Origin: Sulfuricystis thermophila
GTDB lineage: Bacteria > Pseudomonadota > Gammaproteobacteria > Burkholderiales > Rhodocyclaceae
DNA: 64,000 nt
NCBI RefSeq assembly: GCF_004323595.1
Contig: NZ_AP019373.1
Coordinates: forward strand, 2,170,001 to 2,234,000
Direction of reading: 5' to 3'
Shown here: one piece after another, positions 1 to 64,000 of the stretch
How positions within the stretch are numbered: position 1 is the first letter of the stretch
How the letters are laid out: each line of letters opens with the position of its first letter
Notes under the pieces: model-generated
Seen by the model: the letters and a program-made list of their open reading frames with translations, nothing else
Database searches by the model: none
Told to the model about the DNA's origin: nothing
Made by a program: the position numbers and the translations under genes

Positions 1-486
1 GGCAATGCGTTCGGGCAGGAAGATCGTCTCGGTGTCGGTCCACGGATAGCTGCCGCTCTTGAGCGCCAGCGGCCGGCCGGAGAGCCCCAGCACGAACCGC
101 GACAAGCGGGGTTCGACCTCGGCGAACTTCGCCGGCAGCCGGCCTTCGCGGGCAGCGAGGAAAGCCTCGACGTCGCGCAGAGTCTCGATCGCCGGACGCA
201 ACCCCTGCTTGTCGAACACGTCGAGCCCTGCGATCACCCAGGCCTCGAAATCCTTTTCGCTGAAGCGTCCGAGCATTTCGGGCGCCAAGGTGGCGATCAG
301 ATAGGCGAGCTCGGTATTGGTCTTCGCCGCGCCGCGCGCGACGCGCAGCACGAACTCCTGCTGCTGGCGCGGCAGCGCTTCGAGCATCGCCGCGAGCCGT
401 TCGATCGAGCGGTGCGACGGCGAAGCGAACAGAAAGGCGTCGAGCAGTTCCTCGAGCTCGTGGGCGAACAGCTTTCTTGCGCTCAA
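1..486 (-). CDS. cbbO: CbbO-type Rubisco activase subunit, N-terminal part
   Basis: The reading frame is open from a TTG at 486 to the window edge, giving about 162 residues that begin [20 protein letters not shown]. The TTG overlaps the cbbQ stop (TTGA), so translation is probably coupled. CbbO proteins carry a C-terminal von Willebrand A domain and work with the AAA+ protein CbbQ to remove inhibitory sugar phosphates from Rubisco. The VWA domain lies outside the window. The assignment rests on the coupling to CbbQ. A NorD-like protein paired with NorQ is the main alternative, because the two families share this architecture. Confidence 0.75.
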
Positions 487-1304
487 AACACCGCCCGCAC
501 CAGATCGTCGAGAGTCTGCGTCATGTCCGGATCGTCGGAGAGCGCCCGCGCCACGGCCGCCCGCGCGGCGGCGGCGGGCGCCATGCCGGCGTCGATCAAC
601 TGTGCGGCATGCACCAAAAGCCGCGTGCTGGCGCCCTCGTCCAATCCCGCGCCCTTGAGGTTGCGGGTGAGCTGCCCGAGCTTGACGAGCCGTTGCGCCG
701 TCGCCTCATCGACGCCGCCTTCGCTGGCGACGATACGCGCTTCGATCTCGGCGGCCGGATAGTCGAATTCGAGCGCGACGAAGCGCTGGCGCGTCGAGGG
801 CTTGATCTCCTTGAGCACGCTCTGATAGCCCGGGTTGTAGGAAATCACCAGCATGAATTCCGGCGGCGCCGGAATCAGCTCACCCCGTTTATCGACCGCC
901 AGCGCGCGGCGCGAATCGGCGAGCGGATGGATCACCACGGTGGTGTCCTTCCTCGCCTCGACGATCTCGTCGAGATAGCAGATCGCGCCGGCGCGCACCG
1001 CGGCGGTCAAGGGGCCGTCGAGCCACACCGTCTCGTCGCCGACGATCAGATAGCGGCCGACCAGATCGGCGGTGGTCAAATCGTCGTGACAGGCCACGGT
1101 GACGAGCGGGCGACCGAGCTTCCAGGCCATGTATTCGACGAAACGCGTCTTGCCGCAGCCGGTCGGGCCTTTCAAGAGCACCGGCAGGCGCTTTTGCGCC
1201 GCGGCCTGGAAGATCGCGATCTCGTCGCCGACGGGTTGGTAATAGGGTTCGGTGGGCAGCCGTTCGAGTTCGGGCGTGATGATGCGCAAATGTCTGGGAG
1301 TCAT
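483..1304 (-). CDS. cbbQ: CbbQ/NirQ/NorQ-family AAA+ ATPase
   Basis: A 273-residue MoxR-class AAA+ protein. Walker A GPTGCGKT is at residues 46-53 and the Walker B segment ICYLDEI at about 108-114. The length is typical of CbbQ. CbbQ forms hexamers that, with CbbO, use ATP to reactivate inhibited Rubisco in the cytosol. The downstream cbbO overlaps the stop codon. No Rubisco genes are in the window, so the exact subfamily (CbbQ rather than NorQ/NirQ) is inferred from the autotrophic sulfur-oxidiser context. The Shine-Dalgarno before the ATG is weak. Confidence 0.85.
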
Positions 1305-1393
1305 CTGGAAACGAAACGTCGCGGAAGGAGCGGCGCAGTCTCCAACATCTTAGCGGTGGCGTCAAATACCCGTGGGCACACCGTGGTCGCGCG

Positions 1394-1957
1394 TCAGAGT
1401 TCCTCGTCGACGTTCTCATAGAGCGTCGCCGCATCGATCGTCACGCCGATGCTCTGGAACTCGACCCGCTCTTCGCCGCTGAATTCGTAGAGCACCCAAC
1501 GTCCCTCGGCATTGCGCCGGAAAACCTCGGTGCGCCGCACATCGATGTCGATCAGCGCATATTCCTCCAGCGTGTCGATCAGCCGGCAGGCGGCGAACTT
1601 CGCGCCGCGGTCGAAGGCCGCGGTCGAATCCGACAGCACTTCGATGACCAGCTTCGGATGAGCCAGCCACAGCGGCGTGGCGCGGTCGCGCGCATCGCAG
1701 CTCACCATCACGTCCGGATAGAACACCGCGTCGGCCGCGTCGATGCGCAGCTTCATGTCGGCGACGAAGGCGCGGCAGGGTGTGCCGCGCAGCGCGGCTT
1801 TGCAGGCAGAGTAAATATTGCCCGCCACATGCGCATGCGCCTGACGAACGCCGACCATCGCGAAGACTTCGCCGCGATAGTAGAAGTTGCGCTCGGGCTG
1901 CTTGGCCTCCCAGTCGAGATACTCATCGAGGCGCCATTTCGGCTGGGGAAGATTCAT
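1394..1957 (-). CDS. Uma2 family (DUF820) endonuclease-like protein
   Basis: 187 residues beginning MNLPQPKWRLDEYLDWEAKQ. I chose the ATG at 1957 because AGGGAGA stands just upstream; the longer frame runs into the neighbouring repeat remnant. FYPDVMVSC and LVIEVLSDST match the PD-(D/E)xK-type core of Uma2 proteins, small putative nucleases often found in many copies and of mostly unknown function. It stands alone, divergent from the signalling operon at 2134 and 90 bp upstream of cbbQ. There is no evidence that it belongs to the cbb operon. Confidence 0.8.
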   Translation of the reverse strand: MNLPQPKWRLDEYLDWEAKQPERNFYYRGEVFAMVGVRQAHAHVAGNIYSACKAALRGTPCRAFVADMKLRIDAADAVFYPDVMVSCDARDRATPLWLAHPKLVIEVLSDSTAAFDRGAKFAACRLIDTLEEYALIDIDVRRTEVFRRNAEGRWVLYEFSGEERVEFQSIGVTIDAATLYENVDEEL

Positions 1958-2086
1958 CCTTCGTCTCCCTGACAATCCTTCCAGCGCAATTATGCGCGTA
2001 TCCGGGATCATGTGCGCAGACCGGCGGGCATCGTGGTTGACCGCAACGCCGCCTGCCGAAAAGAGTGGAATAATGGATAAGCATAA

Positions 2087-2114
2087 GAGCTTGTGAAAAA
2101 AATTCGTCGCGAGC
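2087..2114. repeat. Left-end remnant of repeat element A
   Basis: 28 bases starting GAGCTTGTGAAAAAAATTCG are identical to the left end of the 145-bp element at 12859-13003. The right half is absent. The piece lies in the divergent promoter region between the Uma2 gene and the response regulator, 20 bp before the ATG at 2134. Confidence 0.8.
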
Positions 2115-2133
2115 ACAGTGAGGAGGCCTACTC

Positions 2134-2562
2134 ATGACACCGCCGCCGATTTTCCTGGTCGAGGACAACCCGGTCGATCTCGATCTCACCCTGCGCGCTT
2201 TTTCGCGCCGCAAGCTCGTCAATCGCATTGAGGTGGCGCGCGACGGCGAGGAAGCGCTGGCCTGGCTGCCGCGCTGGCTCGCCGGTGAGGAAAAGCCGGC
2301 GGTGATCCTGCTCGATCTGAACCTGCCCAAGGTGCATGGCCTCGAGGTGCTCGCCGCGCTCAAGCGCGAACCGCCGCTCGCGCGCATCCCGGTGGTGGTG
2401 CTGACCACTTCGAAGGACGACCGCGACATCACCACGGCCTATGATCTGGGCGCCAATTCCTACATCGTCAAGCCGGTCGATTTCACGAAGTTCATGGAAG
2501 TCGCGGCGCAGATCGAACTCTACTGGTGCGTCTATAACGAATCGCCGTTCCCGCGCCCATGA
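2134..2562 (+). CDS. Single-domain response regulator (Rcp1-like)
   Basis: 142 residues made only of a receiver domain. The acidic pocket is in FLVEDNPVDLDL, the phospho-acceptor Asp in ILLDLNLPKVHG, the switch Thr in VVLTTSKDD and the conserved Lys in YIVKPVDF. It resembles Rcp1-type regulators that pair with phytochrome-class histidine kinases such as the one encoded at 8138. GAGGAGG provides a good ribosome site. Its stop overlaps the next gene (ATGA), so it is the first gene of the signalling operon. Confidence 0.9.
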   Translation: MTPPPIFLVEDNPVDLDLTLRAFSRRKLVNRIEVARDGEEALAWLPRWLAGEEKPAVILLDLNLPKVHGLEVLAALKREPPLARIPVVVLTTSKDDRDITTAYDLGANSYIVKPVDFTKFMEVAAQIELYWCVYNESPFPRP

Positions 2563-5500
2563 AGGTTCTCTACATCGAAGATTCCGCTGCCGATGCCGAT
2601 CTCGCCCGGCGCCATCTGGCCCGTCATGCGCCGGAGATCGCGCTCGAGATCGCGCCGACGCTCGCCGAAGGGTTAGCGAGGCTCGATGCGGGTTTCGATC
2701 TGCTGCTCACCGACCTGCAACTGCCCGATGGTTCCGGGCTCGAGGCCTTGACCGAAGTGCGCGCCCGCCGGCTGCCGCTGGCCGTGGTCGTGCTCACCGG
2801 CTCCGGCGACCAGAACGCGGCGATCGCCGCATTGAAGGCCGGCGCCGACGACTATCTGGTCAAACGCGCCGATTATCTCGACCGCCTGCCGCAAACCCTG
2901 CTCGCCGCGCGCAGCCGCTTCCTCGTCAATGCCGAACGGCGCAGCCAGCCCCTCGACGTGCTCTATGTCGAACACAATGCCTTCGACGTCGATCTGCTGC
3001 GCCGTCACCTCGCCGGGCATGCTCCGCACATCCGCATCGACAACGTGCCGGATGCCACGGCGGCACTCGCCCGGCTGCCTGCCGGCCCGGATGCGCCCTG
3101 GCCGTGGCAGGTCCTGCTGGTCGATTACCGGCTGCCGGGGCTCGACGGACTGGAACTGGCCAAGATCGTGCGCGACGAGCGGCGGCTGGACATCCCGATC
3201 GTGCTGATCACCGGCCACGGCAGCGAAGAGGTCGCCGCTCAGGCGCTGCATCTGGGTATCGACGACTATCTGTCGAAGCACGAAGGCTATCTCTACGAAA
3301 TCGCCGCGGTGATCGAGAAGGTGGATCGCCAGGCGCGGCTGGAGCGCGAACGCCAGCGGCTGGCCGAGACCAGCGAGCGGCTGGCGCACTTCATCGAAGC
3401 GAGCCCAGTCGTGCTCTACAGTCTGCGCTGGCGAGACGGCACGGCGACTGCCGTCTGGGTTTCGGACAATATCGAACGGCTGTTCGGCCACACCCGCGAA
3501 GATGCATTGGCGCCCGGCTGGTGGGAAGCGAATCTGCATCCCGACGACCGCGCAACAGTGCTCGCCATGCAAACGCAGCTCATCGAACAGGGCCGGCTCG
3601 AGCATGAATACCGCTTCCGAGCCGCGGATGGCCATTACCGCTGGCTACGCGACAGCCTGCGGCTCGTCCGCGACAGGGATGGCCAGCCGCAGGAGATCGT
3701 CGGCGCCTGGTCCGACATCAGCGAAACCAAACGCCGGCAGCAGATCGACGAAGCGCGGCGCGGCACGCTCGATGCGCTGATCGGCGAGCGGCCGCTCGCC
3801 GAGATCCTCGACGGCATCGCCCGCCGCCTCGAAGCGATCCAGGACGATCTGCGTGTCTCGATCCTGGTCGTCGACCCGCACGATGGGCGACTCTACACGC
3901 GCGCCGGGCCGAGCCTGCCGGATTTCTACAATGCCGCGGTCGACGGTCTGGAGATCGCCGAAGGGCACGGTTCCTGCGGCAGCGCCGCGGCGCTGGGCAA
4001 AAACGTCATCGTCGAAGACATCGACACCCATCCCTACTGGGCGCCTTACCTCGACATCGCCCACCGAGCGGACATCCGCGCCTGCTGGTCGGTGCCGTTC
4101 TTCGACGAGGCCGGCAAGGTGCTCGGCACCGTCGGCTGCTATTACGCCGCGCCGCGCGCGCCGCGCCCCGAGGATCTGGCGCTGATCGAGGAATTCGCGC
4201 GGCTGGCGGCATTGGCAGTCAGCAAGGTGCGCGTCAACGAACGTCTGCGTCAGGCTGCGGCGGTTTTCGCGTCGACACGCGACGGCATCGTCATCACCGA
4301 TCTGGCGCCGCGCATCCTCGCCGTCAATCGCGCCTGGTCTGAGATCACCGGCTATACGGAAGCCGAAGCGTTCGGCCAGAATCCGCGCCTGCTCAAGTCG
4401 GGCCGCCACGACCGGGCCTTTTATCAGACCCTGTGGGCGACGCTGCGAAAGGTCGGTCACTGGCAGGGTGAAATCTGGAACCGGCGCAAGAACGGCGAGA
4501 TCTATGCCGAATGGCTCAGCATCAGCACCGTGTATGACGAACGCGGCCAGCCGACCAATTATGTCGGCGTACTCACCGATCTGTCGCATCTGAAGTCGAT
4601 CGAGCAGAAACTCGATCATCTCGCCCATCACGACATCCTCACCGATCTGCCGAACCGCCTGATGATGCAGGTGCGCCTGGCCGCCGCGCTGGAACACGCG
4701 CACCGCAGCCCGCAGCGCCTCGCCGTGCTGTTCCTCGATCTCGACCGCTTCAAGGACGTCAACGACAGCCTCGGCCACCCGGTCGGCGATGCGCTGCTCG
4801 TCGAGGTGGCCAAGCGGCTGCGCAGCCGACTGCGCGAAGAGGATCTGCTCGCCCGTGTCGGTGGTGACGAATTCATCGCGCTGCTCGAAGGCGTGGACAC
4901 ACCGGAGCAGGCCGGCATCGTCGCCCGCAGTCTGATCGAGCAACTGACCGAACCGTTCACGATCGAGCAAACCCCGGTGTTCATCGGCGTCTCGATCGGC
5001 ATCAGTCTCTATCCCGACGACGCTCGGGATGCCACCGAGCTGATCCAGCACGCCGACGCGGCGCTTTATCTCGCCAAGCAGGAAGGGCGCAACACCTACC
5101 GCTTCCATACCGAGGCCTTGACCCGCGCGGCGCGCGAGCGGCTGACGCTGGAAACCCGGCTGCGCCAGGCGCTCGAGCGCGAAGAGTTCGCGCTGCATTA
5201 CCAGCCGCTGGTCGATCGCAGCGGCAAGCCGTTCGGTGTCGAGGCCTTGATCCGTTGGCAGCCGCCCGGCGATGAAACAATCTCCCCGGCGCGCTTCATT
5301 CCCCTGGCCGAGGAAACCGGGCTGATCCTGCCGATCGGCCGCTGGGTGATCGAGACCGCCTGCCGGCAGATGGCCGCCTGGCAACGCGAAGGGCTGCCGT
5401 TCGGGCTCCTGGCCGTGAATCTCTCGGCGCGGCAGTTCGAAGATCCGGGGCTCGTCGAACTGATCCGCAACACCCTCGCTGCCACGGGGCTCAAGACCGA

Positions 5501-5900
5501 CTGCCTTGAGCTCGAACTGACCGAGAGCCTGCTGATGAAGAACGTCGAACGCTCGCTCGTCGTGCTCGAGGAGCTCAAAGCGCTCGGTGTGCGGGTCGCG
5601 GTCGATGATTTCGGCACCGGCTATTCCTCGCTCGCCTATTTGCGCCGCTTCCCGGTGGACAAGCTGAAGATCGACCAGAGCTTCGTGCGCGATCTCGACG
5701 TCGACCCGGGCGACCAGGAAATCGCCGCGACGATCGTCGCCATGGCGCGCAACCTGCGTCTCACGGTGCTCGCCGAGGGCGTCGAGAAAGCCAGCCAGCT
5801 CGAGATCCTCGCCGCCCTCGGCTGCGACCACTACCAAGGTTATCTGTTCGCGCGACCGATGCCGGCGGACGATGTCCCCGCCTGGTGCGAAAAGCAGTAG
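2559..5900 (+). CDS. Dual-receiver PAS-GAF-PAS-GGDEF-EAL protein
   Basis: 1113 residues. In order: receiver 1 (Asp52 in LLTDLQLP), receiver 2 (Asp189 in LLVDYRLPG), PAS about 265-390, GAF about 400-560, PAS about 565-690, GGDEF (RVGGDEF near 766) and EAL (VEAL near 893, with DDFGTGYSSL and LAEGVE). Both the diguanylate cyclase and phosphodiesterase signatures are intact, so it could make and break cyclic di-GMP. No transmembrane segment is seen. Two receivers at the N-terminus suggest input from the kinase at 8138. It overlaps its upstream neighbour by 4 bp and is followed after 4 bp by the lipoprotein gene. Confidence 0.92.
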   Translation: MKVLYIEDSAADADLARRHLARHAPEIALEIAPTLAEGLARLDAGFDLLLTDLQLPDGSGLEALTEVRARRLPLAVVVLTGSGDQNAAIAALKAGADDYLVKRADYLDRLPQTLLAARSRFLVNAERRSQPLDVLYVEHNAFDVDLLRRHLAGHAPHIRIDNVPDATAALARLPAGPDAPWPWQVLLVDYRLPGLDGLELAKIVRDERRLDIPIVLITGHGSEEVAAQALHLGIDDYLSKHEGYLYEIAAVIEKVDRQARLERERQRLAETSERLAHFIEASPVVLYSLRWRDGTATAVWVSDNIERLFGHTREDALAPGWWEANLHPDDRATVLAMQTQLIEQGRLEHEYRFRAADGHYRWLRDSLRLVRDRDGQPQEIVGAWSDISETKRRQQIDEARRGTLDALIGERPLAEILDGIARRLEAIQDDLRVSILVVDPHDGRLYTRAGPSLPDFYNAAVDGLEIAEGHGSCGSAAALGKNVIVEDIDTHPYWAPYLDIAHRADIRACWSVPFFDEAGKVLGTVGCYYAAPRAPRPEDLALIEEFARLAALAVSKVRVNERLRQAAAVFASTRDGIVITDLAPRILAVNRAWSEITGYTEAEAFGQNPRLLKSGRHDRAFYQTLWATLRKVGHWQGEIWNRRKNGEIYAEWLSISTVYDERGQPTNYVGVLTDLSHLKSIEQKLDHLAHHDILTDLPNRLMMQVRLAAALEHAHRSPQRLAVLFLDLDRFKDVNDSLGHPVGDALLVEVAKRLRSRLREEDLLARVGGDEFIALLEGVDTPEQAGIVARSLIEQLTEPFTIEQTPVFIGVSIGISLYPDDARDATELIQHADAALYLAKQEGRNTYRFHTEALTRAARERLTLETRLRQALEREEFALHYQPLVDRSGKPFGVEALIRWQPPGDETISPARFIPLAEETGLILPIGRWVIETACRQMAAWQREGLPFGLLAVNLSARQFEDPGLVELIRNTLAATGLKTDCLELELTESLLMKNVERSLVVLEELKALGVRVAVDDFGTGYSSLAYLRRFPVDKLKIDQSFVRDLDVDPGDQEIAATIVAMARNLRLTVLAEGVEKASQLEILAALGCDHYQGYLFARPMPADDVPAWCEKQ

Positions 5901-5904
5901 ACCG

Positions 5905-6825
5905 ATGCGCCGGCTCCTCATTCTGCTTGGTTTCGTTGCCCTGCTGCTCAGCTGCGCCCCCGCGCCACAGTCGCCGCTCTTGCTGACCGTCAATCCGTGG
6001 CTCGGCTATGACCCCTTCGTGCTGGCGCGCGAACGCGGGCTGCTCGACCCGCGCGTGCGCATCGTCGAGCTCATATCCAACAGCGACAGCCGGCGTGCGC
6101 TCGCCAACGGCCTGAGCGAAGCGACCGCGCTGACCCTCGACGAAGCGCTGCGCGTAGCCGACGCCGGCATCCCGATCCAGATCGTCGCCGTGCTCGATGT
6201 CTCGGCAGGCGCCGATGCGGTGCTCGCACGCCCGGACATCGAACGTCTCGATCAGCTCAGAGGCAAGCGCATCGGCGTCGAGACCGGCGCCGTCGGCAGC
6301 CTGATGCTGGCCCGGCTGCTGTCCGCCGCCGGGCTTTCGAAAGATGCAGTGCAGATCGTCGCTGTCGAAGCGAGCCAACATGCCGCCGTGCTGCAAAGCG
6401 GCCGCATCGATGCCGTGATCACCTTCGAGCCGATGCGCACACAACTCAAGCGCCGCGGCTTTCCTGTGCTGTTCGACAGCCGCGCGCTGCCCGGCGAGAT
6501 CATCGACGTGTTGGTGGTGCGACCTGGCCTCGATGCCGCGCCGTTGATCGAGGCCTGGCGTGCGGGGCTCGCCGCCTTGGAACGGGATCCGCTGGCGGCA
6601 GCGGAGGTGCTCGCGCGTGGGGTCGATCTCTCGGTCGAGGAATATCAGCAGGCGCTATCCGGTCTGCGTTTCGTCTCTCCGCAAGAAAGCGCGCGCTGGC
6701 TCTCCGGTGGTGCAGCTTCCCCGCTGGCCGAGCAGGCCAAAGCGATCGTCGCTGAACTGACGCAGCATGGCGAGCTAAAGCGGCCGCCGGACTGGCTGGC
6801 CTTGCTGGAGGGGGCGAGGCGATGA
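5905..6825 (+). CDS. ABC-type substrate-binding lipoprotein (NMT1/SsuA-like)
   Basis: 306 residues. The lipobox LLLSC ends at about residue 17, so the protein should be membrane-anchored on the periplasmic side. The fold resembles nitrate/sulfonate/thiamine-precursor binding proteins (NPWLGYDPFVLARERGLL; GKRIGVETGAVGSLML; GRIDAVITFEP). No permease or ATPase gene accompanies it. It lies between two signalling genes and overlaps the sensor gene by 4 bp. I infer that it feeds ligand information to the PAS sensor rather than to a transporter. The ligand is unknown. Confidence 0.85.
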   Translation: MRRLLILLGFVALLLSCAPAPQSPLLLTVNPWLGYDPFVLARERGLLDPRVRIVELISNSDSRRALANGLSEATALTLDEALRVADAGIPIQIVAVLDVSAGADAVLARPDIERLDQLRGKRIGVETGAVGSLMLARLLSAAGLSKDAVQIVAVEASQHAAVLQSGRIDAVITFEPMRTQLKRRGFPVLFDSRALPGEIIDVLVVRPGLDAAPLIEAWRAGLAALERDPLAAAEVLARGVDLSVEEYQQALSGLRFVSPQESARWLSGGAASPLAEQAKAIVAELTQHGELKRPPDWLALLEGARR

Positions 6826-8141
6826 ATTGGCTGCTGCGTTTTCCCACCCGGTGGACTTTGCCCGTCGTGCTGTTGCTGTTGAGCCTGCTCGCCATCGTCT
6901 GGCTCGATGTCTTGCAGCGCCATGAGTACACGCAGGCCGTCGAAAAGGAAGAGGCGATGCGGCTCAAGGACAGGCTGGCGGTCGAGCAGACACGGCTCGA
7001 GGTGCAGCTGGGCCTGAACAACCGGCTGCAGGTGCGACGCATCGTCAGCTCGCTCGGTTTGCGCCCCGATCTCATGCATGCCTGGCTGATTTCGCCCGAA
7101 GGGCGCGTCGTGGCCTCGCTCTCACGGCTCGAGATCGACGAGCCCTGGGAGAAAATCCGCGCCCGCCTGCCGGCGCCGCTCGCCGCCGCGCTCGACACAG
7201 CCCCGTCCCAAGCCCCCCCGCTCTCCTCGAGCCGTCCGGCCAGCGCCGACTTTCTGCTCGGTGAGATCACTGTCCACCCCGATCATCGCCTCATCGTCGT
7301 CAGCGATCTCGCCGCCCCGCTCGCCCGCCGGCTGGCCTCCGGCCGCAGCGAGCTTTGGTTGCAGATCGGCGCCTTTCTGCTGTTCGCGCTCACGGTCGGC
7401 GTGCTGCTGCATCTGATCTGGGCGCAACGTCTGCGGCGCCTGCTCATGGCCGCCGAACGTCTCGGCAGCGGCGACTTCACCGCGCGCGCCGCGTTGCCGG
7501 GGGCTGATGAGCTCGCCAACATCGGCGCCGCCTTCGACACGATGGCCCAGCGGCTCGCCCGGCAGCAGGACGAAATCCGCCGGCTGGCGACGCTGATCGA
7601 ACAATCCCCGCTGATCGCGATCGTCTGGCGCAACCAACCCGGCTGGCCGGTGGCGTTCGTCAGCGACAACGTCGTGCGCTGGGGGCTCGACAAACACGCG
7701 CTGCTTTCCGGGAAGATTCCCTACAGCGATCTGATCCATCCCGACGATCTGCCGGCGATCGCCGCCGATGTCGAGCAGCATCTCGCCCAGGGCCCGGACC
7801 GCTATGTACAGACCTACCGGCTGCGCGATGGCTTCGGCCACTGGCGCTGGATCGAGGATTACACCTGGCTGCTGCGTGATGAAAAGGGGCAGGTGAGCAC
7901 GATCCAGGGCGTGCTGCTCGACATCAGCGCACGGCGGGAAGCCGAGGAGGCGCTGCACCAGAAGGCCGCCGAACTGGCCGAACGCAATGCCGAGCTGGAA
8001 CGCTTCGCCGCCGCGACGATCGGCCGCGAGGAGGAAATGATTCGCTTGAAGCGTGAGATCAACGCGCTGTGCCGGGAATTCGGCCGGCCCGAACCCTTCG
8101 AGCTCGGCTGGCTCGAAACCGAGCAGGAAGCCCGGCGATGA
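6822..8141 (+). CDS. Membrane HAMP-PAS sensor protein lacking a kinase domain
   Basis: 439 residues. A transmembrane helix lies near 12-30, followed by a periplasmic region to about 180, a second helix near 183-205 and HAMP (RLLMAAERLGSGDFTARA). A PAS/PAC domain occupies about 255-370 and a C-terminal coiled coil follows. No H box or ATPase domain is present. The neighbouring kinase gene overlaps its stop (ATGA), so the two proteins may act as a split sensor. The stretch SRPASADF at about 139-146 is encoded by one copy of the dispersed 25-bp motif. Confidence 0.85.
   Translation: MNWLLRFPTRWTLPVVLLLLSLLAIVWLDVLQRHEYTQAVEKEEAMRLKDRLAVEQTRLEVQLGLNNRLQVRRIVSSLGLRPDLMHAWLISPEGRVVASLSRLEIDEPWEKIRARLPAPLAAALDTAPSQAPPLSSSRPASADFLLGEITVHPDHRLIVVSDLAAPLARRLASGRSELWLQIGAFLLFALTVGVLLHLIWAQRLRRLLMAAERLGSGDFTARAALPGADELANIGAAFDTMAQRLARQQDEIRRLATLIEQSPLIAIVWRNQPGWPVAFVSDNVVRWGLDKHALLSGKIPYSDLIHPDDLPAIAADVEQHLAQGPDRYVQTYRLRDGFGHWRWIEDYTWLLRDEKGQVSTIQGVLLDISARREAEEALHQKAAELAERNAELERFAAATIGREEEMIRLKREINALCREFGRPEPFELGWLETEQEARR
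7230..7253 (+). repeat. Dispersed 25-bp motif, copy 1 (diverged)
   Basis: GCCGTCCGGCCAGCGCCGAC plus TTT lies within the sensor gene and encodes RPASADF. It differs from the consensus GCCGTCCCGCCAGCGCCGAG at two positions. Confidence 0.5.
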
Positions 8142-9628
8142 AACTGTCCCCGCCTTCGCTCGCCGCGCTGCGCATCACGCTGGCCTATCTCGTCTTTGCC
8201 GGCCTGTGGATCATCGCTTCCGACGGCTTCCTGGCGCTGTTCATCCACGATGCCCAGACGATCGCCTCGCTGGGCCTCGTCAAGGGTCTGGCCTTCGTCG
8301 TCCTCACCGCGCTGCTGCTTTACCTGCTGTTGAATCGTCGCTTCACCACACTGGCCAGCGCCCTCACCGAACGCGATGCGGCATTGGCCGCCCTGCAACA
8401 GAACCACGCGCGTTTCGAGGCCGTCTTCGAACAGGCGGCGGTCGGCATCGCGCTGGTCGCTCCGGATGGCCGCTGGCTGAAGGTCAACCGCCGGCTGGCC
8501 GAGATCGTCGGCTACTCGCCCGAAGAGTTGCTGGAAAGGACCTTCCAGGACATCACCCATCCGGACGATCTGGCCGCCGATCTCGCCCATGTGCGCCAGA
8601 TGCTGGCGCGCGAGATCGAACGCTATGCGATGGAAAAGCGCTACATCCGCAAGGATGGCTCGACGGTGTGGATCCTGCTCACCGTGGCGCTGGTCTGGAA
8701 AGCCGATGGCCAGCCGGACTACTTCATCTCGGTGGTCGAGGACATTTCCCGCCAGCACGAGGCCGAAACGAGGCTCAAGGAGGCGCTCGCCTGGCAGCAA
8801 CGGGCGCGGCTGGCGACGTTGAACCAGATGGAAGACGCGCTCGCCGCGCGGCGTGAGGCCGAAGCCGCCAATGCCGAGCTGCGCGAGCTCAACGCCACGC
8901 TGGAAGCCCGTGTGGCGGAACGCACGCAGGCGCTGGCGACGCTCAACCAGTCGCTGGAGAGCTTCGTCTATTCGGTTTCGCACGATCTCAAGACGCCGCT
9001 GCGCGGCATCGATGGCTACTGCCGGCTGCTGGAGGAAGACTATGCCGACCGGCTCGACGACGAGGGCCGGCTGTTCCTCGCCAACGTGCGCCATGGGGTG
9101 GCGCGCATGCAGGAACTGATCGATGATCTGCTCGCCTATTCGCGCATGGAGCGCAAGCCGCTCGCCACCACGGCGCTCGATCCGCGCGGCATCGTCGAGA
9201 ACCTGCTGGCGGAGCGCAGCCAGGAGATCGAGGCACGCCATGTCGCGGTGCGCCTCGAGCTGCCACCGCTCACCCTCGCCGCCGACGCCGACGGCCTGGC
9301 GATCGTGCTGCGCAACCTGCTCGACAACGCGCTGAAATTCACGCGCCAGACGGCCCACCCGGAAATCGTCATCCAAGGCGAGACGAGCGGCGACGGCGTG
9401 CATCTATCGGTGCGCGACAACGGCATCGGCTTCGAGATGAAGTATCACGATCGCATCTTCGAGATCTTCCAGCGGTTGCACCGGCTCGAAGAGTATCCGG
9501 GCACCGGCGTCGGGCTCGCGCTGGTGAAGAAGGCCATCGAGCGCATGGGCGGCCGCGTCTGGGCGGAAGCCGCGCCCAATGCCGGCGCCACGTTTCACCT
9601 TTGGCTGCCGGCCGCCACGGCCGCTTGA
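8138..9628 (+). CDS. PAS histidine kinase, phytochrome-class
   Basis: 496 residues from the ATG at 8138, which overlaps the preceding stop. Two transmembrane helices lie at about 10-30 and 45-68. A PAS domain follows ([15 protein letters not shown]), then a coiled coil, an H box [16 protein letters not shown] near 280, an N box [11 protein letters not shown], and G boxes [10 protein letters not shown] and GTGVGLALV. The H box type and the pairing with an Rcp1-like regulator resemble phytochrome-family kinases, but there is no chromophore domain. It is the last gene of the operon. Likely targets are the receivers at 2134 and 2559. Confidence 0.9.
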
Positions 9629-9661
9629 GCACCGTCATCACCGGCGCAAAGCCAAGCGCGC

Positions 9662-9685
9662 AAACTCGGCGCTGACGGAACGGCA
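9662..9685 (-). repeat. Dispersed 25-bp motif, copy 2
   Basis: An intergenic copy between the kinase and TPP enzyme genes. The plus strand reads AAACTCGGCGCTGACGGAAC then GGCA, which is the reverse complement of the consensus with one or two changes. Confidence 0.75.
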
Positions 9686-9734
9686 TGGTGCGCGCAATCT
9701 GTGCTCAAATTCCGCCTTCTCGGACATACCCTCG

Positions 9735-11354
9735 ATGCAGATCACCGTCGCCGCCCTCATCACGCGCTTCATGGAGCGCCTCGGCATTCGCTTCATCTAT
9801 GGCATGCCGGGCTCGCACATCCTGCCGGTCTATGATGCGCTCTACGACTCATCGATCAAGACGGTGCTCGTCAAGCACGAGCAGGGCGCGGCCTTCATGG
9901 CCTGCGGCGAGGCGCGCGCCACGCGCCGGCCCGCCGCCTGTATCACCACCGCCGGCCCCGGCGCGACGAACCTCGTCACGGGGATTGCCAACGCCTATGC
10001 CGACAAGCTGCCAGTGCTGATCGTCACCGGCGAGACCTCGACTTCGATCTTCGGCAAGGGCGGCCTGCAGGAGTCTTCCGGCGAGGGCGGCAGCATCGAT
10101 CAGTCGGACATCTTCCGCGGCATCACGCGCTATCACAAGATCGTCGAGCGCACCGACTATCTGCTGCAGGTGCTGCGCCAGGCCACGCGCATCCTGCTGT
10201 CGCCGAACGCCGGACCGGTGCTGCTCTCCTTTCCCTACAACATCCAGAAAGAGCAGGTCGATGCCGAACTGCTCGATGCGATCCGCTTCGTCACCGAGGC
10301 GCCGCGCATCTGCAACAGCTTCGCGGCGACCGAGGAGATGGGGCGCATGATCCGCGCCGCGCGTCATCCGGTGATCGTCGCCGGTCACGGCTGCTTTCGC
10401 GCCGGCGCGCAGGCGATGTTGCAAAAGCTCGGCGAACGGCATGCGATCCGCGTCGCCACGACCTTGAAGGGCAAGGGGCTGATCAGCGAAAACGATCCGC
10501 GGGCGCTGGGCTGTCTGGGGGTGACTTCCGACGGCAGCGCCTTTCGTCACATCGTCGAGCATGCCGACCTGATCATCGTGCTCGGCGCCTCCTTCAACGA
10601 GCGCACCAGCAATCTGTGGGACCCGCGGCTGATGGCCGGCAAGCGCGTGATCCAGGTCGATCACGACGCCAACCAGCTCGAAAAGGTGTTCCGCGCCGAT
10701 CTGGCGATCCACGGCGACATCCGCGCCGTGCTCGAGGATCTGTTGATCTGCCTGGCCGATTTTCCCGCGCCGCCGCCCCCGGTCTATCAGCGCGCGCCGG
10801 TGGCGCCGAACTTCACCGCGATCGCCCATCTGTTCGACCGCATCGTCGAACGGCTGCCCGAAGCGCTGGTCTTCGACGACAACATCATCCTGGCGCAGAC
10901 CTATCTGAAGGCCTCGCCGCAGCACCGCTATTTCCCGAACTCCGGCGTTTCGGCGCTCGGCCATGCGATCCCGGCGGCGATCGGCGCCCGCTGCGCGGTC
11001 GATACGCCGACCTTCGCGATCCTCGGCGACGGCGGCTTCCAGATGTGCTGCATGGAGCTGATGACTGCCGTGAATTACCGCATCCCGCTCAACGTCGTGA
11101 TGATCAACAACGGCACGCTGGGCCTGATCCGCAAGAACCAGTTCCAGCTCTACCGCGAGCGCTACATCGACTGCGATTTCGTCAATCCGGATTTCGCGCT
11201 GCTGGCGCAAAGCTTCGGCATCCGTCACTTCCGCATCGAAACCGCCGCCGACGTCGATGCGCTGTTCGACACCGCCGACCTCACCGGCGACATCAACCTG
11301 ATCGAAGTGATGTGGGACAAGCACGTGTTTCCGACCTATCGTTCCGACCGATGA
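9735..11354 (+). CDS. Thiamine-pyrophosphate-dependent enzyme, acetolactate synthase-like
   Basis: 539 residues from ATG 9735. The N-terminal Pyr domain has KHEQGAAFMACG with the catalytic Glu, followed by a central DHS-like domain. The C-terminal PP domain has the TPP signature GDGGFQMCCME...NN. The family includes acetolactate synthase, oxalyl-CoA decarboxylase, benzaldehyde lyase and sulfopyruvate decarboxylase types; I cannot fix the substrate. No ilvH-type small subunit follows, which argues against the housekeeping synthase. The next gene overlaps its stop (ATGA), linking it to a glycosyltransferase-like and a CoA-ligase-like protein. Confidence 0.85.
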   Translation: MQITVAALITRFMERLGIRFIYGMPGSHILPVYDALYDSSIKTVLVKHEQGAAFMACGEARATRRPAACITTAGPGATNLVTGIANAYADKLPVLIVTGETSTSIFGKGGLQESSGEGGSIDQSDIFRGITRYHKIVERTDYLLQVLRQATRILLSPNAGPVLLSFPYNIQKEQVDAELLDAIRFVTEAPRICNSFAATEEMGRMIRAARHPVIVAGHGCFRAGAQAMLQKLGERHAIRVATTLKGKGLISENDPRALGCLGVTSDGSAFRHIVEHADLIIVLGASFNERTSNLWDPRLMAGKRVIQVDHDANQLEKVFRADLAIHGDIRAVLEDLLICLADFPAPPPPVYQRAPVAPNFTAIAHLFDRIVERLPEALVFDDNIILAQTYLKASPQHRYFPNSGVSALGHAIPAAIGARCAVDTPTFAILGDGGFQMCCMELMTAVNYRIPLNVVMINNGTLGLIRKNQFQLYRERYIDCDFVNPDFALLAQSFGIRHFRIETAADVDALFDTADLTGDINLIEVMWDKHVFPTYRSDR

Positions 11355-12868
11355 GCCGGCATGCCTTCCTCGTCATCATCCCGGTCGCCGACCGGCCGCG
11401 CCACATTCGGGCATGTCTTGCCAGCCTCGCCGAACTGTTGCGCCGCTTTCCCTATGCCGGACGCATCCGCGTGCTGCTCGCCGACGACAGCCGCGCGGCC
11501 GCGAGCATCGACGCCAACCGCGCGCTGGCCGAGGCGTTTTCCGCTGCAGGTATCGAAACGATCCACTTCCCGCCGGCCGAGCAGCAAGCGCTCGTCGCTG
11601 CGCTCCCCTCACCCCTGCCGCATGTGCTCGGCGCGGCGCCGGTGGCGCCTTACGGCCACAAGGGCCAGGGCGTGATGCGCAACATCGCCTGGCTGAAAGC
11701 GAGCCAACTATTGAGGGAAGCGCCGGAGGAGACGCTGATCTGGTCGATCGACAGCGACCAGGAGTTCCGCGTCAATGTGCCTGAAAACGACGGCTACGTC
11801 CTCGATTTCTTCAACGCCCTCGATGCGATCTTCACGCGCACCGACGCCGAGGTGCTGACCGGCAAGGTGGTCGGCGACCCACCGGTCTCGCCGGCGGTGA
11901 TGACACGCAATTTCCTCGACGACGTGCTCGCTTTCCTCGCCGACGCCGCGCAGCGCGACCCCTCTGCGCCTTGCAGCCACCATGGGGTGACCGTCTCGCA
12001 CGGCGATGCGGCCTATCACGACATGGCCGAGCTGTTCGGCTTCAGGCCGGCCGAACACTCTCCCTATCCCTGCCCGCTTCCCGGCCTGCACAGCGAGGCC
12101 GACGGCTTCGCGCACTTCGCGGCGCGGGCCAACAGCTTCTTCTATGGCGAGCACCCGACGCGCGTGACCGCTTACCAGCCCGGCGATCCGCTCGCCAGCC
12201 TCGTCCCGGCCCGCACCGTGTATGCCGGCAATGTCGTCTTCCGGCCGTCGGCCCTGCGTTATTTCATTCCCTTCGCGCCCTTGCGGCTACGCATGTCCGG
12301 CCCGACGCTCGGCCGCATCCTGAAGAGCGAGCTAGGAGAGCGCTTCGTCTCGGCCAACCTGCCGATGCTGCACAAACGCACCGTCGAGAGCGGCGGTCAG
12401 GCGGAATTTCGCCCCGGCATCGAGACCCAGGCGACGGCGGTCGACATGAGCGACGAGTTCGAGCGCCAATTCTATGGCGATGTGATGCTGTTCTCAGTGG
12501 AACGGCTCGCCGCGGCCGGCCCCCTGTGCCGTGCCGCCAGCGCCGAGTTTGCGCCAACGCTCGATTGCCTGCGCGAGGAGATGCTGGCGCGCTACAACGA
12601 ACGCCAGACGGCAGTGCTTTCCCGTCTGGCGCGGCTTATGGCCCTGCTCTCCGATCCGGCGCAATGGTGGAACCAGCGGCCCGGTCTGGCCGAGGGCCTG
12701 CGCCATTTCGCCGCCAACGTGCGGCACAATTTCGCCGCCGAAAACTCTGGACAGGCGCGCATCAACGATGAGGCACGCTGGCAGGACTGGCGCGCCCGGC
12801 TGCTCGACGGCCTCGAACACTACGCCGAAGATCGTGCGGCATGGGCACGACTCCTCGTGAGCTTGTGA
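11351..12868 (+). CDS. Glycosyltransferase-like protein with element-derived stop
   Basis: 505 residues from ATG 11351. The N-terminus VIIPVADRPRHIRACLASL and the acidic WSIDSDQEF resemble nucleotide-sugar (GT-A) glycosyltransferases. I do not recognise a precise family. The last codons and the TGA at 12866 lie inside repeat element A, so the native C-terminus has been changed by the insertion. It is coupled to the TPP enzyme upstream. Confidence 0.6.
   Translation: MSRHAFLVIIPVADRPRHIRACLASLAELLRRFPYAGRIRVLLADDSRAAASIDANRALAEAFSAAGIETIHFPPAEQQALVAALPSPLPHVLGAAPVAPYGHKGQGVMRNIAWLKASQLLREAPEETLIWSIDSDQEFRVNVPENDGYVLDFFNALDAIFTRTDAEVLTGKVVGDPPVSPAVMTRNFLDDVLAFLADAAQRDPSAPCSHHGVTVSHGDAAYHDMAELFGFRPAEHSPYPCPLPGLHSEADGFAHFAARANSFFYGEHPTRVTAYQPGDPLASLVPARTVYAGNVVFRPSALRYFIPFAPLRLRMSGPTLGRILKSELGERFVSANLPMLHKRTVESGGQAEFRPGIETQATAVDMSDEFERQFYGDVMLFSVERLAAAGPLCRAASAEFAPTLDCLREEMLARYNERQTAVLSRLARLMALLSDPAQWWNQRPGLAEGLRHFAANVRHNFAAENSGQARINDEARWQDWRARLLDGLEHYAEDRAAWARLLVSL
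12526..12550 (+). repeat. Dispersed 25-bp motif, copy 3
   Basis: GTGCCGTGCCGCCAGCGCCG followed by AGTTT, inside the glycosyltransferase-like gene. One mismatch to the consensus core. It encodes CRAASAEF in the sense frame. Confidence 0.75.
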
Positions 12869-14259
12869 AAAAAATTCGTCGCGAGCGGGCTGATGGCAAG
12901 GCGCCCGGAGCGCAGCGACCGAGACATAACATGGAGTTAGGCGAGGGAGCGAGCACCGCGCAACGCAGCCAGCAGGCCGCGCAGCAGAATTTTTCACAAG
13001 CTCTGAAAGTCTGGCTGCACCGGCGGCAACGGCCCCAGCGCTACGCCCAGCTCGATCGACTGCTGGCGAACCAGGCGCTCGATGCCACCCGGCTGCGCGC
13101 GAAGCAAGCAGCCGATCTGGCCGCGATCGTCGCCCATGCCCGCGCCAGCACCGCCTGGTATGCCGAGCGCTTCGCCCAGCTGTCGCAGAACTGGCGCATC
13201 ACCGATCTGCCGGTGCTGACGAAAGACGAGGTGCGCGCCCATCTGCCGGCGTTACTCGCCCGACCGCACGATCCGGCCAGCACGCCGATCGGCCACACCG
13301 GCGGCTCGACCGGCCAGCCGCTGGCGTTCTATTACGACGAAGCCAAACACGAGCTGATGCGCGCCGGCATGATGCGGAGCTACATGCTCTCCGGCTGGCG
13401 GCCGGGGCAGAAGATCCTCAACTTCTGGGGCGCGCGCCAGGACACGGTGAAAGGCGGCGTGTTCGCCAGTGTCGCCTGGGATGACTACATCGCCGCCGAA
13501 AAGACGCTGCCGGCGCATGAGATCGACGCCGCGAAGCTCGATGACTGGGCGCGCTTCATCCAGCGCTACCGACCGACGCTCCTCCAAGGCTATGCGTCGA
13601 TCCTCGCCGCGCTGGCGCGCTTCGTGCTCGACGAACAGCGCGCGATGCCCGACAGCCTGATCGGCGTCTATTCGACGGCCGAGACGCTTACCGAGGCGAT
13701 GCGCGAGACGATCGAGGCCGCCTTCCGCTGCAAGGTGTTCAACCAGTATGGCAGCCGCGAGATCCCCAACATCGCCTGCGAGTGCCGCCACGGCCATCTG
13801 CACGTATGGACCGACATGGTCTGGCTCGAATCCCGCGACGGGGAACTGCTCGTCACCTCGCTGACCAACCGGTTGATGCCGATGATCCGCTATGCGATCG
13901 GCGATTGCGGCGAGCTGCTCGACGGCGCATGTTCCTGCGGCCTGCCGTTTCCGCTGATGACGATGAATCTCTGCCGGCACAACGACCTGATCCACACCCC
14001 GGACGGTCGCCGGCTTCACCCTTCGTTTTTCAACCGGCTGATGTATGGGCTGACGCAGGTGAGGCAATATCAGTTCGTGCAGGAGGCGCCGGGGCAAGTG
14101 ACGCTGCGCCTCGTCGCGACCGAGCCGCTCGACGCTCCCACCCTCGCGCGGCTGAGCGGCGAGCTCGCCGCCGCCGGCCTCACGCTATCGATCGTGCATG
14201 TGCCGGAAATCCCGCGCACGATTTCCGGCAAGCATCGTTTCGTGATCCGGGCGATCTGA
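12841..14259 (+). CDS. PaaK/CapK-like adenylate-forming ligase with element-derived N-terminus
   Basis: Up to 472 residues. The core resembles phenylacetate-CoA ligase/CapK proteins: HTGGSTGQPL (AMP-binding loop), YSTAETLT, NQYGSREIPNIACECRHGH and a C-terminal IPRTISGKHRF with the catalytic-type Lys. Residues 9 to about 54 are encoded by repeat element A. The start is uncertain: ATG 12841 (used here), GTG 12865 or ATG 12931, none with a good Shine-Dalgarno site. CapK-like proteins in glycan or natural-product loci activate acyl groups. The substrate here is unknown. Confidence 0.75.
   Translation: MGTTPRELVKKIRRERADGKAPGAQRPRHNMELGEGASTAQRSQQAAQQNFSQALKVWLHRRQRPQRYAQLDRLLANQALDATRLRAKQAADLAAIVAHARASTAWYAERFAQLSQNWRITDLPVLTKDEVRAHLPALLARPHDPASTPIGHTGGSTGQPLAFYYDEAKHELMRAGMMRSYMLSGWRPGQKILNFWGARQDTVKGGVFASVAWDDYIAAEKTLPAHEIDAAKLDDWARFIQRYRPTLLQGYASILAALARFVLDEQRAMPDSLIGVYSTAETLTEAMRETIEAAFRCKVFNQYGSREIPNIACECRHGHLHVWTDMVWLESRDGELLVTSLTNRLMPMIRYAIGDCGELLDGACSCGLPFPLMTMNLCRHNDLIHTPDGRRLHPSFFNRLMYGLTQVRQYQFVQEAPGQVTLRLVATEPLDAPTLARLSGELAAAGLTLSIVHVPEIPRTISGKHRFVIRAI
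12859..13003. repeat. Repeat element A, complete copy 1 (145 bp, MITE-like)
   Basis: The ends are inverted repeats: GAGCTTGTGAAAAA on the left and its complement TTTTTCACAAGCTC on the right. The interior is GC-rich and contains no transposase. It is nearly identical to 23776-23921. It spans the end of one gene and the beginning of the next: its TGA terminates the upstream glycosyltransferase-like frame, and its other frame is open through into the ligase. Confidence 0.85.
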
Positions 14260-14309
14260 TCTTCCGCAGCAGGCGGCTGGAAAGTCGATGGGCCAGGTTC
14301 TATCCTGAA

Positions 14310-14912
14310 ATGAATCCACCCACTCCTATCACGATGAAACCGCTCACCCTGACGGCGCAAGACGCGCTGTTGATCGTCGATGTGCAAAACGATTTCCTGC
14401 CGGGCGGCGCCCTGGCGGTGCCCGCCGGCGATGCGGTGATCGCGCCGCTCAACCGCTGGATCGAACGCTTCCGGGCGGCTGGCCTGCCGATCATCGCCTC
14501 GCGCGATTGGCACCCCGTCGATCATTGCTCATTCTCGCCGCAGGGTGGACCGTGGCCGCCCCATTGCATCGCCGGCAGCGCCGGCGCCGCTTTCGCCGCC
14601 GCGCTGGCGCTGCCCGACGACGCCTGGGTGATTTCGAAAGCGGCCGCGAAGGATGCGGAGGCCTACTCGGCCTTCGCCGGCACCGATCTCTACACCAGGC
14701 TTCAAGGCCGTGGAATTCGCCGCCTGTTCGTCGGCGGGCTCGCCACCGACTATTGCGTCAAGAACACGGTGCTCGATGCGCTGCGCCTCGGCTACGCGGT
14801 GAGGCTGCTGACCGATGCGATCCGGGCGGTCGATGTACGACCCGGCGATGGTGAGCGCGCGCTCGCCGAGATGGCGGCCGCCGGCGCCGAGCCGTGGGCC
14901 GGCACGCCATGA
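14310..14912 (+). CDS. pncA: Nicotinamidase/pyrazinamidase
   Basis: 200 residues. An isochorismatase-fold amidase that converts nicotinamide to nicotinate for NAD salvage. The catalytic triad is visible as Asp24 (IVDVQNDF), Lys110 or Lys114 (VISKAAAK) and Cys149 (ATDYCV). Metal ligands are Asp66, His68 and His72 (SRDWHPVDH). ATG 14310 was chosen; ATG 14334 is a possible shorter start. The stop overlaps pncB (ATGA), which performs the next step. Confidence 0.92.
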   Translation: MNPPTPITMKPLTLTAQDALLIVDVQNDFLPGGALAVPAGDAVIAPLNRWIERFRAAGLPIIASRDWHPVDHCSFSPQGGPWPPHCIAGSAGAAFAAALALPDDAWVISKAAAKDAEAYSAFAGTDLYTRLQGRGIRRLFVGGLATDYCVKNTVLDALRLGYAVRLLTDAIRAVDVRPGDGERALAEMAAAGAEPWAGTP

Positions 14913-16237
14913 CGCGCGCGTTGCTCACCGATTTCTATCAATTGACCATGCTCGCCGCCTATCACGAGCAGGGCATGATGGATACCGCGGTTTTCGAGTT
15001 CTTCGTCCGCAAGCTGCCGCCGCACCGGAATTTTTTCGTCGCCGCCGGCCTCGAATCGACGCTCGATTTTCTTGCACGCTTTGCCTTCACGGCAGAGGAA
15101 ATCGACTGGCTCGCCGGTCTCGGCAAATTCAAACCCGCATTTCTCGACTGGCTCGGCAAGCTGCGCTTCACCGGCACCGTCGAGGCGATGCCCGAGGGGA
15201 CGCCCTTTTTCGCCGACGAGCCGATCCTGCGCGTGATCGCACCGCTGCCCGAAGCCCAGATCGTCGAGACCCGCCTGATCAACCTGCTTCAGTTCGAAAC
15301 CCTGATCGCCTCGAAGGCGGCGCGCGTGCGCCTGGCGGCGGGCGACAGGCAGCTCGTCGATTTCGGCCTCCGTCGCGCCCACGGCGAAGAAGCCGGCATG
15401 CTCTCGGCGCGGGCGAGTTATCTCGCCGGCTTCGATGGCACCTCGAACACCCTGGCCGGCATGCGCTGGAACATTCCCGTGTTTGGCACGATGGCGCATT
15501 CGTTCGTGCAGGCGCATGCCACGGAATTGGCGGCATTTGCGGCATTCGCACGCGCCCATCCGCAGGCGACGACACTGCTGATCGATACTTACGATACCGA
15601 GGCCGCCGCCGCCGCACTCGTTCCTTTGGCGCATGAGCTGCACGCCGAGGGCATCACGATCCGCGCAGTGCGCCTCGATAGTGGCGATTTGCTCGCGCAC
15701 GCCCGCCAGGTGCGTGCGATTCTCGATTCAGGTGGCCTGCCCGGAATCAAAATCTTCGCCAGCGGCAATCTCGACGAATACGAGATCACCCGGCTGCTCG
15801 CCGCCGGCGCCCCGATCGACGGCTTCGGCGTCGGCACGCGCATGAACGTCTCTGCCGACCAGCCCTACCTCGACTGCGCCTACAAGCTGCAGGAATATGC
15901 CGGCCGGCCGCGGCGCAAGCGCTCCGAGGGCAAGGCGACCTGGCCGGGGCGCAAGCAGGTATTCCGGCGTTTCGACGCTCAGGGGAGGATGCTGGGTGAT
16001 GTGCTCACCGTCGTCGGCGACGAACAGGAGGGCACGCCACTGCTCGTGCCCGTGATGCAGGACGGGAAACGGCTGGCGCCGGCGCCACCGCTTTCCGAAC
16101 TGCGCGCCAAGACGCTGGCGCAGCTCGCCGCCTTGCCCGAGACGTTGCGCCGCACCGAATCGGCCGAGCCCTATCCGGTCGTCGTTGCCGAGCCGTTGCG
16201 ACGGTTGGCAGCAACCGTCGATGCTTATGGTCATTGA
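14909..16237 (+). CDS. pncB: Nicotinate phosphoribosyltransferase
   Basis: 442 residues. It converts nicotinate and PRPP to nicotinate mononucleotide, following PncA in NAD salvage. Family features are LLTDFYQLTMLAAYHEQGM at the N-terminus, FGLRRAHG, and IDTYDTEAAAAAL. The start overlaps pncA. The TGA stop at 16235-16237 falls within the left inverted repeat of element B, so the last codons abut, or were fixed by, an insertion. Confidence 0.93.
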   Translation: MTRALLTDFYQLTMLAAYHEQGMMDTAVFEFFVRKLPPHRNFFVAAGLESTLDFLARFAFTAEEIDWLAGLGKFKPAFLDWLGKLRFTGTVEAMPEGTPFFADEPILRVIAPLPEAQIVETRLINLLQFETLIASKAARVRLAAGDRQLVDFGLRRAHGEEAGMLSARASYLAGFDGTSNTLAGMRWNIPVFGTMAHSFVQAHATELAAFAAFARAHPQATTLLIDTYDTEAAAAALVPLAHELHAEGITIRAVRLDSGDLLAHARQVRAILDSGGLPGIKIFASGNLDEYEITRLLAAGAPIDGFGVGTRMNVSADQPYLDCAYKLQEYAGRPRRKRSEGKATWPGRKQVFRRFDAQGRMLGDVLTVVGDEQEGTPLLVPVMQDGKRLAPAPPLSELRAKTLAQLAALPETLRRTESAEPYPVVVAEPLRRLAATVDAYGH

Positions 16238-16388
16238 ACCCAGATTGTCCATTAGACCGGGGTGATGCGCCATGAGCATGCGAAACGATCATTTCATCGC
16301 CCTACACGGCGGGTCTCAAACCGCGGGCGGCATCTTCGCGCCCCGCCATTGAAACCAGCTCGTGTTCCAATGGACAATCTGGGTTCAA
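16234..16388. repeat. Repeat element B (155 bp, 20-bp perfect inverted ends)
   Basis: The left end TTGAACCCAGATTGTCCATT (16234-16253) is perfectly complementary to the right end at 16369-16388. The interior of about 115 bp has no open transposase. Two convergent genes end in it: pncB reads into TGA within the left repeat, and the phosphoribosyltransferase reads into TGA within the right repeat. A 28-base match to its right end occurs at 43753-43780. Confidence 0.85.
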
Positions 16389-16996
16389 GTAAAGCCGAGA
16401 TGACGCCGGCAGAGCGCGGCCAACTGCCGGCGCGGCAGGCGCAGGCCGCGGGCCGCCAGCCGCTGGGCCGCCTCGTCACAACTTCGCGGCGGCGGTGAGA
16501 GCGCCTTCAGGAAGCCGCCGACGTCCTCATTGATCGCCCACGGAAACAGGATCCACCGCCAGCTCCTCACCTCGGCCGCGAAATAATCGGGACGATAGGG
16601 CGAGACGGTCTTGTAGAGGATCACGGCACTGCGGATTTCGGCCGGCTGTCGCGCGGCGAGGTGATCGAGCGCCGCGGCAAAGGTTTCGCCGCTGTCGGCC
16701 ACGTCATCGACGAGCAATACGCGCCTGCCGGCGATCTCGGCGCAGAGCGGATCGACGACGCATGCCGCCCGAGTCTTCTGTGCCTGCCAATAGTGCGCGA
16801 CGCGGAAGCTCGCAACTGCCGCCAGATCGAGCTCGTCGGCCAGCACGCGCGCCGGTGCCAGACCACCGCGCGCAATCGCCACGATCACCTCGGGCCGCCA
16901 GCCCGAGGCGAGGACCCGTTGTGCGAGCTGGCGCGCGAGCCGATCGAAACGCGGCCAGGAGATGCGTTCGATGCGGGCAGGCAGCGGGTCGGACAT
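16385..16996 (-). CDS. Phosphoribosyltransferase domain protein
   Basis: 203 residues with the PRPP-binding motif VLLVDDVADSGET near the middle and IVAIARGGLAPARVLAD earlier, as in type I phosphoribosyltransferases such as xanthine-guanine or hypoxanthine types. The substrate is not certain. It converges with pncB. Its TGA stop (16385-16387) is inside the right inverted repeat of element B. Proximity to pncA-pncB suggests salvage metabolism. Confidence 0.85.
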   Translation of the reverse strand: MSDPLPARIERISWPRFDRLARQLAQRVLASGWRPEVIVAIARGGLAPARVLADELDLAAVASFRVAHYWQAQKTRAACVVDPLCAEIAGRRVLLVDDVADSGETFAAALDHLAARQPAEIRSAVILYKTVSPYRPDYFAAEVRSWRWILFPWAINEDVGGFLKALSPPPRSCDEAAQRLAARGLRLPRRQLAALCRRHLGFT

Positions 16997-17059
16997 GGTG
17001 GAATGTGGAGCCTAGCCGACGGTCACGAACCGGCCTGTGGCCGGCGCTGCATATCGCCT

Positions 17060-17108
17060 CCACAGGCGTGATCCTGCGCACGATAGCGGGCAAGCATCGC
17101 TTCGCTCA
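17060..17108 (+). pseudogene. Possible 3' scrap of a PaaK/CapK-like ligase gene
   Basis: Translation of the plus strand gives VILRTIAGKHRFAQ, close to the IPRTISGKHRF end of the ligase gene at 14259. The DNA also matches (GGCAAGCATCG in both). Only about 12 codons are recognisable, in the gap between the phosphoribosyltransferase and YkgJ genes. Confidence 0.35.
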
Positions 17109-17109
17109 A

Positions 17110-18063
17110 TCAGATGTCCGCGCAGTATTTCTTCTCGGCTTCCGGATCGTATTCCAAACCCGCCGCGTCGGGATCGATGCCCTCTTCGAGCATCATTTTT
17201 TCGTACTGGGCGCGTTTCTCGGCCGCTTCTTTCTCGATCTCGGCCTGACGCTGACGCACCTTTTCGAGCCGCTGTTTGGCCAGTTCGTCGTTGAGCGGGA
17301 TGGTCATCTCGCCGAACAACACCTGTTTCAGGTAACGGAAGGCGAACTGCAGCAGATGCTCGTCGTCGCTGAGGATCTCCTGCCATTCCTCCGGCGGCAG
17401 GATGAACAGCTGCTGGAACGCTTCGCTCTCGACGAAATCGCGGAAGGTGTCGATGTCATAGCAGGCGATGAAGAACAGCTGGCGGCTCTTCAGCGAAGGC
17501 GTACCGATCGCCGGGCCGGAGGATTTCTTCTTCAGGATCAGCTGGCGCCAGCCGCGCGCCATGTCGTCATACTCCACGACGCCCTGTTCCTTGCGGTATT
17601 CGGCGATGGTGAGCGTGCGCGCCACCTCATGGCCCTTGCAGTGCTCTTCCTTGACGAGGGCGTAGGACTGGGTGTCGGTGTATTCGTCCTGCTTGCGCAT
17701 GGACAGCAGGGCGACAGGGTAGTAACGGCAGGCGGTGGGGCGGTCTTCATAGACCGCGCAGCCCTCCGGCTGCATGAAACGGCAGGCCGTGCCGCCTTCG
17801 ACGGGCCGGAACTTGACGCCGGCGATGCCGTCCTTCTCCATCTCATAGGGCACGGTGTAATCGCGCAAAAACTGCGTCGAGCTGATGCCGAGACGTCGCT
17901 TCAGGCGGATGATGTCGTAGGGGGTCAGCGTGATGTCGATGTTCGCGCAACAGGCGTTCCAGCAGCCAATGCCCTTATGGCAGGAAAACTGGATTTCCTT
18001 GTGTTCATCGAACATCGTCGGCATCACGGGGCTGCCGGGAATCGGAATCTTGGGCTGGGACAT
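17110..18063 (-). CDS. YkgJ-family cysteine-cluster protein
   Basis: 317 residues from ATG 18063 (GAGG upstream). The N-terminal half has the cysteine cluster of the YkgJ family (FSCHKGIGCWNACCANIDI; CRFMQPEGCAVYEDRPTACRYYP), probably a metal or Fe-S site. The C-terminal half is charged and predicted helical (AKQRLEKVRQRQAEIEKEAAEKR). It lies immediately downstream of aprA but beyond a strong terminator hairpin. The location suggests a role linked to APS reductase, perhaps cofactor or electron handling; this is inference. Confidence 0.75.
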   Translation of the reverse strand: MSQPKIPIPGSPVMPTMFDEHKEIQFSCHKGIGCWNACCANIDITLTPYDIIRLKRRLGISSTQFLRDYTVPYEMEKDGIAGVKFRPVEGGTACRFMQPEGCAVYEDRPTACRYYPVALLSMRKQDEYTDTQSYALVKEEHCKGHEVARTLTIAEYRKEQGVVEYDDMARGWRQLILKKKSSGPAIGTPSLKSRQLFFIACYDIDTFRDFVESEAFQQLFILPPEEWQEILSDDEHLLQFAFRYLKQVLFGEMTIPLNDELAKQRLEKVRQRQAEIEKEAAEKRAQYEKMMLEEGIDPDAAGLEYDPEAEKKYCADI

Positions 18064-18101
18064 TGTAGAAACCTCGCTGGGGTAAGGGTTGCAGCGGACG
18101 G

Positions 18102-18142
18102 AAAAAGCATCAGGCCGGCAGCCATGATCGGCTACCGGCCTG
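18102..18142 (-). terminator. Rho-independent terminator after aprA
   Basis: Read on the minus strand, CAGGCCGGTAGCC pairs with GGCTGCCGGCCTG across a 6-base loop (one mismatch pair), followed by ATGCTTTTT. It lies 25 bp after the aprA stop and would end or attenuate the sat-aprB-aprA transcript before the YkgJ gene. Confidence 0.85.
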
Positions 18143-18166
18143 AGTCTCAACGACTACCCGTGATGC

Positions 18167-20197
18167 TTAGTGGGCAGCTTGCTTGAACAGCTTCGACTTG
18201 TCGACCAGGTCGACGTGGCGGCGCTTGAACACCGTCCACTTCTTGGTCTTCTTGTCGTAGATCGAGTTCACGAAGCAGTGCCAGTTCTCTTCGTCGATGA
18301 AGTTCTTGTCGGTGCGATAGTAGAAACCGGGGTAGCGGCTCTCTTCGCGGAACTGGATGTGCTTCATGTGGGCTTCGGCCGTGAGGATGCGGTGATAGTT
18401 TTCCCAGGCACGCAAGAGCTCGTGCAGGTCCTTGGCACGCATCTTCTGGGCGTCTTCCTTGAGCATCTCGAGCTTTTCTTCGGCCATCTTCAGCAACACG
18501 TCGTTGGTGTTGTAGTAGGTGGCGACACCGGCGACATACTCGTCCATGATCTTCTGCAGACGGAATTGCAGCATCCGCGGCGTGATGTAGTTCGGGTTGA
18601 TGTCGATCGCGGTGGTGTAGTCCTTGTGCTCGAGGAAGTTGCGCACCGGCTTCCAGATGGCTTCGGCGATCTGCTCGGGGGTTTCGTCGAACTCGGGATT
18701 GAGGTTCGCGTTGTCGAGGCAGTACTTGACCATCGCCTTGGCGGCCATGCGACCTTCGGCATGCGAGCCGGAGGAGAACTTGTGACCGGAGGCGCCCACG
18801 CCGTCACCCGCGGTGAACAGGCCCTTGACGGTGGTCATCGAACGATAGCCCCAGTTCCAGCCGCGCGGCAGATGCTCGGGCACGCCGGGCAGTTCGGGAT
18901 CGTTCGCGGTCGGCGCGCCGACGTCGGTCGGGCCGGACACCCAGATGCCGCAGCAGCCGGAGTGCGAGCCGAGCAGGTACGGTTCGGTCGGCATCAGCTC
19001 GGAGTTCTTCTTCTCCGGCTCGATGTTTTCGCCGACCCAGACGCCGCACTGACCGATACACATGTCGAGGAAGTCTTCCCAGGCTTCGGCTTCGAGGTGC
19101 TTGACTTCCTTCGGCGTCAGCGTCTCGCGCAGCTTGGCCAGCGCAGTGACCGTGTCCATCATGATCGGGCCGCGGCCTTCCTTCATTTCCTTCAGCATCA
19201 GGTGGTTGCGCAGGCAGGAGGCAGGAACGGCGGCCTGGCCATAGGGCGGATACTCGTTGAGCAGATCCTTGTTCTTGGCCATGTAGTCTTCGCCATAACC
19301 GTTGGCGGCGCGGGCCTTGAACAGCAGGAACCAGGCGCCGACCGGGCCGTAACCGTCCTTGAAGCGGGCGGGCACGAAGCGGTTTTCCATCATGGTCAGT
19401 TCGGCGCCGGCTTCGGCAGCCATCGCGTAGGTCGAACCGGCGTTCCACACCGGATACCAGGCGCGGCCCTGACCTTCACCGACGGAGCGGGGACGGAACA
19501 GGTTGACGCAGCCGCCGGCGGCAACCAGGATCGCCTTGGCCTTGTAGATGTAGATCTTGTTCTCGCGCACCGAGAAGCCCGCCGCGCCGGCGATGCGGTG
19601 CGGATCGTTCTTGTCGTTGATCAGGTGTACGATGAACACGCGCTCCTGGATACGCTCCAGACCCAGCGCCTTCTTCGCCGCTTCGGCGACGATCCACTTG
19701 TAGGATTCGCCGTTGATCATGATCTGCCACTTGCCGGAGCGCACCGGCTCGCCGCCGTCCTTGAGCGCCGGCAGGCCTTCCTTGATCGCATCGGCGCCAT
19801 CGTGACGCACACCGTTGGCGTCGGTCTTCCAGATCGGCAGGCCCCACTCTTCGAACAGATGCACGGAGTCATCGACGTTGCGGCCGAGGTCGTAGGCCAG
19901 GTCGTCGCGGGTGATGCCCATCAGGTCGTTGGAGACCATGCGCGCGTAGTCGGCCGGGTCCTGACGCGGGCCGATGTAGGTGTTGATCGCCGACAGGCCC
20001 ATCGCCACGGCGCCGGAGCGGTCGAGCGCGGCCTTGTCCACCAGCTTGATCTTCAGTTCCTTGCCGGTCTCGGCCTTGACGGCCTCGGCCCAGCGCATGA
20101 TTTCGAAACCGCAACCGCAGGCGGCCATGCCGCCGCCGACGATCAGGATGTCCAGTTCTTCCTGGACGATTTCGGGATTTTCGAATGTTCCAGCCAT
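18167..20197 (-). CDS. aprA: Adenylylsulfate reductase alpha subunit
   Basis: 676 residues, normal for AprA. The N-terminal FAD-binding segment is LDILIVGGGMAACGCGFEI. The protein belongs to the fumarate reductase flavoprotein superfamily and carries AprA-typical stretches such as AVAMGLSAINTYIG and RNHLMLKEMKEGRGPI. With AprB it interconverts sulfite plus AMP and APS in the cytosol. In this chemolithotroph-like setting the oxidative direction (sulfite to APS) is likely. It follows aprB by 23 bp and is followed by a terminator. Confidence 0.96.
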   Translation of the reverse strand: MAGTFENPEIVQEELDILIVGGGMAACGCGFEIMRWAEAVKAETGKELKIKLVDKAALDRSGAVAMGLSAINTYIGPRQDPADYARMVSNDLMGITRDDLAYDLGRNVDDSVHLFEEWGLPIWKTDANGVRHDGADAIKEGLPALKDGGEPVRSGKWQIMINGESYKWIVAEAAKKALGLERIQERVFIVHLINDKNDPHRIAGAAGFSVRENKIYIYKAKAILVAAGGCVNLFRPRSVGEGQGRAWYPVWNAGSTYAMAAEAGAELTMMENRFVPARFKDGYGPVGAWFLLFKARAANGYGEDYMAKNKDLLNEYPPYGQAAVPASCLRNHLMLKEMKEGRGPIMMDTVTALAKLRETLTPKEVKHLEAEAWEDFLDMCIGQCGVWVGENIEPEKKNSELMPTEPYLLGSHSGCCGIWVSGPTDVGAPTANDPELPGVPEHLPRGWNWGYRSMTTVKGLFTAGDGVGASGHKFSSGSHAEGRMAAKAMVKYCLDNANLNPEFDETPEQIAEAIWKPVRNFLEHKDYTTAIDINPNYITPRMLQFRLQKIMDEYVAGVATYYNTNDVLLKMAEEKLEMLKEDAQKMRAKDLHELLRAWENYHRILTAEAHMKHIQFREESRYPGFYYRTDKNFIDEENWHCFVNSIYDKKTKKWTVFKRRHVDLVDKSKLFKQAAH

Positions 20198-20220
20198 GTC
20201 AGTTTCCTCGATGCGTTGAA

Positions 20221-20694
20221 TTACTTACGGATCAGTTCGGCAGGATTGCCGGCACGGAAGCCACCCATCACGTCGCGGGTGAAGGAGCCGGTCTGGTCGA
20301 TGTCGGCCAGCTTCGGCAGCGGCTTGCCGCCGTACGGATCGATCGAGCCCTCGGCGGTGGTGCGGATCGGGAACTTGAAGCGCTTGACGACGCCGTTGCG
20401 GAACTTGATGGTCCACATGATCGAGTCGGAACCACGCATCGGCTGCACGGAACCGCCCAGCGGCACGATGTCGGCATAGTGACGCGCTTCGATGGCGCCC
20501 TGTGGGCAGATCTTGACGCAGGAATAGCACTCCCAGCACTGATCCGGCTCCTGGTTGAAAGCCTTCATCGCATGGCCGGTGTAGGTGCCATCCTTGTCCA
20601 GCTTCATCAGGTCGTGCGGGCAGATGTACATGCAGGCGGTCTTGTCCTGACCCTTGCAGCCGTCGCATTTTTCGGTACGAACGAATGTAGGCAT
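20221..20694 (-). CDS. aprB: Adenylylsulfate reductase beta subunit (two [4Fe-4S])
   Basis: 157 residues. It has two ferredoxin-like clusters (EKCDGCKGQDKTACMYICP and CWECYSCVKICPQGA) and a C-terminal tail that wraps around AprA in known structures. It carries electrons from the AprA flavin to an acceptor. The ribosome site AAGGAGAAG precedes the ATG. It is the middle gene of sat-aprB-aprA. Confidence 0.96.
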   Translation of the reverse strand: MPTFVRTEKCDGCKGQDKTACMYICPHDLMKLDKDGTYTGHAMKAFNQEPDQCWECYSCVKICPQGAIEARHYADIVPLGGSVQPMRGSDSIMWTIKFRNGVVKRFKFPIRTTAEGSIDPYGGKPLPKLADIDQTGSFTRDVMGGFRAGNPAELIRK

Positions 20695-20820
20695 TACCTC
20701 TTCTCCTTGTTAGCTAACAATCCGCTGCTTTGCATCAGCGGTCCATTTAGGGCCGCACCCAACCTTGGCCGGGGCGTATCGCGAATCCGCTTCCGGCGGG
20801 TGCGGCGCTCCAAATTCCCA

Positions 20821-22044
20821 TCACGCGGCCGAGTGGCCCTTCAGTTCCACCTTCACCTTCTCGTGCTCGGCGAGACTCGCGTAATACTTCTTCAGCACCG
20901 CGGCGACTTCCGGACGCGAGAACTCGACCGGCAGATCCTGGCCTTCAGAGAGCATCGCGCGCACCTTGGTGCCCGAGAGCAGGATGCGGTCGTCCTTGGT
21001 GTGCGGGCAGGTGCGTTGCGAGGCCATGCCACCGCACTTCTTGCACCAGAAGGTCCAGTCGATGTTGAGGTTCTGGGTCTCCAGCGACCCCTTCGGAATC
21101 TGATCGAAGATCTTCTGCGCGTCGAACGGCCCGTAGTAATCGCCGACACCGGCGTGGTCGCGGCCGACGATCAGGTGCGAGCAGCCATAGTTCTGACGGA
21201 ACAGCGCATGCAGGAGCGCTTCGCGCGGGCCGGCATAGCGCATGTCGAGCGGATAGCCGGCCTGGATCACGGTGTTCGGCGCGAAGTAGTTGTCGATCAG
21301 CACCTTGATCGCCTCGGTGCGCACCTCGGCCGGGATGTCGCCGGGCTTCAGGTTGCCCAACAGCGAGTGGATCAGCACGCCGTCCATCGTCTCGATGGCG
21401 ATCTTGGCCAGATACTCGTGCGAGCGGTGCATCGGGTTGCGGGTCTGGAAGGCGGCGACGCGCGACCAGCCCATTTCCTCGAACTTCTTGCGCGTCTCGG
21501 CCGGCGTCATGAACTGATCGCCATATTTCTCCTTGAAGCCGCCGGTGGAGAGCACCTTGATCGGGCCGGCGAGGTTCACGTCGCCCTGCGCCATCACCAT
21601 CTTGACGCCCGGATGTTCGAGATCGGTGGTCTTATAGACCATCGCGCACTCGTGCGACTTGTCGATCTTGTACTTCTCGGTGACCTTCATCGTGGCGAGG
21701 ATCTCTTCCTTGCCATCGAGGCGCTTGCCGACCAGCGCGATGTCGGAGCCGGTCTTGATGCCGTCGGCGAATACCTCGTCGCACGACAGCGTGATCGGAA
21801 TCGGCCAGAACAAACCGTTGGCCATCTTCATGCCGTCGCAGACGCCCTGCCAGTCGGCGTGGGTCATGAAGCCGTCGAGCGGCGTGAAGCCACCGATGCC
21901 CATCATGATGATGTCGCCCGCCTCGCGCGAAGTGACTTTCAGTTTCGGCAGCGATGCGGCGCGTGCCTGTTCGTCCTTGAGAGCCTGGCCTTCGAGCAGA
22001 AGCGGTTTCAGTTGCCCGCCGCCATGGGGATTGACCAACGCCAT
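20821..22044 (-). CDS. sat: Dissimilatory ATP sulfurylase
   Basis: 407 residues. Active-site motifs [11 protein letters not shown] (200-210) and GRDHAG are present, and a zinc-type CKKCGG...CPH site is near the C-terminus, typical of the Sat/homo-oligomeric type rather than CysDN. In sulfur oxidisers it converts APS plus pyrophosphate to sulfate plus ATP. It is the first gene of the cluster, with a good AGGAGG site. The 126-bp gap before aprB contains two inverted repeats (20722-20741; 20752-20760 with 20798-20806) but no U-tract. Confidence 0.96.
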
Positions 22045-22239
22045 GTCAGAACCTCCTTGATTCGTGTGTTATTCGAATGGGTGCCAGGTCGGCCGGCCCG
22101 CCCCGTGCCCGGATCGGACACACAGCCGCATGGCCTGCCGCCTTCGATGCGACAGGCGAAGGCTAGCATTTCGCGCACGGCGCAATGATGCTAATTTTTG
22201 ATCAGAGAATAAGGCTCGCCAATTCGATCCGGATAAGGT

Positions 22240-22253
22240 TTGATCCAGATCAA
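22240..22253. promoter_or_regulatory. FNR/CRP-type palindrome upstream of sat
   Basis: TTGATCCAGATCAA is a perfect match to the FNR/ANR half-site pattern TTGAT-N4-ATCAA. It overlaps the last codons of the M48 gene and lies about 195 bp before the sat ATG, in the only gene-free stretch (22045-22249) that could hold the sat-apr promoter. A TATTCT-like -10 follows about 30 bp downstream on the minus strand. Confidence 0.55.
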
Positions 22254-23701
22254 AAGCCGGGGCGCGCGCCGCGTTGCATTTCGCTTTTGCGCTGCCGCAA
22301 TTCGCGCAAACGCGCATCCACTTCGGATTGCTCGTAGAAATTGGCATCGCCGGCCTGGCGGGCGAGCTCCAGTTGCATGATCGCCTCGTCGAGCTGTCCT
22401 TGCGCGAGATAGGCCTCTGCCTGCGCCCGATGCTCGCGCAGCCGCTCGCCGAGCGCCGCATGGGCCTTCGCTTCCAGCGCATGGAGGCGTGCGTCGCCGG
22501 GCGTGAGCTGCAGTTCCCGATGCGCGATGGTGACGACTTCGCGCGCCTGTGCCGCTGTGCCAGCGCCGAGTTTCGTTTCGAGCAACGCGTAGGTGAGGGC
22601 GCGCGCGTTCGGGAAGCGCCGCGCCGCCTCTTGCAGGATGCGGATCGCGCCCTCGGTGTCCTTGCGCTGGAGGCGAATCTGCGCCGCGAGGTTTTCGACC
22701 AGCGGCGATTCGAGTTTGAGCCGCCTCAAGGCCGCCAGCTCTTCTTCCGCCGCCGCGACCCGGTTGTCGCGCAGCAGCGCATGCGCCAGCCCAAAGCGCA
22801 CGTCGGCCTCGCGCGCATACTTGCCGGATTTGAGCTGGGCGGCGAAATCGGCCACCGCATCGCCGGGCGTGCCCTGATAAGCCCTGATCTTGGCGCGCAC
22901 CAGGCCGAATTCGACGCTGTCCGGCACCTGACGGTAGGGCCGCTGGGCGATGCGGTTTTCCATGTCGGTGATGCGCTCGGTGGTCAGCGGGTGGGTGCGC
23001 AGATAAGCCGGCGCATTGTTTTCGTAGAGGCGGCCGAATTGCAGCATGCGCTGGAAAAAGCTCGCCATGCCGCGCGTATCGAAACCGGCGCGCTCCATCA
23101 GATCGAGGCCGAAACGGTCCGCCTCGCGTTCGAAGTCGCGCGAATAGTTGAGCTGCTGCTGGATGCCCGCCGCCTGCCCGGCCACCGCCGCGCCCACCGC
23201 CACGTCCGGATTGCTGCGCGCCGCCAGGAGCGCCACCGCCAGCGAGAGCAGCGAGGCGAGCTGAGCCTGGCTCTGGGTTCCGAACATGCGCGCCAGATGG
23301 CTTTGCGTGACGTGCGAGATTTCATGCGCCAGCACGCCGGCCAGTTCCGATTCGGAACGCGCGGCGAGGATCAGACCGGTATGCACGCCGACGAAGCCGC
23401 CGGGAAGCGCGAAGGCGTTGAGCATCGGATCGCGCACGACGAAAAACTCGAACGAAGTGCGCGCACCCTCGACATGGCTGGCCAGCCGCTGGCCGAGCCG
23501 GTCGATGTAGTCGGCGATCTCGGCATCATGGACGTAATCCGGGTCGCGGCGGATCTCCGCCATGATCTTTTCGCCCAGGCGCCGCTCGGCCGGCACCGAC
23601 AGACCGCTGCGCTCCAGCTCGCCCAGATCGGGCAAGCCATCGGCCGAAGCCATCCCCGCCGGCAGCAGAAGCAAAAGGCAAAACCACAGGATCACTCGCA
23701 T
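22250..23701 (-). CDS. Periplasmic M48 metalloprotease with TPR tail (BepA-like)
   Basis: 483 residues from ATG 23701. A signal peptide (residues 1 to about 20, ending MASADG) is followed by an M48 domain with HEISH zinc motif and the downstream EADRFGLDLM Glu ligand. A C-terminal TPR-like repeat region begins near 290. The layout matches BepA/YfgC, which maintains outer-membrane protein assembly. The segment TKLGAGTAAQ in the TPR part coincides with a copy of the dispersed 25-bp motif. The longer frame reading back into moaC and element A is not the real start. Confidence 0.9.
   Translation of the reverse strand: MRVILWFCLLLLLPAGMASADGLPDLGELERSGLSVPAERRLGEKIMAEIRRDPDYVHDAEIADYIDRLGQRLASHVEGARTSFEFFVVRDPMLNAFALPGGFVGVHTGLILAARSESELAGVLAHEISHVTQSHLARMFGTQSQAQLASLLSLAVALLAARSNPDVAVGAAVAGQAAGIQQQLNYSRDFEREADRFGLDLMERAGFDTRGMASFFQRMLQFGRLYENNAPAYLRTHPLTTERITDMENRIAQRPYRQVPDSVEFGLVRAKIRAYQGTPGDAVADFAAQLKSGKYAREADVRFGLAHALLRDNRVAAAEEELAALRRLKLESPLVENLAAQIRLQRKDTEGAIRILQEAARRFPNARALTYALLETKLGAGTAAQAREVVTIAHRELQLTPGDARLHALEAKAHAALGERLREHRAQAEAYLAQGQLDEAIMQLELARQAGDANFYEQSEVDARLRELRQRKSEMQRGARPGF
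22549..22573 (+). repeat. Dispersed 25-bp motif, copy 4 (diverged)
   Basis: GTGCCGCTGTGCCAGCGCCG then AGTTT, antisense to the M48 gene, encoding KLGAGTAA. Three mismatches in the 5' half; the 3' half is exact. Confidence 0.55.
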
Positions 23702-23756
23702 CAGGCTATGATACCGGCGCTCTCCTCCGGTTCCCTTCGACAAAGTGCAAGCAAAT

Positions 23757-24386
23757 ATGAGCGACTCTCCTCTCAGAGCTCGTGAAAAAATTCGTCGCGA
23801 GCGGGCTGATGGCAAGGCGCACGGAGCGCAGCGACCGAGACATAACATGGAGTTAGGCGAGGGAGCGAGCACCGCGCAACGCAGCCAGCAGGCCGCGCAG
23901 CAGGATTTTTCACCAGCGCTCACCCACTTCGATGCCGCCGGCCAAGCCCACATGGTCGATGTCGGCGCCAAGCTTGAAACCGCGCGGCTGGCGCGCGCCA
24001 GCGGCCGCATCCGCATGCAGCCGGCCACCTTCGATCTGATCAAGTCCGGCTCGGCGAAAAAGGGCGACGTGCTCGGCGTCGCACGCATCGCGGCGATCCA
24101 GGGCGCCAAGCGCACCAGTGAGCTGATCCCGCTGTGTCACCCGATCGCACTCACCCGCGTCGCCGCCGAGTTCGAACTCGACGAAGCCACGAGCAGCGTC
24201 ACCTGCACCGTGACGGCCGAGACCTTCGGCCGCACCGGCGTCGAAATGGAAGCGCTCACCGCCTGCGCCACCGGCTTGCTCACCATCTATGACATGTGCA
24301 AAGCCGTCGATCGCGGCATGGTCATCGAGGAAGTGCGCCTGCTGGAGAAGGCTGGCGGCAAGTCGGGACATTGGCGGGCTCGCTAA
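23757..24386 (+). CDS. moaC: Cyclic pyranopterin monophosphate synthase with in-frame repeat insertion
   Basis: 209 residues, about 50 longer than usual MoaC. The conserved protein starts at [18 protein letters not shown] and contains [13 protein letters not shown] and [20 protein letters not shown], with the active-site residues for molybdenum cofactor synthesis. Between MSDSP and LTHFD the frame runs through all of repeat element A (23776-23921) without a stop, adding about 49 residues. The family active site is far from this flexible N-terminus, so the protein may still work. The stop overlaps the convergent dehydratase gene by 4 bp. Confidence 0.9.
23776..23921. repeat. Repeat element A, complete copy 2, inside moaC
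   Basis: 146 bp, nearly identical to 12859-13003 from CGTCGCGAGCGGGCTGATGG through GCCGCGCAGCAG. Ends GAGCTCGTGAAAAAATTC and GATTTTTCACCAGCGCTC are imperfect inverted repeats. It is inserted in the same orientation and reading frame ([10 protein letters not shown]...[12 protein letters not shown]) as in the ligase copy. Confidence 0.88.
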
Positions 24387-26314
24387 GCCGCCTTCGCGCA
24401 ATGCACGAAATCGGCGATCTCGTCGCTCGGCTGGTAGCCTGAAACCAGCCCGGTGAGCTGCTGGCGGATCGCCGGCGCGTCGTTGGCATCCAGCGCCGCT
24501 TCGAGCGCCATAAGCCGCGGCGCCAGTTCCGCCCAGGGAAGAAATCGCTCGCGCGCCTTCAGGATGCGCGGGTGCCGGGACGGGTGCGGGTCGTCGCCGA
24601 TCAACAGTTCCTCGTAAAGCTTTTCCCCGGGCCGTAGCCCGGTGATGGCGATCTCGATGTCGCCGTCTGGATGCTCGGCATCACGCACCGACAGGCCTGA
24701 GAGCTCGATCATGCGCCGCGCGAGTTCCATGATCTTCACCGGCTCGCCCATGTCGAGCACGAACACATCGCCGCTCTCGCTCGCCTCACTGGCCAGCGCG
24801 CCGGCCTGGATCACCAGCTGCGCGGCTTCGGGGATCGTCATGAAATAGCGCGTCACCTCGGGGTGGGTCAGCGTGATGGGCCCGCCTTCCCTGATCTGGC
24901 GACGGAACAAGGGCACCACCGAACCCGACGAGCCGAGCACATTGCCGAAACGCACCATCGTGAAGCGCGTCCCGCCACCCTGCGCAGCGAACGCCTGCAG
25001 GATCAGCTCGGCCAGCCGCTTCGATGCGCCCATCACATTGGTCGGCCGCACCGCCTTGTCGGTGGAAATGAGCACGAAATCCGCAACGCCATGTTCTTGC
25101 GCCAGTCGCGCGAGGGTGAGCGTGCCAAAGGCATTGTTGCGGATGCCCGCGGCGATGTTGTGCTCGACCAGCGGCACATGCTTGTAGGCCGCGGCATGAT
25201 AGATCGTCTCCGGCCGCCATGCCGAGAGAATCGCGCGCATGCGCCGCTCATCGGCGACCGAGCCCAACAGCGGCACCGGCTCGCTACCCCCGGGCCGGCC
25301 GCGCAGTTCGCGGTCGATCTGGTAGAGGGCGTATTCGCTGATCTCCAGCAACAACAGCCGTCGCGGCCCAAGTGCGGCGATCTGCCGGCACAGCTCGCTG
25401 CCGATCGAACCGCCCGCGCCCGTGACCAACACCACCTTGTCATGGATGTTCGCGGCCAGTAGCGTCGGATCGGGCATCACTGGCTCGCGGCCGAGCAGAT
25501 CGTCGATGTCGAGCTCGCGCAAGTCCGAGATATGCACCTGCCCCTGCGCCAGCTCGGCCACGCCGGGCAGCGTGCGCACGGCGACCTGCGCGGCGCGCAG
25601 CCGCTCGACGATCTCGTGGCGCCGCCGCCGGCCCGCCGAAGGGATCGCCAGCAGCACGTCGCGAATCTGCTGCGCCGCGACCAAGTCCGGCAATGCTTCG
25701 GGCGCATGGATCGGCAGACCGTTGATCACCCCGCCCTGCAGCCGCACATCGTCGTCGAGGAAACCGACCACCTTCATCTCTTGGCTGTGCGCCAGCGCCG
25801 CCGCCAGCTGCCGGCCGGCGCTGCCGGCGCCATAGATCAGCACCTTGGGCAAGGCCATGCCGCGCAGGATGCTCTGATATTTGTCGCCCAGCCAGTAACG
25901 GGCGAAAGCGCGCGAGGCGCCGACGGCGACGAAGAGCAGCACCGGCTGGATCAGGCCCACGGTGCGCGGCACCCCGGCGACACCGATCGCCGTGAAGAGC
26001 GCCGCATAAAGCAGCGCATAGACGAACATCGCCTTCCCCACCGCGATCAGCGCCTGTAAGCCGGCATAGCGGAAGATGGCGCGGTAGAGGCCGGAAACCA
26101 CGAAGATCGGCAGCGCCAACGCCAACGAGCCGAGCGCCGCCCACTGTGGCCGCCATGGATCATCGCCGAAGAAGCGCACCCATTCGTCCAGCCGCAGATA
26201 GAACGCCAACCAGACCGTCAGCACGCACAGGCTCGCATCCACCGCCAGCGCCACGAGGCGCTTCGCCGGCCGCGGCAGATCGAGCAGGAGTTGGGTGGTT
26301 TTGACGAAGGCCAT
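24383..26314 (-). CDS. WbpM/CapD/PglF-like nucleotide-sugar 4,6-dehydratase
   Basis: 643 residues. Four or five transmembrane helices occupy the first ~140 residues, then a CoA-binding-like Rossmann region ([13 protein letters not shown]). The extended-SDR catalytic domain has [11 protein letters not shown] and [18 protein letters not shown]. Such enzymes make UDP-4-keto-6-deoxy-HexNAc for the first sugar of O-antigen, capsule or N-glycans. It is the last gene of the minus-strand glycan locus and fits the PglC/WcaJ-like transferase at 27855. Confidence 0.92.
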
Positions 26315-26322
26315 GGAGATTT

Positions 26323-27534
26323 CTATCCGTCACGCAGCCAATGGCCGACCGGCTGCGCCAGAAAATCCTCCAGCGCGATACCGTCTCCCCCGACCCGCAA
26401 CGCGCGCTGCGGCTTGAACGCCTTGACGAAAGCGGCCGTGCCGGCGTGAGTGCGCGGGGTGCGTCCGCTTTTCACTTCGATGGCGACCATGCGCCGCCCG
26501 GCCGTCACCACGAAATCCACTTCCTGATTGCCCTCTCGCCAGTAAAACACGCTGCATTCGCCGGCGAGCGCGGCATTGGCCAGATGCGCCCCGACGGCAG
26601 ATTCCGTCAGCCGCCCCCAAAATTCGCGATCGTCCCTGGCCTCGTCAAAACCGAGACCGCTCATGGCGGTCATCAGTGCGGTATTGAGCACCTGCAGCTT
26701 GGGGCTGGAGCCCCGACTACGCGCGACATCCCCGGCAAACTTGGGCAGACCGCAGACCATGCCCGCTTGGGCGAGCAAGCTCAGGTAATGCGCCAGCGTC
26801 GTGGTATTGCCGGCGTCTTGCAGCTGACCCAGCATCTTGGTGTAGGAAAGCACCTGTCCCGAATAGCGGCAGGCCAGCTCGAACAGGCGGCGCAGCAGCG
26901 CGGGCTTGTCCACACGGGTCAGCAACAGGACATCGCGCGCGATCGAGGTCTCGATCAGGCTATCGGCCACATAGCGCGCCCAGCGCGCTGGATCGGCGAT
27001 CAATGCCGCAGCGCCCGGATAACCGCCAAAGAACAGGTATTCCTCCAGCCCGAAACCGAACGCGGCGCGCATCTCGGCAAACGACCAATGCCCCAGCACG
27101 AGCGTCTCGAATCGTCCAGCCAGGCTTTCCGTGAGTCCCTGCGCGATCAGCAAGGGGGCCGAGCCAAGCAGCACCACTTTCAGCGGCCGACCCAGGCGGC
27201 TATCCTCGTCCCACAGGCGTTTGACGGTTTCCGACCAGCCCGGGATTTTCTGGATTTCATCCAGCACCAGCACCGCGCTTTCCCTGCCGGCAATCGCCAG
27301 CCGCGCCGCCTCCCATTGTTGGGCGATCCATTCCCTACCGCGCAGCGTCGGCTCATCGGCGCTGGCATAACGCACCGGTTGCAGCATCATGGCTGCGACC
27401 TGCTGCACCAGCGTGGTTTTGCCCACCTGCCGCGGGCCCACCACGACCTGGATGAAGCGACGCGGCTCGCTGAGTCGCGCCGCCAGAATGGCCGCCTGGG
27501 GGCGCTGGAATGCGCCCGAAGATTTACTCTCCAT
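26323..27534 (-). CDS. AAA ATPase with DUF4143 domain (1)
   Basis: 403 residues. Walker [10 protein letters not shown] is near residue 33 and Walker B-like VLVLDEIQK follows. The C-terminal DUF4143 region ends with a nuclease-like YWREGNQEVDFVV...IEVKSG. The function of this widespread family is not established; roles as mobile or defence-associated ATPases have been proposed. It lies between glycan genes and has its own upstream inverted repeat (27521-27568). Confidence 0.85.
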   Translation of the reverse strand: MESKSSGAFQRPQAAILAARLSEPRRFIQVVVGPRQVGKTTLVQQVAAMMLQPVRYASADEPTLRGREWIAQQWEAARLAIAGRESAVLVLDEIQKIPGWSETVKRLWDEDSRLGRPLKVVLLGSAPLLIAQGLTESLAGRFETLVLGHWSFAEMRAAFGFGLEEYLFFGGYPGAAALIADPARWARYVADSLIETSIARDVLLLTRVDKPALLRRLFELACRYSGQVLSYTKMLGQLQDAGNTTTLAHYLSLLAQAGMVCGLPKFAGDVARSRGSSPKLQVLNTALMTAMSGLGFDEARDDREFWGRLTESAVGAHLANAALAGECSVFYWREGNQEVDFVVTAGRRMVAIEVKSGRTPRTHAGTAAFVKAFKPQRALRVGGDGIALEDFLAQPVGHWLRDG

Positions 27535-27568
27535 ATTGAGTATTTTTGCTCAGGACACTGAGTAAATC
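27521..27568. promoter_or_regulatory. Inverted repeat at the start of the DUF4143 gene (1)
   Basis: GATTTACTC (27521-27529) and GAGTAAATC (27560-27568) are perfect 9-bp inverted arms flanking the ATG at 27534; CTCAG/CTGAG lies between. This could be an operator or an mRNA stem. Confidence 0.4.
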
Positions 27569-27713
27569 AACAAAGTTCGGTCAGGAATTCGGGAATGCGT
27601 TGTTGGCCGCCACGGCCATCATCGTCAGAGAGCCAATTCTTCGTGTCGCATGACGGCTCGCTCAACCGCGCCTGCAAGCGGGCGACGAAAGGACGTTCGA
27701 AAGCTGGATCCAT
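27567..27713 (-). pseudogene. Small 48-codon ORF, possible ATPase start remnant
   Basis: Starts MDPAFERPFVARLQARLSEP. RLQARLSEP resembles ILAARLSEP near the start of the adjacent DUF4143 ATPase, so this may be the relic of a second ATPase gene whose remainder was lost. Nothing else is recognised in the 320-bp gap 27535-27854 apart from inverted repeats and a dispersed motif. Confidence 0.3.
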
Positions 27714-27826
27714 GGCGGCGGTTTAGCATTGCCAGGGTCACCTAGTATTTTTACAAGGCCTCCTGGTATTTCGCCGCTCATTGATCAAACGCAAGGCAGC
27801 GCGGCTGGCTGTCCGGCGTTTCACGC

Positions 27827-27852
27827 AAATCTCGGCGCTGGCAGGACGGCAC
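27827..27852 (-). repeat. Dispersed 25-bp motif, copy 5
   Basis: AAATCTCGGCGCTGGCAGGA then CGGCAC on the plus strand, 2 bp beyond the stop of the sugar transferase gene. One inserted T and one substitution against the consensus. Confidence 0.65.
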
Positions 27853-27854
27853 TA

Positions 27855-28400
27855 TCAGCGCACCCGGTCGCCCGCGCCTTTACCCAACATGGTCAGCACG
27901 AGATAGCGGAAGTAATCGGCAAGCCCCAGCCGCGCAAGCATCTCGGCGTCGGTCAGCGCCAGCCGTTCGGGCTGCGACATGTCGATGCCCTGCACCTGGG
28001 CCAGCCCGGTGATGCCCGGCCGGGCCGCGAAGACGCCCAGCCGCTCGCGCGCCGCGATCAGTTCATGCTGATTCGGCAGACAAGGCCGCGGGCCGACGAG
28101 GCTCATCTCGCCCTTCAAGACATTCCACAGCTGCGGCAATTCATCCAGCTTCGTGCGGCGCAAGAACGCGCCCCAGCGCGTCACGGCGGAAGCATCGGCC
28201 AGATGGGTCGCCACCTGCGCCGTGCCCGGTCGCATGGTGCGGAACTTCACCAACCTGAACGGCCGGCGCAAACGTCCGACACGCTCCTGCACAAAGAGCG
28301 GCGCGCCGGTATCGAAAAGCCCGATGACGAACAGCACGAGCAGCAGTGGTGCCCCCAAGACGAGCCCGACCAGCGAGAACACGATGTCGAAGAAACGCAT
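27855..28400 (-). CDS. Polyprenyl-phosphate sugar-1-phosphate transferase (PglC/WcaJ-like)
   Basis: 181 residues. It has an N-terminal membrane helix (IVFSLVGLVLGAPLLLVLFVIGLF), the FRTMRPG motif and KLDELPQLWNVLKGEMSLVGPRP, the hallmark of the bacterial sugar transferase family. It starts glycan assembly by moving a sugar phosphate to undecaprenyl phosphate at the inner membrane. The short, single-domain form is PglC-like. ATG 28400 overlaps the upstream stop (TGATG). Confidence 0.92.
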   Translation of the reverse strand: MRFFDIVFSLVGLVLGAPLLLVLFVIGLFDTGAPLFVQERVGRLRRPFRLVKFRTMRPGTAQVATHLADASAVTRWGAFLRRTKLDELPQLWNVLKGEMSLVGPRPCLPNQHELIAARERLGVFAARPGITGLAQVQGIDMSQPERLALTDAEMLARLGLADYFRYLVLTMLGKGAGDRVR

Positions 28401-29287
28401 CACCCCAACATCTCCCGCAAGCCTGCCGCGAGATCAACCTCGGCGCGAAAGCCCAGCTCCCGCTCGATGCGCACCGGGGAATAGCAGGCCGAACCGACGA
28501 GCCGTGCGCTGATCCGCGCCGCCGGCCCGCCCAGCGCTGCTGCCAGACGAAATGCCGCCGCCGGCACCTGCCAGCGCGCCGGCGGCAGGCCAAGCGCATT
28601 GCACAGCGCGTCATAAATCTCCCGGCTCGAATAGGGCCGCGGATCGGCCACGATGTAGGTACGGCCATTCGCGCGCGCATCCTGCGCGACGAGACGCGCC
28701 GCAGCCACCACATCCGCCACATGCACGATGGAGCGCCGGTTGCCCGTCTCCGGCAGCGGCGGAAACCAGCCCTTCCTGACCGCCTGCGCCATCTTCCACA
28801 GATTGCCCTGGCTGCCGCGGCCATAGACCATCGCCAGGCGCAGATTCACCACATGCATGCCGAAGCGTGCGCCCGCTTCCAGCACCGCTGCTTCCGCCGC
28901 CCGCTTGGCGCGGCCGTAGGGTGTGGCCGGCTCGCCGGGCCAATCCTCATTGACGCATTCCTCCCCCGGCTCGGCCATCGCCTTGACGCTGGAAAAGAAC
29001 ACGAAGCGGCGCACCCCGGCCCTGCCCGCCGCAGCGAGCAGATTTTTCGTGCCCTCGACATTGACGCGCCAGAGAAGCTCCACATCCCGTGCATCCGCAT
29101 CCGCGAGGCCCGCGCAGTGGAATACCGTCTCCACGCCCTCGCACGCTCGCACAAGCGAGGCAGGATCGAGCAGATCGCCCACCACCTCGCTGGCAAGCCC
29201 AACCGGTCGCCGCACCAGCGCCCGGTCGCCCGGCTCGATCAGCTGCCGACCAATGAAACCGTTGGCGCCGGTGATGAGTGCGGTCAT
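28400..29287 (-). CDS. NAD-dependent epimerase/reductase (extended SDR)
   Basis: 295 residues from ATG 29287. TGANGFIG is the NAD motif and TPYGRAKRAAE holds the catalytic Tyr-x3-Lys. Its position between a glycosyltransferase and a PglC-like transferase suggests reduction or epimerisation of a UDP-4-keto-6-deoxy-HexNAc (QuiNAc/FucNAc pathway), for example WbpV-like. Both neighbours overlap by 1-4 bp. Confidence 0.85.
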   Translation of the reverse strand: MTALITGANGFIGRQLIEPGDRALVRRPVGLASEVVGDLLDPASLVRACEGVETVFHCAGLADADARDVELLWRVNVEGTKNLLAAAGRAGVRRFVFFSSVKAMAEPGEECVNEDWPGEPATPYGRAKRAAEAAVLEAGARFGMHVVNLRLAMVYGRGSQGNLWKMAQAVRKGWFPPLPETGNRRSIVHVADVVAAARLVAQDARANGRTYIVADPRPYSSREIYDALCNALGLPPARWQVPAAAFRLAAALGGPAARISARLVGSACYSPVRIERELGFRAEVDLAAGLREMLG

Positions 29288-30393
29288 TCCTGCACCCCGC
29301 GGTAAACCGCCAGTGTGGCCCCGATCACGCCATCCTGACTGAACTCGGCCACCGCCCGCTCCCGTCCCCGTTCGCCCATGCGCCGGCGCAAATTCTGATC
29401 GTCGAGAAGCTGCTCGATTGCGGCGACAAGCGCTGCAGCGTCTTTCACCGGCACGAGCAGGCCGTTGTCGCCATCCCGCACGCAGTCGCGGCAGCCTGGC
29501 GCATCGGTGGTGATGCACGCCCGCCCGCAGGCCATCGCTTCGAGCAGCACCTTGGGCAGTCCTTCACGGTAGGAAGGCAAACAAACGATGTGCGCGGCGC
29601 TGAGGACTTCCGCCATGTCGTCGCGCCGGCCCCACCATTCCACGATGCCATCCTGCACCCAGGCATAGAGATCCCCTTCAGCCACACTGGCCGGGTTGCC
29701 AGGATCCGGCGCGCCGACGAGCACGAAGCGCGCGCGCCCCTTGAGCCTGCGCGCCGCCTCGACGAACTCGCCGACCCCCTTGTCCCACAGCAGGCGCGAG
29801 GCCAGCATCACCACCGGCCTACCTTCCGGTTCGGGCCGGGGCGCGAAACGTTCCGTATCCACCCCGGCACCGGGAATCAATCTGATCCGTTCGGGCGCGA
29901 TCCCCAGGCCCTGCACGGTAGCGGCATCATCCGGGTTCTGCACGATCACCACGCCGCGCGCAAGCGCCAGGCGCAATAAAACGCTCATGGCTTGCTGCAG
30001 CCAACCGCCACGCCCGCCGGTGAATGCGAAACCCAAGCCCGCAATTGCGGAGACGACTGAGCGAACCCCGGTCAACCGAACCGCCAGCCCGCCCACCACT
30101 ACCGGCCGCAGCGCCACATGATGCACGATGTCCGGCTTGAGGTTCCGGTAAAGCCGCGCTACCCCAAGCACCTCGCGCAGCAGCCCCAGCGGATTCAACC
30201 CCCGCCGCGCCATGTCGAAGGACACGACCCGCAGACCCGCCGCTTGAATCACTGCGCATTCGGCATTGCAGCGGGTAATCACCGTCACTTCAAACCCGGC
30301 TTCCTTCGCCGCCTTGGCCAAGGCAAGACGGTGCGAAACGAAATACCAGTCCTCGGTGACGAGAAAGACTAAGTGAGCGCCTGCCGTTGGCAT
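29284..30393 (-). CDS. Glycosyltransferase, GT4 family
   Basis: 369 residues with a GT-B fold. The N-terminal FLVTEDWYFVSHRLALAKAA is typical of WbpH/PglA-type transferases. The donor-site motif is SYREGLPKVLLEAMACGRACITTD. It is cytosolic or inner-membrane associated and probably adds the second sugar to the undecaprenyl carrier. It is coupled to the epimerase gene by ATGA. Confidence 0.9.
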   Translation of the reverse strand: MPTAGAHLVFLVTEDWYFVSHRLALAKAAKEAGFEVTVITRCNAECAVIQAAGLRVVSFDMARRGLNPLGLLREVLGVARLYRNLKPDIVHHVALRPVVVGGLAVRLTGVRSVVSAIAGLGFAFTGGRGGWLQQAMSVLLRLALARGVVIVQNPDDAATVQGLGIAPERIRLIPGAGVDTERFAPRPEPEGRPVVMLASRLLWDKGVGEFVEAARRLKGRARFVLVGAPDPGNPASVAEGDLYAWVQDGIVEWWGRRDDMAEVLSAAHIVCLPSYREGLPKVLLEAMACGRACITTDAPGCRDCVRDGDNGLLVPVKDAAALVAAIEQLLDDQNLRRRMGERGRERAVAEFSQDGVIGATLAVYRGVQE

Positions 30394-30396
30394 CGC

Positions 30397-31568
30397 CTAC
30401 TCCATCGCTTTTGCCAGCAGATCCGGCAGGCGGCGCCAGCTGATCGCCGGCACCGACTCGCGCGGCTGGTCACTGTTGCCGCCGAAAACCACTGCCGTGC
30501 TGCCAGCGCCGATTTCTCCGGCCAGTCTCGCCAGCGGCGCGAACCAGTCACCAGCCGGGGTCTCGCCAGCCTTGCACTCCAGCGCCAGGCGAGGCGCGCC
30601 ATCCACTTCCAGAATCAGATCGATCTCCCGGCCATGGGCATCGCGGTAGAAAAAGAGTTCATGGGGCAGGAGCCGGTTGCGAAGGGTCTTGATCGTCTCG
30701 CTCACCACCCAGGTCTCGAACAGGGGGCCGCGCATCGGCCCCAGCGCAATGGCCTCTTCGCTGCGCTGACCGGCCAGCCAGGCCGCCAGCCCCACATCGA
30801 GAAAATAGAGTTTCGGCGTTTTCACCAGCCGCTTGCCGAGATTGCGATGCCAGGGCGGCAGCAGAAACACCAGGAAACTCGCTTCGAGCACCGACAGCCA
30901 GCTCTTCGCCGTGTTGTGGGTGATGCCGCAGTCGGCGGCAAGTTGCGACAGATTGACGAGCTGCCCGGTGCGCGCCGCGCACATGCGCAGAAAACGGTGA
31001 AAGGCAGCCAAATCACGCAACTCCAGAATCTGGCGCACATCGCGTTCGAGATACGTGGCCGTGTAATCGGCGAACCACACCTGGGGGGGATAGACCGGTC
31101 AAAGATCGGCGGAAACCCGCCTTTGAGCAGGCACTCGGCCAATGTGGCCGGTAGAAGCCTTGCCCCTTGGAGTTCCTGCATCGACAGGGGCAGCAAGGTC
31201 AAATGCCCCACCCGACCCGCCAGAGACTGGGCGATGCTCCCGCGCAAGCCCGGCTGCCACGAGCCCGTCAGCACGAAGCGGCCGGTGCGGCGGTCGGCAT
31301 CGAGCACTTCTTGCAACCAGGAAAAGAGCTCCGGCGCGCGCTGTACCTCGTCCAGGATCGCCCCGTCGGGAAAGCGGCCGAGAAAGGCGCGCGCATCCTG
31401 GCGCGCAAAGTCGCGCTCGTCCGGGTTTTCCAACGAAACATAGGGCTTGTCGGGAAAGGCCAGACGCGCCAGGGTTGTCTTGCCCGACTGGCGTGGACCG
31501 ACAATCGCGACCGCCGGATACCAGCCCGCCAGTTGATGCAGGGAAACCAGCGCGTGTCGGGAAATCAT
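30397..31568 (-). pseudogene. AAA/DUF4143 ATPase (2), frameshifted
   Basis: The N-terminal half (31568 down to about 31090) has GPRQSGKTT and GAILDEVQRAPELF. The C-terminal half (31080 down to 30397) continues as VWFADYTATYLERDVRQI and includes YRDAHGREIDLILEVDG. They are joined by a frame change at a run of seven G (31083-31089); one more G would restore one protein of about 390 residues. Either a true pseudogene, a slippage-prone phase-variable gene, or a sequencing error. Confidence 0.8.
30492..30516 (+). repeat. Dispersed 25-bp motif, copy 6
   Basis: CTGCCGTGCTGCCAGCGCCG then ATTTC, antisense to the second DUF4143 gene, encoding GEIGAGSTA. About three differences from the consensus. Confidence 0.5.
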
Positions 31569-31597
31569 GGTGGCCAGTCTAGCCGCCGGCTTGGTCG

Positions 31598-31618
31598 ATT
31601 GTCAATGTTACTGACAAT
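31598..31618. promoter_or_regulatory. Inverted repeat upstream of the DUF4143 gene (2)
   Basis: ATTGTCA-N7-TGACAAT, perfect 7-bp arms, 30 bp before the ATG at 31568. Operator-like. Confidence 0.45.
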
Positions 31619-32931
31619 TACCCAGTCAGCGCGGCGACGGAAAGTCCCGCGGTGAAGCCCATTGGGACTCCAGCCACGCCTCCCACATCAACACATCCCA
31701 CAGGTAGTACGCCCAGTTGCGCCGCCCGGAAAGATGCTCCTGCCACTTATGGCGCACCGGTGCGGGGTGTAGAAAGCCTTCGCGCTTTAGCCGCTCTTCA
31801 GAGAGCAAATCCTCCGCCCATTCCCGCAGCGGCCCGCGCAACCACTGGTCGAGCGGCACGCCAAAGCCCATCTTGGGCCGTTCGATGAGCTCACGGGGGA
31901 CGTATTTGTAGAGCACCTGGCGTAGCAGCCACTTGGATTGGCCATCGCGAATCTTCATCGACAGTGGCACCCGCCAGGCAAATTCCACGATGCGATGGTC
32001 CAGAAGCGGCACGCGGGTTTCCAGGCTCACCCCCATCGCCGCACGGTCCACCTTCACCAGGATGTCGTCCGGCAGGTAAGTGATGCTGTCGAGATACATC
32101 ATGCGTGCCTCGAAGTCAGCGCCATCGAGCGAAGGCGCTGGATCGGTCATCGGCGTCGCGGGCTCCTCTGTGCCAAGCACGAGTGAGGCAGGATCCTCCC
32201 AATGGGAGACCAGGCGCAAATAAATCTCTTCCGGCCGCGTGGCGGCAAAGAGCGCTGCCGCCTTATGCAGCTTGTCGCCCGGCAACCGAAAGCGCGAATG
32301 CTCGGGCAACAAAGGCGCCAACAAGCCAAAGACGCGATTCCACGCCTGAGGCGAGATGGCGCGGACGCCTTGCGCGGCAAGCTTGCGCATGGGCAAAGGG
32401 ATCCCAGCCAGCCGCCGCCACAAACGCCGTGCCCAAAAATAACGGTTATAGCCCCGAACAGCTCATCCCCGCCATCGCCGGAAAGACTCACTGTCACATG
32501 CCGGCGGGCGAGTTGCGCGACGAGAAAGGTGGGGATCTGCGAGGAATCGGCAAACGGTTCGTCGTAGAGCGCCGGCAGCTTTGGGATGACCGCCATCGCC
32601 TCCTCCGGCGTGACATAAAGCTCGGTGTGATCCGTGCCCAGATGGCACGCCACGGCTTTGGCATGTTCGGCCTCGTTGTATTCCCCTTCGTGAAAACCGA
32701 TGGTAAAGGTTTTGACCGGCCGACTGCTTTGCGCCTGCATCAGCGCGACCACCGTGCTGGAATCGATGCCGCCTGACAGAAACGCCCCGAGCGGCACATC
32801 GGCGATCGTCTGGCCGGCGATGCTTTGCCTGAGCAGCCGCTCAAGCTCTTCCGTCGCCTCGGCCTCGCTACCAGCAAACGGATCGCGCAGCCCGGCCTCT
32901 GCCACTTCCCGGAGAGACCAGTAGGGTTTGA

Positions 32932-32973
32932 CCTCCCCCATCCCGCAAGCGGGCGAGGGGCCGGGGGTGAGGG
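32932..32973. repeat. REP-like 42-bp unit inside asnB
   Basis: CCTCCCCCATCCCGCAAGCG followed by GGCGAGGGGCCGGGGGTGAG. CCCGC-AA-GCGGG forms a hairpin. The 42 bases equal 14 codons and read LTPGPSPACGMGE in the asnB frame, placed between FVQVA and VKPYW where relatives are continuous. Confidence 0.7.
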
Positions 32974-33339
32974 CAGCTGCCGCAACCTGCACAAAACACC
33001 CCGGCGGCAGCTTCCAGATGTTCTCAAAAATGCTCCACGGCGCGGGCACGTAGTTGTGGCGCATAAAAAGCGCCAGCGCCCGCCGCTCGATGGCATTATC
33101 AAAACCGGGATATGCCCGCAGCGCCTTGAACTCCGAGCCGAACACCAGCGCCCCGCGCACCCAACCATAGTAAAGCGGCTTTTCGCCCATGCGGTCTCGC
33201 GCGAGTGTGAGCGTGCGGGTTTCCCGGTCCCACAGCGCCAAGGCGAACATGCCCACGCAGCGCGTCAGTGTCTTTTCGATACCCCAGGCTTCGAACGCAG
33301 CCAACAGCGTTTCGGTATCGGAATGGCCACGCCACGCGG

Positions 33340-33364
33340 GTGCCGTCCCACCAGCGCCGAGTTT
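33340..33364 (+). repeat. Dispersed 25-bp motif, copy 7
   Basis: GTGCCGTCCCACCAGCGCCG then AGTTT, one mismatch, antisense to asnB, where it encodes KLGAGGTA within an otherwise conserved domain. Confidence 0.75.
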
Positions 33365-33646
33365 CGAGAGCTCCTTGCGCAATTCGAGGTGGTTATAAAT
33401 CTCCCCGTTGAAGGCAATCACATAGCGACCAGAAGCGGACACCATGGGCTGGTGGCCTGCAGGGGATAGATCGAGGATCGCGAGCCGGCGATGGCCCAAC
33501 GCAACGCCCGCTTCCGCATCCACCCACACCCCTGCATCATCTGGCCCACGATGGACGAGCGTATCGGCCATGCGCCGCACGGTGGCATTTGCCTCATCCG
33601 AGCGACAGCCGCGAGATTCCCAGAAACCGGTCAATCCACACACGGG

Positions 33647-33862
33647 TCAGCTCCACGCCAATTTTTTATGGACGTATTCGTCGCATCCCGAACCGCTTCC
33701 GATATCGAGAAAGCGCTTGCCCTCGAGCCGCTCTCCACCCAGAAGCCGCAAAAGCCCCGCTTCCGCCTCACGCACTTCATCCGCTGTGATCTTCGCTGCA
33801 TACTCGGCCCAGTTACGCCCGAAGGCAAAGTGGGATTCGGCGCGAGTCAGGTCTTGGTCCAT
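33647..33862 (-). pseudogene. Truncated SAM-dependent methyltransferase
   Basis: 71 codons: MDQDLTRAESHFAFGRNWAE at the start and FLDIGSGSG (motif I) near 52, then a short tail CDEYVHKKLAWS and a stop 4 bp before asnB. Class I methyltransferases need about 200 residues, so most of the catalytic domain is missing. The tail may be the original C-terminus, making this an in-frame internal deletion. It overlaps the stop of the glycosyltransferase gene at 33847. Confidence 0.65.
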
Positions 33863-34986
33863 TGGTTTTGTATCCTTTCGTAGAGTTGTGCATAGGCTTG
33901 AGCAACTGCCTCGATGGAGTATTCCGTCAGTAGCCGCTCCCGTCCAGCCTGACCCATCGCCAGGCGCGCTTCAAGGCCACAATCCAGCAGTGTCTGCCAT
34001 GCGTTGGCCAACGCACGCGCATCACCGGGAGGCACCACGATCCCAGAGTCCCCGATAATGGTTCGGGTATCCCCCACGTCGGTCGCCACGACCGGCACGC
34101 CACAGAGCAGCGCCTCGGCGATGGCATTCGAAAACGCTTCGCCCCAGGAAGAAGAAGAAGAAGCGATATCCAAGGCTGCGGTGAGCCGCGGGATATCGGC
34201 GCGCTCGCCCAGAAGATGCAATCGCCCGGCAAGCGGCCCATGATGGTAATGTGCAGCAAAGAGCGGATGTGCCGGCGTCACCTCCCGCCCAGCAAGCAGA
34301 AAATGCACATCCGGCCGGAGAGCAGCAAGACGCGCAGCGGCATCGAGAAAAATGTCGTGCCCTTTCATGGGGTGGTAGCGGGCAACGAGCCCGATGAGCG
34401 GCGCATCCGGTTCGATGCCGAGCTCTGCGCGCACACTGTGGCGGGAGTCGATGTCCGACCGCCACTGTCCGCCATCGAAACCGTTGCCTATCACGCACCC
34501 ACGCTCCGGCGCAAAACCGAATGCCTCGTGCTGGGTGCGTGACACCTCAGCGTTGTACACAATGGCCGTCGCACGAGACGACCAGCGCGCCGAAAGGCGG
34601 ATGACGGCTCGCGTACCGGGCTTCTCTCTTTGCAGGTCGTAGAGCGTCTGCCGAATACCCCAGACGACAGGCACCCCCAAAAATTTTCCAACAAAGCTCG
34701 CAGCCAGATTGCCGTGATACATCCAGCCCTGAATGACATGGGGGCGGAAGCGTCGCGCGACCGTCAGCAACCGTGCCGCTGCCCAGGGTAGCTGCCAAGG
34801 CCGAGCCAGATTCAGATGCCACACCGGAACGCCTAGGGATTCAAGCTCACCTGACACCGCACCAGGAGCCGCCAGAGAAACCACCGCCGCCTCGACATCT
34901 TTCCCGTCAAGCTTCGCGAGCAACCGAGCAAGCTGCTTTTCCGCGCCGCCGGTGGAAAGGCCGGTGATGACGTAGAGCACCCGCAT
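33847..34986 (-). CDS. Glycosyltransferase, GT4 family
   Basis: 379 residues from ATG 34986, overlapping the upstream stop (TGATG). It has a GT-B fold with YVITGLSTGGAEKQLARLL at the N-terminus and SSSWGEAFSNAIAEALLCGVPVVATDVGD in the donor site. It probably adds a sugar to the O-unit on the cytosolic face. It closely resembles the product of the next gene upstream (34986-36110), suggesting an old tandem duplication. Confidence 0.9.
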   Translation of the reverse strand: MRVLYVITGLSTGGAEKQLARLLAKLDGKDVEAAVVSLAAPGAVSGELESLGVPVWHLNLARPWQLPWAAARLLTVARRFRPHVIQGWMYHGNLAASFVGKFLGVPVVWGIRQTLYDLQREKPGTRAVIRLSARWSSRATAIVYNAEVSRTQHEAFGFAPERGCVIGNGFDGGQWRSDIDSRHSVRAELGIEPDAPLIGLVARYHPMKGHDIFLDAAARLAALRPDVHFLLAGREVTPAHPLFAAHYHHGPLAGRLHLLGERADIPRLTAALDIASSSSSWGEAFSNAIAEALLCGVPVVATDVGDTRTIIGDSGIVVPPGDARALANAWQTLLDCGLEARLAMGQAGRERLLTEYSIEAVAQAYAQLYERIQNQWTKT

Positions 34987-36110
34987 CACTTCTGCCCACG
35001 GAGAATTTGTTCAGTGCGCGATACCATGCACCCCACGGAAAACTCGTCGACGATGCGTGCTCTGGCCTGGCGCCTGAGGTCCAGGTTGTTCTCGATCCGT
35101 TCCAGCATCCTTGCCATCGCGTCCGCCAAGGCATCCGCGTCGCGGGGCGGCACGACTTCGCCGACCTCGCCAACAATGCGCGCGGAATCGCCGACATTGG
35201 TGACAACGCATGGCCGCTCACAAGCCATCGCCTCTGCAATGGCATTGGAGAACCCCTCACCGAAAGAAGAAGACGAACAAACAATATCGAACGCGCTGTA
35301 AACCGCAGCCATATCCCCGCGCGGCCCGGCCCAGGTCACCCGCTCTGCAATGCCCAAGTGACGGGCAAACGCCTGCAGATCCTCGTGCATCGCAGCCTTG
35401 CCGCCGCCGACACAGACAAAACGAAGGTCGTTCCGCCGTGACGCAAGCAGGGCGCACGCTTGAAGGAAGTTGTGATGGTCTTTCATGACGTCCAGGCGCG
35501 CCACAAGACCAATGGCCGTTTCCCCGGCGCCAATGCCCCATTCCTTGCGGACACGTTCTCGCCCGGCAGCGTCATATCTGAAGCGCTCAGTATCGATGCC
35601 ATTTTCGATGACTATCATCCGTCCGGACGGAAAACCCCGGTTAATGGCCCACTCCTTCCCCGCCCGAGAATTCGCCACGATGACGTCGGCTGACCGGCTC
35701 AAAACCGCCTCCAGCCTCGGCATCAACCGGGACAGCCAGTCATAGTGGCGCATCTCCATGCCTGCTGCGCGGATGCTCCAGACCAGCCTGGGACGCCCTA
35801 TTGCCGGACGAAGCAATGCCGCCAGGATGTTAGGCAGGTCAAGAAAGGAATAGATGGTTGTGGGCCGCAATCGGCGGAGGATCATCCCAAGGCGAATCAA
35901 GAAGCCGAAGGCATCCCAGCGTCCGCGCTTGCCGACGAAGTGGACAGGCACGCCTGCGGCTGCAAGTTCAGCGTCAAAAGCGCCGCCAGCATAAAAAAGC
36001 ACGGCATGAACGTCGTGGCCTAGGCTTTTCAGACCTGTCGCCAGCGCCACCAACTGCCTTTCGGCACCGCCTTGATCCAGTTTACGTGCAAGCAAGGCAA
36101 GGCGACTCAT
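34986..36110 (-). CDS. Glycosyltransferase, GT4 family
   Basis: 374 residues from ATG 36110. MSRLALLARKLDQGGAERQL begins the acceptor domain and SSSFGEGFSNAIAEAMACERPCVVTNVGD forms the donor site. The longer frame starting at 36170 lies inside the IS1595 element and is not native. The IS ends only 14 bp before this ATG, so its upstream region has been replaced; expression may depend on the IS. Confidence 0.9.
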   Translation of the reverse strand: MSRLALLARKLDQGGAERQLVALATGLKSLGHDVHAVLFYAGGAFDAELAAAGVPVHFVGKRGRWDAFGFLIRLGMILRRLRPTTIYSFLDLPNILAALLRPAIGRPRLVWSIRAAGMEMRHYDWLSRLMPRLEAVLSRSADVIVANSRAGKEWAINRGFPSGRMIVIENGIDTERFRYDAAGRERVRKEWGIGAGETAIGLVARLDVMKDHHNFLQACALLASRRNDLRFVCVGGGKAAMHEDLQAFARHLGIAERVTWAGPRGDMAAVYSAFDIVCSSSSFGEGFSNAIAEAMACERPCVVTNVGDSARIVGEVGEVVPPRDADALADAMARMLERIENNLDLRRQARARIVDEFSVGCMVSRTEQILRGQK

Positions 36111-36124
36111 GGAGCCTTTCGCAA

Positions 36125-36956
36125 GGTAATACCTAACCAAACTGGACCAAATCTGGAAGGATTTGGTCATGAAGAAATGTCCTGGTTGTGGCTACAGTCG
36201 TCTGTATCAGTTGGCTGATGGCCGCCACAAATGCAAACGCTGCGGCCATCGCTTTCGCTGGCGTAGCGTGTGGTCGGCCAGCCGGCTGAGCGACGTCACC
36301 AAGCACGAACTGCTGCGTCGCTTCGTTTGGGGCGTGCCGGTTTATCGGCAGCGCTTCGGCGCCTTGGCCAGTGCGCCGGCGATCGAACGCTTTTACCGGC
36401 TGGTGCGTGCTTGTATGGCGTGGGCGGAGGAGTTCCGAGAACCCTTTGCCGGGGCGGTCGAATGCGACGAGACCACGTTTGGCGGGGCTCGGCACGGCAA
36501 ACGGGGCTGGGGTGCGGCCGGCAAAGTGATCGTGTTTGGCATCGTCAAGCGCAACGGCCAAGTCAAGGCGATGCCGATCGCGGCTCACAGCCGGGCAGAG
36601 GTGATGCGCCACATCCAGGCCCATACCCGGGAGGGCGCGTTGTACTACACCGACGAGTGGCAAGCTTACGCGACACTGAAGCTGCGGGGTGAGCACGTGG
36701 TGATCCGCAAGGAGAAAGGCAAGCCGGTGGGGCGGGACCATATCAACGGCATCGAGGGCTTCTGGAGCTATGCCAAGAACTGGTTGTATCCTTACCGGGG
36801 AGTGCCTCGCAAATACTTCCATCTTTACCTCGGGGAAGTTTGTTACCGTTTCAACCACCGGGCTGAAAACCTGAAACCCTTGCTGGTCAAGCTTCTCAAG
36901 ACCACCAGCATCCAGGATATCAGCCCAAAATTGGTCCAGATTCGTTAGGAATTACC
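36125..36956. mobile_element. IS1595-family insertion sequence (832 bp)
   Basis: Ends GGTAATACCTAACCAAACTG and the complement of CAGATTCGTTAGGAATTACC form an imperfect inverted repeat of about 25-30 bp (shared core CTGGACCAA). The direct repeat TTCGCAA flanks both sides (36118-36124 and 36957-36963). It contains one intact transposase gene and sits between a methyltransferase and a glycosyltransferase gene of the same operon. The intact gene and clean flanks suggest recent insertion. Confidence 0.92.
36169..36948 (+). CDS. IS1595-family (ISXO2-like) transposase
   Basis: 259 residues. An N-terminal zinc ribbon (CPGCGYSRLYQLADGRHKCKRCG) is followed by the ISXO2-like DDE/DDNK-type catalytic core: VECDETTFGGARHG, YYTDEWQAY, and DHINGIEGFWSYAKNWL. 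It appears intact and lies within inverted repeats and target duplications. It is transcribed against the glycan operon. Confidence 0.93.
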   Translation: MKKCPGCGYSRLYQLADGRHKCKRCGHRFRWRSVWSASRLSDVTKHELLRRFVWGVPVYRQRFGALASAPAIERFYRLVRACMAWAEEFREPFAGAVECDETTFGGARHGKRGWGAAGKVIVFGIVKRNGQVKAMPIAAHSRAEVMRHIQAHTREGALYYTDEWQAYATLKLRGEHVVIRKEKGKPVGRDHINGIEGFWSYAKNWLYPYRGVPRKYFHLYLGEVCYRFNHRAENLKPLLVKLLKTTSIQDISPKLVQIR

Positions 36957-37102
36957 TTCGCAAAACAAGTACACCCGTAGCCGAGCCGATCGGTGCAATT
37001 GAACCAGCTTGATTACTGGTGCTACTACCGCTTTCTAGAACATGCAACTTCTGAAAACAGGTCCTGACAGGTCTGGATTCCTGGGCATGTAACTCAAAAC
37101 GA

Positions 37103-37831
37103 TTACGCATGACGCATGCCATCCGTCAAACTTGGCTTCCGCGCACAAAAGTAAATGTTTCGGCAAATGCCGTAGGTTCCAATGCCGCGCCACGATAGAA
37201 ATTTCTTGATTAATCCTTGCAACTTGCGCCACCAGCTGACAGATTCCCACTCTATGAAAAACTGCTCAAAGACTCTCTCCACCGAGAAATATTGATTCAA
37301 GGCAACGGTAAGCGTCTCCACACTGAAGCTGCGTTCATGGCCCCATCTGTGGAACAGGAAACCGCAGTGCGGACAAACCACAATGGCGTCTTCGAGTTTT
37401 TCGCGCGCCGGGACAGTGCCAATAAACCGCCCTCCTGGTCGCAGTACCCTCCTGACCTCCGCCAATGTCGCCTCGAACACTCCGTCATCCAAATGCTCGA
37501 GTACCTCCGACATCACAACAACATCGAATTTCCCATCTGGAAACGGCATTGTTTGACAGAAGCCGACTTGCGCCTTTTCCCCCAGACGAAGTTGCTTTCG
37601 TAAGCTATCTATCGCGCGGTGACTGGGATCAAGCGACCAGATATCGACACCTCTTTTAATCGCCATTCTTTCCAGAGCACCGTTCCCTACGCCAATGTTT
37701 AGGGCGCGTATTCCCGGCTTTAACTGCCGCACAAGAAACTCAAGGCGCCCTTGACTTTGAGCGAACGAATCAACCCCTTCGTTCTGAAAATGATCCCAAA
37801 TCTTTGTCTGATCCGATGCCACCGGTTCCAT
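37103..37831 (-). CDS. SAM-dependent methyltransferase (class I)
   Basis: 242 residues from ATG 37831 (a TTG at 37849 would add six). LNIGVGNGALERMAIKRGVDI is motif I with the SAM-binding Asp further on (LDPSH), then DVVVMSEVLEHLDD and VRRVLRPGGRFIGTVP. CPHCGFLFHRWGHE near 155 is a small Cys/His cluster found in glycan-locus methyltransferases. It probably methylates a sugar of the polymer. It lies 4 bp after the truncated glycosyltransferase fragment. Confidence 0.85.
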   Translation of the reverse strand: MEPVASDQTKIWDHFQNEGVDSFAQSQGRLEFLVRQLKPGIRALNIGVGNGALERMAIKRGVDIWSLDPSHRAIDSLRKQLRLGEKAQVGFCQTMPFPDGKFDVVVMSEVLEHLDDGVFEATLAEVRRVLRPGGRFIGTVPAREKLEDAIVVCPHCGFLFHRWGHERSFSVETLTVALNQYFSVERVFEQFFIEWESVSWWRKLQGLIKKFLSWRGIGTYGICRNIYFCARKPSLTDGMRHA

Positions 37832-37835
37832 GGTC

Positions 37836-38222
37836 TTACTCCACACCAATCTTTTCCGACACTCTGATGGTCTCGCACCAATGCAGGAAGTTCAATAAGT
37901 TGGCTTCCCATTCATAGTCGCGCCAATACCGTTCGAACCCCGCTCGCGCGATGCGGATTCGTTCAAGGGGCAGCAGCGCCCTGCTCACCCGCCCTGCACC
38001 CAAATCAACAACCCGTACCGATGGAACGGCATCTTTCAGATAAGGCCCTTCGGCGCATGCAAGGACCAAATCGACGCGATAGCCACGCCGTGCAAAGCCG
38101 TTGGCGATTGTTACCATCACCCGCTCGGCACCGCCGCCATTGAGCGAGGGGAGGAAGATTGCAATCTGGGGATTAGCTCCCGGACTGGATAAAGACCCAC
38201 TCATATCACTGTTGGTGCACAA
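37836..38222 (-). pseudogene. Internally deleted GT4 glycosyltransferase
   Basis: 128 codons. The first ~75 match the N-terminus of GT4 enzymes (IAIFLPSLNGGGAERVMVTI). The rest (RIARAGFERYWRDYEWEANL) looks like the C-terminal helix of such enzymes. The catalytic donor domain is absent though the frame is unbroken. Relatives are about 370 residues. An IS5 remnant lies directly upstream. Confidence 0.65.
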
Positions 38223-38242
38223 TTTGCCCTACCTACACATGT

Positions 38243-38650
38243 CTATGTGTGGAGACTTCGGTTTCTGCCATGTCTCCCCTTCTCTCCAGACTGTTCCTTC
38301 CAGTCTCCCCCCTTGGCTGCGATCGCGGCCAGGATCAGCTCACGTAGATGATAGTTTGTTACCCAAGGCACCGCCCCCTCGCGCGGTCCATCTGCTCCCT
38401 TGGCGCCGCGCTCGGCAATGACGCGATGGCACGCATAGGTGTCATAGGAACCATCGGCCGTAACCTGGGCCACCTCGCGCTCAACTTGGCAAGCAGGTCA
38501 GGGAAGACTTCACTGTCGTTCCCGTGGGCCGTGGTGACCTCGATGCCGATAATGTCCTGGGCCGTTGCATCTACCGTCAGATTGCGCGAGGCGCGAGGCT
38601 TGCCCACCCCATGCTGGAGCGTTGGCGTGTCCCTTGTTGCCTTCATGAAC
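38243..38650 (-). mobile_element. IS5-family transposase remnant
   Basis: Two pieces in different frames: RNLTVDATAQDIIGIEVTTA...SEVFPDLLAKL (from about 38650) and VAQVTADGSYDTYACHRVIA...PPREGAVPW-like PREGAVPW (to about 38250). Together they resemble the middle of IS5-type transposases, including the DGSYDT catalytic Asp region. Both ends are missing and the frame is broken. This fills the gap between the sulfotransferase and the deleted glycosyltransferase. Confidence 0.75.
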
Positions 38651-39524
38651 CCGAAATCCACCCCAGGCGGCGCTCGAGCAATTCTTCGAGCAATTTGATG
38701 TCCTCACGAAAAAACTCTTCCAGCTCACGCCTGGTGTCAGGCCGCATCGGTACCCGAGGACGATACTTCATGTTTTTCTTTGCTATGGCATCCAGGATCC
38801 CGAGGCCTATGTGATATATCCTCAATCGGTATTTAAACCTTGCCAGGGCCTGTACGGTTCGGTTCAGTGCGAAGGACCTCAACGTCTTGGCCGGGTTTTC
38901 GACCGGAAACTCACACCTCCCGTCATCGTCAAGCCCCAGGAATGCGAGCACTTTCAGGTATTCAGCCCGAGCATCCCGTCTGACGTCATCAAGCAAAATG
39001 GTATGGACCCGGTCTTTTGGCACCGTACGGTAAAGCCTCAGCAACTGTTCGCCAAGTTTGCACATGCGACCGTATGCAAGGATTTTCGGTGCATCACACC
39101 AGCGACTCACTTGCTCACCCCGAAAGCGGGCTTCGCTGAGCACCCAGGCACGTTCGAATTCCAGCACATCTTCCATACCCGACACTACCATTTGTTCGTG
39201 TAGCGAATAAGCCATCTCCACCGGATTCCTTAGGCAGATGATGTATTTGGGGTGATCCACGTAGCGTTCTATATGCGGAACCGCCGCCTCGGAGAAAAGA
39301 TATGTAGCCGAAGCCTCCCCAACCGCGCGATGCCGGTCCGTTGCATTGCGAAACAGCCTCTCATAGTCGGCTCGTCTCGGTATCAAAACCCTGAGATCTG
39401 CGCTGAAATGTTGTGGCTCCTTCATTGGGGACATGAAAACCTGGGGATGGCTTGCCAGCCAAGACGCCCAGGAGGTCGTGCCGCACTTTGGCGCGCCGAT
39501 GATGAAAAAATTCGGCTTTTTCAT
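38643..39524 (-). CDS. PAPS-dependent sulfotransferase
   Basis: 293 residues from ATG 39524 (ATGA overlap with the flippase). The 5'-phosphosulfate loop is GAPKCGTTS at 10-18. Further features are RNPVEMAYSLHEQMV (3'-phosphate-binding Arg/Ser region) and a CDAPKILAYGRMCKLGEQL segment typical of bacterial and eukaryotic carbohydrate sulfotransferases. It would transfer sulfate from PAPS to a glycan. cysC lies two genes upstream in the same operon, providing PAPS. Confidence 0.88.
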   Translation of the reverse strand: MKKPNFFIIGAPKCGTTSWASWLASHPQVFMSPMKEPQHFSADLRVLIPRRADYERLFRNATDRHRAVGEASATYLFSEAAVPHIERYVDHPKYIICLRNPVEMAYSLHEQMVVSGMEDVLEFERAWVLSEARFRGEQVSRWCDAPKILAYGRMCKLGEQLLRLYRTVPKDRVHTILLDDVRRDARAEYLKVLAFLGLDDDGRCEFPVENPAKTLRSFALNRTVQALARFKYRLRIYHIGLGILDAIAKKNMKYRPRVPMRPDTRRELEEFFREDIKLLEELLERRLGWISGS

Positions 39525-40915
39525 TTTTTTCCTTCGAATGTAAAGATGGGGAACGCCATGGTTTCGATGCCAAGCAGACGCCGGACCGCGAGCCACATGA
39601 TGACATTCCAAACCACGAGCGAGGTGGTGGCAGCGATGGCAGCGCCGATCGCCCCCCAAGCGGGAATCAGCGCGAGATTGAGACCGACGTTCGCGAATGC
39701 GGCAGCCAATACCGCGCGAAACGTTTGACGTTCGTGACCGGTCATATTGAGAAGCAAACCGACCGAGCCCATCGCCGCATTCACGAGCTGCCCAAACGCA
39801 ATGATGGCAAGCGCAGTCTTACCCGATGCATAGTCATGTCCAAAGAAAAGGGTGAGCACTTCCTCGCCGGCGAGTACCATGAGGAGCATTGGCGGAAGGG
39901 AGAGAGCGAGAATACCCCGGGCACTCAGCGTAACCAGACGCTGCAGCCGCCCATAGTCGTCCAGCTGATGCAAACGCGCGAAATGGGGCGCGAGCGCCTG
40001 ATTGACGGCGCCCAAGCCCAATGAGACGATGGCGGCAGCGCTGACCGCAATCTTGTAAATCCCTGCCTCTTCTGCGCTGCGGAGCCAGCCTAGCATGACG
40101 ATGTCGATGTTCTGATTAAGCACCTGCAACCCAGTCGTCAGCGCAATCGGCAAAGCGGCCGCACGCCAGGCGCGGGCCTCGTAGATCGGCTCGGGGCGTG
40201 CCCGCAGGGCCGGGGGCACCAACCGCCAAAGCAGATACGCGCCGAGGGCGAAGGAGAACGATACGGAAAATATGTGTAGAGCGATGGCGGTGATCGCGTC
40301 CAGCCGAGTCTGCATCACGAGTGAAACGCCCACGATCAGCGCGCCGAGGAGTAGGGGGTTAATCACCAATTCCGGAAGTTGCCCTAAAACAACATGACGC
40401 AACCCCTGTAGGGCAGCACCCCGTAGAGTGTTCAGAACGTTCAGAGGGATGAGCAAGGCAGCGAGCACTAACAGCATTGTTCGATGCTCTGCTTCGCCAG
40501 GTAACAGGCGTTCCCCCACGAGCAGGGCGAGAATTGCAAGTAACAGAGCCAGACTCAGAACCTTCCTCGTAGCCCAATGCCACAATCCACGCATCACTCC
40601 CCAGCGTTGCCACACGTAGGCGGTAGCCGTCTCGCGCACGACGAGTGTGGGCAAACCCATCTGGGCAGGAACGGCGAGCAGGCTGACAAGGGAAAGCACG
40701 ACAGAGTAGATGCCGAATTGCGTGGGCCCTAGCATGCGAGCCAGAACGATTGAAACCATCAGCATCAGCAGCACGGAAATGACACGCAACGCCAGGCTCC
40801 CGAAGGCACCTTTTACGAGCATGGCACGAAACTCATTTCCAAAAATAATGGGTTTGAGAGTACTTGCCAGTTTTATCCCCCGGCTGGTTTCCCCACGCTG
40901 ATTGCCTTCAAACAT
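39521..40915 (-). CDS. Polysaccharide flippase (Wzx-like)
   Basis: 464 residues with about 12-14 hydrophobic segments. ALRVISVLLMLMVSIVLARMLGPTQFGIYS is the typical start of the MOP/Wzx polysaccharide transporter family, and NIDIVMLG is conserved. It probably flips undecaprenyl-linked repeat units to the periplasm. No Wzy polymerase is recognised in the window. It starts 12 bp after the cysC stop. Confidence 0.9.
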   Translation of the reverse strand: MFEGNQRGETSRGIKLASTLKPIIFGNEFRAMLVKGAFGSLALRVISVLLMLMVSIVLARMLGPTQFGIYSVVLSLVSLLAVPAQMGLPTLVVRETATAYVWQRWGVMRGLWHWATRKVLSLALLLAILALLVGERLLPGEAEHRTMLLVLAALLIPLNVLNTLRGAALQGLRHVVLGQLPELVINPLLLGALIVGVSLVMQTRLDAITAIALHIFSVSFSFALGAYLLWRLVPPALRARPEPIYEARAWRAAALPIALTTGLQVLNQNIDIVMLGWLRSAEEAGIYKIAVSAAAIVSLGLGAVNQALAPHFARLHQLDDYGRLQRLVTLSARGILALSLPPMLLMVLAGEEVLTLFFGHDYASGKTALAIIAFGQLVNAAMGSVGLLLNMTGHERQTFRAVLAAAFANVGLNLALIPAWGAIGAAIAATTSLVVWNVIMWLAVRRLLGIETMAFPIFTFEGKK

Positions 40916-40927
40916 AGTGCATAGACG

Positions 40928-41566
40928 TCATGAACACTGCGTTGGGAGGGCATACGGCGAGGCGGGCAGAATACGGCGTAAGCGCAAAACGTCGATGACC
41001 TGACGCACGCAATCGCCGAGCTGCTGTCTGCCAGTATCGACGATAAGTTCCGGAGTCAGTGGCGGCTCGTAAGGCGAGGAAATACCAGTGTAGTTCTTGA
41101 TTTCTCCAGCTCGGGCCTTTTTGTAGAGGCCTTTGACATCACGCGCTTCGCAAACTTCCAAGCTGGCCTGGCAATAGATTTCCAGAAAATCCCCGTGCGG
41201 CATGAGGTTGCGAACGGCCTCCCGGTCGGCCCGAAAGGGGCTGATGAAGGCGGTCATGACAATCAACCCCGCTTCCATCATCAACTTGGCGACTTCACCG
41301 ATACGGCGGATATTTTCCTTGCGGTCGGCTTCGCTGAAACCCAGGTCGGAGCAGAGGCCGTGCCGGACGTTGTCTCCATCCAGAACAAAGGTGCGGCAGC
41401 CGAACTGGTGCAATCGTTCCTCCACTGCATGGGCGAGCGTCGATTTGCCCGCGCCGGACAAACCGGTAAACCAGAGCACACAGGATTTGTGCCCGTTCAA
41501 TTGTTCGCGTCGGGCGCGGGTCACCGTGGCCTGGTGCCAGATGATGTTTTCTGGGGTATTGCTCAT
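40928..41566 (-). CDS. cysC: Adenylylsulfate kinase
   Basis: 212 residues. P-loop GLSGAGKST is at 35-43, followed by [18 protein letters not shown] and [23 protein letters not shown], all standard for CysC. It phosphorylates APS to PAPS. Placed in the glycan operon next to a sulfotransferase, it is likely dedicated to polymer sulfation. Its upstream region is a decayed toxin gene that reads into the cysC start, and no Shine-Dalgarno is evident. Confidence 0.94.
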
Positions 41567-41584
41567 GGTCTAGGTCGAAAAAGT

Positions 41585-41770
41585 CGGACACATTGCGCGT
41601 GACGACCGCCATGCCATGCACCAAGGCGGTGGCGGCACCAACGCACACCCTACGCAGTTTGGACACCACGCTACTATCGAGCAAGCATCATGCATGATCA
41701 GTCGGCCGGGAATCGATGGTGGCGCGCGGAGGCTCGAACTCGATCTCCGCAGCGCCTGAAGACGGGGGCG
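41585..41770 (-). pseudogene. VapBC remnant with internally deleted toxin
   Basis: The antitoxin end reads AAEIEFEPPRATIDSRPTDH then TGA. It is followed by LLDSSVVSKLRR (PIN-domain start with the first Asp) joined directly to VCVGAATALVHGMAVVTRN (PIN-domain end). About 80 central residues, including other acidic ligands, are gone although the frame stays open. Confidence 0.6.
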
Positions 41771-41799
41771 ACCTTCCTGGTTTGTTGTCCTGTGGTAGC

Positions 41800-42036
41800 T
41801 TGAGCGGTCTGCATCGCTTGCGCGGCAAAGACCCACGCGCTTGCGCACATGTCATGGAGCGTGCGCGTGGCGCGCCAGCCTGCACCTGGTGGGGCCTTGG
41901 TGGGGTCGGCCGAGCATACATACAAACGGCTATTGCTGAGATTGTCGAGCAAAACGACCCCGTGGCCGGTTTGTTGCAGCATGACGGCGGTGTGGCTGCC
42001 GATGTAACCCAATCCACCAGTGAGCAAAATGTTCAA
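41800..42036 (-). pseudogene. galE: Internally deleted UDP-glucose 4-epimerase
   Basis: From TTG 42036: NILLTGGLGYIGSHTAVML matches the GalE NAD-binding start. It then jumps in frame to CSADPTKAPPGAGWRATRTL and DMCASAWVFAAQAM, the typical GalE C-terminus. About 265 of ~340 residues are missing, including the catalytic Tyr/Lys. The stretch 42037-42225 between this relic and rfbC shows nothing recognisable. Confidence 0.75.
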
Positions 42037-42225
42037 GCCAGATGATGGAGATTGAAGCCGGGGCACGCTTTGCTTTCGTCTGTTTTTGCTTATTCGGAAC
42101 GAATTATAAGCGGGATGATCGGGTCATTCTTGGTGTTGTCGGTAGCCGGGGCAGCGATGCATCTTCGATCGGAATGGGCGATCCTTGAGCTGTTTGATGC
42201 CGTTTGCGCAAATGGTTCGATTTCC

Positions 42226-42774
42226 TTAGGCGAAAATTTCCGCCTGCGCGAATGTCGGCGCGGCGGCATCCTTGGGCGCGAGGATCGGTGTGCCGACGTT
42301 TGGCCACGCGATGGCCAGGGTTGGATCGTCCCAGCGGATGGCGCGCTCGTAGTCGGGGGCGTAGTAGTCGGTGGTCTTGTAGAGGAACTCGGCGGTGTCC
42401 GAAAGGGTGAGGAAGCCGTGGGCGAAGCCGGGCGGAATCCAGAGTTGCTTTTTGTTTTCGGCGGATAGGATCTCGGCGACCCATTTGCCGAAGGTCGGGG
42501 AAGACCTGCGGAGGTCGACGGCGACATCGAAGACTTCGCCTTGCACGACGCGCACGAGCTTGCCTTGCGCCTTGGGCGGCAGTTGGTAATGCAGGCCGCG
42601 CAGCACGCCTTTGACGCTTTTCGAGTGATTGTCCTGCACGAATTCGGGATCGAGACCGGTGGCTTCCTTGAACGCCCGGCGGTTGTAGCTTTCGAAGAAG
42701 AAACCGCGCTCATCATTGAACACTTTCGGTTCGATGACCAGCACGTCGGGGATGGCGGTGGGGGTGGCTTTCAT
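42226..42774 (-). CDS. rfbC: dTDP-4-dehydrorhamnose 3,5-epimerase
   Basis: 182 residues. MKATPTAIPDVLVIEPKVF and DERGFFFESYNRRAF begin the cupin fold. The catalytic His lies in GVLRGLHYQ and the conserved Tyr near EFLYKTTDYY. It is the third step of dTDP-L-rhamnose synthesis. It is separated from rfbA by two toxin-antitoxin modules and a partial copy of its own 5' end. Confidence 0.95.
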   Translation of the reverse strand: MKATPTAIPDVLVIEPKVFNDERGFFFESYNRRAFKEATGLDPEFVQDNHSKSVKGVLRGLHYQLPPKAQGKLVRVVQGEVFDVAVDLRRSSPTFGKWVAEILSAENKKQLWIPPGFAHGFLTLSDTAEFLYKTTDYYAPDYERAIRWDDPTLAIAWPNVGTPILAPKDAAAPTFAQAEIFA

Positions 42775-42858
42775 CCGGCAATCACCTCCAGAGCCGCGCC
42801 CGTCGCACCCACTACGGCATGCGGCGATATTCCCTTGTTCATATGCCTCGCCCTTCGC

Positions 42859-43293
42859 TCAATCCGCGAAATTGCGGATGACGCGGAATCCTTCTCGCTC
42901 GGCAGCCTGACTCAGCCGGGCATCCAGGCAGACGAATTGCCAGCCTTGCGGTCTGTGCTCGCAGACAAGCAGCGCCGCGGCCAACTGCAGCGCATCGGCG
43001 GCGCGCAGCGGGTGGAGCCGTAGCAGCCGCTGTGCGATCTGGCGCACGCCATCCAGTGGCTGCACCTCATGCCAGGCCGCCTGCAGCGCTGCCAGTTGGT
43101 CCAGCGCCTGGGTCACTTCGCTGGAAGTCAGTTTGCTTTCGCGCTCCAGTCTCGCCAGGGCCGAGGCACACTCGACCGGGGTGCCCCACCATGCCACGAT
43201 TGTGGGGTTGTCGGAGTAATAGTCCAACGCGGACGGCGTGGTTGACTCCTCTACCAGCAGTGGCAGGATCGCGGAGCTGTCCCAGAAGATCAC
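42859..43293 (-). CDS. PIN-domain toxin (VapC-like)
   Basis: 144 residues from a GTG that overlaps the antitoxin stop (GTGA). PIN acidic residues are visible in VIFWDSSAILPLL, PVECASAL, RAADALQLAAAL and CLDARLS. It is a probable RNase inhibited by the upstream antitoxin. It is inserted in the rhamnose operon. Confidence 0.88.
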   Translation of the reverse strand: MIFWDSSAILPLLVEESTTPSALDYYSDNPTIVAWWGTPVECASALARLERESKLTSSEVTQALDQLAALQAAWHEVQPLDGVRQIAQRLLRLHPLRAADALQLAAALLVCEHRPQGWQFVCLDARLSQAAEREGFRVIRNFAD

Positions 43294-43580
43294 CGCGCCG
43301 ACTCGCGTTCTTCCAGCAGCGCCTGGACTGCGCTGGCGCGCTTTGCCGGCGCTGGGGGAGGCGCCAGGCGGCACGCCTTGCCATGGCCTCGCCGCAGGAG
43401 ACCCTTGCGTTCCAGCAGTGCCAGCTCGTCCGCGCCAGGCTGGCCGTTTTCGACCCCTGCCGGAATCAGCCGGGCGACCGGACGGCCGTGATCGGTGATG
43501 AAAATGGTCTCTCCCTGCCGCACCCGCTCGATCAGTGCGCTCAACTGATTTTTGGTTGCGGATATCGAGGCGGTTTTCAT
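43290..43580 (-). CDS. Phd/YefM-type antitoxin of the PIN toxin
   Basis: 96 residues. MKTASISATKNQLSALIERV...GETIFITDHGRPVARLIP is the Phd/YefM DNA-binding fold; the charged C-terminus would bind the toxin. It lies upstream of and overlaps the toxin. A palindromic operator with -10 box sits on its start codon (43579-43599). Confidence 0.88.
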   Translation of the reverse strand: MKTASISATKNQLSALIERVRQGETIFITDHGRPVARLIPAGVENGQPGADELALLERKGLLRRGHGKACRLAPPPAPAKRASAVQALLEERESAR

Positions 43581-43599
43581 ATGGCCATTATAGCCATAT
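43579..43599 (-). promoter_or_regulatory. Operator with -10 box, probable leaderless start
   Basis: ATATGGC-N7-GCCATAT, perfect 7-bp arms. Its minus-strand centre reads TATAAT (43592-43587), so transcription would begin about at the antitoxin ATG (43580). Antitoxin binding here would block the promoter. Confidence 0.6.
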
Positions 43600-43752
43600 C
43601 ATGCCATGAAGATTTCGGATCGTCCGCCACCGCAAACGCATCTGCCAGCGGCTGAAGGTCGGCGAATCTTCGCGTCCCCGCTCCTCGCCAATAGACACCG
43701 TTATGGGCTCGTCGCGGGGACGCAAACTTGCTCGCCCTCGCCATCGATACCC

Positions 43753-43780
43753 GCTCGTGTTCCAATGGACAATCTGGGTT
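43753..43780. repeat. Right-end remnant of repeat element B
   Basis: GCTCGTGTTCCAATGGACAA then TCTGGGTT, identical to the right end of 16234-16388. No left end is seen; 43600-43752 shows nothing else recognisable. It is joined to the truncated rfbC copy. Confidence 0.8.
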
Positions 43781-43837
43781 GAACACTTTCGGTTCGATGA
43801 CCCGCACGTCGGGGATGGTGGTGGGGGTGGCTTTCAT
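43778..43837 (-). pseudogene. Duplicated 5' fragment of rfbC
   Basis: Twenty codons (MKATPTTIPDVRVIEPKVFN) match the start of rfbC at 42774 with few changes, and then break off exactly at the inverted end of element B. The ATG overlaps the stop of the vapC gene at 43837. Confidence 0.85.
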
Positions 43838-44268
43838 CAAACGATCAACTCTAGGCTGGAATCGCTCGTTCCCTTCACGGCAAGGCGCGGGATGCCCTTG
43901 TCGAGCGTCACCAGGCGGCCTTTGTGCTTCACCGCCAATGCGAGCAAATAGGCATCCGTCACTTGGCGGGAGCCGAGAATGCGCCTCCAGTCAATCACGC
44001 CGGGAGTCAGCATGCTGATGTCGTCTGGCCAAAACTGGTGCAGAGGGTGGGCGACCGCCTCTTGCAGCCTTTCGGCGACTGCGCTCGCAGGAACAGGATT
44101 CGGATAGCTCGGGTGGGACATGATGCGTATGCATCCATTCTGGGTAAGAGGACAGGAGGCCCATCCTGACGCAGCATTTTCTTCCAGCCACTCTGTCGCA
44201 CGGCGATGCTGTAGATGGTTGGCGTCCAGCAACGCGATCAGCACATTCACATCCAGCAAAGCCCGCAT
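43837..44268 (-). CDS. vapC: PIN-domain toxin VapC
   Basis: 143 residues from ATG 44268, overlapping the antitoxin stop (TGATG). RALLDVNVLIALLDANH carries the first PIN Asp; later acidic residues are in VTDAYLLALA and LVTLDKG. It is a probable ribonuclease toxin of the VapC type. It is followed directly by the duplicated rfbC start. Confidence 0.9.
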   Translation of the reverse strand: MRALLDVNVLIALLDANHLQHRRATEWLEENAASGWASCPLTQNGCIRIMSHPSYPNPVPASAVAERLQEAVAHPLHQFWPDDISMLTPGVIDWRRILGSRQVTDAYLLALAVKHKGRLVTLDKGIPRLAVKGTSDSSLELIV

Positions 44269-44507
44269 CAAACACCTTCCTGCTCGCGCAAGGCATTGAC
44301 TTGATCGTTGGTAACGATGTTTGCGCCACTTGCGAATGGCCGAAACCCTACCACGGCCTTACCACCTTCCGCCAATCGGTTCGCCCGACCCGTCAATGCA
44401 TCCCGCAGAAGCTGCGAAACGACTTGGCCGGCAGATTGATGCTGCTGCCTTGCCAATGCCTTGGCGGCGTTCAATACGTCTTCGTCGATATCCAGCGTCG
44501 TCCTCAT
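44268..44507 (-). CDS. vapB: Ribbon-helix-helix antitoxin VapB
   Basis: 79 residues. MRTTLDIDEDVLNAAKALAR is a ribbon-helix-helix start, and the C-terminal region would wrap the toxin. It is coupled to vapC. GCATCATGATGC palindromes lie 23-58 bp upstream. Confidence 0.9.
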   Translation of the reverse strand: MRTTLDIDEDVLNAAKALARQQHQSAGQVVSQLLRDALTGRANRLAEGGKAVVGFRPFASGANIVTNDQVNALREQEGV

Positions 44508-44529
44508 GATCCATTCCTTACCTGGCCAC

Positions 44530-44565
44530 GCATCATGATGCTAGCACATCAAGATGCGATGATGC
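44530..44565. promoter_or_regulatory. Palindromic operator upstream of vapBC
   Basis: GCATCATGATGC (44530-44541) is a perfect 12-bp palindrome; a further ATGATGC half-site is at 44559-44565. This is typical spacing for a ribbon-helix-helix antitoxin operator. Confidence 0.5.
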
Positions 44566-44621
44566 TTCTCAGGAAACCCTCGCGACACTGGCTGGATGTC
44601 GTGGCGTTCCGCAGGATTTCC

Positions 44622-45518
44622 TCAGGTCAATACCCGTTCGTCGAGCAACCGCAGCAGATACTGGCCATAGCCGTTCTTCGCCAGCGGTTCGGCCAGCCGC
44701 CGTAGTTGCATGGCGTCGATCCAGCCCTGGCGCCAGGCGATCTCTTCCGGGCAGGCCACTTTCAGCCCCTGGCGCTTTTCCAGCGTGGCGATGAACTGGC
44801 CGGCTTCGAGCAGCGATTCGTGGGTGCCGGTGTCGAGCCAGGCATAGCCGCGCCCCATGATTTCGACGTCGAGCCGGCCGCGTTCGAGGTAGAGGCGGTT
44901 GAGGTCGGTGATTTCCAGCTCGCCACGCGCCGAGGGCTTCAGGGTCTTGGCCAGCGCGACGACTTCGGCATCGTAGAAGTAAAGCCCGGTCACTGCGTAA
45001 TTCGATTTGGGTTGCCGTGGCTTTTCTTCGATGCTGATCGCCTTGCCGTTGGCATCGAATTCGACCACGCCGTAGCGTTGGGGATCGAGGACGTGGTAGG
45101 CGAAGACCGTGGCGCCGGTGGTGCGTTGGCAGGCGCTGGCGAGCAGCTTGTGGAAGTCGTGGCCGTAGAACAGGTTGTCGCCGAGCACGAGGGCGCAGGG
45201 GGCTTGGCCGATGAAGTCTGCGCCGATCAGGAAGGCTTGCGCCAGGCCATCGGGGCTGGGTTGCACCGCATAGTCGAGCTTCAACCCCCATTGGCTGCCG
45301 TCGCCGAGGAGCTGCCGAAAGCGCGGCGTGTCCTGCGGCGTGGAGATGATCAGGATGTCGCGGATGCCCGCCAGCATCAGCGTGCTCAGCGGGTAGTAGA
45401 TCATCGGCTTGTCGAACACCGGCAGGAGCTGCTTGGAGACGGACAGGGTGGCAGGATGCAGCCGGGTGCCGGCGCCACCGGCGAGGATGAGGCCTTTGCG
45501 ATTGTGTGGTGTGTTCAT
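44622..45518 (-). CDS. rfbA: Glucose-1-phosphate thymidylyltransferase
   Basis: 298 residues from ATG 45518 (AGGAAG upstream). [21 protein letters not shown] is the nucleotide-binding signature, followed by [16 protein letters not shown] and a C-terminal [10 protein letters not shown]. It forms dTDP-glucose, the first step of the rhamnose pathway. An ATPase gene separates it from rfbD. Confidence 0.96.
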
Positions 45519-45544
45519 CGTCTTCCTTTTGAGGCGGAGTACCA

Positions 45545-46678
45545 TCAGGCATCGAGATTGCGCAGCCAGTGGGCTGCTGCGGCGATGCGCACCGTTCCGC
45601 GCTGCTCTTCCTGCCGCAAATCACGCACCAGCTGGATGGCCTCAGCATTGGGAAAGCGCGCCGAGAAGGCAGTCAGCGCCCGGTGCGGGGATGTGTCGGA
45701 ATGTTTGCATTCGATCAGGTGCGTCAATGCGTTTTCTTCGCTGAGCGCGAAATCCACCTCGGTACCATCCTTGGTGCGGATGTAGTGCAGTCCGACCGAT
45801 TTGCCGCGGGCATCCTGACGGAAATGCAAATGCTTGAGTAGCATCGTCGCCACGGCATTTTCCAGTCGCACGCCGGCATCTCCCCGCACCAGGCCCGTAT
45901 CGAAGAAATAGACTTTGGGCGCTTGCAGGATGGCCCGAGCAATATTGTGGTGCCAAGGCTGGACGGTGAAGACGACGAACAGTGCCTGAAGCACATCCAG
46001 ATAGCGTTTCAGCGTCGTCGGCGCGACGGCGAGATCGCGGGCGATCGAAGCCAGGGAAAGTGGCGAGCCGACTCGCTCGCGCAATATCTCGACGAAGAGC
46101 CGCATCGTATTGATTTCGTGCAACCGCGAGAATTCGACGACGTCTTCGCGAATCAGGTCAGTGAAGTATTGCCGCCGCCAGCGGTCGGCATCTTCGGAAT
46201 CAGCGGCCAGGCATGGTTCGGGAAAACCGCCCCGCTCGATGATGCGATCCAGCGCCTCATCGGCGCTGCCGCCCTGCGCTTCGCACCATTCACGTACGGA
46301 AATCGGATGCAGCCGGTAGGCGAGATAACGACCCGCCAGAGAATCACCGGACTGGCGCCAGGTCTCCATACGGGCGCTACCGGTGACCAGCAGCGCTTGC
46401 CCGGCCGGTCGGCCGTCGACGACGCCTTTGAGCCAGGTTTTCCAGCCCTTCATTTTGTGAATCTCGTCCATCACCAGCAAGGTGGCGCGCGGGCTCCAAC
46501 TCTGCCGTTGCAAGATGGCCCGATCCGCCGCAATGTCCCAGTTCAGATATTGCGCAGAAGCATGACGCGCCATCAACTGACGGCACAGGGTCGTCTTGCC
46601 GACTTGGCGCGGCCCGGTCACCAGCACCATCTTGCGCTGCAGGTCCTTGACGATGAGCTCCTCGAGGTAACGCCTCAT
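45545..46678 (-). CDS. AAA ATPase with DUF4143 domain (3)
   Basis: 377 residues. GPRQVGKTT lies near 22-30 and [13 protein letters not shown] is the Walker B region. [19 protein letters not shown] and the C-terminal [15 protein letters not shown]...IECKHS complete the DUF4143 layout. It is inserted between rfbD and rfbA, on the same strand. An 8-bp inverted repeat lies 4 bp before its ATG. Function unknown. Confidence 0.87.
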
Positions 46679-46682
46679 GTCG

Positions 46683-46710
46683 ACTATTTTATCGGTTCCG
46701 TCAAAATAGT
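46683..46710. promoter_or_regulatory. Inverted repeat upstream of the DUF4143 gene (3)
   Basis: ACTATTTT (46683-46690) and AAAATAGT (46703-46710) are perfect arms around a 12-bp centre. It lies immediately before the start codon at 46678; the minus strand includes TTTTGACGG and TAAAAT promoter-like boxes. Confidence 0.5.
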
Positions 46711-46736
46711 GGCGACCATATTTTCATAATCGCAAA

Positions 46737-47639
46737 TCAAGCCGGGATGATCTGCGCCAGAACGTGATGCAGCCCCTGCCGCCAATCCGGCAGGACGAGA
46801 CCGAAGGTTTTGCGCAGTTTGCTGGTGTCGAGACAAGAGTTGGCCGGACGTTTCGCCGGCAGCGGATAGTCGGCGGTGGCGATCGCTTGCACGTCCTCGG
46901 GACGGAGGCGCAGCGGCCGGCCCGCGGCCAGTGCCGCACGCACGATTTCCTGGGCGTATTCGTGCCAGCTGGTGCGGCCAGCGGCGACGAGGTGATACAA
47001 ACCGAAAGCAAAGTCGGCGCTGGCGGGACGGCACGCCCGGACGTATTGGCCGAGGATTTGCGCGGTCACGTCGGCGATCAACGCTGCCGAGGTCGGCGCG
47101 CCGAACTGGTCGGCGACGACGCGCAGCGTGTCGCGCTCGGCGGCGAGCCGCAGGATGGTTTTCACGAAATTGCCACCGTGCGCGCCGAACACCCAGCTGG
47201 TGCGAAAGATCAGATGACGCGCGCCGCTGGCGATCAGCGCCCGTTCGCCGGCGAGCTTGCTCCGGCCATAGACATTGAGCGGATTGGGCGCATCGTCTTC
47301 CGTGTAGGCGCCTGCCTTGCGGCCGTCGAAGACGTAATCGGTCGAGTAATGCACGACCAGGGCGCCGAGTCGCTTCGCCTCTTCGCCCAGCAGGCCGGGC
47401 GCGTCGGCATTGATCGCCTGCGCGAGTGCCGGTTCGGATTCGGCCTTGTCCACCGCGGTATAGGCGGCAGCATTGACGATGATCTGCGGTGCGACCTCGC
47501 GGATCAGGCGGCGGAGTGCATCGGGCTGCGCGAGGTCGCATTCGGCATGGCCGACGGCGACGATCTCGGCGAGTGGCGCCAACGCGCGTTGCAGCTCGAA
47601 ACCGACCTGGCCGTTCTTGCCGGTGAGGAGAATCTTCAT
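46737..47639 (-). CDS. rfbD: dTDP-4-dehydrorhamnose reductase
   Basis: 300 residues from ATG 47639. KILLTGKNGQVGFELQ is the NADPH motif, STDYVFDG and PLNVYGRSKLAGE carry the catalytic Tyr-x3-Lys. It is the last step of dTDP-L-rhamnose synthesis. RACRPASADFAFG around residue 205 is longer than in relatives and contains a copy of the dispersed 25-bp motif. Confidence 0.95.
   Translation of the reverse strand: MKILLTGKNGQVGFELQRALAPLAEIVAVGHAECDLAQPDALRRLIREVAPQIIVNAAAYTAVDKAESEPALAQAINADAPGLLGEEAKRLGALVVHYSTDYVFDGRKAGAYTEDDAPNPLNVYGRSKLAGERALIASGARHLIFRTSWVFGAHGGNFVKTILRLAAERDTLRVVADQFGAPTSAALIADVTAQILGQYVRACRPASADFAFGLYHLVAAGRTSWHEYAQEIVRAALAAGRPLRLRPEDVQAIATADYPLPAKRPANSCLDTSKLRKTFGLVLPDWRQGLHHVLAQIIPA
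47010..47034 (-). repeat. Dispersed 25-bp motif, copy 8
   Basis: Minus strand GTGCCGTCCCGCCAGCGCCG then ACTTT, consensus except one base. It is in the sense orientation inside rfbD, encoding CRPASADF. Confidence 0.8.
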
Positions 47640-47640
47640 C

Positions 47641-48702
47641 TCACTCGCCGTAGTGCCTGCCGATCCATTCGCGGTAGGCGCCGGACTGCACATGGGCAAC
47701 CCAGTCCGGATGATCGAGATACCAGGCCACCGTCTTCTCGATGCCGGTCTCGAAGGTTTCGGCCGGGCGCCAGCCGAGTTCGCGTGCGATCTTCGTCGCG
47801 TCGATGGCATAGCGCCGGTCGTGGCCGGGACGATCCTTGACGAAGGTGATCAGGCTGGCATGGGAGGCGCCATCGGGGCGGGGACGCCGCTCGTCGAGCA
47901 GGCGGCAGACGATGCGCACGATTTCGAGGTTGGTCTTCTCATTCCAGCCGCCGATGTTGTAGGTTTCCCCAACACGGCCGCGCGCGAGCACGACGCGGAT
48001 CGCGGCGCAATGGTCCTTGACGTAGAGCCAGTCGCGCACGTTCAGGCCGTCGCCATAGACGGGCAGCGGCTTGCCGGCGAGCGCATTGACGATCATCAGC
48101 GGAATGAGCTTTTCCGGGAATTGATAGGGGCCGTAGTTGTTCGAGCAGTTGGTGGTGAGCACCGGCAGCCCGTAGGTGTGGTGCCAGGCGCGCACGAGAT
48201 GATCCGAGGCGGCTTTGCTGGCCGAATAGGGACTGTTCGGCTCGTAGCGGTTATTTTCAGAAAAAGGGGGATCGTCGGGGCCGAGCGAGCCATAGACTTC
48301 GTCGGTGCTGACGTGCAGGAAGCGGAATGCGGCTTTGTCCGCCTCGGGCAGCGCGTTCCAGTAGCCGCGCGCGGCTTCGAGCAGCCGATAGGTGCCGACG
48401 ATGTTGGTCTGGATGAAATCCTCCGGCCCGTGGATGCTGCGGTCGACATGCGATTCGGCGGCGAAGTTGATGATCGCCCGCGGGCGGTGCTCGGCGAGCA
48501 GTGTTGCCACGAGATCGAAGTCGCCGATGTCGCCGCGCACGAAGATGTGGCGGGGATCGCCTGCCAGCGAGCGCAGATTTTCCAGATTGCCGGCGTAGGT
48601 GAGCCGGTCGAGATCGATGACCGGCTCGTCAGACCGGGCAAGCCAGTCAAGGACGAAATTGCTGCCGATGAAACCGGCGCCGCCGGTCACCAGGATCGTC
48701 AT
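47641..48702 (-). CDS. rfbB: dTDP-glucose 4,6-dehydratase
   Basis: 353 residues. [11 protein letters not shown] (7-17) binds [12 protein letters not shown] and [10 protein letters not shown] give the catalytic residues. It is the second step of the rhamnose pathway. It starts by overlapping the stop of the hns-like gene (ATGA) and is followed 2 bp later by rfbD. Confidence 0.96.
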
Positions 48703-49052
48703 TCAGCCACCTTTGCCTCATCGAGGCTGCGGCCGGCGGCCAGCCAGTCCTTGACCCATTGCGGTTTTCGCCCGCGCCCGCCGCCCCAGGTCAATTGGGG
48801 ATTTTCCGGGTGGCGGTAAAGCACTTTCTTTTTGGCTGGTTGAGCCGCTTTTTTGCCCCTGGTTTTGCGCGGCTTGATGCGGCTTGCGGACACGCCAACC
48901 AACTCGTCCAATTTCAAGCCGTATTTCGCAGCGATGCTCTTGATTTCTCCCAAGGCCTTGTTGCGCTGCAGGTTTTTCCGATTTTCGATTTCCTTGTCGA
49001 CGGCTTTCTTGAGCTTGTTCAATTCCGCCACGGACATGCTTTTTAGATTCAT
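48699..49052 (-). CDS. H-NS family nucleoid protein
   Basis: 117 residues. The N-terminal coiled coil ([20 protein letters not shown]) is for oligomerisation, and the C-terminal [17 protein letters not shown] carries the GRGRxP-type minor-groove motif of H-NS/MvaT-like betaproteobacterial proteins. Its stop overlaps rfbB, so it is translationally coupled to the rhamnose genes. It may silence the horizontally acquired glycan locus or itself. An RNA hairpin covers its ribosome site. Confidence 0.9.
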
Positions 49053-49059
49053 GGTTTTT

Positions 49060-49077
49060 CTCCAATTCCGATTGGAG
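49060..49077 (-). promoter_or_regulatory. Hairpin enclosing the hns ribosome-binding site
   Basis: On the minus strand CTCCAAT-CGGA-ATTGGAG forms a perfect 7-bp stem. GGAG in the 3' arm is the only Shine-Dalgarno sequence, seven bases before the ATG at 49052, so folding would block translation. Confidence 0.6.
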
Positions 49078-49091
49078 CGGAAATTTTATAT

Positions 49092-51941
49092 TCATTTGCA
49101 ACGGCGTGCCGTCCCGTCAGCGCCGATTTTCAGCATGGGCGCCAGATAGCGCCCGGTATGGCTGCCCATGCTTTGCGCCACGGCTTCCGGCGCGCCCGTG
49201 GCGATGATGCGCCCGCCGCCGTCGCCGCCTTCCGGCCCGAGATCGACGATCCAGTCCGCGGTCTTGATGACGTCGAGATTGTGTTCGATGACGACGATCG
49301 TATTGCCGGCATCGCGCAGGCGGTGCAGGACTTTCAACAGCATCTCGATGTCGTGGAAATGCAGCCCCGTGGTCGGTTCGTCGAGGATGTAGAGCGTGCG
49401 GCCGGTATCGCGTTTGGAGAGTTCCAGCGCGAGTTTCACGCGCTGCGCCTCACCGCCGGAAAGCGTCGTCGCACTTTGCCCGAGCTGGATGTAGGACAAG
49501 CCGACATCGATCAGCGTCTGCAGTTTCCTCGCCACCACCGGCACCGGCGCGAAGAATTCATAGGCCTGTTCGACGGTCATCTGCAGCACTTCATAGATCG
49601 TCTTGCCCTTGTAGCGAATTTCGAGTGTTTCGCGGTTGTAGCGTTTGCCGTGGCAGACGTCGCAGGGCACGAAGATGTCGGGCAAAAAGTGCATCTCCAC
49701 CTTGATCATGCCGTCGCCCTGGCAGGCTTCGCAGCGGCCGCCCTTGACGTTGAAGGAAAACCGCCCCGGCCCGTAGCCGCGCTCCCTCGCCTGCGGCACG
49801 GCGGCGAAGAGCTCGCGGATCGGCGTGAGCAGCCCCGTGTAGGTGGCGGGGTTCGAGCGCGGGGTGCGGCCGATCGGGCTTTGGTCGACGTTGATGACCT
49901 TGTCGAAATATTCGAGGCCCTGGATTTCCTCGTGCGGCGCGGGTTCCAGTGCCGAGCCGTAGAGGTGGCGCGCCGCCGCGGCGTAGAGCGTGTCGTTGAT
50001 CAGCGTCGATTTACCGGAGCCGGAGACGCCGGTGATGCAGGTCAGGAGCCCGACCGGGATTTCGAGATCGACGCGCTTGAGGTTGTTGCCGGTGGCGCCG
50101 AGGATTTTCAGCTGCCGCGCCGGATTGGGCGGCGTGCGTTTCTTCGGCACCTCGATCCGGCGCCGGCCGGAGAGATAGGCGCCGGTCAGCGATTCTGGAT
50201 GCGCCGCGATTTCGGCCGGCGTGCCCTGCGCGACGATGCGCCCGCCATGTTCGCCCGCGCCCGGCCCCATGTCGACGACATGATCGGCCGATTCGATCGC
50301 CTCTTGGTCGTGCTCGACGACGATCACCGTGTTGCCCAGATCGCGCAAATTGGCGAGCGTTTGCAGCAGGCGGGTGTTGTCGCGCTGGTGTAGACCGATC
50401 GACGGCTCGTCGAGCACATACATCACGCCGGTGAGGCCCGAACCGATTTGGGAAGCCAGCCGGATGCGCTGCGCCTCGCCGCCTGAGAGCGTCTCGGCCG
50501 AACGGTCGAGCGAGAGGTAATCGAGGCCGACGTTGATCAGGAAGGTCAAGCGCGAGGTGATTTCCTTGATGATCTTCTCGGCCACCTGGGCGCGCTGGCC
50601 GGTGAGCTGCAAGAGGTTGAAGAAGTCGCGGCAGTCGATGAGGCTCAAGCGGCTCACCTCGGCGATCGTCTTGCCGCCGACGAAGACATGGCGCGCTTCG
50701 CGCCGCAGGCGCGCGCCGCCGCAGTCCGGGCAGGGCTTGTGATTGAGGTATTTCACCAGCTCTTCGCGCACCATCTGGCTCTCGGTCTCGCGGTAGCGGC
50801 GTTCGAGATTGGGGATGATGCCCTCGAAGGTATGCGCGCGCTCGAAGCGCGTGCCTTTTTCGTTGAGATAGCGAAAGCGAATCGACTCGCGTCCGGAACC
50901 GTAGAGCACGACCTGGCGCACGCTTTCCGGCAGCGCCTCGAAGGGCGTGTCGACATCGAAGCCGTAATGCGCGGCGAGCGATTCGATCATCTGGAAATAG
51001 AACTGGTTGCGCTTGTCCCATCCCTTGATCGCGCCGGCGGCGAGGCTCAAATGCGGATAGGCGACGACGCGCGCCGGATCGAAGAACTGGATCTGTCCCA
51101 AGCCATCGCATTGCGGGCAGGCGCCCATCGGGTTGTTGAATGAAAACAGGCGCGGCTCGAGTTCGGGCAGCGCATAGCCGCAATGCGGGCAGGCGAACTT
51201 GGCCGAGAACAGATGCTCGACGCCGCTGTCCATCTCGACCGCGATGCAGCGGCCTTCGGCGTGGGTGAGCGCGGTCTCGAAGGATTCCGCCAGCCGCTGG
51301 CGCTGGTCGGCACGCACCTTGAGGCGATCGACGACGACATCGACCGAGTGCTTCTTCGTTTTGGCGAGCTTCGGCAAGGCATCGATGTCATACACCTTGC
51401 CATCGACGCGCAGGCGCACGAAGCCCTGGGCCTTCAATTCGGCGAACAGGTCGAGTTGCTCGCCCTTGCGGTCGGCAACGACCGGCGCGAGGATCATCAG
51501 CTTCGTATCCTCGGGCAAGGCCAGCACGTGATCGACCATCTGCGAGACGCTCATCGCCTCGAGCGCCACGCCATGTTCGGGGCAATGCGGTTGGCCTGCG
51601 CGCGCGTAGAGCAGGCGCAGGTAGTCGTGGATCTCGGTCACCGTGCCGACGGTCGAACGCGGATTGTGGGAAGTCGCCTTCTGCTCGATGGAAATAGCAG
51701 GCGAGAGGCCCTCGATCAGGTCGACGTCGGGCTTCTCCATGAGTTGCAGGAACTGGCGCGCGTAGGCCGAGAGCGATTCGACATAACGGCGCTGGCCTTC
51801 GGCATAGAGCGTGTCGAAGGCGAGCGAAGACTTGCCGGAGCCGGACAAGCCGGTGATCACGGTGAGCTGGTTGCGCGGCAGATCGAGATCGATGTTCTTG
51901 AGGTTGTGCGTCCTGGCGCCGCGAATCTTGATCGTTTCCAT
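49092..51941 (-). CDS. uvrA: UvrABC excinuclease subunit A
   Basis: 949 residues from ATG 51941. It has two ABC ATPase modules: Walker [13 protein letters not shown] and [10 protein letters not shown], each with an LSGGEAQR signature. Zinc-finger cysteines include CPHCGY and CPQC, CPDCGG, and [10 protein letters not shown] and CDVCHG. It scans DNA for bulky damage in nucleotide excision repair. The protein ends [20 protein letters not shown]; the last ~12 residues extend beyond the usual end and are encoded by a dispersed 25-bp motif. Confidence 0.97.
49106..49130 (+). repeat. Dispersed 25-bp motif, copy 9
   Basis: GTGCCGTCCCGTCAGCGCCG then ATTTT, two mismatches. It is antisense to uvrA and supplies the C-terminal codons KIGADGTA. 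Confidence 0.78.
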
Positions 51942-51985
51942 GCGGGATCGAAAAAATGGCGAACATGACACTATACGGAAAATCC

Positions 51986-52010
51986 CTGCCGTCCCGCCAG
52001 CGCCGAGAGC
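51986..52010 (+). repeat. Dispersed 25-bp motif, copy 10
   Basis: CTGCCGTCCCGCCAGCGCCG then AGAGC: the full consensus core with a different 3' end. Intergenic between uvrA and vapB. Confidence 0.8.
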
Positions 52011-52065
52011 TTGCCCAACTGGCGCATCGTGCGTAAAATATGTATTAGGTGAGTTACGGAATACA
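52011..52065 (+). promoter_or_regulatory. Promoter and operator of vapBC
   Basis: TTGCCC (52011-52016) and TAAAAT (52034-52039) are 17 bp apart. TGTATT (52041) and AATACA (52060) form an inverted repeat over the expected start site, suiting antitoxin autorepression. Confidence 0.55.
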
Positions 52066-52069
52066 CATC

Positions 52070-52321
52070 ATGCGCACGAACATCATCCTCGATGACGAAC
52101 TCATCGCCCAGGCGATGAAGGCCGGGCCGTTCAAGACCAAGAAAGAGGCGGTCGATGCAGGCTTGCGTCTGCTCGCCCGTCAAGCCGCCTACCGCGAGAT
52201 TCTCGCCTTACGCGGCAAGCTGCGTTGGGAAGACGCCCAGCCCGCCGCAAGCCAGCTGGTCATGGAACCGACCGTTCGCTACGAGGCGAGCGAGACCGAT
52301 ACGACGGCGACGGGCAAATGA
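52070..52321 (+). CDS. vapB: VapB-type antitoxin
   Basis: 83 residues beginning [20 protein letters not shown], a VapB (VapB_antitoxin/ribbon-helix-helix) start, then [20 protein letters not shown]. It precedes and overlaps vapC. The Shine-Dalgarno is weak. The pair stands between the housekeeping genes uvrA and MFS/ssb. Confidence 0.92.
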
Positions 52322-52719
52322 TCCTCGTCGACGCTTCCGTCTGGATCGACTTCTTCAACGGCCGTGAGACGGCGGCGGTCGCACGGCTCGCCGATCTGCT
52401 CGCCGATGGCGCAGCACCGCTGGAAATGGCCGATCTGACCCTGTTCGAGGTGCTGCGCGGCTTTCGCCATCCCGAAGACTTCTATGCGGCAAAACGGGCG
52501 CTCGCCGCCTTGCCGGTGGTCGCAATCGGCGGAGCGGAGAATGCGCACGCCGCCGCGGAACATTATCGGGCATTGCGCAGGCTGGGCATTACAATCAAGA
52601 GCCCGATCGACGTGCTGCTCGCCAGTTACTGCATCGAACACGGCTATGCGCTGCTGCACAGCGACGCCGATTTCGACGCGCTCGAAGCACACCGCGGCTT
52701 GCGAGTCTGGCGTCATTGA
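52318..52719 (+). CDS. vapC: PIN-domain toxin VapC
   Basis: 133 residues from the ATG overlapping vap[16 protein letters not shown] has the first Asp; LFEVLRGFR, SPIDVLLASYCIEHG and LLHSDADFD carry the remaining acidic residues. It is a complete VapC toxin, probably cleaving tRNA or rRNA. It ends 13 bp before the MFS gene. Confidence 0.93.
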   Translation: MILVDASVWIDFFNGRETAAVARLADLLADGAAPLEMADLTLFEVLRGFRHPEDFYAAKRALAALPVVAIGGAENAHAAAEHYRALRRLGITIKSPIDVLLASYCIEHGYALLHSDADFDALEAHRGLRVWRH

Positions 52720-52732
52720 GAGAGTTTTTTCC

Positions 52733-53920
52733 ATGCGTTTCTCCGCCATCGACCCGATGACCCCCGCCGAACGGCGCACCGGCGGCGTGCTGGCCGCGAT
52801 CTTCGGCCTGCGTATGCTGGGCCTGTTCCTCGTGCTGCCGGTATTCGTCGTGCTTGCGAAGCACCTGCCGGGCGGCGACGATGCCGCACTGGTCGGCCTG
52901 GCGCTGGGCGCCTATGGCCTGACCCAAGCCTTTTTGCAGATCCCATTCGGCATCGCCTCCGATCGTTTCGGCAGGAAGCCGGTGATCGTCTTTGGCCTGC
53001 TACTGTTCGCAGCCGGCAGCTTCGTCGCCGCAGCTGCGCCAAACATCCACGTCATGATCCTCGGCCGCGTGCTGCAGGGCGCCGGTGCGATTTCCGCCGC
53101 GATCACCGCGCTGGCGGCCGACCTGACGCGCGAACAGCATCGCACCAAGGTGATGGCGATGATCGGCGCCTCGATCGGCCTGGTGTTCGCCGCCTCGCTG
53201 GTGATCGCGCCGCCGCTGGCCGCCGCACTCGGACTCTCCGGCCTGTTCGTGCTGATCGGCGCACTCGCGCTGGGCGCCATCGTGTTGCTGTTCGCTGCCG
53301 TTCCGCCAGCGCCGAGTTTCGCCACGCACGAACGTCCGCCGTTCTCCGCCGTGCTGTTCGATGCGAAACTCGCACGCATCAATTTCGGCGTCTTCGCGCT
53401 GCACCTGATGCAGACGGCGCTGTGGGTCGTGATTCCGCCGGCGCTCATCACCGCCGGGCTTCCCGGCGGCGAGCACTGGAAGATCTATCTGCCGGCGGTG
53501 CTGCTCTCGTTCGCCGTCATGGTGCCGGCGGTCATCGCCGCCGAGAAGCGCGGCCGCATGCGGTCGATCTATGCCGGCGCGGTGGCGCTGCTGGTTCTCG
53601 TGCAGGGGGGACTCGCCCTGTTCGGCGGCGGCCTGTGGAGTGTGGGCTTCTGGCTGCTGCTGTTCTTCGTCGCCTTCAATATCCTCGAAGCACTGCAGCC
53701 CTCGCTGATCTCGCGCCTCGCGCCGCCGGCGGCCAAGGGCGCGGCACTGGGCATCTACAACACGACGCAATCGTTCGGTCTGTTCCTCGGCGGCGCACTG
53801 GGCGGCTGGCTGGTCAAACACCACGGCGCCGTCGGCGTTCATCTCGCTTGCGCCGTGCTTGGTATCATCTGGCTGATGCTGGCGTCACGACTTGCGACGC
53901 CCCAACCACTGACGAACTAG
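52733..53920 (+). CDS. MFS transporter
   Basis: 395 residues with 12 predicted helices. GIASDRFGRKPVIVFGL is the MFS motif A loop. Drug or metabolite efflux is likely; the substrate is unknown. The uvrA-MFS-ssb neighbourhood is usual in betaproteobacteria. AAVPPAPSF in the central loop coincides with a copy of the dispersed 25-bp motif. Confidence 0.9.
   Translation: MRFSAIDPMTPAERRTGGVLAAIFGLRMLGLFLVLPVFVVLAKHLPGGDDAALVGLALGAYGLTQAFLQIPFGIASDRFGRKPVIVFGLLLFAAGSFVAAAAPNIHVMILGRVLQGAGAISAAITALAADLTREQHRTKVMAMIGASIGLVFAASLVIAPPLAAALGLSGLFVLIGALALGAIVLLFAAVPPAPSFATHERPPFSAVLFDAKLARINFGVFALHLMQTALWVVIPPALITAGLPGGEHWKIYLPAVLLSFAVMVPAVIAAEKRGRMRSIYAGAVALLVLVQGGLALFGGGLWSVGFWLLLFFVAFNILEALQPSLISRLAPPAAKGAALGIYNTTQSFGLFLGGALGGWLVKHHGAVGVHLACAVLGIIWLMLASRLATPQPLTN
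53295..53319 (+). repeat. Dispersed 25-bp motif, copy 11
   Basis: CTGCCGTTCCGCCAGCGCCG then AGTTT, in the central cytoplasmic loop region of the MFS gene, encoding AVPPAPSF. Confidence 0.75.
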
Positions 53921-53929
53921 GGAGAGAAC

Positions 53930-54382
53930 ATGGCCTCGGTGAATAAAGTGATTCTGGTAGGCAACCTCGGCGCGGACCCGGAGATCCGCTATCTGCCGAA
54001 CGGCGATGCCGTCGCGAACATCCGGCTGGCCACCACCGAAAGCTGGAAGGACAAGGCCACCGGCGAGAAGAAGGAGCTCACCGAGTGGCACCGCGTCGTC
54101 TTCTACCGCAAGCTCGCCGAGATCGCCGGCCAGTATCTCAAGAAAGGATCGCAGGTCTATGTCGAAGGCCGCTTGCGTACCCGCAAGTGGCAGGGTCAGG
54201 ATGGACAGGACCGCTATACCACCGAGATCGAGGCCAACGAGATGCAGATGCTCGGCCGGCGTGAAGGGATGGGCGATGCCGGCCCACGCGACAGCGGTGC
54301 GCGGCCGGCAGCGCGCCCGGCGCCGCAGAGCGCGCCGAGCAATGGCGGCTTCAATGATGTCGAGGACGACATCCCGTTCTAG
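53930..54382 (+). CDS. ssb: Single-stranded DNA-binding protein
   Basis: 150 residues. The N-terminal OB fold ([20 protein letters not shown]) is followed by a flexible Pro/Ala-rich linker and the conserved acidic tip DDIPF that recruits repair and replication partners. GGGAGAG provides the ribosome site. It works in replication and repair beside uvrA. Confidence 0.97.
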
Positions 54383-54388
54383 CGATCG

Positions 54389-55717
54389 ATGGCAAACCGG
54401 CGTCACCTGCGGGAGTATTCGCCGCGCGACCTGCTGATCGTCGGTTTGCCGCTGCTGCTGCTGGTTTTCGCCGGTTTCTGGTTCGCCTCGCGCTTCATCC
54501 GTCCCGCCCCGCCGGACACGCTGACGCTCTCCACCGGCAGCGAAGGCGGCGCCTATCAGCGTTTCGGCGCGATTTACAAAGACGTGCTGGCCCGCTACGG
54601 CGTCACCGTCATCGAACGCCCTTCGGCCGGCTCGACCGAGAATCTGGCGCGGCTGCGCGACCCGAACGAAGCCGTCGATGCCACCTTCATCCAGGGCGGC
54701 ACGGCGAGCATCCAGGATGACGACGCGCTTTACTCGCTGGGCAGCCTCTACTACGAACCGTTGTGGATTTTTTATCGCGCCGAGCTCGGCACACCCACGC
54801 GGCTCGCCGATCTGAAAGGCAAGCGAATCGCGATCGGCGCGCCTGGCAGTGGCACCCGTTATCTCGCCGACCAGCTGCTCTCCGCGAGCCAGATCGACGG
54901 CAAAAACGCTCGACTGGTCGAACAAGGCGGTCTGGGTCTGGCGCAATCTTTCGCCAACAGAACGATCGATGCTGCCTTCGTGGTCGGCCCTACCCAATCG
55001 GCAACGGTTTGGACTTTGCTGCATACGCCCGGGGTGCGGCTGATGAACCTCGTCCATGCCGCAGCCTACACGCGCCAGTTTCCGTGGCTGAACAAGCTCG
55101 TGTTGCCGCGCGGCGCGATCGACCTGGCGCAGGACCAGCCGCCGACGGACATCGAACTGCTTGCACCGACGGCGACGCTGGTGGTGCGCGCCGACACCCA
55201 CCCAGCGCTGATCGACCTCATGATGCAGGCGATGACCGAAGCTCACGGCGGTGCAGGCATCTTTCAGCGCGCCGGAGAATTCCCCCGCCCTACCGCCGCG
55301 GGCAGCGTGGATTTCCCGCTCTCGCCCGAGGCGCAGCGCTTCTACAAATCGGGCAAACCCTGGCTGCAACGCTTCCTGCCGTTCTGGGCGGCGACCCTGA
55401 TCGACCGCATGGTGGTGATGCTGATCCCGCTGTTCGCGGTCTTGATCCCGGTGCTGAAATTCGCGCCCGGACTCTACAACTGGCGCATCAAGTCGCGCAT
55501 CTACCGGCGTTATGGTGAGCTCAAGTTCCTCGAAGCCGAACTCGAAGCCGATCCGACGAAGCTCTCGCGCGAGGAATGGATGCAGCGCGTCGATGCGATC
55601 GAGCGCGAAGTCAATCACCTGGCGGTGCCGCTGGCTTTCAGCGACATGATCTACACCCTACGCGTGCATCTGGGGCTGGTGCGCAAGGCGATCGACAAGG
55701 CCACTACAAGCGCCTGA
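54389..55717 (+). CDS. TAXI-family TRAP-type solute-binding protein, membrane-anchored
   Basis: 442 residues. It has an N-terminal helix ([23 protein letters not shown]) and a TAXI domain ([31 protein letters not shown]). A second helix pair near 335-355 ([19 protein letters not shown]) precedes a cytosolic tail. TAXI proteins usually feed fused DctQM permeases, but none is here. The extra C-terminal membrane part and tail suggest sensing or a scaffold role. It converges with rfaE2 (14-bp overlap). Confidence 0.88.
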
Positions 55718-56198
55718 TCTTCTCCAGCAGCGCGGTGGTGGAGCGCGTGTGCAGGAAGGGGATCGAATGCACTTCCCCACCCCAGCCGAGGACTTCCGCC
55801 GCGCCGACGATTTTGTCGACCGGCCAATCGCCACCCTTGACGAGCATCTCGGGCCGGCAGTCGAGGATGCGTTGGAGGGGCGTATCTTCGTCGAACCAGG
55901 TGACCAGCGAGACGCTTTCCAGCGCGGCGAGCACCGCCATGCGATCCTCCAGTCCGTTGACCGGCCGGTCATCGCCCTTGCCGAGGCGTTTCACCGACGC
56001 ATCGGAATTGACGGCGACGATCAGGCTCGCGCCCAAGGCGCGCGCCTGGGCGAGATAGGTGACATGGCCGCGATGCAGGATGTCGAAGCAGCCGTTGGTG
56101 AAGACCCTGGGCGCCGGCAGCAAAGCCGCGCGCGCAGCGAGCTCCGCCGGCGCGCAGATTTTTTGTTCGAAGCTGGGCGGCGGATAAGTCGCTCTCAC
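55704..56198 (-). CDS. rfaE2: Heptose 1-phosphate adenylyltransferase (HldE C-domain type)
   Basis: 164 residues with a cytidylyltransferase fold. [16 protein letters not shown] has the HxGH motif and ISTDKI-like C-terminal elements include [12 protein letters not shown]. It makes ADP-D-beta-D-heptose for the LPS inner core. It is the last gene of gmhA-BON-rfaE2, overlapping BON by 4 bp. Confidence 0.93.
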
Positions 56199-56845
56199 TG
56201 CGCCGGCTTGGGCTGGGCTTGCTGGGCTGGCGTGCCGGAAGACGCCTGGCCGCTGCCGGAAAGACGTTGCGCCTCGGCCTCGGAAATGATCTCGAAGACG
56301 CGCACGACCTTTTTCACGCCACCGGTGGTGCGGGCGATCTCGACCGCGGCATTGGCTTCCTTCTGCGTCACCAGGCCCATCAGATAGACCACGCCGTCCT
56401 CGGTGACCACCTTGACATGATTGGCCGCGAACTGGTTGGCATCGATGAAACGCGCCTTGACCTTCGAGGTGATGTAGGTGTCATTGCTGCGCGAGGCCAA
56501 GGAGCTCGCGCCGGCGATGGCGAGCTCGTTGCTGATCGCCTTGACGTTCGGCACCGCGGCGACGATTTTTTCCACCTCCGCCTTGGTGGCGGCATCCGGC
56601 ACTTCGCCGGTCAAGAGCACGGTGCGGTTGTAGCTGGTGACATTGACATGGGTGTTGCTGCCAAACTTTTCCGAAATGCGGTTGGCTGCGCGCAGCTCGA
56701 TGCCTTCGTCGGTCACCTGGGTCTCGGTCGTGCGGCGGTCGGCATAGGCCAGCACGCCGACGCCGGTGCCGACGGCCACGGCGCCGAAGCAGCCGGACAG
56801 GAGGGGAACGAGGGTCGCAAGCAGGATCAGGATGCGTCGATTCAT
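56195..56845 (-). CDS. BON-domain outer-membrane lipoprotein (DolP-like)
   Basis: 216 residues from ATG 56845 (AGGAG upstream). The lipobox LLSGC is followed by two BON domains ([29 protein letters not shown]) and a Gln/Pro-rich tail. DolP/OsmY-like proteins maintain outer-membrane integrity. It overlaps gmhA (ATGA) and rfaE2. The longer frame read from 57649 is not the gene. Confidence 0.92.
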
Positions 56846-57435
56846 TGGCTTTCTCCTAGAGTGAGCGCGTCGATGCCGTCGCACAGGCAGTGGATCGTCA
56901 GGAGATGGACTTCCTGGATGCGCGCCGTGCGGCTGGCGGGTACACAGATATGAATGTCGTCCGAGCGGAGCTGCCGGCCGATGGTTCCGCCGCCCTTGCC
57001 GGTGAGCGCCACGACCCGTACGCCTTTGGCATGCGCCGCGGTGATCGCCGCGGCAACGTTCGGCGAATTGCCCGAAGTGGAAATCGCCAGCAGGACATCG
57101 CCGGCGCGGCCGAGCGCCGCGACCTGCTTGGCGAACACCTGGTCGTAGGCGTAATCGTTGGCGATCGAGGTCAGGGTCGACGTGTCGGTGGTCAGCGCGA
57201 TCGCCGCCAGCGGCGCGCGTTCCTTCTCGAAGCGGTTCAAAAGCTCGGCGGCGAAATGCTGGGAATCGGCAGCGGAGCCGCCATTGCCGCAGGCCATCAC
57301 CTTGCCGCCGGCGGCGAGGCACTGCGTCATCAGGCGTACCGCCGCCTCGATGGGCGCGGCGAGGTCGGCCAAAGCCGCCTGTTTGACGGCGATGCTTTCC
57401 TCGAATTGATGGTGGATGCGTTGGGCGAGATTCAT
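56842..57435 (-). CDS. gmhA: SIS-domain phosphoheptose isomerase (GmhA/DiaA)
   Basis: 197 residues. CGNGGSAADSQHFAAEL and SIS-domain LLAISTSGNSPNV are conserved. GmhA converts sedoheptulose 7-phosphate to heptose 7-phosphate. The linked rfaE2 supports this role, although DiaA, an initiation factor with the same fold, occurs in the same conserved neighbourhood. Confidence 0.88.
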   Translation of the reverse strand: MNLAQRIHHQFEESIAVKQAALADLAAPIEAAVRLMTQCLAAGGKVMACGNGGSAADSQHFAAELLNRFEKERAPLAAIALTTDTSTLTSIANDYAYDQVFAKQVAALGRAGDVLLAISTSGNSPNVAAAITAAHAKGVRVVALTGKGGGTIGRQLRSDDIHICVPASRTARIQEVHLLTIHCLCDGIDALTLGESQ

Positions 57436-57489
57436 GATGCGATGATTCTACCCGGCGACGGGAAAGCCCCGACGGCGGGAATAGCACGC

Positions 57490-57855
57490 TCAAAGAACCA
57501 CAAATACATCGATCCGCAGCCGCCGCCAGGGGTTCTTGTGCTTGACGAGCGCCGCGATGCGGCCTTCGACCTGCTCGCCGCGATCCATCGCCGCAGCGAC
57601 CGCCTCGTTCTCGGCGCGCGGCAGATAGCCGAGCATCACGCCACGCCATTCGACGCGCACCGCGCGGCGGTCATAGGGATTGTCCGGCTCGCGGATCAGG
57701 GCGAGCCGATCGCCGATACGCATCTCGTCCCACAGCGCCTCGCCGGCGTGATACTGAAAGCCGGCGAGCGGCGAGCTTTGCACGAGGAGTCTGATGCTCT
57801 CCGCCCGCGCCGCAAGGCTGATGACCAGGAACAGGCTAATCCAGACGAAACGCAT
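57490..57855 (-). CDS. Secreted HIRAN-domain protein
   Basis: 121 residues from ATG 57855. A signal peptide (FVWISLFLVISLAARAES) precedes a HIRAN domain (EPDNPYDRRAVRVEWRG, VMLGYLPRAEN). HIRAN is best known in DNA-processing proteins; the exported single-domain form is of unknown role. Its first 20 bp overlap yraN. Confidence 0.88.
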   Translation of the reverse strand: MRFVWISLFLVISLAARAESIRLLVQSSPLAGFQYHAGEALWDEMRIGDRLALIREPDNPYDRRAVRVEWRGVMLGYLPRAENEAVAAAMDRGEQVEGRIAALVKHKNPWRRLRIDVFVVL

Positions 57856-58195
57856 CCTTGAGCCACTCGATTTTGCCGCCATCGATCAGCACACAGTCGA
57901 ACCGGCAGGGCGAGTCGCCATGCCGGGCGAGCCAGTGGCGCGCCGCGAGGATCAGACGCTTTTGCTTCGTCGGCGTGATGCTCGCCGCCGCGCCGCCAAA
58001 GTCGGTTCTGGCGCGAGCGCGCACCTCGACGAACACGGTGATGCCACCTTCGCGACAGACCAGATCGATCTCGCCGCCCTTGACGCGAAAATTGCGCGCG
58101 AGGATCGCCAGCCCCTCCGCGGCGAGATGACGCGCGGCGCTCTCTTCGCCGGCATCGCCGAGTGCTTTCCTGTTCCGGGGGATAATGCCGTTCAT
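57836..58195 (-). CDS. yraN: YraN-family (UPF0102) nuclease-fold protein
   Basis: 119 residues from ATG 58195. GEIDLVCREGGITVFVEVRAR is the PD-(D/E)xK core of the family. The start codon overlaps that of the divergent rsmI (shared bases 58194-58195). Role unclear; it is often beside rsmI. Confidence 0.9.
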   Translation of the reverse strand: MNGIIPRNRKALGDAGEESAARHLAAEGLAILARNFRVKGGEIDLVCREGGITVFVEVRARARTDFGGAAASITPTKQKRLILAARHWLARHGDSPCRFDCVLIDGGKIEWLKDAFRLD

Positions 58196-59042
58196 GACCG
58201 CCACATTATTCATCGTCGCCACCCCGATCGGCAACCTCTCCGACATCACGCTGCGCGCGCTGGAGACGCTGAAATCCGTCGCCGTGATCGCCTGCGAGGA
58301 CAAGCGCCATGCGCGGCGGCTTCTGGCGCATTATGACATCCGCACGCCGCTGCTGGCATTGCACGAACACAACGAACGGCAGGCGGCGGAACGGCTGATC
58401 GAACGGCTTGCCGCAGGTCATGACGTCGCGCTGATCTCGGACGCCGGCACGCCCGCGGTGTCGGATCCCGGCGCGCGCGCGGTGGCCGCCGTGCGTGCGG
58501 CGGGATTTCGCGTCGTGCCGATTCCCGGCCCGAACGCCGCGATCGCCGCACTCTCGGCAGCAGGCTTCGAGGGGCCGTTCTGCTTCGTCGGCTTTTTGCC
58601 GCCCAAAGTCGGCGCTCGCCGGACGGCACTCGAAGGCATCAAGTCTTTGCCGGCCACCCTCGTGTTCTACGAAGCGCCCCATCGCATCGTCGAGACCGTC
58701 GCCGACCTCGCGGCAATCCTGGAGCCGGAGCGGGAAATCGTCATCGCCCGCGAGCTGACCAAGCTGTTCGAACAGATCGAACGCATGCCGCTGCTTGCTG
58801 CGCCAGCCTGGCTTGCCAGCGATGAAAACCATCGCCGCGGCGAATTCGTGCTCATCGTCTCCGCGCCGCCGCCGCACGAGGGACTCGATGCCGAGAGCGA
58901 GCGCATCCTGAAACTGCTGCTTGCGGAGTTACCCGTCAAACAGGCGGCGAGGCTCGCTGCTGCAATCACCGGCCAGCCGAAGAACGACCTCTATGCGCGG
59001 GCACTGGCGCTGCGCCGGAACAGCAGCGAGGGCTCGCTATAA
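58194..59042 (+). CDS. rsmI: 16S rRNA (cytidine 1402-2'-O)-methyltransferase
   Basis: 282 residues from ATG 58194 (ATG 58185 is possible; GGGGGAT precedes both). LFIVATPIGNLSDITLRALE and ISDAGTPAVSDPGA are the tetrapyrrole-methylase-fold motifs. It methylates C1402 in the ribosomal P site. Divergent from yraN. Confidence 0.95.
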   Translation: MTATLFIVATPIGNLSDITLRALETLKSVAVIACEDKRHARRLLAHYDIRTPLLALHEHNERQAAERLIERLAAGHDVALISDAGTPAVSDPGARAVAAVRAAGFRVVPIPGPNAAIAALSAAGFEGPFCFVGFLPPKVGARRTALEGIKSLPATLVFYEAPHRIVETVADLAAILEPEREIVIARELTKLFEQIERMPLLAAPAWLASDENHRRGEFVLIVSAPPPHEGLDAESERILKLLLAELPVKQAARLAAAITGQPKNDLYARALALRRNSSEGSL

Positions 59043-59049
59043 TCGTTTC

Positions 59050-59364
59050 ATGGGTCAGCAAGCCATATTCGACGAGATCGCACGCCGGCTGGTGGAGGAA
59101 TTTTCCCCCCTGCGGATCTATCTCTTCGGCTCGCAAGCATGGGGCAAGCCGGGATTGGAGAGCGACATCGATCTCATGGTGATCGTCCCAGAAAGTAAAG
59201 AGCCCCGCTACCAGCGGGCCATGCGCGCCCATCGCGCATTGGCCGATTTGCCCGTGTCCAAGGATGTAGTGGTCGAAACCGCTGAAGAATTCGCCTTTCG
59301 GGCTCAGGCACCCTCCTCGCTCGAATACAAAATCAGTCAGGAGGGACGGTTACTGTATGGATGA
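59050..59364 (+). CDS. MNT-type nucleotidyltransferase domain protein
   Basis: 104 residues from ATG 59050. [20 protein letters not shown] is the GSx10DxD nucleotidyltransferase motif. Such proteins usually pair with a HEPN toxin as antitoxin, but no HEPN gene is here; pyrC overlaps its end by 8 bp. It may be an orphan antitoxin or an independent enzyme. Confidence 0.85.
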
Positions 59365-60427
59365 AGCCACACCCATTCTGACGGCCGAACGACTGACCCT
59401 CACCCGCCCCGACGACTGGCACCTGCACCTGCGCGATGGCGAGGCGCTCAAAGCGGTGCTGCCGGATACGGTAAAGCGCTTCGCGCGCGCCATCGTGATG
59501 CCGAATCTCAAGCCGCCGGTGACCACCGTTACGCAGGCAGCGGCGTATCGTCAGCGGATTCTCGCTGCCGTCCCGCCAGGACCGACTTTCACACCCTTGA
59601 TGACGCTGTATCTGACCGACGACCTGCCGGCCGACGAGATCGAGCGGGCGATCGACAGCGGCATCATTCACGCGGTGAAGCTCTATCCCGCCGGCGCGAC
59701 GACGAATTCCGCTGCCGGGGTCACCGACCTCAAGAAATGCAGCGCAACGCTCGCCCGCATGGAAAGGCTCGGCCTGCCGCTCTTGGTGCATGGCGAGGTT
59801 ACCGATCCGGCAGTGGACATTTTCGACCGCGAGGCGGTGTTCATCGAACGGGTGCTCACGCCGCTCCTCAAGGATTTTCCGGCGCTCAAAGTGGTGCTCG
59901 AACATGTCACGACCCAAGACGGCGTCGAGTTCGTCAAGGCATGTGGGGCGAACGTCGCGGCGACGATCACCGCGCATCATCTGCTGTTGAACCGCAACGC
60001 GATTTTCGCCGGTGGCATCCGGCCCCACCACTACTGCCTGCCGGTTTTGAAGCGCGAGACCCATCGTCAGGCGCTGTTGACTGCGGCGACTTCCGGCAAC
60101 CCGAAGTTCTTCCTCGGCACCGACTCCGCGCCGCACGCGCGCCGCACGAAAGAGGCCGCTTGCGGCTGCGCCGGCTGCTACACCGCGCATGCCGGCATCG
60201 AACTGTATGCCGAAGCCTTCGAGCAGGCCGGCGCGCTCGACCGACTCGAAGGCTTCGCGAGCCACTTCGGCGCCGACTTCTACGCTCTGCCGCGCAATAC
60301 GGAGCAAATCACCCTCGTGCGCGCAGCTTGGCGCGTGCCAGACGAACTGCCCTATCTCGCCGACGATGTGCTCGTGCCGCTGCGGGCCGGCGCGACCGTC
60401 GGCTGGAAACTGGAGGATATGCAATGA
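59357..60427 (+). CDS. pyrC: Dihydroorotase
   Basis: 356 residues. Metal ligands are DWHLHLRDG (His-x-His), [11 protein letters not shown] (carbamylated Lys), HGE, EHVTT and HHL, and GTDSAPHAR (catalytic Asp). It catalyses ring closure of carbamoyl aspartate in pyrimidine synthesis. It overlaps its neighbours on both sides. AAVPPGPTF near 70-78 coincides with a copy of the dispersed 25-bp motif. Confidence 0.97.
59565..59589 (+). repeat. Dispersed 25-bp motif, copy 12
   Basis: CTGCCGTCCCGCCAGGACCG then ACTTT, two or three mismatches, inside pyrC. Confidence 0.6.
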
Positions 60428-60831
60428 AGCGGCGCTTCTTGTGCCTTTGTCTCTTGCCTCTGCTCGCCGCCTGTACAAAGGAACCCGCCGGCTACGAGAT
60501 CGAAGGCGGCAACCATTCGCTGACCGTGGAACGCAACAAGCCTTATTTCTGGAGCAGCGGCTGGGAGCTCGATCTGATCGTGACCCGCTACCCGGAATGC
60601 CAGCGCCGCTATGCGCTCAAGAAAGCCGGCGAGAAAGTGCGTGTCGATCTCTATCGCACACCGACGGGAGCTTACATCCTCAACCAGGGCAAACGCTGGT
60701 ATGTCGCCGAAACGCAAACTTGCCGCATGCAGCCCTTCGAAGAAGAGCCCCCCGAACCCGGCGAATTCATTGGCAGCTTCCGCGTCAAGAACGGCGTCTT
60801 CACCTTCGTACCCGAGTCAGGCGACAGGTAA
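60424..60831 (+). CDS. Small lipoprotein of unknown function
   Basis: 135 residues from ATG 60424 overlapping pyrC. The lipobox LLAAC ends at about residue 17. The mature part ([27 protein letters not shown]) is not a family I can name. The TAA stop immediately precedes the heptamer array. Confidence 0.85.
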
Positions 60832-60833
60832 CT

Positions 60834-60931
60834 GGTTACGGGTTACGGGTTACGGGTTACGGGTTACGGGTTACGGGTTACGGGTTACGGGTTACGGGTT
60901 ACGGGTTACGGGTTACGGGTTACGGGTTACG
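60834..60931. repeat. Tandem heptamer array, 14 copies of GGTTACG
   Basis: 98 bp of perfect 7-bp units with no variant, between the lipoprotein stop (60831) and the RNase P RNA gene. GTAACTGGTTAC at its left edge is palindromic and may have seeded it. Confidence 0.98.
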
Positions 60932-61003
60932 AATGGATATGGGTCGCGCACAGCGCGACAATTTTTTCTGAACCCTGACCCCTGAATCCTGTATCCTGAC
61001 AGC

Positions 61004-61376
61004 GGAAGTCCGCCAGGCAGCCGCGGCGCCGCGAGGCGACGAGGAAAGTCCGGGCCCCATAGAGCAGGATGCCGGCTAACGGCCGGGCGCAGCAAGCCGC
61101 CCCGTTGTGACGGAGCGGCCCAAGGCGACGGAAAGTGGCACAGAAAACATACCGCCCAAGTCCTTCGCGGACCGGCAAGGGTGAAAAGGCGAGGTAAGAG
61201 CTCACCGCGCCGCCAGTAATGGCGGCGGCAGGCAAAACCCCATCCGGGGCAAGGCCAAATAGGGGAGCGATGGCGTGGCTCGCGCCGCTCCCGGGTAGGC
61301 TGCTTGAGCCTGTCGGCAACGGCAGGCCTAGAGGAATGGCTGCCCACGACAGAACCCGGCTTATCGGCGGACTTCC
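61004..61376 (+). ncRNA. rnpB: RNase P RNA, bacterial type A
   Basis: 373 nt. The ends GGAAGTCCGCC (61004-61014) and GGCGGACTTCC (61366-61376) pair as P1. The conserved GAGGAAAGTCCGGGC, ACAGAAAACATACCGCC, GGTAAGAGCTCACCG and ACAGAACCCGGCTTAT are all present in order. It matures tRNA 5' ends. A weak CAAAACG/CGTTTTG inverted repeat follows at about 61400. Confidence 0.96.
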
Positions 61377-61523
61377 ATCCCCACTCCTCACAAACTACTT
61401 TCAAAACGTTTTTTCGCGTTTTGATTTTCAAGGATTTTATTTTCAGGAATCCATCGCATTTCGTCGATAAGTCATTGTGCTGCCGGAAAAATTCCTCGTT
61501 CTCCTATTGACTCGTCCCAATAG

Positions 61524-61558
61524 GTGGAATAAAGTGGGGCTGAGTGGGGATAAGTGGG
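61524..61558 (+). promoter_or_regulatory. MraZ operator repeats
   Basis: GTGGA at 61524 and GTGGG at 61534, 61544 and 61554 have exact 10-bp spacing, the known pattern recognised by MraZ upstream of its own gene. TTGACT at 61507 with TAAAGT at 61530 (17-bp spacer) is a possible promoter overlapping the first box. Confidence 0.88.
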
Positions 61559-61573
61559 AACAAAGGGGAGCGA

Positions 61574-62023
61574 GTGTTCCAAGGCGCGGCACAACTGAGT
61601 CTGGATGCAAAAGGGCGGCTGGCGATCCCCGCCCGGCACCGCGACGACCTCGTCGCGGCCGGCAATGGCCGGCTCGTGCTCACCGCGCATCCACACCGTT
61701 GCCTGCTGCTCTATCCCGAGCCCGCCTGGCAACCGATCCGCGACAAGATCCTTGCCGCGCCGAGCTTCGATCCGCGCTCGGCGGCCCTGAAGCGCATCCT
61801 GGTCGGCAACGCGCGCGATTGCGAGATCGATGCGGCCGGCCGCATCCTGATCGCGCCGGAACTGCGCGACACCGCGGAGTTCGACAAACAGGTATGGCTG
61901 GTGGGCATGGGCTCCCACTTCGAGATCTGGAGCGACGCCGGCTGGCGCCGCCAGCATGAGACCGCCTTCGAGGCCCTGGCCGGCAGCGAGCCGCCGCCGG
62001 GATTCGAGGGTATTTCGCTGTGA
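61574..62023 (+). CDS. mraZ: Transcriptional regulator MraZ
   Basis: 149 residues from a GTG (AGGGGAG upstream). It has two AbrB-like repeats: LDAKGRLAIPARHRDDL and IDAAGRILIAPELRDTAEF. It binds the GTGGG repeats upstream and tunes the division and cell-wall operon. Followed by rsmH. Confidence 0.95.
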   Translation: MFQGAAQLSLDAKGRLAIPARHRDDLVAAGNGRLVLTAHPHRCLLLYPEPAWQPIRDKILAAPSFDPRSAALKRILVGNARDCEIDAAGRILIAPELRDTAEFDKQVWLVGMGSHFEIWSDAGWRRQHETAFEALAGSEPPPGFEGISL

Positions 62024-62032
62024 GCGGCTTCG

Positions 62033-62965
62033 ATGAGCGCGCCAACGTCAGCGCAGCACCAGCCGGTGCTGCTTGCCGAAGCCGTCGCCGCCCTGGCCAT
62101 CCGGCCGGACGGCCTCTATGTGGATGGCACCTTCGGGCGCGGCGGCCACAGCCGCGCGATTCTCGCGCGACTCGGGCCACAGGGGCGGCTCGTCGCGCTG
62201 GATCGCGATCCGCAGGCGGTCGCGGCGGGCAGGGAGATCGCCGATCCGCGCTTGACGCTCGTCCATGCCGCTTTCAGCCGCTTGGGCGACGTCTTGGATG
62301 CCTTGGGCATCGCTCGGGTCAATGGGATTCTGCTCGATCTGGGCGTGTCCTCGCCGCAGCTGGACGATCCGGCGCGCGGCATGAGTTTTCGTTTCGATGC
62401 GCCGCTGGACATGCGCATGGATACGACGCAGGGGGAAACCGCGGCGGAGTTTCTGGCGCGGGCCGATCAATCGGAAATCGAGGAGGTGATTCGTGAGTAT
62501 GGCGAAGAACGGTTTGCTCATGCGCTTGCAAAGGCGCTTGTTGCTGCTCGGCAGCGGGAACGTATTTCATCCACAGGACAACTTGCCGCGCTCGTGGCGC
62601 AGGTCGTGCGCACGCGCGAGCCTGGCCAGCATCCGGCGACGCGCACCTTCCAGGCTCTACGGATTCACGTCAATCGGGAGCTTGAGGAGCTCTCGCTAGC
62701 CCTGCCCCAGGCGCTCGATCGTTTGCAGCCGGGCGGAAGGCTCGCCGTGATCAGTTTCCATTCGCTCGAAGACCGCATCGTCAAGCGCTTTCTGCGCCAT
62801 GCGGCGCAGCCGCCGCAACCGCCGAAAGGCGTGCCGGTGCGGGCTGCCGAGCTGCCAGCGCCGAGTCTGCGCCTGATCGGCAAGCCGATCCGCCCCGGCG
62901 CTGCGGAAATCGCCCGCAATCCCCGTGCCCGGAGCGCGGTGCTGCGAGTCGCGGAGAAGTGCTGA
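62033..62965 (+). CDS. rsmH: 16S rRNA (cytosine 1402-N4)-methyltransferase
   Basis: 310 residues. [29 protein letters not shown] (SAM site), [14 protein letters not shown] and [13 protein letters not shown] are all conserved. It methylates the same nucleotide as RsmI at 58194. Its stop overlaps ftsL. Confidence 0.97.
62844..62868 (+). repeat. Dispersed 25-bp motif, copy 13 (weak)
   Basis: CTGCCGAGCTGCCAGCGCCG then AGTCT, inside rsmH. The encoded ELPAPSLR fits normal RsmH sequence, so this match may be chance. Confidence 0.3.
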
Positions 62966-63225
62966 TGGCAAAGCTCAATTTCGTCCTGATCCTCGCCGTG
63001 CTGGTCTCGGCGCTGGCGGTCGTCTCGACCAACCACCGGGCGCGGCGGCTGATCAGCGAATTCGAGCGCCAACAGGAACGCATGCGCGCGCTGGAGGTCG
63101 AATGGGGCCAGCTGCAGCTCGAACAGAGCACCTGGGCCGCCCATGCGCGCATCGCGCAGATCGCCCGCGACAAACTCGGCATGCATGCGCCCCGGCCGCA
63201 GCAGATCGTCAACATCCGCGAATGA
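62965..63225 (+). CDS. ftsL: Cell division protein FtsL
   Basis: 86 residues from ATG 62965 (TGATG with rsmH). One membrane helix (LNFVLILAVLVSALAVVST) is followed by a periplasmic leucine-zipper-like coiled coil and KLGMHAPRPQQIV. It forms the FtsQLB complex that activates septal synthesis. Overlaps ftsI. Confidence 0.94.
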   Translation: MAKLNFVLILAVLVSALAVVSTNHRARRLISEFERQQERMRALEVEWGQLQLEQSTWAAHARIAQIARDKLGMHAPRPQQIVNIRE

Positions 63226-64000
63226 AACTCGCCAAGAGCCCCCTCCTCGTCGACCGCCTGCCGATCTGGCGTTCCCGGCTCGTGCTCGCGCTGCTGCTCG
63301 CCGGCTCGGCGGCGCTGATCGGGCGCGCCTTCTACCTGCAGGGCATCCACAAGGACTTCCTGATCGGCAAGGGCGAATCGCGCTATGAGCGCGTGATCGA
63401 GATCCCGGCCACCCGCGGCCGTATCCTCGATCGCAATGGCACCGTGCTGGCGGTATCGACGCCGGTCAAGTCGGTCTGGGCGATCCCGGAGGATGCCCGG
63501 CTCGCGCCTGCCGAGGCTCGTCAGCTGGCCGGTCTGCTGCGCATGGAGGTGAATGATCTCGTCAGGAAACTCGCCGCCGCACGTGATTTCGTCTTCCTGA
63601 AACGCCAGATTCCGCCGGATGTCGCCGCCCGGGTGGCAGAGCTCAAGCTGCCCGGCATCCATTTCCAGAACGAATATCGCCGCTACTATCCCGCCGGCGA
63701 GGTCACCGCCCATCTGCTCGGCTTCACCGGCGCGGAGGATGCCGGCCAGGAAGGCATCGAGCTCGCCCTCGACAAGGCGCTTGCCGGCAAGGCCGGCTCG
63801 CGGCGCGTGATCAAGGACCGCCGCGGCCAGATCGTCGAAGATGTCGAGTCGATCCGCGCACCGCAAGAGGGCAAGGACGTCACGCTTTCCATCGACGCCA
63901 AGCTGCAGTATCTCGCCTACTCGCAGCTCAAACAGGCGGTGACGGAAAATCGCGCCAAGGCCGGCGGCATCGTCGTGCTCGATGCGAAGAGCGGCGAAAT
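63222..64000 (+). CDS. ftsI: Penicillin-binding protein 3 (FtsI), N-terminal part
   Basis: 259 codons to the window edge. A membrane helix near 18-38 (LVLALLLAGSAALIGRAFYL) is followed by the PBP dimerisation domain: RGRILDRNGTVLAVSTPV, YYPAGEVTAHLLGFTG and GKDVTLSIDAKLQYLA. The transpeptidase domain lies beyond the window. Septal peptidoglycan cross-linking enzyme. Confidence 0.95.
   Translation, partial: MKLAKSPLLVDRLPIWRSRLVLALLLAGSAALIGRAFYLQGIHKDFLIGKGESRYERVIEIPATRGRILDRNGTVLAVSTPVKSVWAIPEDARLAPAEARQLAGLLRMEVNDLVRKLAAARDFVFLKRQIPPDVAARVAELKLPGIHFQNEYRRYYPAGEVTAHLLGFTGAEDAGQEGIELALDKALAGKAGSRRVIKDRRGQIVEDVESIRAPQEGKDVTLSIDAKLQYLAYSQLKQAVTENRAKAGGIVVLDAKSGE

Follow-up and report, generated by a model that had tools for sequence, protein, structure and literature searches.

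The motif scattered through the window, the whole 64,000-nucleotide stretch that was analysed, is probably a genome-wide DNA uptake sequence, a tag of self DNA carried by a group of Rhodocyclaceae genera and most likely evolved independently. We assign this reading, which is drawn from sequence comparison, a probability of roughly 0.65. It is favored because abundance, origin in place, conservation, placement and dialects are the hallmarks of the known DUS and USS, and of the three options offered by an earlier sequence-only reading of the window, a mobile microelement, a DNA-uptake-like signal and a binding site, the second is the best supported. A fuller version, on which we lean the same way with slightly less assurance, is that the motif represents a third independent self-DNA uptake specificity, with a 24-bp bipartite tag that takes at least seven forms at the genus level, a single origin in an environmental clade of the Rhodocyclaceae, repeated losses, and a receptor other than ComP that coevolved with the dialects. 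If so, this would be the third bacterial family with self-DNA tags, alongside those by which Neisseria and Haemophilus select DNA for import.

Abundance and layout of the motif

The host chromosome (2.74 Mb), which is of the Rhodocyclaceae type, contains 417 copies of GTCCCGCCAGCGCCGASTTT at up to two mismatches, 207 on the forward and 210 on the reverse strand, whereas its reversed sequence, searched in the same way, occurs nowhere. The copies share a bipartite layout, GCCGT-N4-CCAGCGCCGA(C/G)TTT, with a near-invariant core and a variable middle. The letter preceding TTT was C in ~65% and G in ~28% of the copies, a refinement of the earlier consensus, which was correct overall. The 4-bp gap between the two halves was fixed in 71 of 73 host occurrences and in 40 of 43 occurrences in a sister species (G002). 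Single copies are non-palindromic, as had been stated.

In 464 kb of host sequence, comprising the window and 20 sampled 20-kb stretches, 95 copies were found at up to three mismatches. Across 60 shuffles in which each predicted protein was preserved together with its codon usage, the mean was 1.7 and the highest count 6; the sequence-only reading had proposed this kind of comparison. Neither the reversed nor the complemented consensus was found in the same sequence at that threshold (0 copies each). The number of copies per 20 kb had a mean of 4.15 and a variance of 3.92 over the 20 stretches, corresponding to roughly random spacing, and the density was ~1 per 6.5 kb. There was no strand bias genome-wide, no clear replichore bias (41 vs 54, in a hand tally by local GC skew), and no domain restriction in the 20-stretch sample.

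Within the window, the 24-mer consensus at up to four mismatches gave 15 copies (Table 1), and the 20-mer defined earlier gave 14 matches at up to three mismatches, compared to 0.04 expected. All 13 copies that had been listed are real: 12 were recovered by the 20-mer, and the remaining weak one, near 22549, lies in the repeat family D6 and is among the four-mismatch copies. Two further copies had been overlooked.

Table 1. Motif copies and the motif-free region in the window, with mismatches counted against the 24-mer consensus
Position	Strand	Feature	Context
3418..3441	-	Copy, 3 mismatches	Within PAS/GGDEF/EAL protein gene; missed earlier
7230..7253	+	Copy, 2 mismatches	HAMP/PAS protein gene, read as SRPASADF
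9662..9685	-	Copy, 2 mismatches	Non-coding; orthologous site in G002 retains motif
12527..12550	+	Copy, 1 mismatch	Coding, frame CRAASAEF
22550..22573	+	Weak copy, 4 mismatches	Antisense within M48 peptidase gene
27828..27851	-	Copy, TTT tail imperfect	Found by motif search
30493..30516	+	Weak copy, 4 mismatches	Antisense within DUF4143 gene; G002 counterpart degenerate, gap-free
33341..33364	+	Copy	Found by motif search
33663..44673		Motif-free region	Mostly two segments (33663-42230 and 42776-44673) without alignment to sampled G002 sequence; glycosyltransferase, methyltransferase, sulfotransferase, polysaccharide synthesis and APS kinase genes
47010..47033	-	Perfect copy	RmlD-type gene, read as CRPASADF
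49107..49130	+	Copy, 2 mismatches	Antisense across final codons of UvrA-type gene
51987..52010	+	Copy, 3 mismatches, without TTT tail	Outside predicted genes
53296..53319	+	Copy, 1 mismatch	MFS transporter gene, read as AVPPAPSF
58605..58628	-	Copy, 2 mismatches	Antisense within RsmI-type methyltransferase gene; missed earlier
59566..59589	+	Copy, 2 mismatches	Amidohydrolase-family gene; G006 orthologue gap-free, without motif
62845..62868	+	Weak copy, 4 mismatches	Read as AAELPAPSL

The long bipartite form, the fixed spacing and the invariant core also resemble a protein footprint, and the main alternative is that the motif is bound by a nucleoid-associated or chromosome-organising/segregation protein that is specific to the clade and has hundreds of chromosomal sites, the sense in which the earlier option of a binding site survives. 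We consider this possible but unlikely. Origin in place, occurrence on both strands, roughly random spacing and conservation are equally compatible with it, whereas the even strand distribution and the lack of a clear replichore bias speak against it. The known sites of proteins that organise chromosomes are less numerous, shorter, in many cases palindromic, or limited to a single domain or strand, which likewise counts against such a role. HIP1, Chi, KOPS and matS are short words over-represented across the chromosome; in contrast, the motif is much longer, non-palindromic, without strand bias genome-wide and without domain restriction in the 20 stretches sampled. HIP1 occurs 70 times in the 464 kb.

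Placement and origin of the copies

By our own gene calls, 29 of 105 copies are fully intergenic, whereas 11% of the sequence is non-coding. The copies inside genes are divided equally between sense and antisense (34 each), and all three phases on both strands are represented among them, with AVPPAPTF and KVGAGGTA as recurrent preferred translations. In the comparison of the host with G002, the motif was retained at 34 of 40 and 28 of 30 aligned sites, and the motif columns were 0.885 identical, compared to 0.83 and 0.82 for the flanks. The coding flanks of the copies were less conserved (0.842 identical, n = 29) than random coding places (0.878), while the non-coding flanks were no more divergent than random (0.846 vs 0.844). 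The copies in genes thus prefer permissive sites.

For the orthologue comparison, 168 site-partner pairs were examined, of which 49, at 33 sites, had a motif-less partner. The net length change was 0 in 28 of these partners and within 6 bp in 30, and none of the 49 lacked 21–27 bp. At the lgt gene, whose family assignment was confirmed, G002 carries the motif, and the host allele has the same length with 12 mismatches to the consensus. These results indicate that the copies originated in situ within shared genes, and they contradict insertion for the single copies, which are the large majority.

The suggestion of a mobile microelement, that is, a REP/MITE-like element or an in-frame insert, as in the Rickettsia palindromic elements, that spread by insertion and then eroded, is therefore improbable for the motif as a whole and applies at most to the minority of copies that lie in REP/BIME-like cassettes with strong hairpins. 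A cassette consists of the motif, an inverted arm and a partial motif (~78 bp), and grows in 54-bp steps; at two loci (L013:6979 and L021:3510), one genome has a cassette where the other has just one motif. As in REP/BIME elements, the cassettes form hairpins, lie between or within genes, and are sometimes in tandem, whereas most copies of the motif are single, non-palindromic and arisen in place. In addition, neither dialects nor conservation above that of the flanks would be expected of eroding inserts.

The hairpins also raise the prospect of an RNA-level signal (a terminator, an attenuator or an mRNA element), which we judge to be more improbable still. A cassette folds with -40.8 kcal/mol in the forward and -38.5 kcal/mol in the reverse direction, the inverted arm lies outside predicted genes in 7 of 11 cassettes, and paired uptake sequences in Neisseria are reported to serve as terminators (PMC2397512). 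In contrast, a single copy has almost no fold (-3.2 and -5.5 kcal/mol), sense and antisense copies in genes are equally frequent, and the copies are distributed along the genes. Neither chance nor a conserved protein motif, for which the recurrent translations might be taken, explains the copies; both are refuted by the occurrence of copies in unrelated families, in all phases and on both strands, as the sequence-only reading had concluded from several frames, and by the excess over the shuffled sequences.

Resemblance to known DNA tags and proposed mechanism

The family Neisseriaceae belongs to the same GTDB order as the host. Like the DUS of the Neisseriaceae (GCCGTCTGAA core), the motif is genome-wide, non-palindromic and present on both strands in coding and intergenic DNA, with genus dialects, a conserved core, permissive places and paired copies as hairpins. 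The first five letters, GCCGT, are common to the two, which may be a coincidence. The motif differs from the DUS in its length (~24 bp vs 10-12) and in its number (~400 copies vs thousands), and GCCGTCTGAA, representing the 10-mer type with a CTG core and counted apart from the other seven DUS dialects, was absent from the 464 kb of host sequence. The USS of the Pasteurellaceae shows the same genome behaviour, whereas its sequence is unrelated and its carriers belong to a different class of bacteria; it was not over-represented in the 464 kb, in which AAGTGCGGT occurred twice and ACAAGCGGT was not found. Overall, the motif is long, at 24 bp compared to ca. 9-12 nt for the known tags, and its density is low, both of which count against an uptake tag.

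DUS and USS are reported from Neisseriaceae and Pasteurellaceae only, and the eUSS of the latter is described as a longer, extended form of 17 positions (PMC12616744). For the neisserial DUS, nearly 6,000 and 2,257 copies are given for two genomes (PMC3630211); its flank identity and terminator pairs parallel the present motif, and its rarity in acquired genes may do so (PMC2397512). Among the matches listed in literature searches, which left most subscription papers and preprints outside their range, no title concerned uptake sequences in Rhodocyclaceae, and for five strings of 11-12 letters, the titles among the matches listed concern other organisms.

If the motif is an uptake tag, a receptor belonging to the type IV pilus or to the competence apparatus would bind it on free DNA, the pilus would draw motif-bearing DNA into the cell, ComEC would pass one strand over the inner membrane, and recombination would swap in the imported DNA at a homologous stretch. 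We propose that fragments with a good motif would be imported more often, so that motif alleles would be copied back into the population, and that this copying would lead to a build-up in place, via base changes and short replacement tracts, at tolerant spots of shared genes. Newly acquired DNA would stay motif-poor, drift of the receptor would be followed by drift of the motif and hence by genus dialects, and loss of uptake would result in decay of the motif.

Machinery, distribution and acquired DNA

The cognate receptors of known tags are ComP in Neisseria and, by prediction, ComN/PpdA in Pasteurellaceae. Of 41 relatives, 37 have the ComP_DUS family (PF16732), with both carriers and non-carriers among them, and the family did not discriminate between the two; among the 21 genomes read, the host member resembles members from non-carriers. 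Likewise, no N_methyl pilin was found that separates carriers from non-carriers, and one carrier (G078) had just 2 pilin-type N-terminal matches. ComEC and T2SSE-family ATPases were each present in 22 of 22 genomes, in two genome lists that share 20, and neither separates the two groups.

Carriers, with at least 118 copies, comprise 38 of 297 genomes of the family and 7 of 68 genera, while all other genomes had at most 19 copies. The consensus sequences of 11 genomes from the seven genera revealed genus-specific forms with a constant core. Two motif-poor species (G006 and G269) sit inside two of the carrier genera and retain ComEC and the ATPases, indicating that loss of this machinery does not explain their motif poverty. 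In the ComEC tree, the 14 sampled carriers and 3 motif-poor genomes fall on one side, with a support of 82/90; the carrier state is not significantly clustered on it, since 72 of 500 label shuffles required equally few changes. The dialects and the nearby motif-poor species (G006, G269 and G056) provide natural contrasts for co-variation of a putative receptor, and an origin bracketed on a tree would help to decide between selection and drive as the source of tags. Some record titles suggest that the carriers live freely in groundwater, biofilms and other environments rather than as mucosal residents, and a third system in such bacteria would test the idea that ties tags to mucosal life.

DNA not shared with G002 contained 1 copy in 21.7 kb, compared to 35 in 172.9 kb of aligned DNA, a difference that is weak alone, as ~4.4 copies were expected in the non-shared part; a cruder count showed no depletion (0.22 vs 0.27 per kb in shared and non-shared DNA, respectively). 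A scarcity in non-shared DNA and the losses in single species would fit uptake better, yet they are compatible with the site of a chromosomal protein. A 20-kb prophage stretch, chosen for examination because it was copy-free, had no copies, and none of 72,556 plasmid records matched a cassette of 81 nt. Counting against the uptake reading, the exact motif occurs in 40 viral contigs of IMG/VR.

Abundance and form of the motif

The sequence-only reading had listed 13 places in the window for a repeated word and had offered a mobile microelement, a DNA-uptake-like signal and a binding site as explanations. Allowing up to 3 mismatches, its 20-mer matched the window at 14 places, compared to 0.04 expected; 12 of the 13 listed places were among them, the 13th lies within a repeat family, and two copies had been overlooked (see the table). 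The 24-mer consensus, with up to 4 mismatches, gave 15 copies in the window. Across the whole genome (a one-contig chromosome of 2,737,315 bases, of which the window spans 2170001–2234000), GTCCCGCCAGCGCCGASTTT with up to 2 mismatches occurred 207 times in the forward and 210 times in the reverse orientation; the reversed pattern, used as the control, had no match in either orientation.

In a 464-kb sample, consisting of the window and 20 stretches of 20 kb, 12, 38, 30, 15, 10, and 7 copies carried 0 to 5 mismatches, respectively, and beyond 5 mismatches the copy numbers followed the chance curve. The claimed excess also withstood codon shuffling that preserved each predicted protein and its codons: 95 copies were observed at up to 3 mismatches, against a mean of 1.7 and a maximum of 6 in 60 shuffles. 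Genes were called with a simple custom ORF caller (457 genes, 89.0% coding), and the coding figures are approximate. At up to 3 mismatches, the density per 20-kb stretch ranged from 0 to 10 (mean 4.15, variance 3.92), and a hand tally by local GC skew counted 41 copies co-oriented with the leading strand and 54 in the opposite orientation, with no clear bias.

The 24 positions, derived from the window and the 20 stretches, read TGCCGTCCCGCCAGCGCCGA(C.65/G.28)TTT, with a weak G in front. CCAGCGCCGA and the T following the C/G position were 90–100% constant, the three letters 3' of GCCGT were the most variable, and the spacing between GCCGT and CCAGCGCCGA was 4 in 71 of 73 occurrences in the own genome and in 40 of 43 in the sister genome G002. 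On either side of the motif, the information content dropped to near background.

Placement, conservation and gain of copies

Among 105 copies with up to 4 mismatches, 68 were within genes, 8 at gene edges, and 29 intergenic. The genic copies were divided equally between sense and antisense (34 each), and the commonest frames were AVPPAPTF (23/34) and KVGAGGTA (24/34), respectively, other frames also being present. Of ten motif-holding window genes scanned, one had no family at E 1e-8, and nine were assigned to GGDEF/EAL, HAMP/PAS, M48 peptidase, DUF4143, RmlD, UvrA, MFS, RsmI-type methylase, and amidohydrolase families.

Seven inner segments of at least 800 bp that were unmatched in the G002 sample held 1 copy in 21,740 bp, and aligned DNA of the same eight well-aligned stretches held 35 copies in 172,868 bp. 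The 1 copy, against about 4.4 expected (Poisson), is only suggestive of scarcity in non-shared DNA. A coarser division, in which stretch ends were counted too, opposes such scarcity (0.22 per kb aligned, 0.27 unaligned), and the exact motif in 40 IMG/VR contigs counts against scarcity in acquired DNA. The genes around 33663–44673 encode glycosyltransferase, methyltransferase, sulfotransferase, polysaccharide synthesis, and APS kinase functions. L022, the sole stretch of the 20 without a copy at up to 3 mismatches and chosen for study for that reason, has genes for a primase, a Cas4-type exonuclease, a Sak4-like protein, and an integrase, which mark it as a prophage.

Syntenic stretches of five same-genus genomes, including the motif-free G006, and of G023 from another genus gave 168 comparisons at 91 sites with both flanks aligned. 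The motif was present in 119 partners and absent in 49 (33 sites). Of these 49, 28 showed zero net length change and 30 were within 6 bp, the remaining differences ranging from -63 to +236; a loss of 21–27 bp was seen in 0 of 49. These results indicate that the motif mostly arises inside existing sequence of the same length. Some motif alleles have many simultaneous differences to the allele without the motif, as in lgt, where the alleles of the own genome and G002 are equal in length with flanks about 89% identical. These differences suggest that the motif would be gained by replacement of short tracts rather than by single point changes, as has likewise been argued for the neisserial tag, DUS, in PMC2397512.

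In the alignments of the own genome with G002, 34 of 40 and 28 of 30 sites retained the motif. Identity was 0.885 in motif columns, only 0.63–0.80 in the variable ones, and 0.829 and 0.819 in the flanks. Around coding copies, the flanks had diverged further (0.842, n = 29) than coding positions taken at random (0.878); around non-coding copies they had not (0.846, n = 17, versus 0.844).

Distribution and relation to uptake tags

The exact 24-mer matched at least 120 stretches in GTDB genome contigs, from which the own genome is possibly absent. By our own tally, 57 of 80 among the matches listed were MAGs titled Rhodocyclaceae bacterium; others were titled Sulfuritalea, Sulfurisoma, or unclassified Proteobacteria, and single matches under Tepidimonas, Azonexus, Casimicrobiaceae, and Sideroxyarcus may reflect contamination or transfer. 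A dialect-tolerant pattern gave at least 118 copies in 38 of 297 family genomes (carriers) and at most 19 in the other 259; the maximum was 5 among 242 genomes of an order sample outside the family. Carriers fell in 7 of 68 genera (g1 11/12, g2 11/12, g25 1/1, g54 1/1, g61 1/1, g62 4/4, g80 9/9). G006, of the own genus, has no motif, and G269, of g2, has 9 copies. Small clusters in otherwise nearly motif-free genomes may have been acquired from carriers by transfer, or may be contaminants.

Consensuses built for each genome, together with de novo word counts, gave related yet distinct forms: TCGCCGTCTCGCCAGCGCCGACTTTT in G071, CGCCGTRTCACCAGCGCCGACTTTT in G097 (GC 51%), GCCGTAYCSCCAGCGTCGACTTTT in G078, CGCCGTCCCGCCAGCRCCGACTTTT in G042, and CGCCGTRYCGYCAGCGCCGACTTT in G019, those other than the own, G001, and G078 forms being built from 7–13 copies each. 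The G078 sample (L205–L224) also has over-represented words around CCCCGTGTTCCCCGTG, which resemble a CRISPR repeat, and in 200 kb of the non-carrier genus genome G023 (L235–L244) different words are repeated, among them GGTTGGGGTGAG and TGTGGGAGCGGC, at 8–9 copies.

In a ComEC tree of 20 genomes, which represents one gene and 4 of the 61 non-carrier genera, the 14 sampled carriers grouped with the motif-poor G006, G269, and G056, and three non-carriers stood apart (support of the carrier-side fork 82/90, not starred). Carrier state required at least 4 changes, compatible with one gain and three losses, and 72 of 500 label shuffles required equally few.

ComEC, T2SSE-family ATPases, and N_methyl pilins were each found in 22 of 22 genomes, the pilins with 2 to 21 matches (2 in the carrier G078), which makes uptake machinery in carriers plausible. 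The ComP_DUS family was present in 37 of 41 relatives regardless of the motif, and the own member, a 143-aa pilin-like protein, is similar to those of non-carriers. None of these surveys (22, 22, 22, and 41 genomes, respectively) indicated a receptor candidate.

Features of DUS and of the pasteurellacean tag, USS, were matched in most testable points, and the motif is therefore judged to probably work like an uptake sequence (probability about 0.65). The known tags GCCGTCTGAA, AAGTGCGGT, and ACAAGCGGT occurred 0, 2, and 0 times in the 464 kb; the motif matches neither known tag and thus belongs to neither the neisserial nor the pasteurellacean family. The strongest rival, a site for a chromosome-organising protein, shares most predictions with the uptake reading and is considered unlikely. 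At its boldest, the uptake reading would make the motif a third, independently evolved self-DNA uptake specificity, with a single origin, repeated losses, and a co-evolved non-ComP receptor; we lean slightly towards this, its odds being reduced a little because the ComEC label shuffles weaken the single-origin part.

Cassettes and other repeats

Eleven cassettes were found in the 464 kb, each composed of the motif, an inverted arm like AGTCGGCGCCCGGCGGGAC, and a partial motif 54 bp further; one was lengthened by another 54 bp, and 7 of the 11 inverted arms were outside predicted genes. The two strands of one cassette gave folding energies of -40.8 and -38.5 kcal/mol, and those of a single copy -3.2 and -5.5. 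Paired DUS copies in Neisseria likewise form terminator hairpins, according to PMC2397512. Recombination between the two direct copies would explain switches between cassette and single motif.

Locations of motif copies, cassettes, motif-poor segments and other repeats
Feature	Location	Remarks
Overlooked motif copies	window 3418; 58605	
Segments unmatched in G002 sample	window 33663-42230; 42776-44673	among the seven; copies counted as segment total
76-nt direct repeat	window 42716-42791; 43779-43854	89% identical; inside motif-free region
lgt	L381:19721	LGT family confirmed; motif in G002; own allele 12 mismatches to consensus
Cassette	L016:8241	one of the eleven; first motif much degraded
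Cassette in own genome	L013:6979	single motif in G002
Single motif in own genome	L021:3510	cassette in G002
Motif clusters in nearly motif-free genomes	G089:C104; G115:C1 1.46-1.50 Mb; G337:C3; G384:C34	
TTACGGG tandem array	window 60836-60926	13 copies of the 7-mer; telomere-like look
CTTGTGAAAAA repeat	window 2090; 12862-12990; 23775-23920; L014, L017, L028 and others	16 occurrences in 464 kb
CTTGTGAAAAA copy adjoining uptake-like motif	L028:6749	
AACCCAGATTGTCCATTAGA repeat	window 16234-16388; 43736-43783; L028:8021	inverted ends 109 nt apart at 16234-16388

The TTACGGG array is the sole array of at least 3 copies in the 464 kb examined. Several CTTGTGAAAAA occurrences are facing ends near gene ends, the element being very roughly 100–200 bp and MITE-like, and the AACCCAGATTGTCCATTAGA repeat is possibly another small mobile element.
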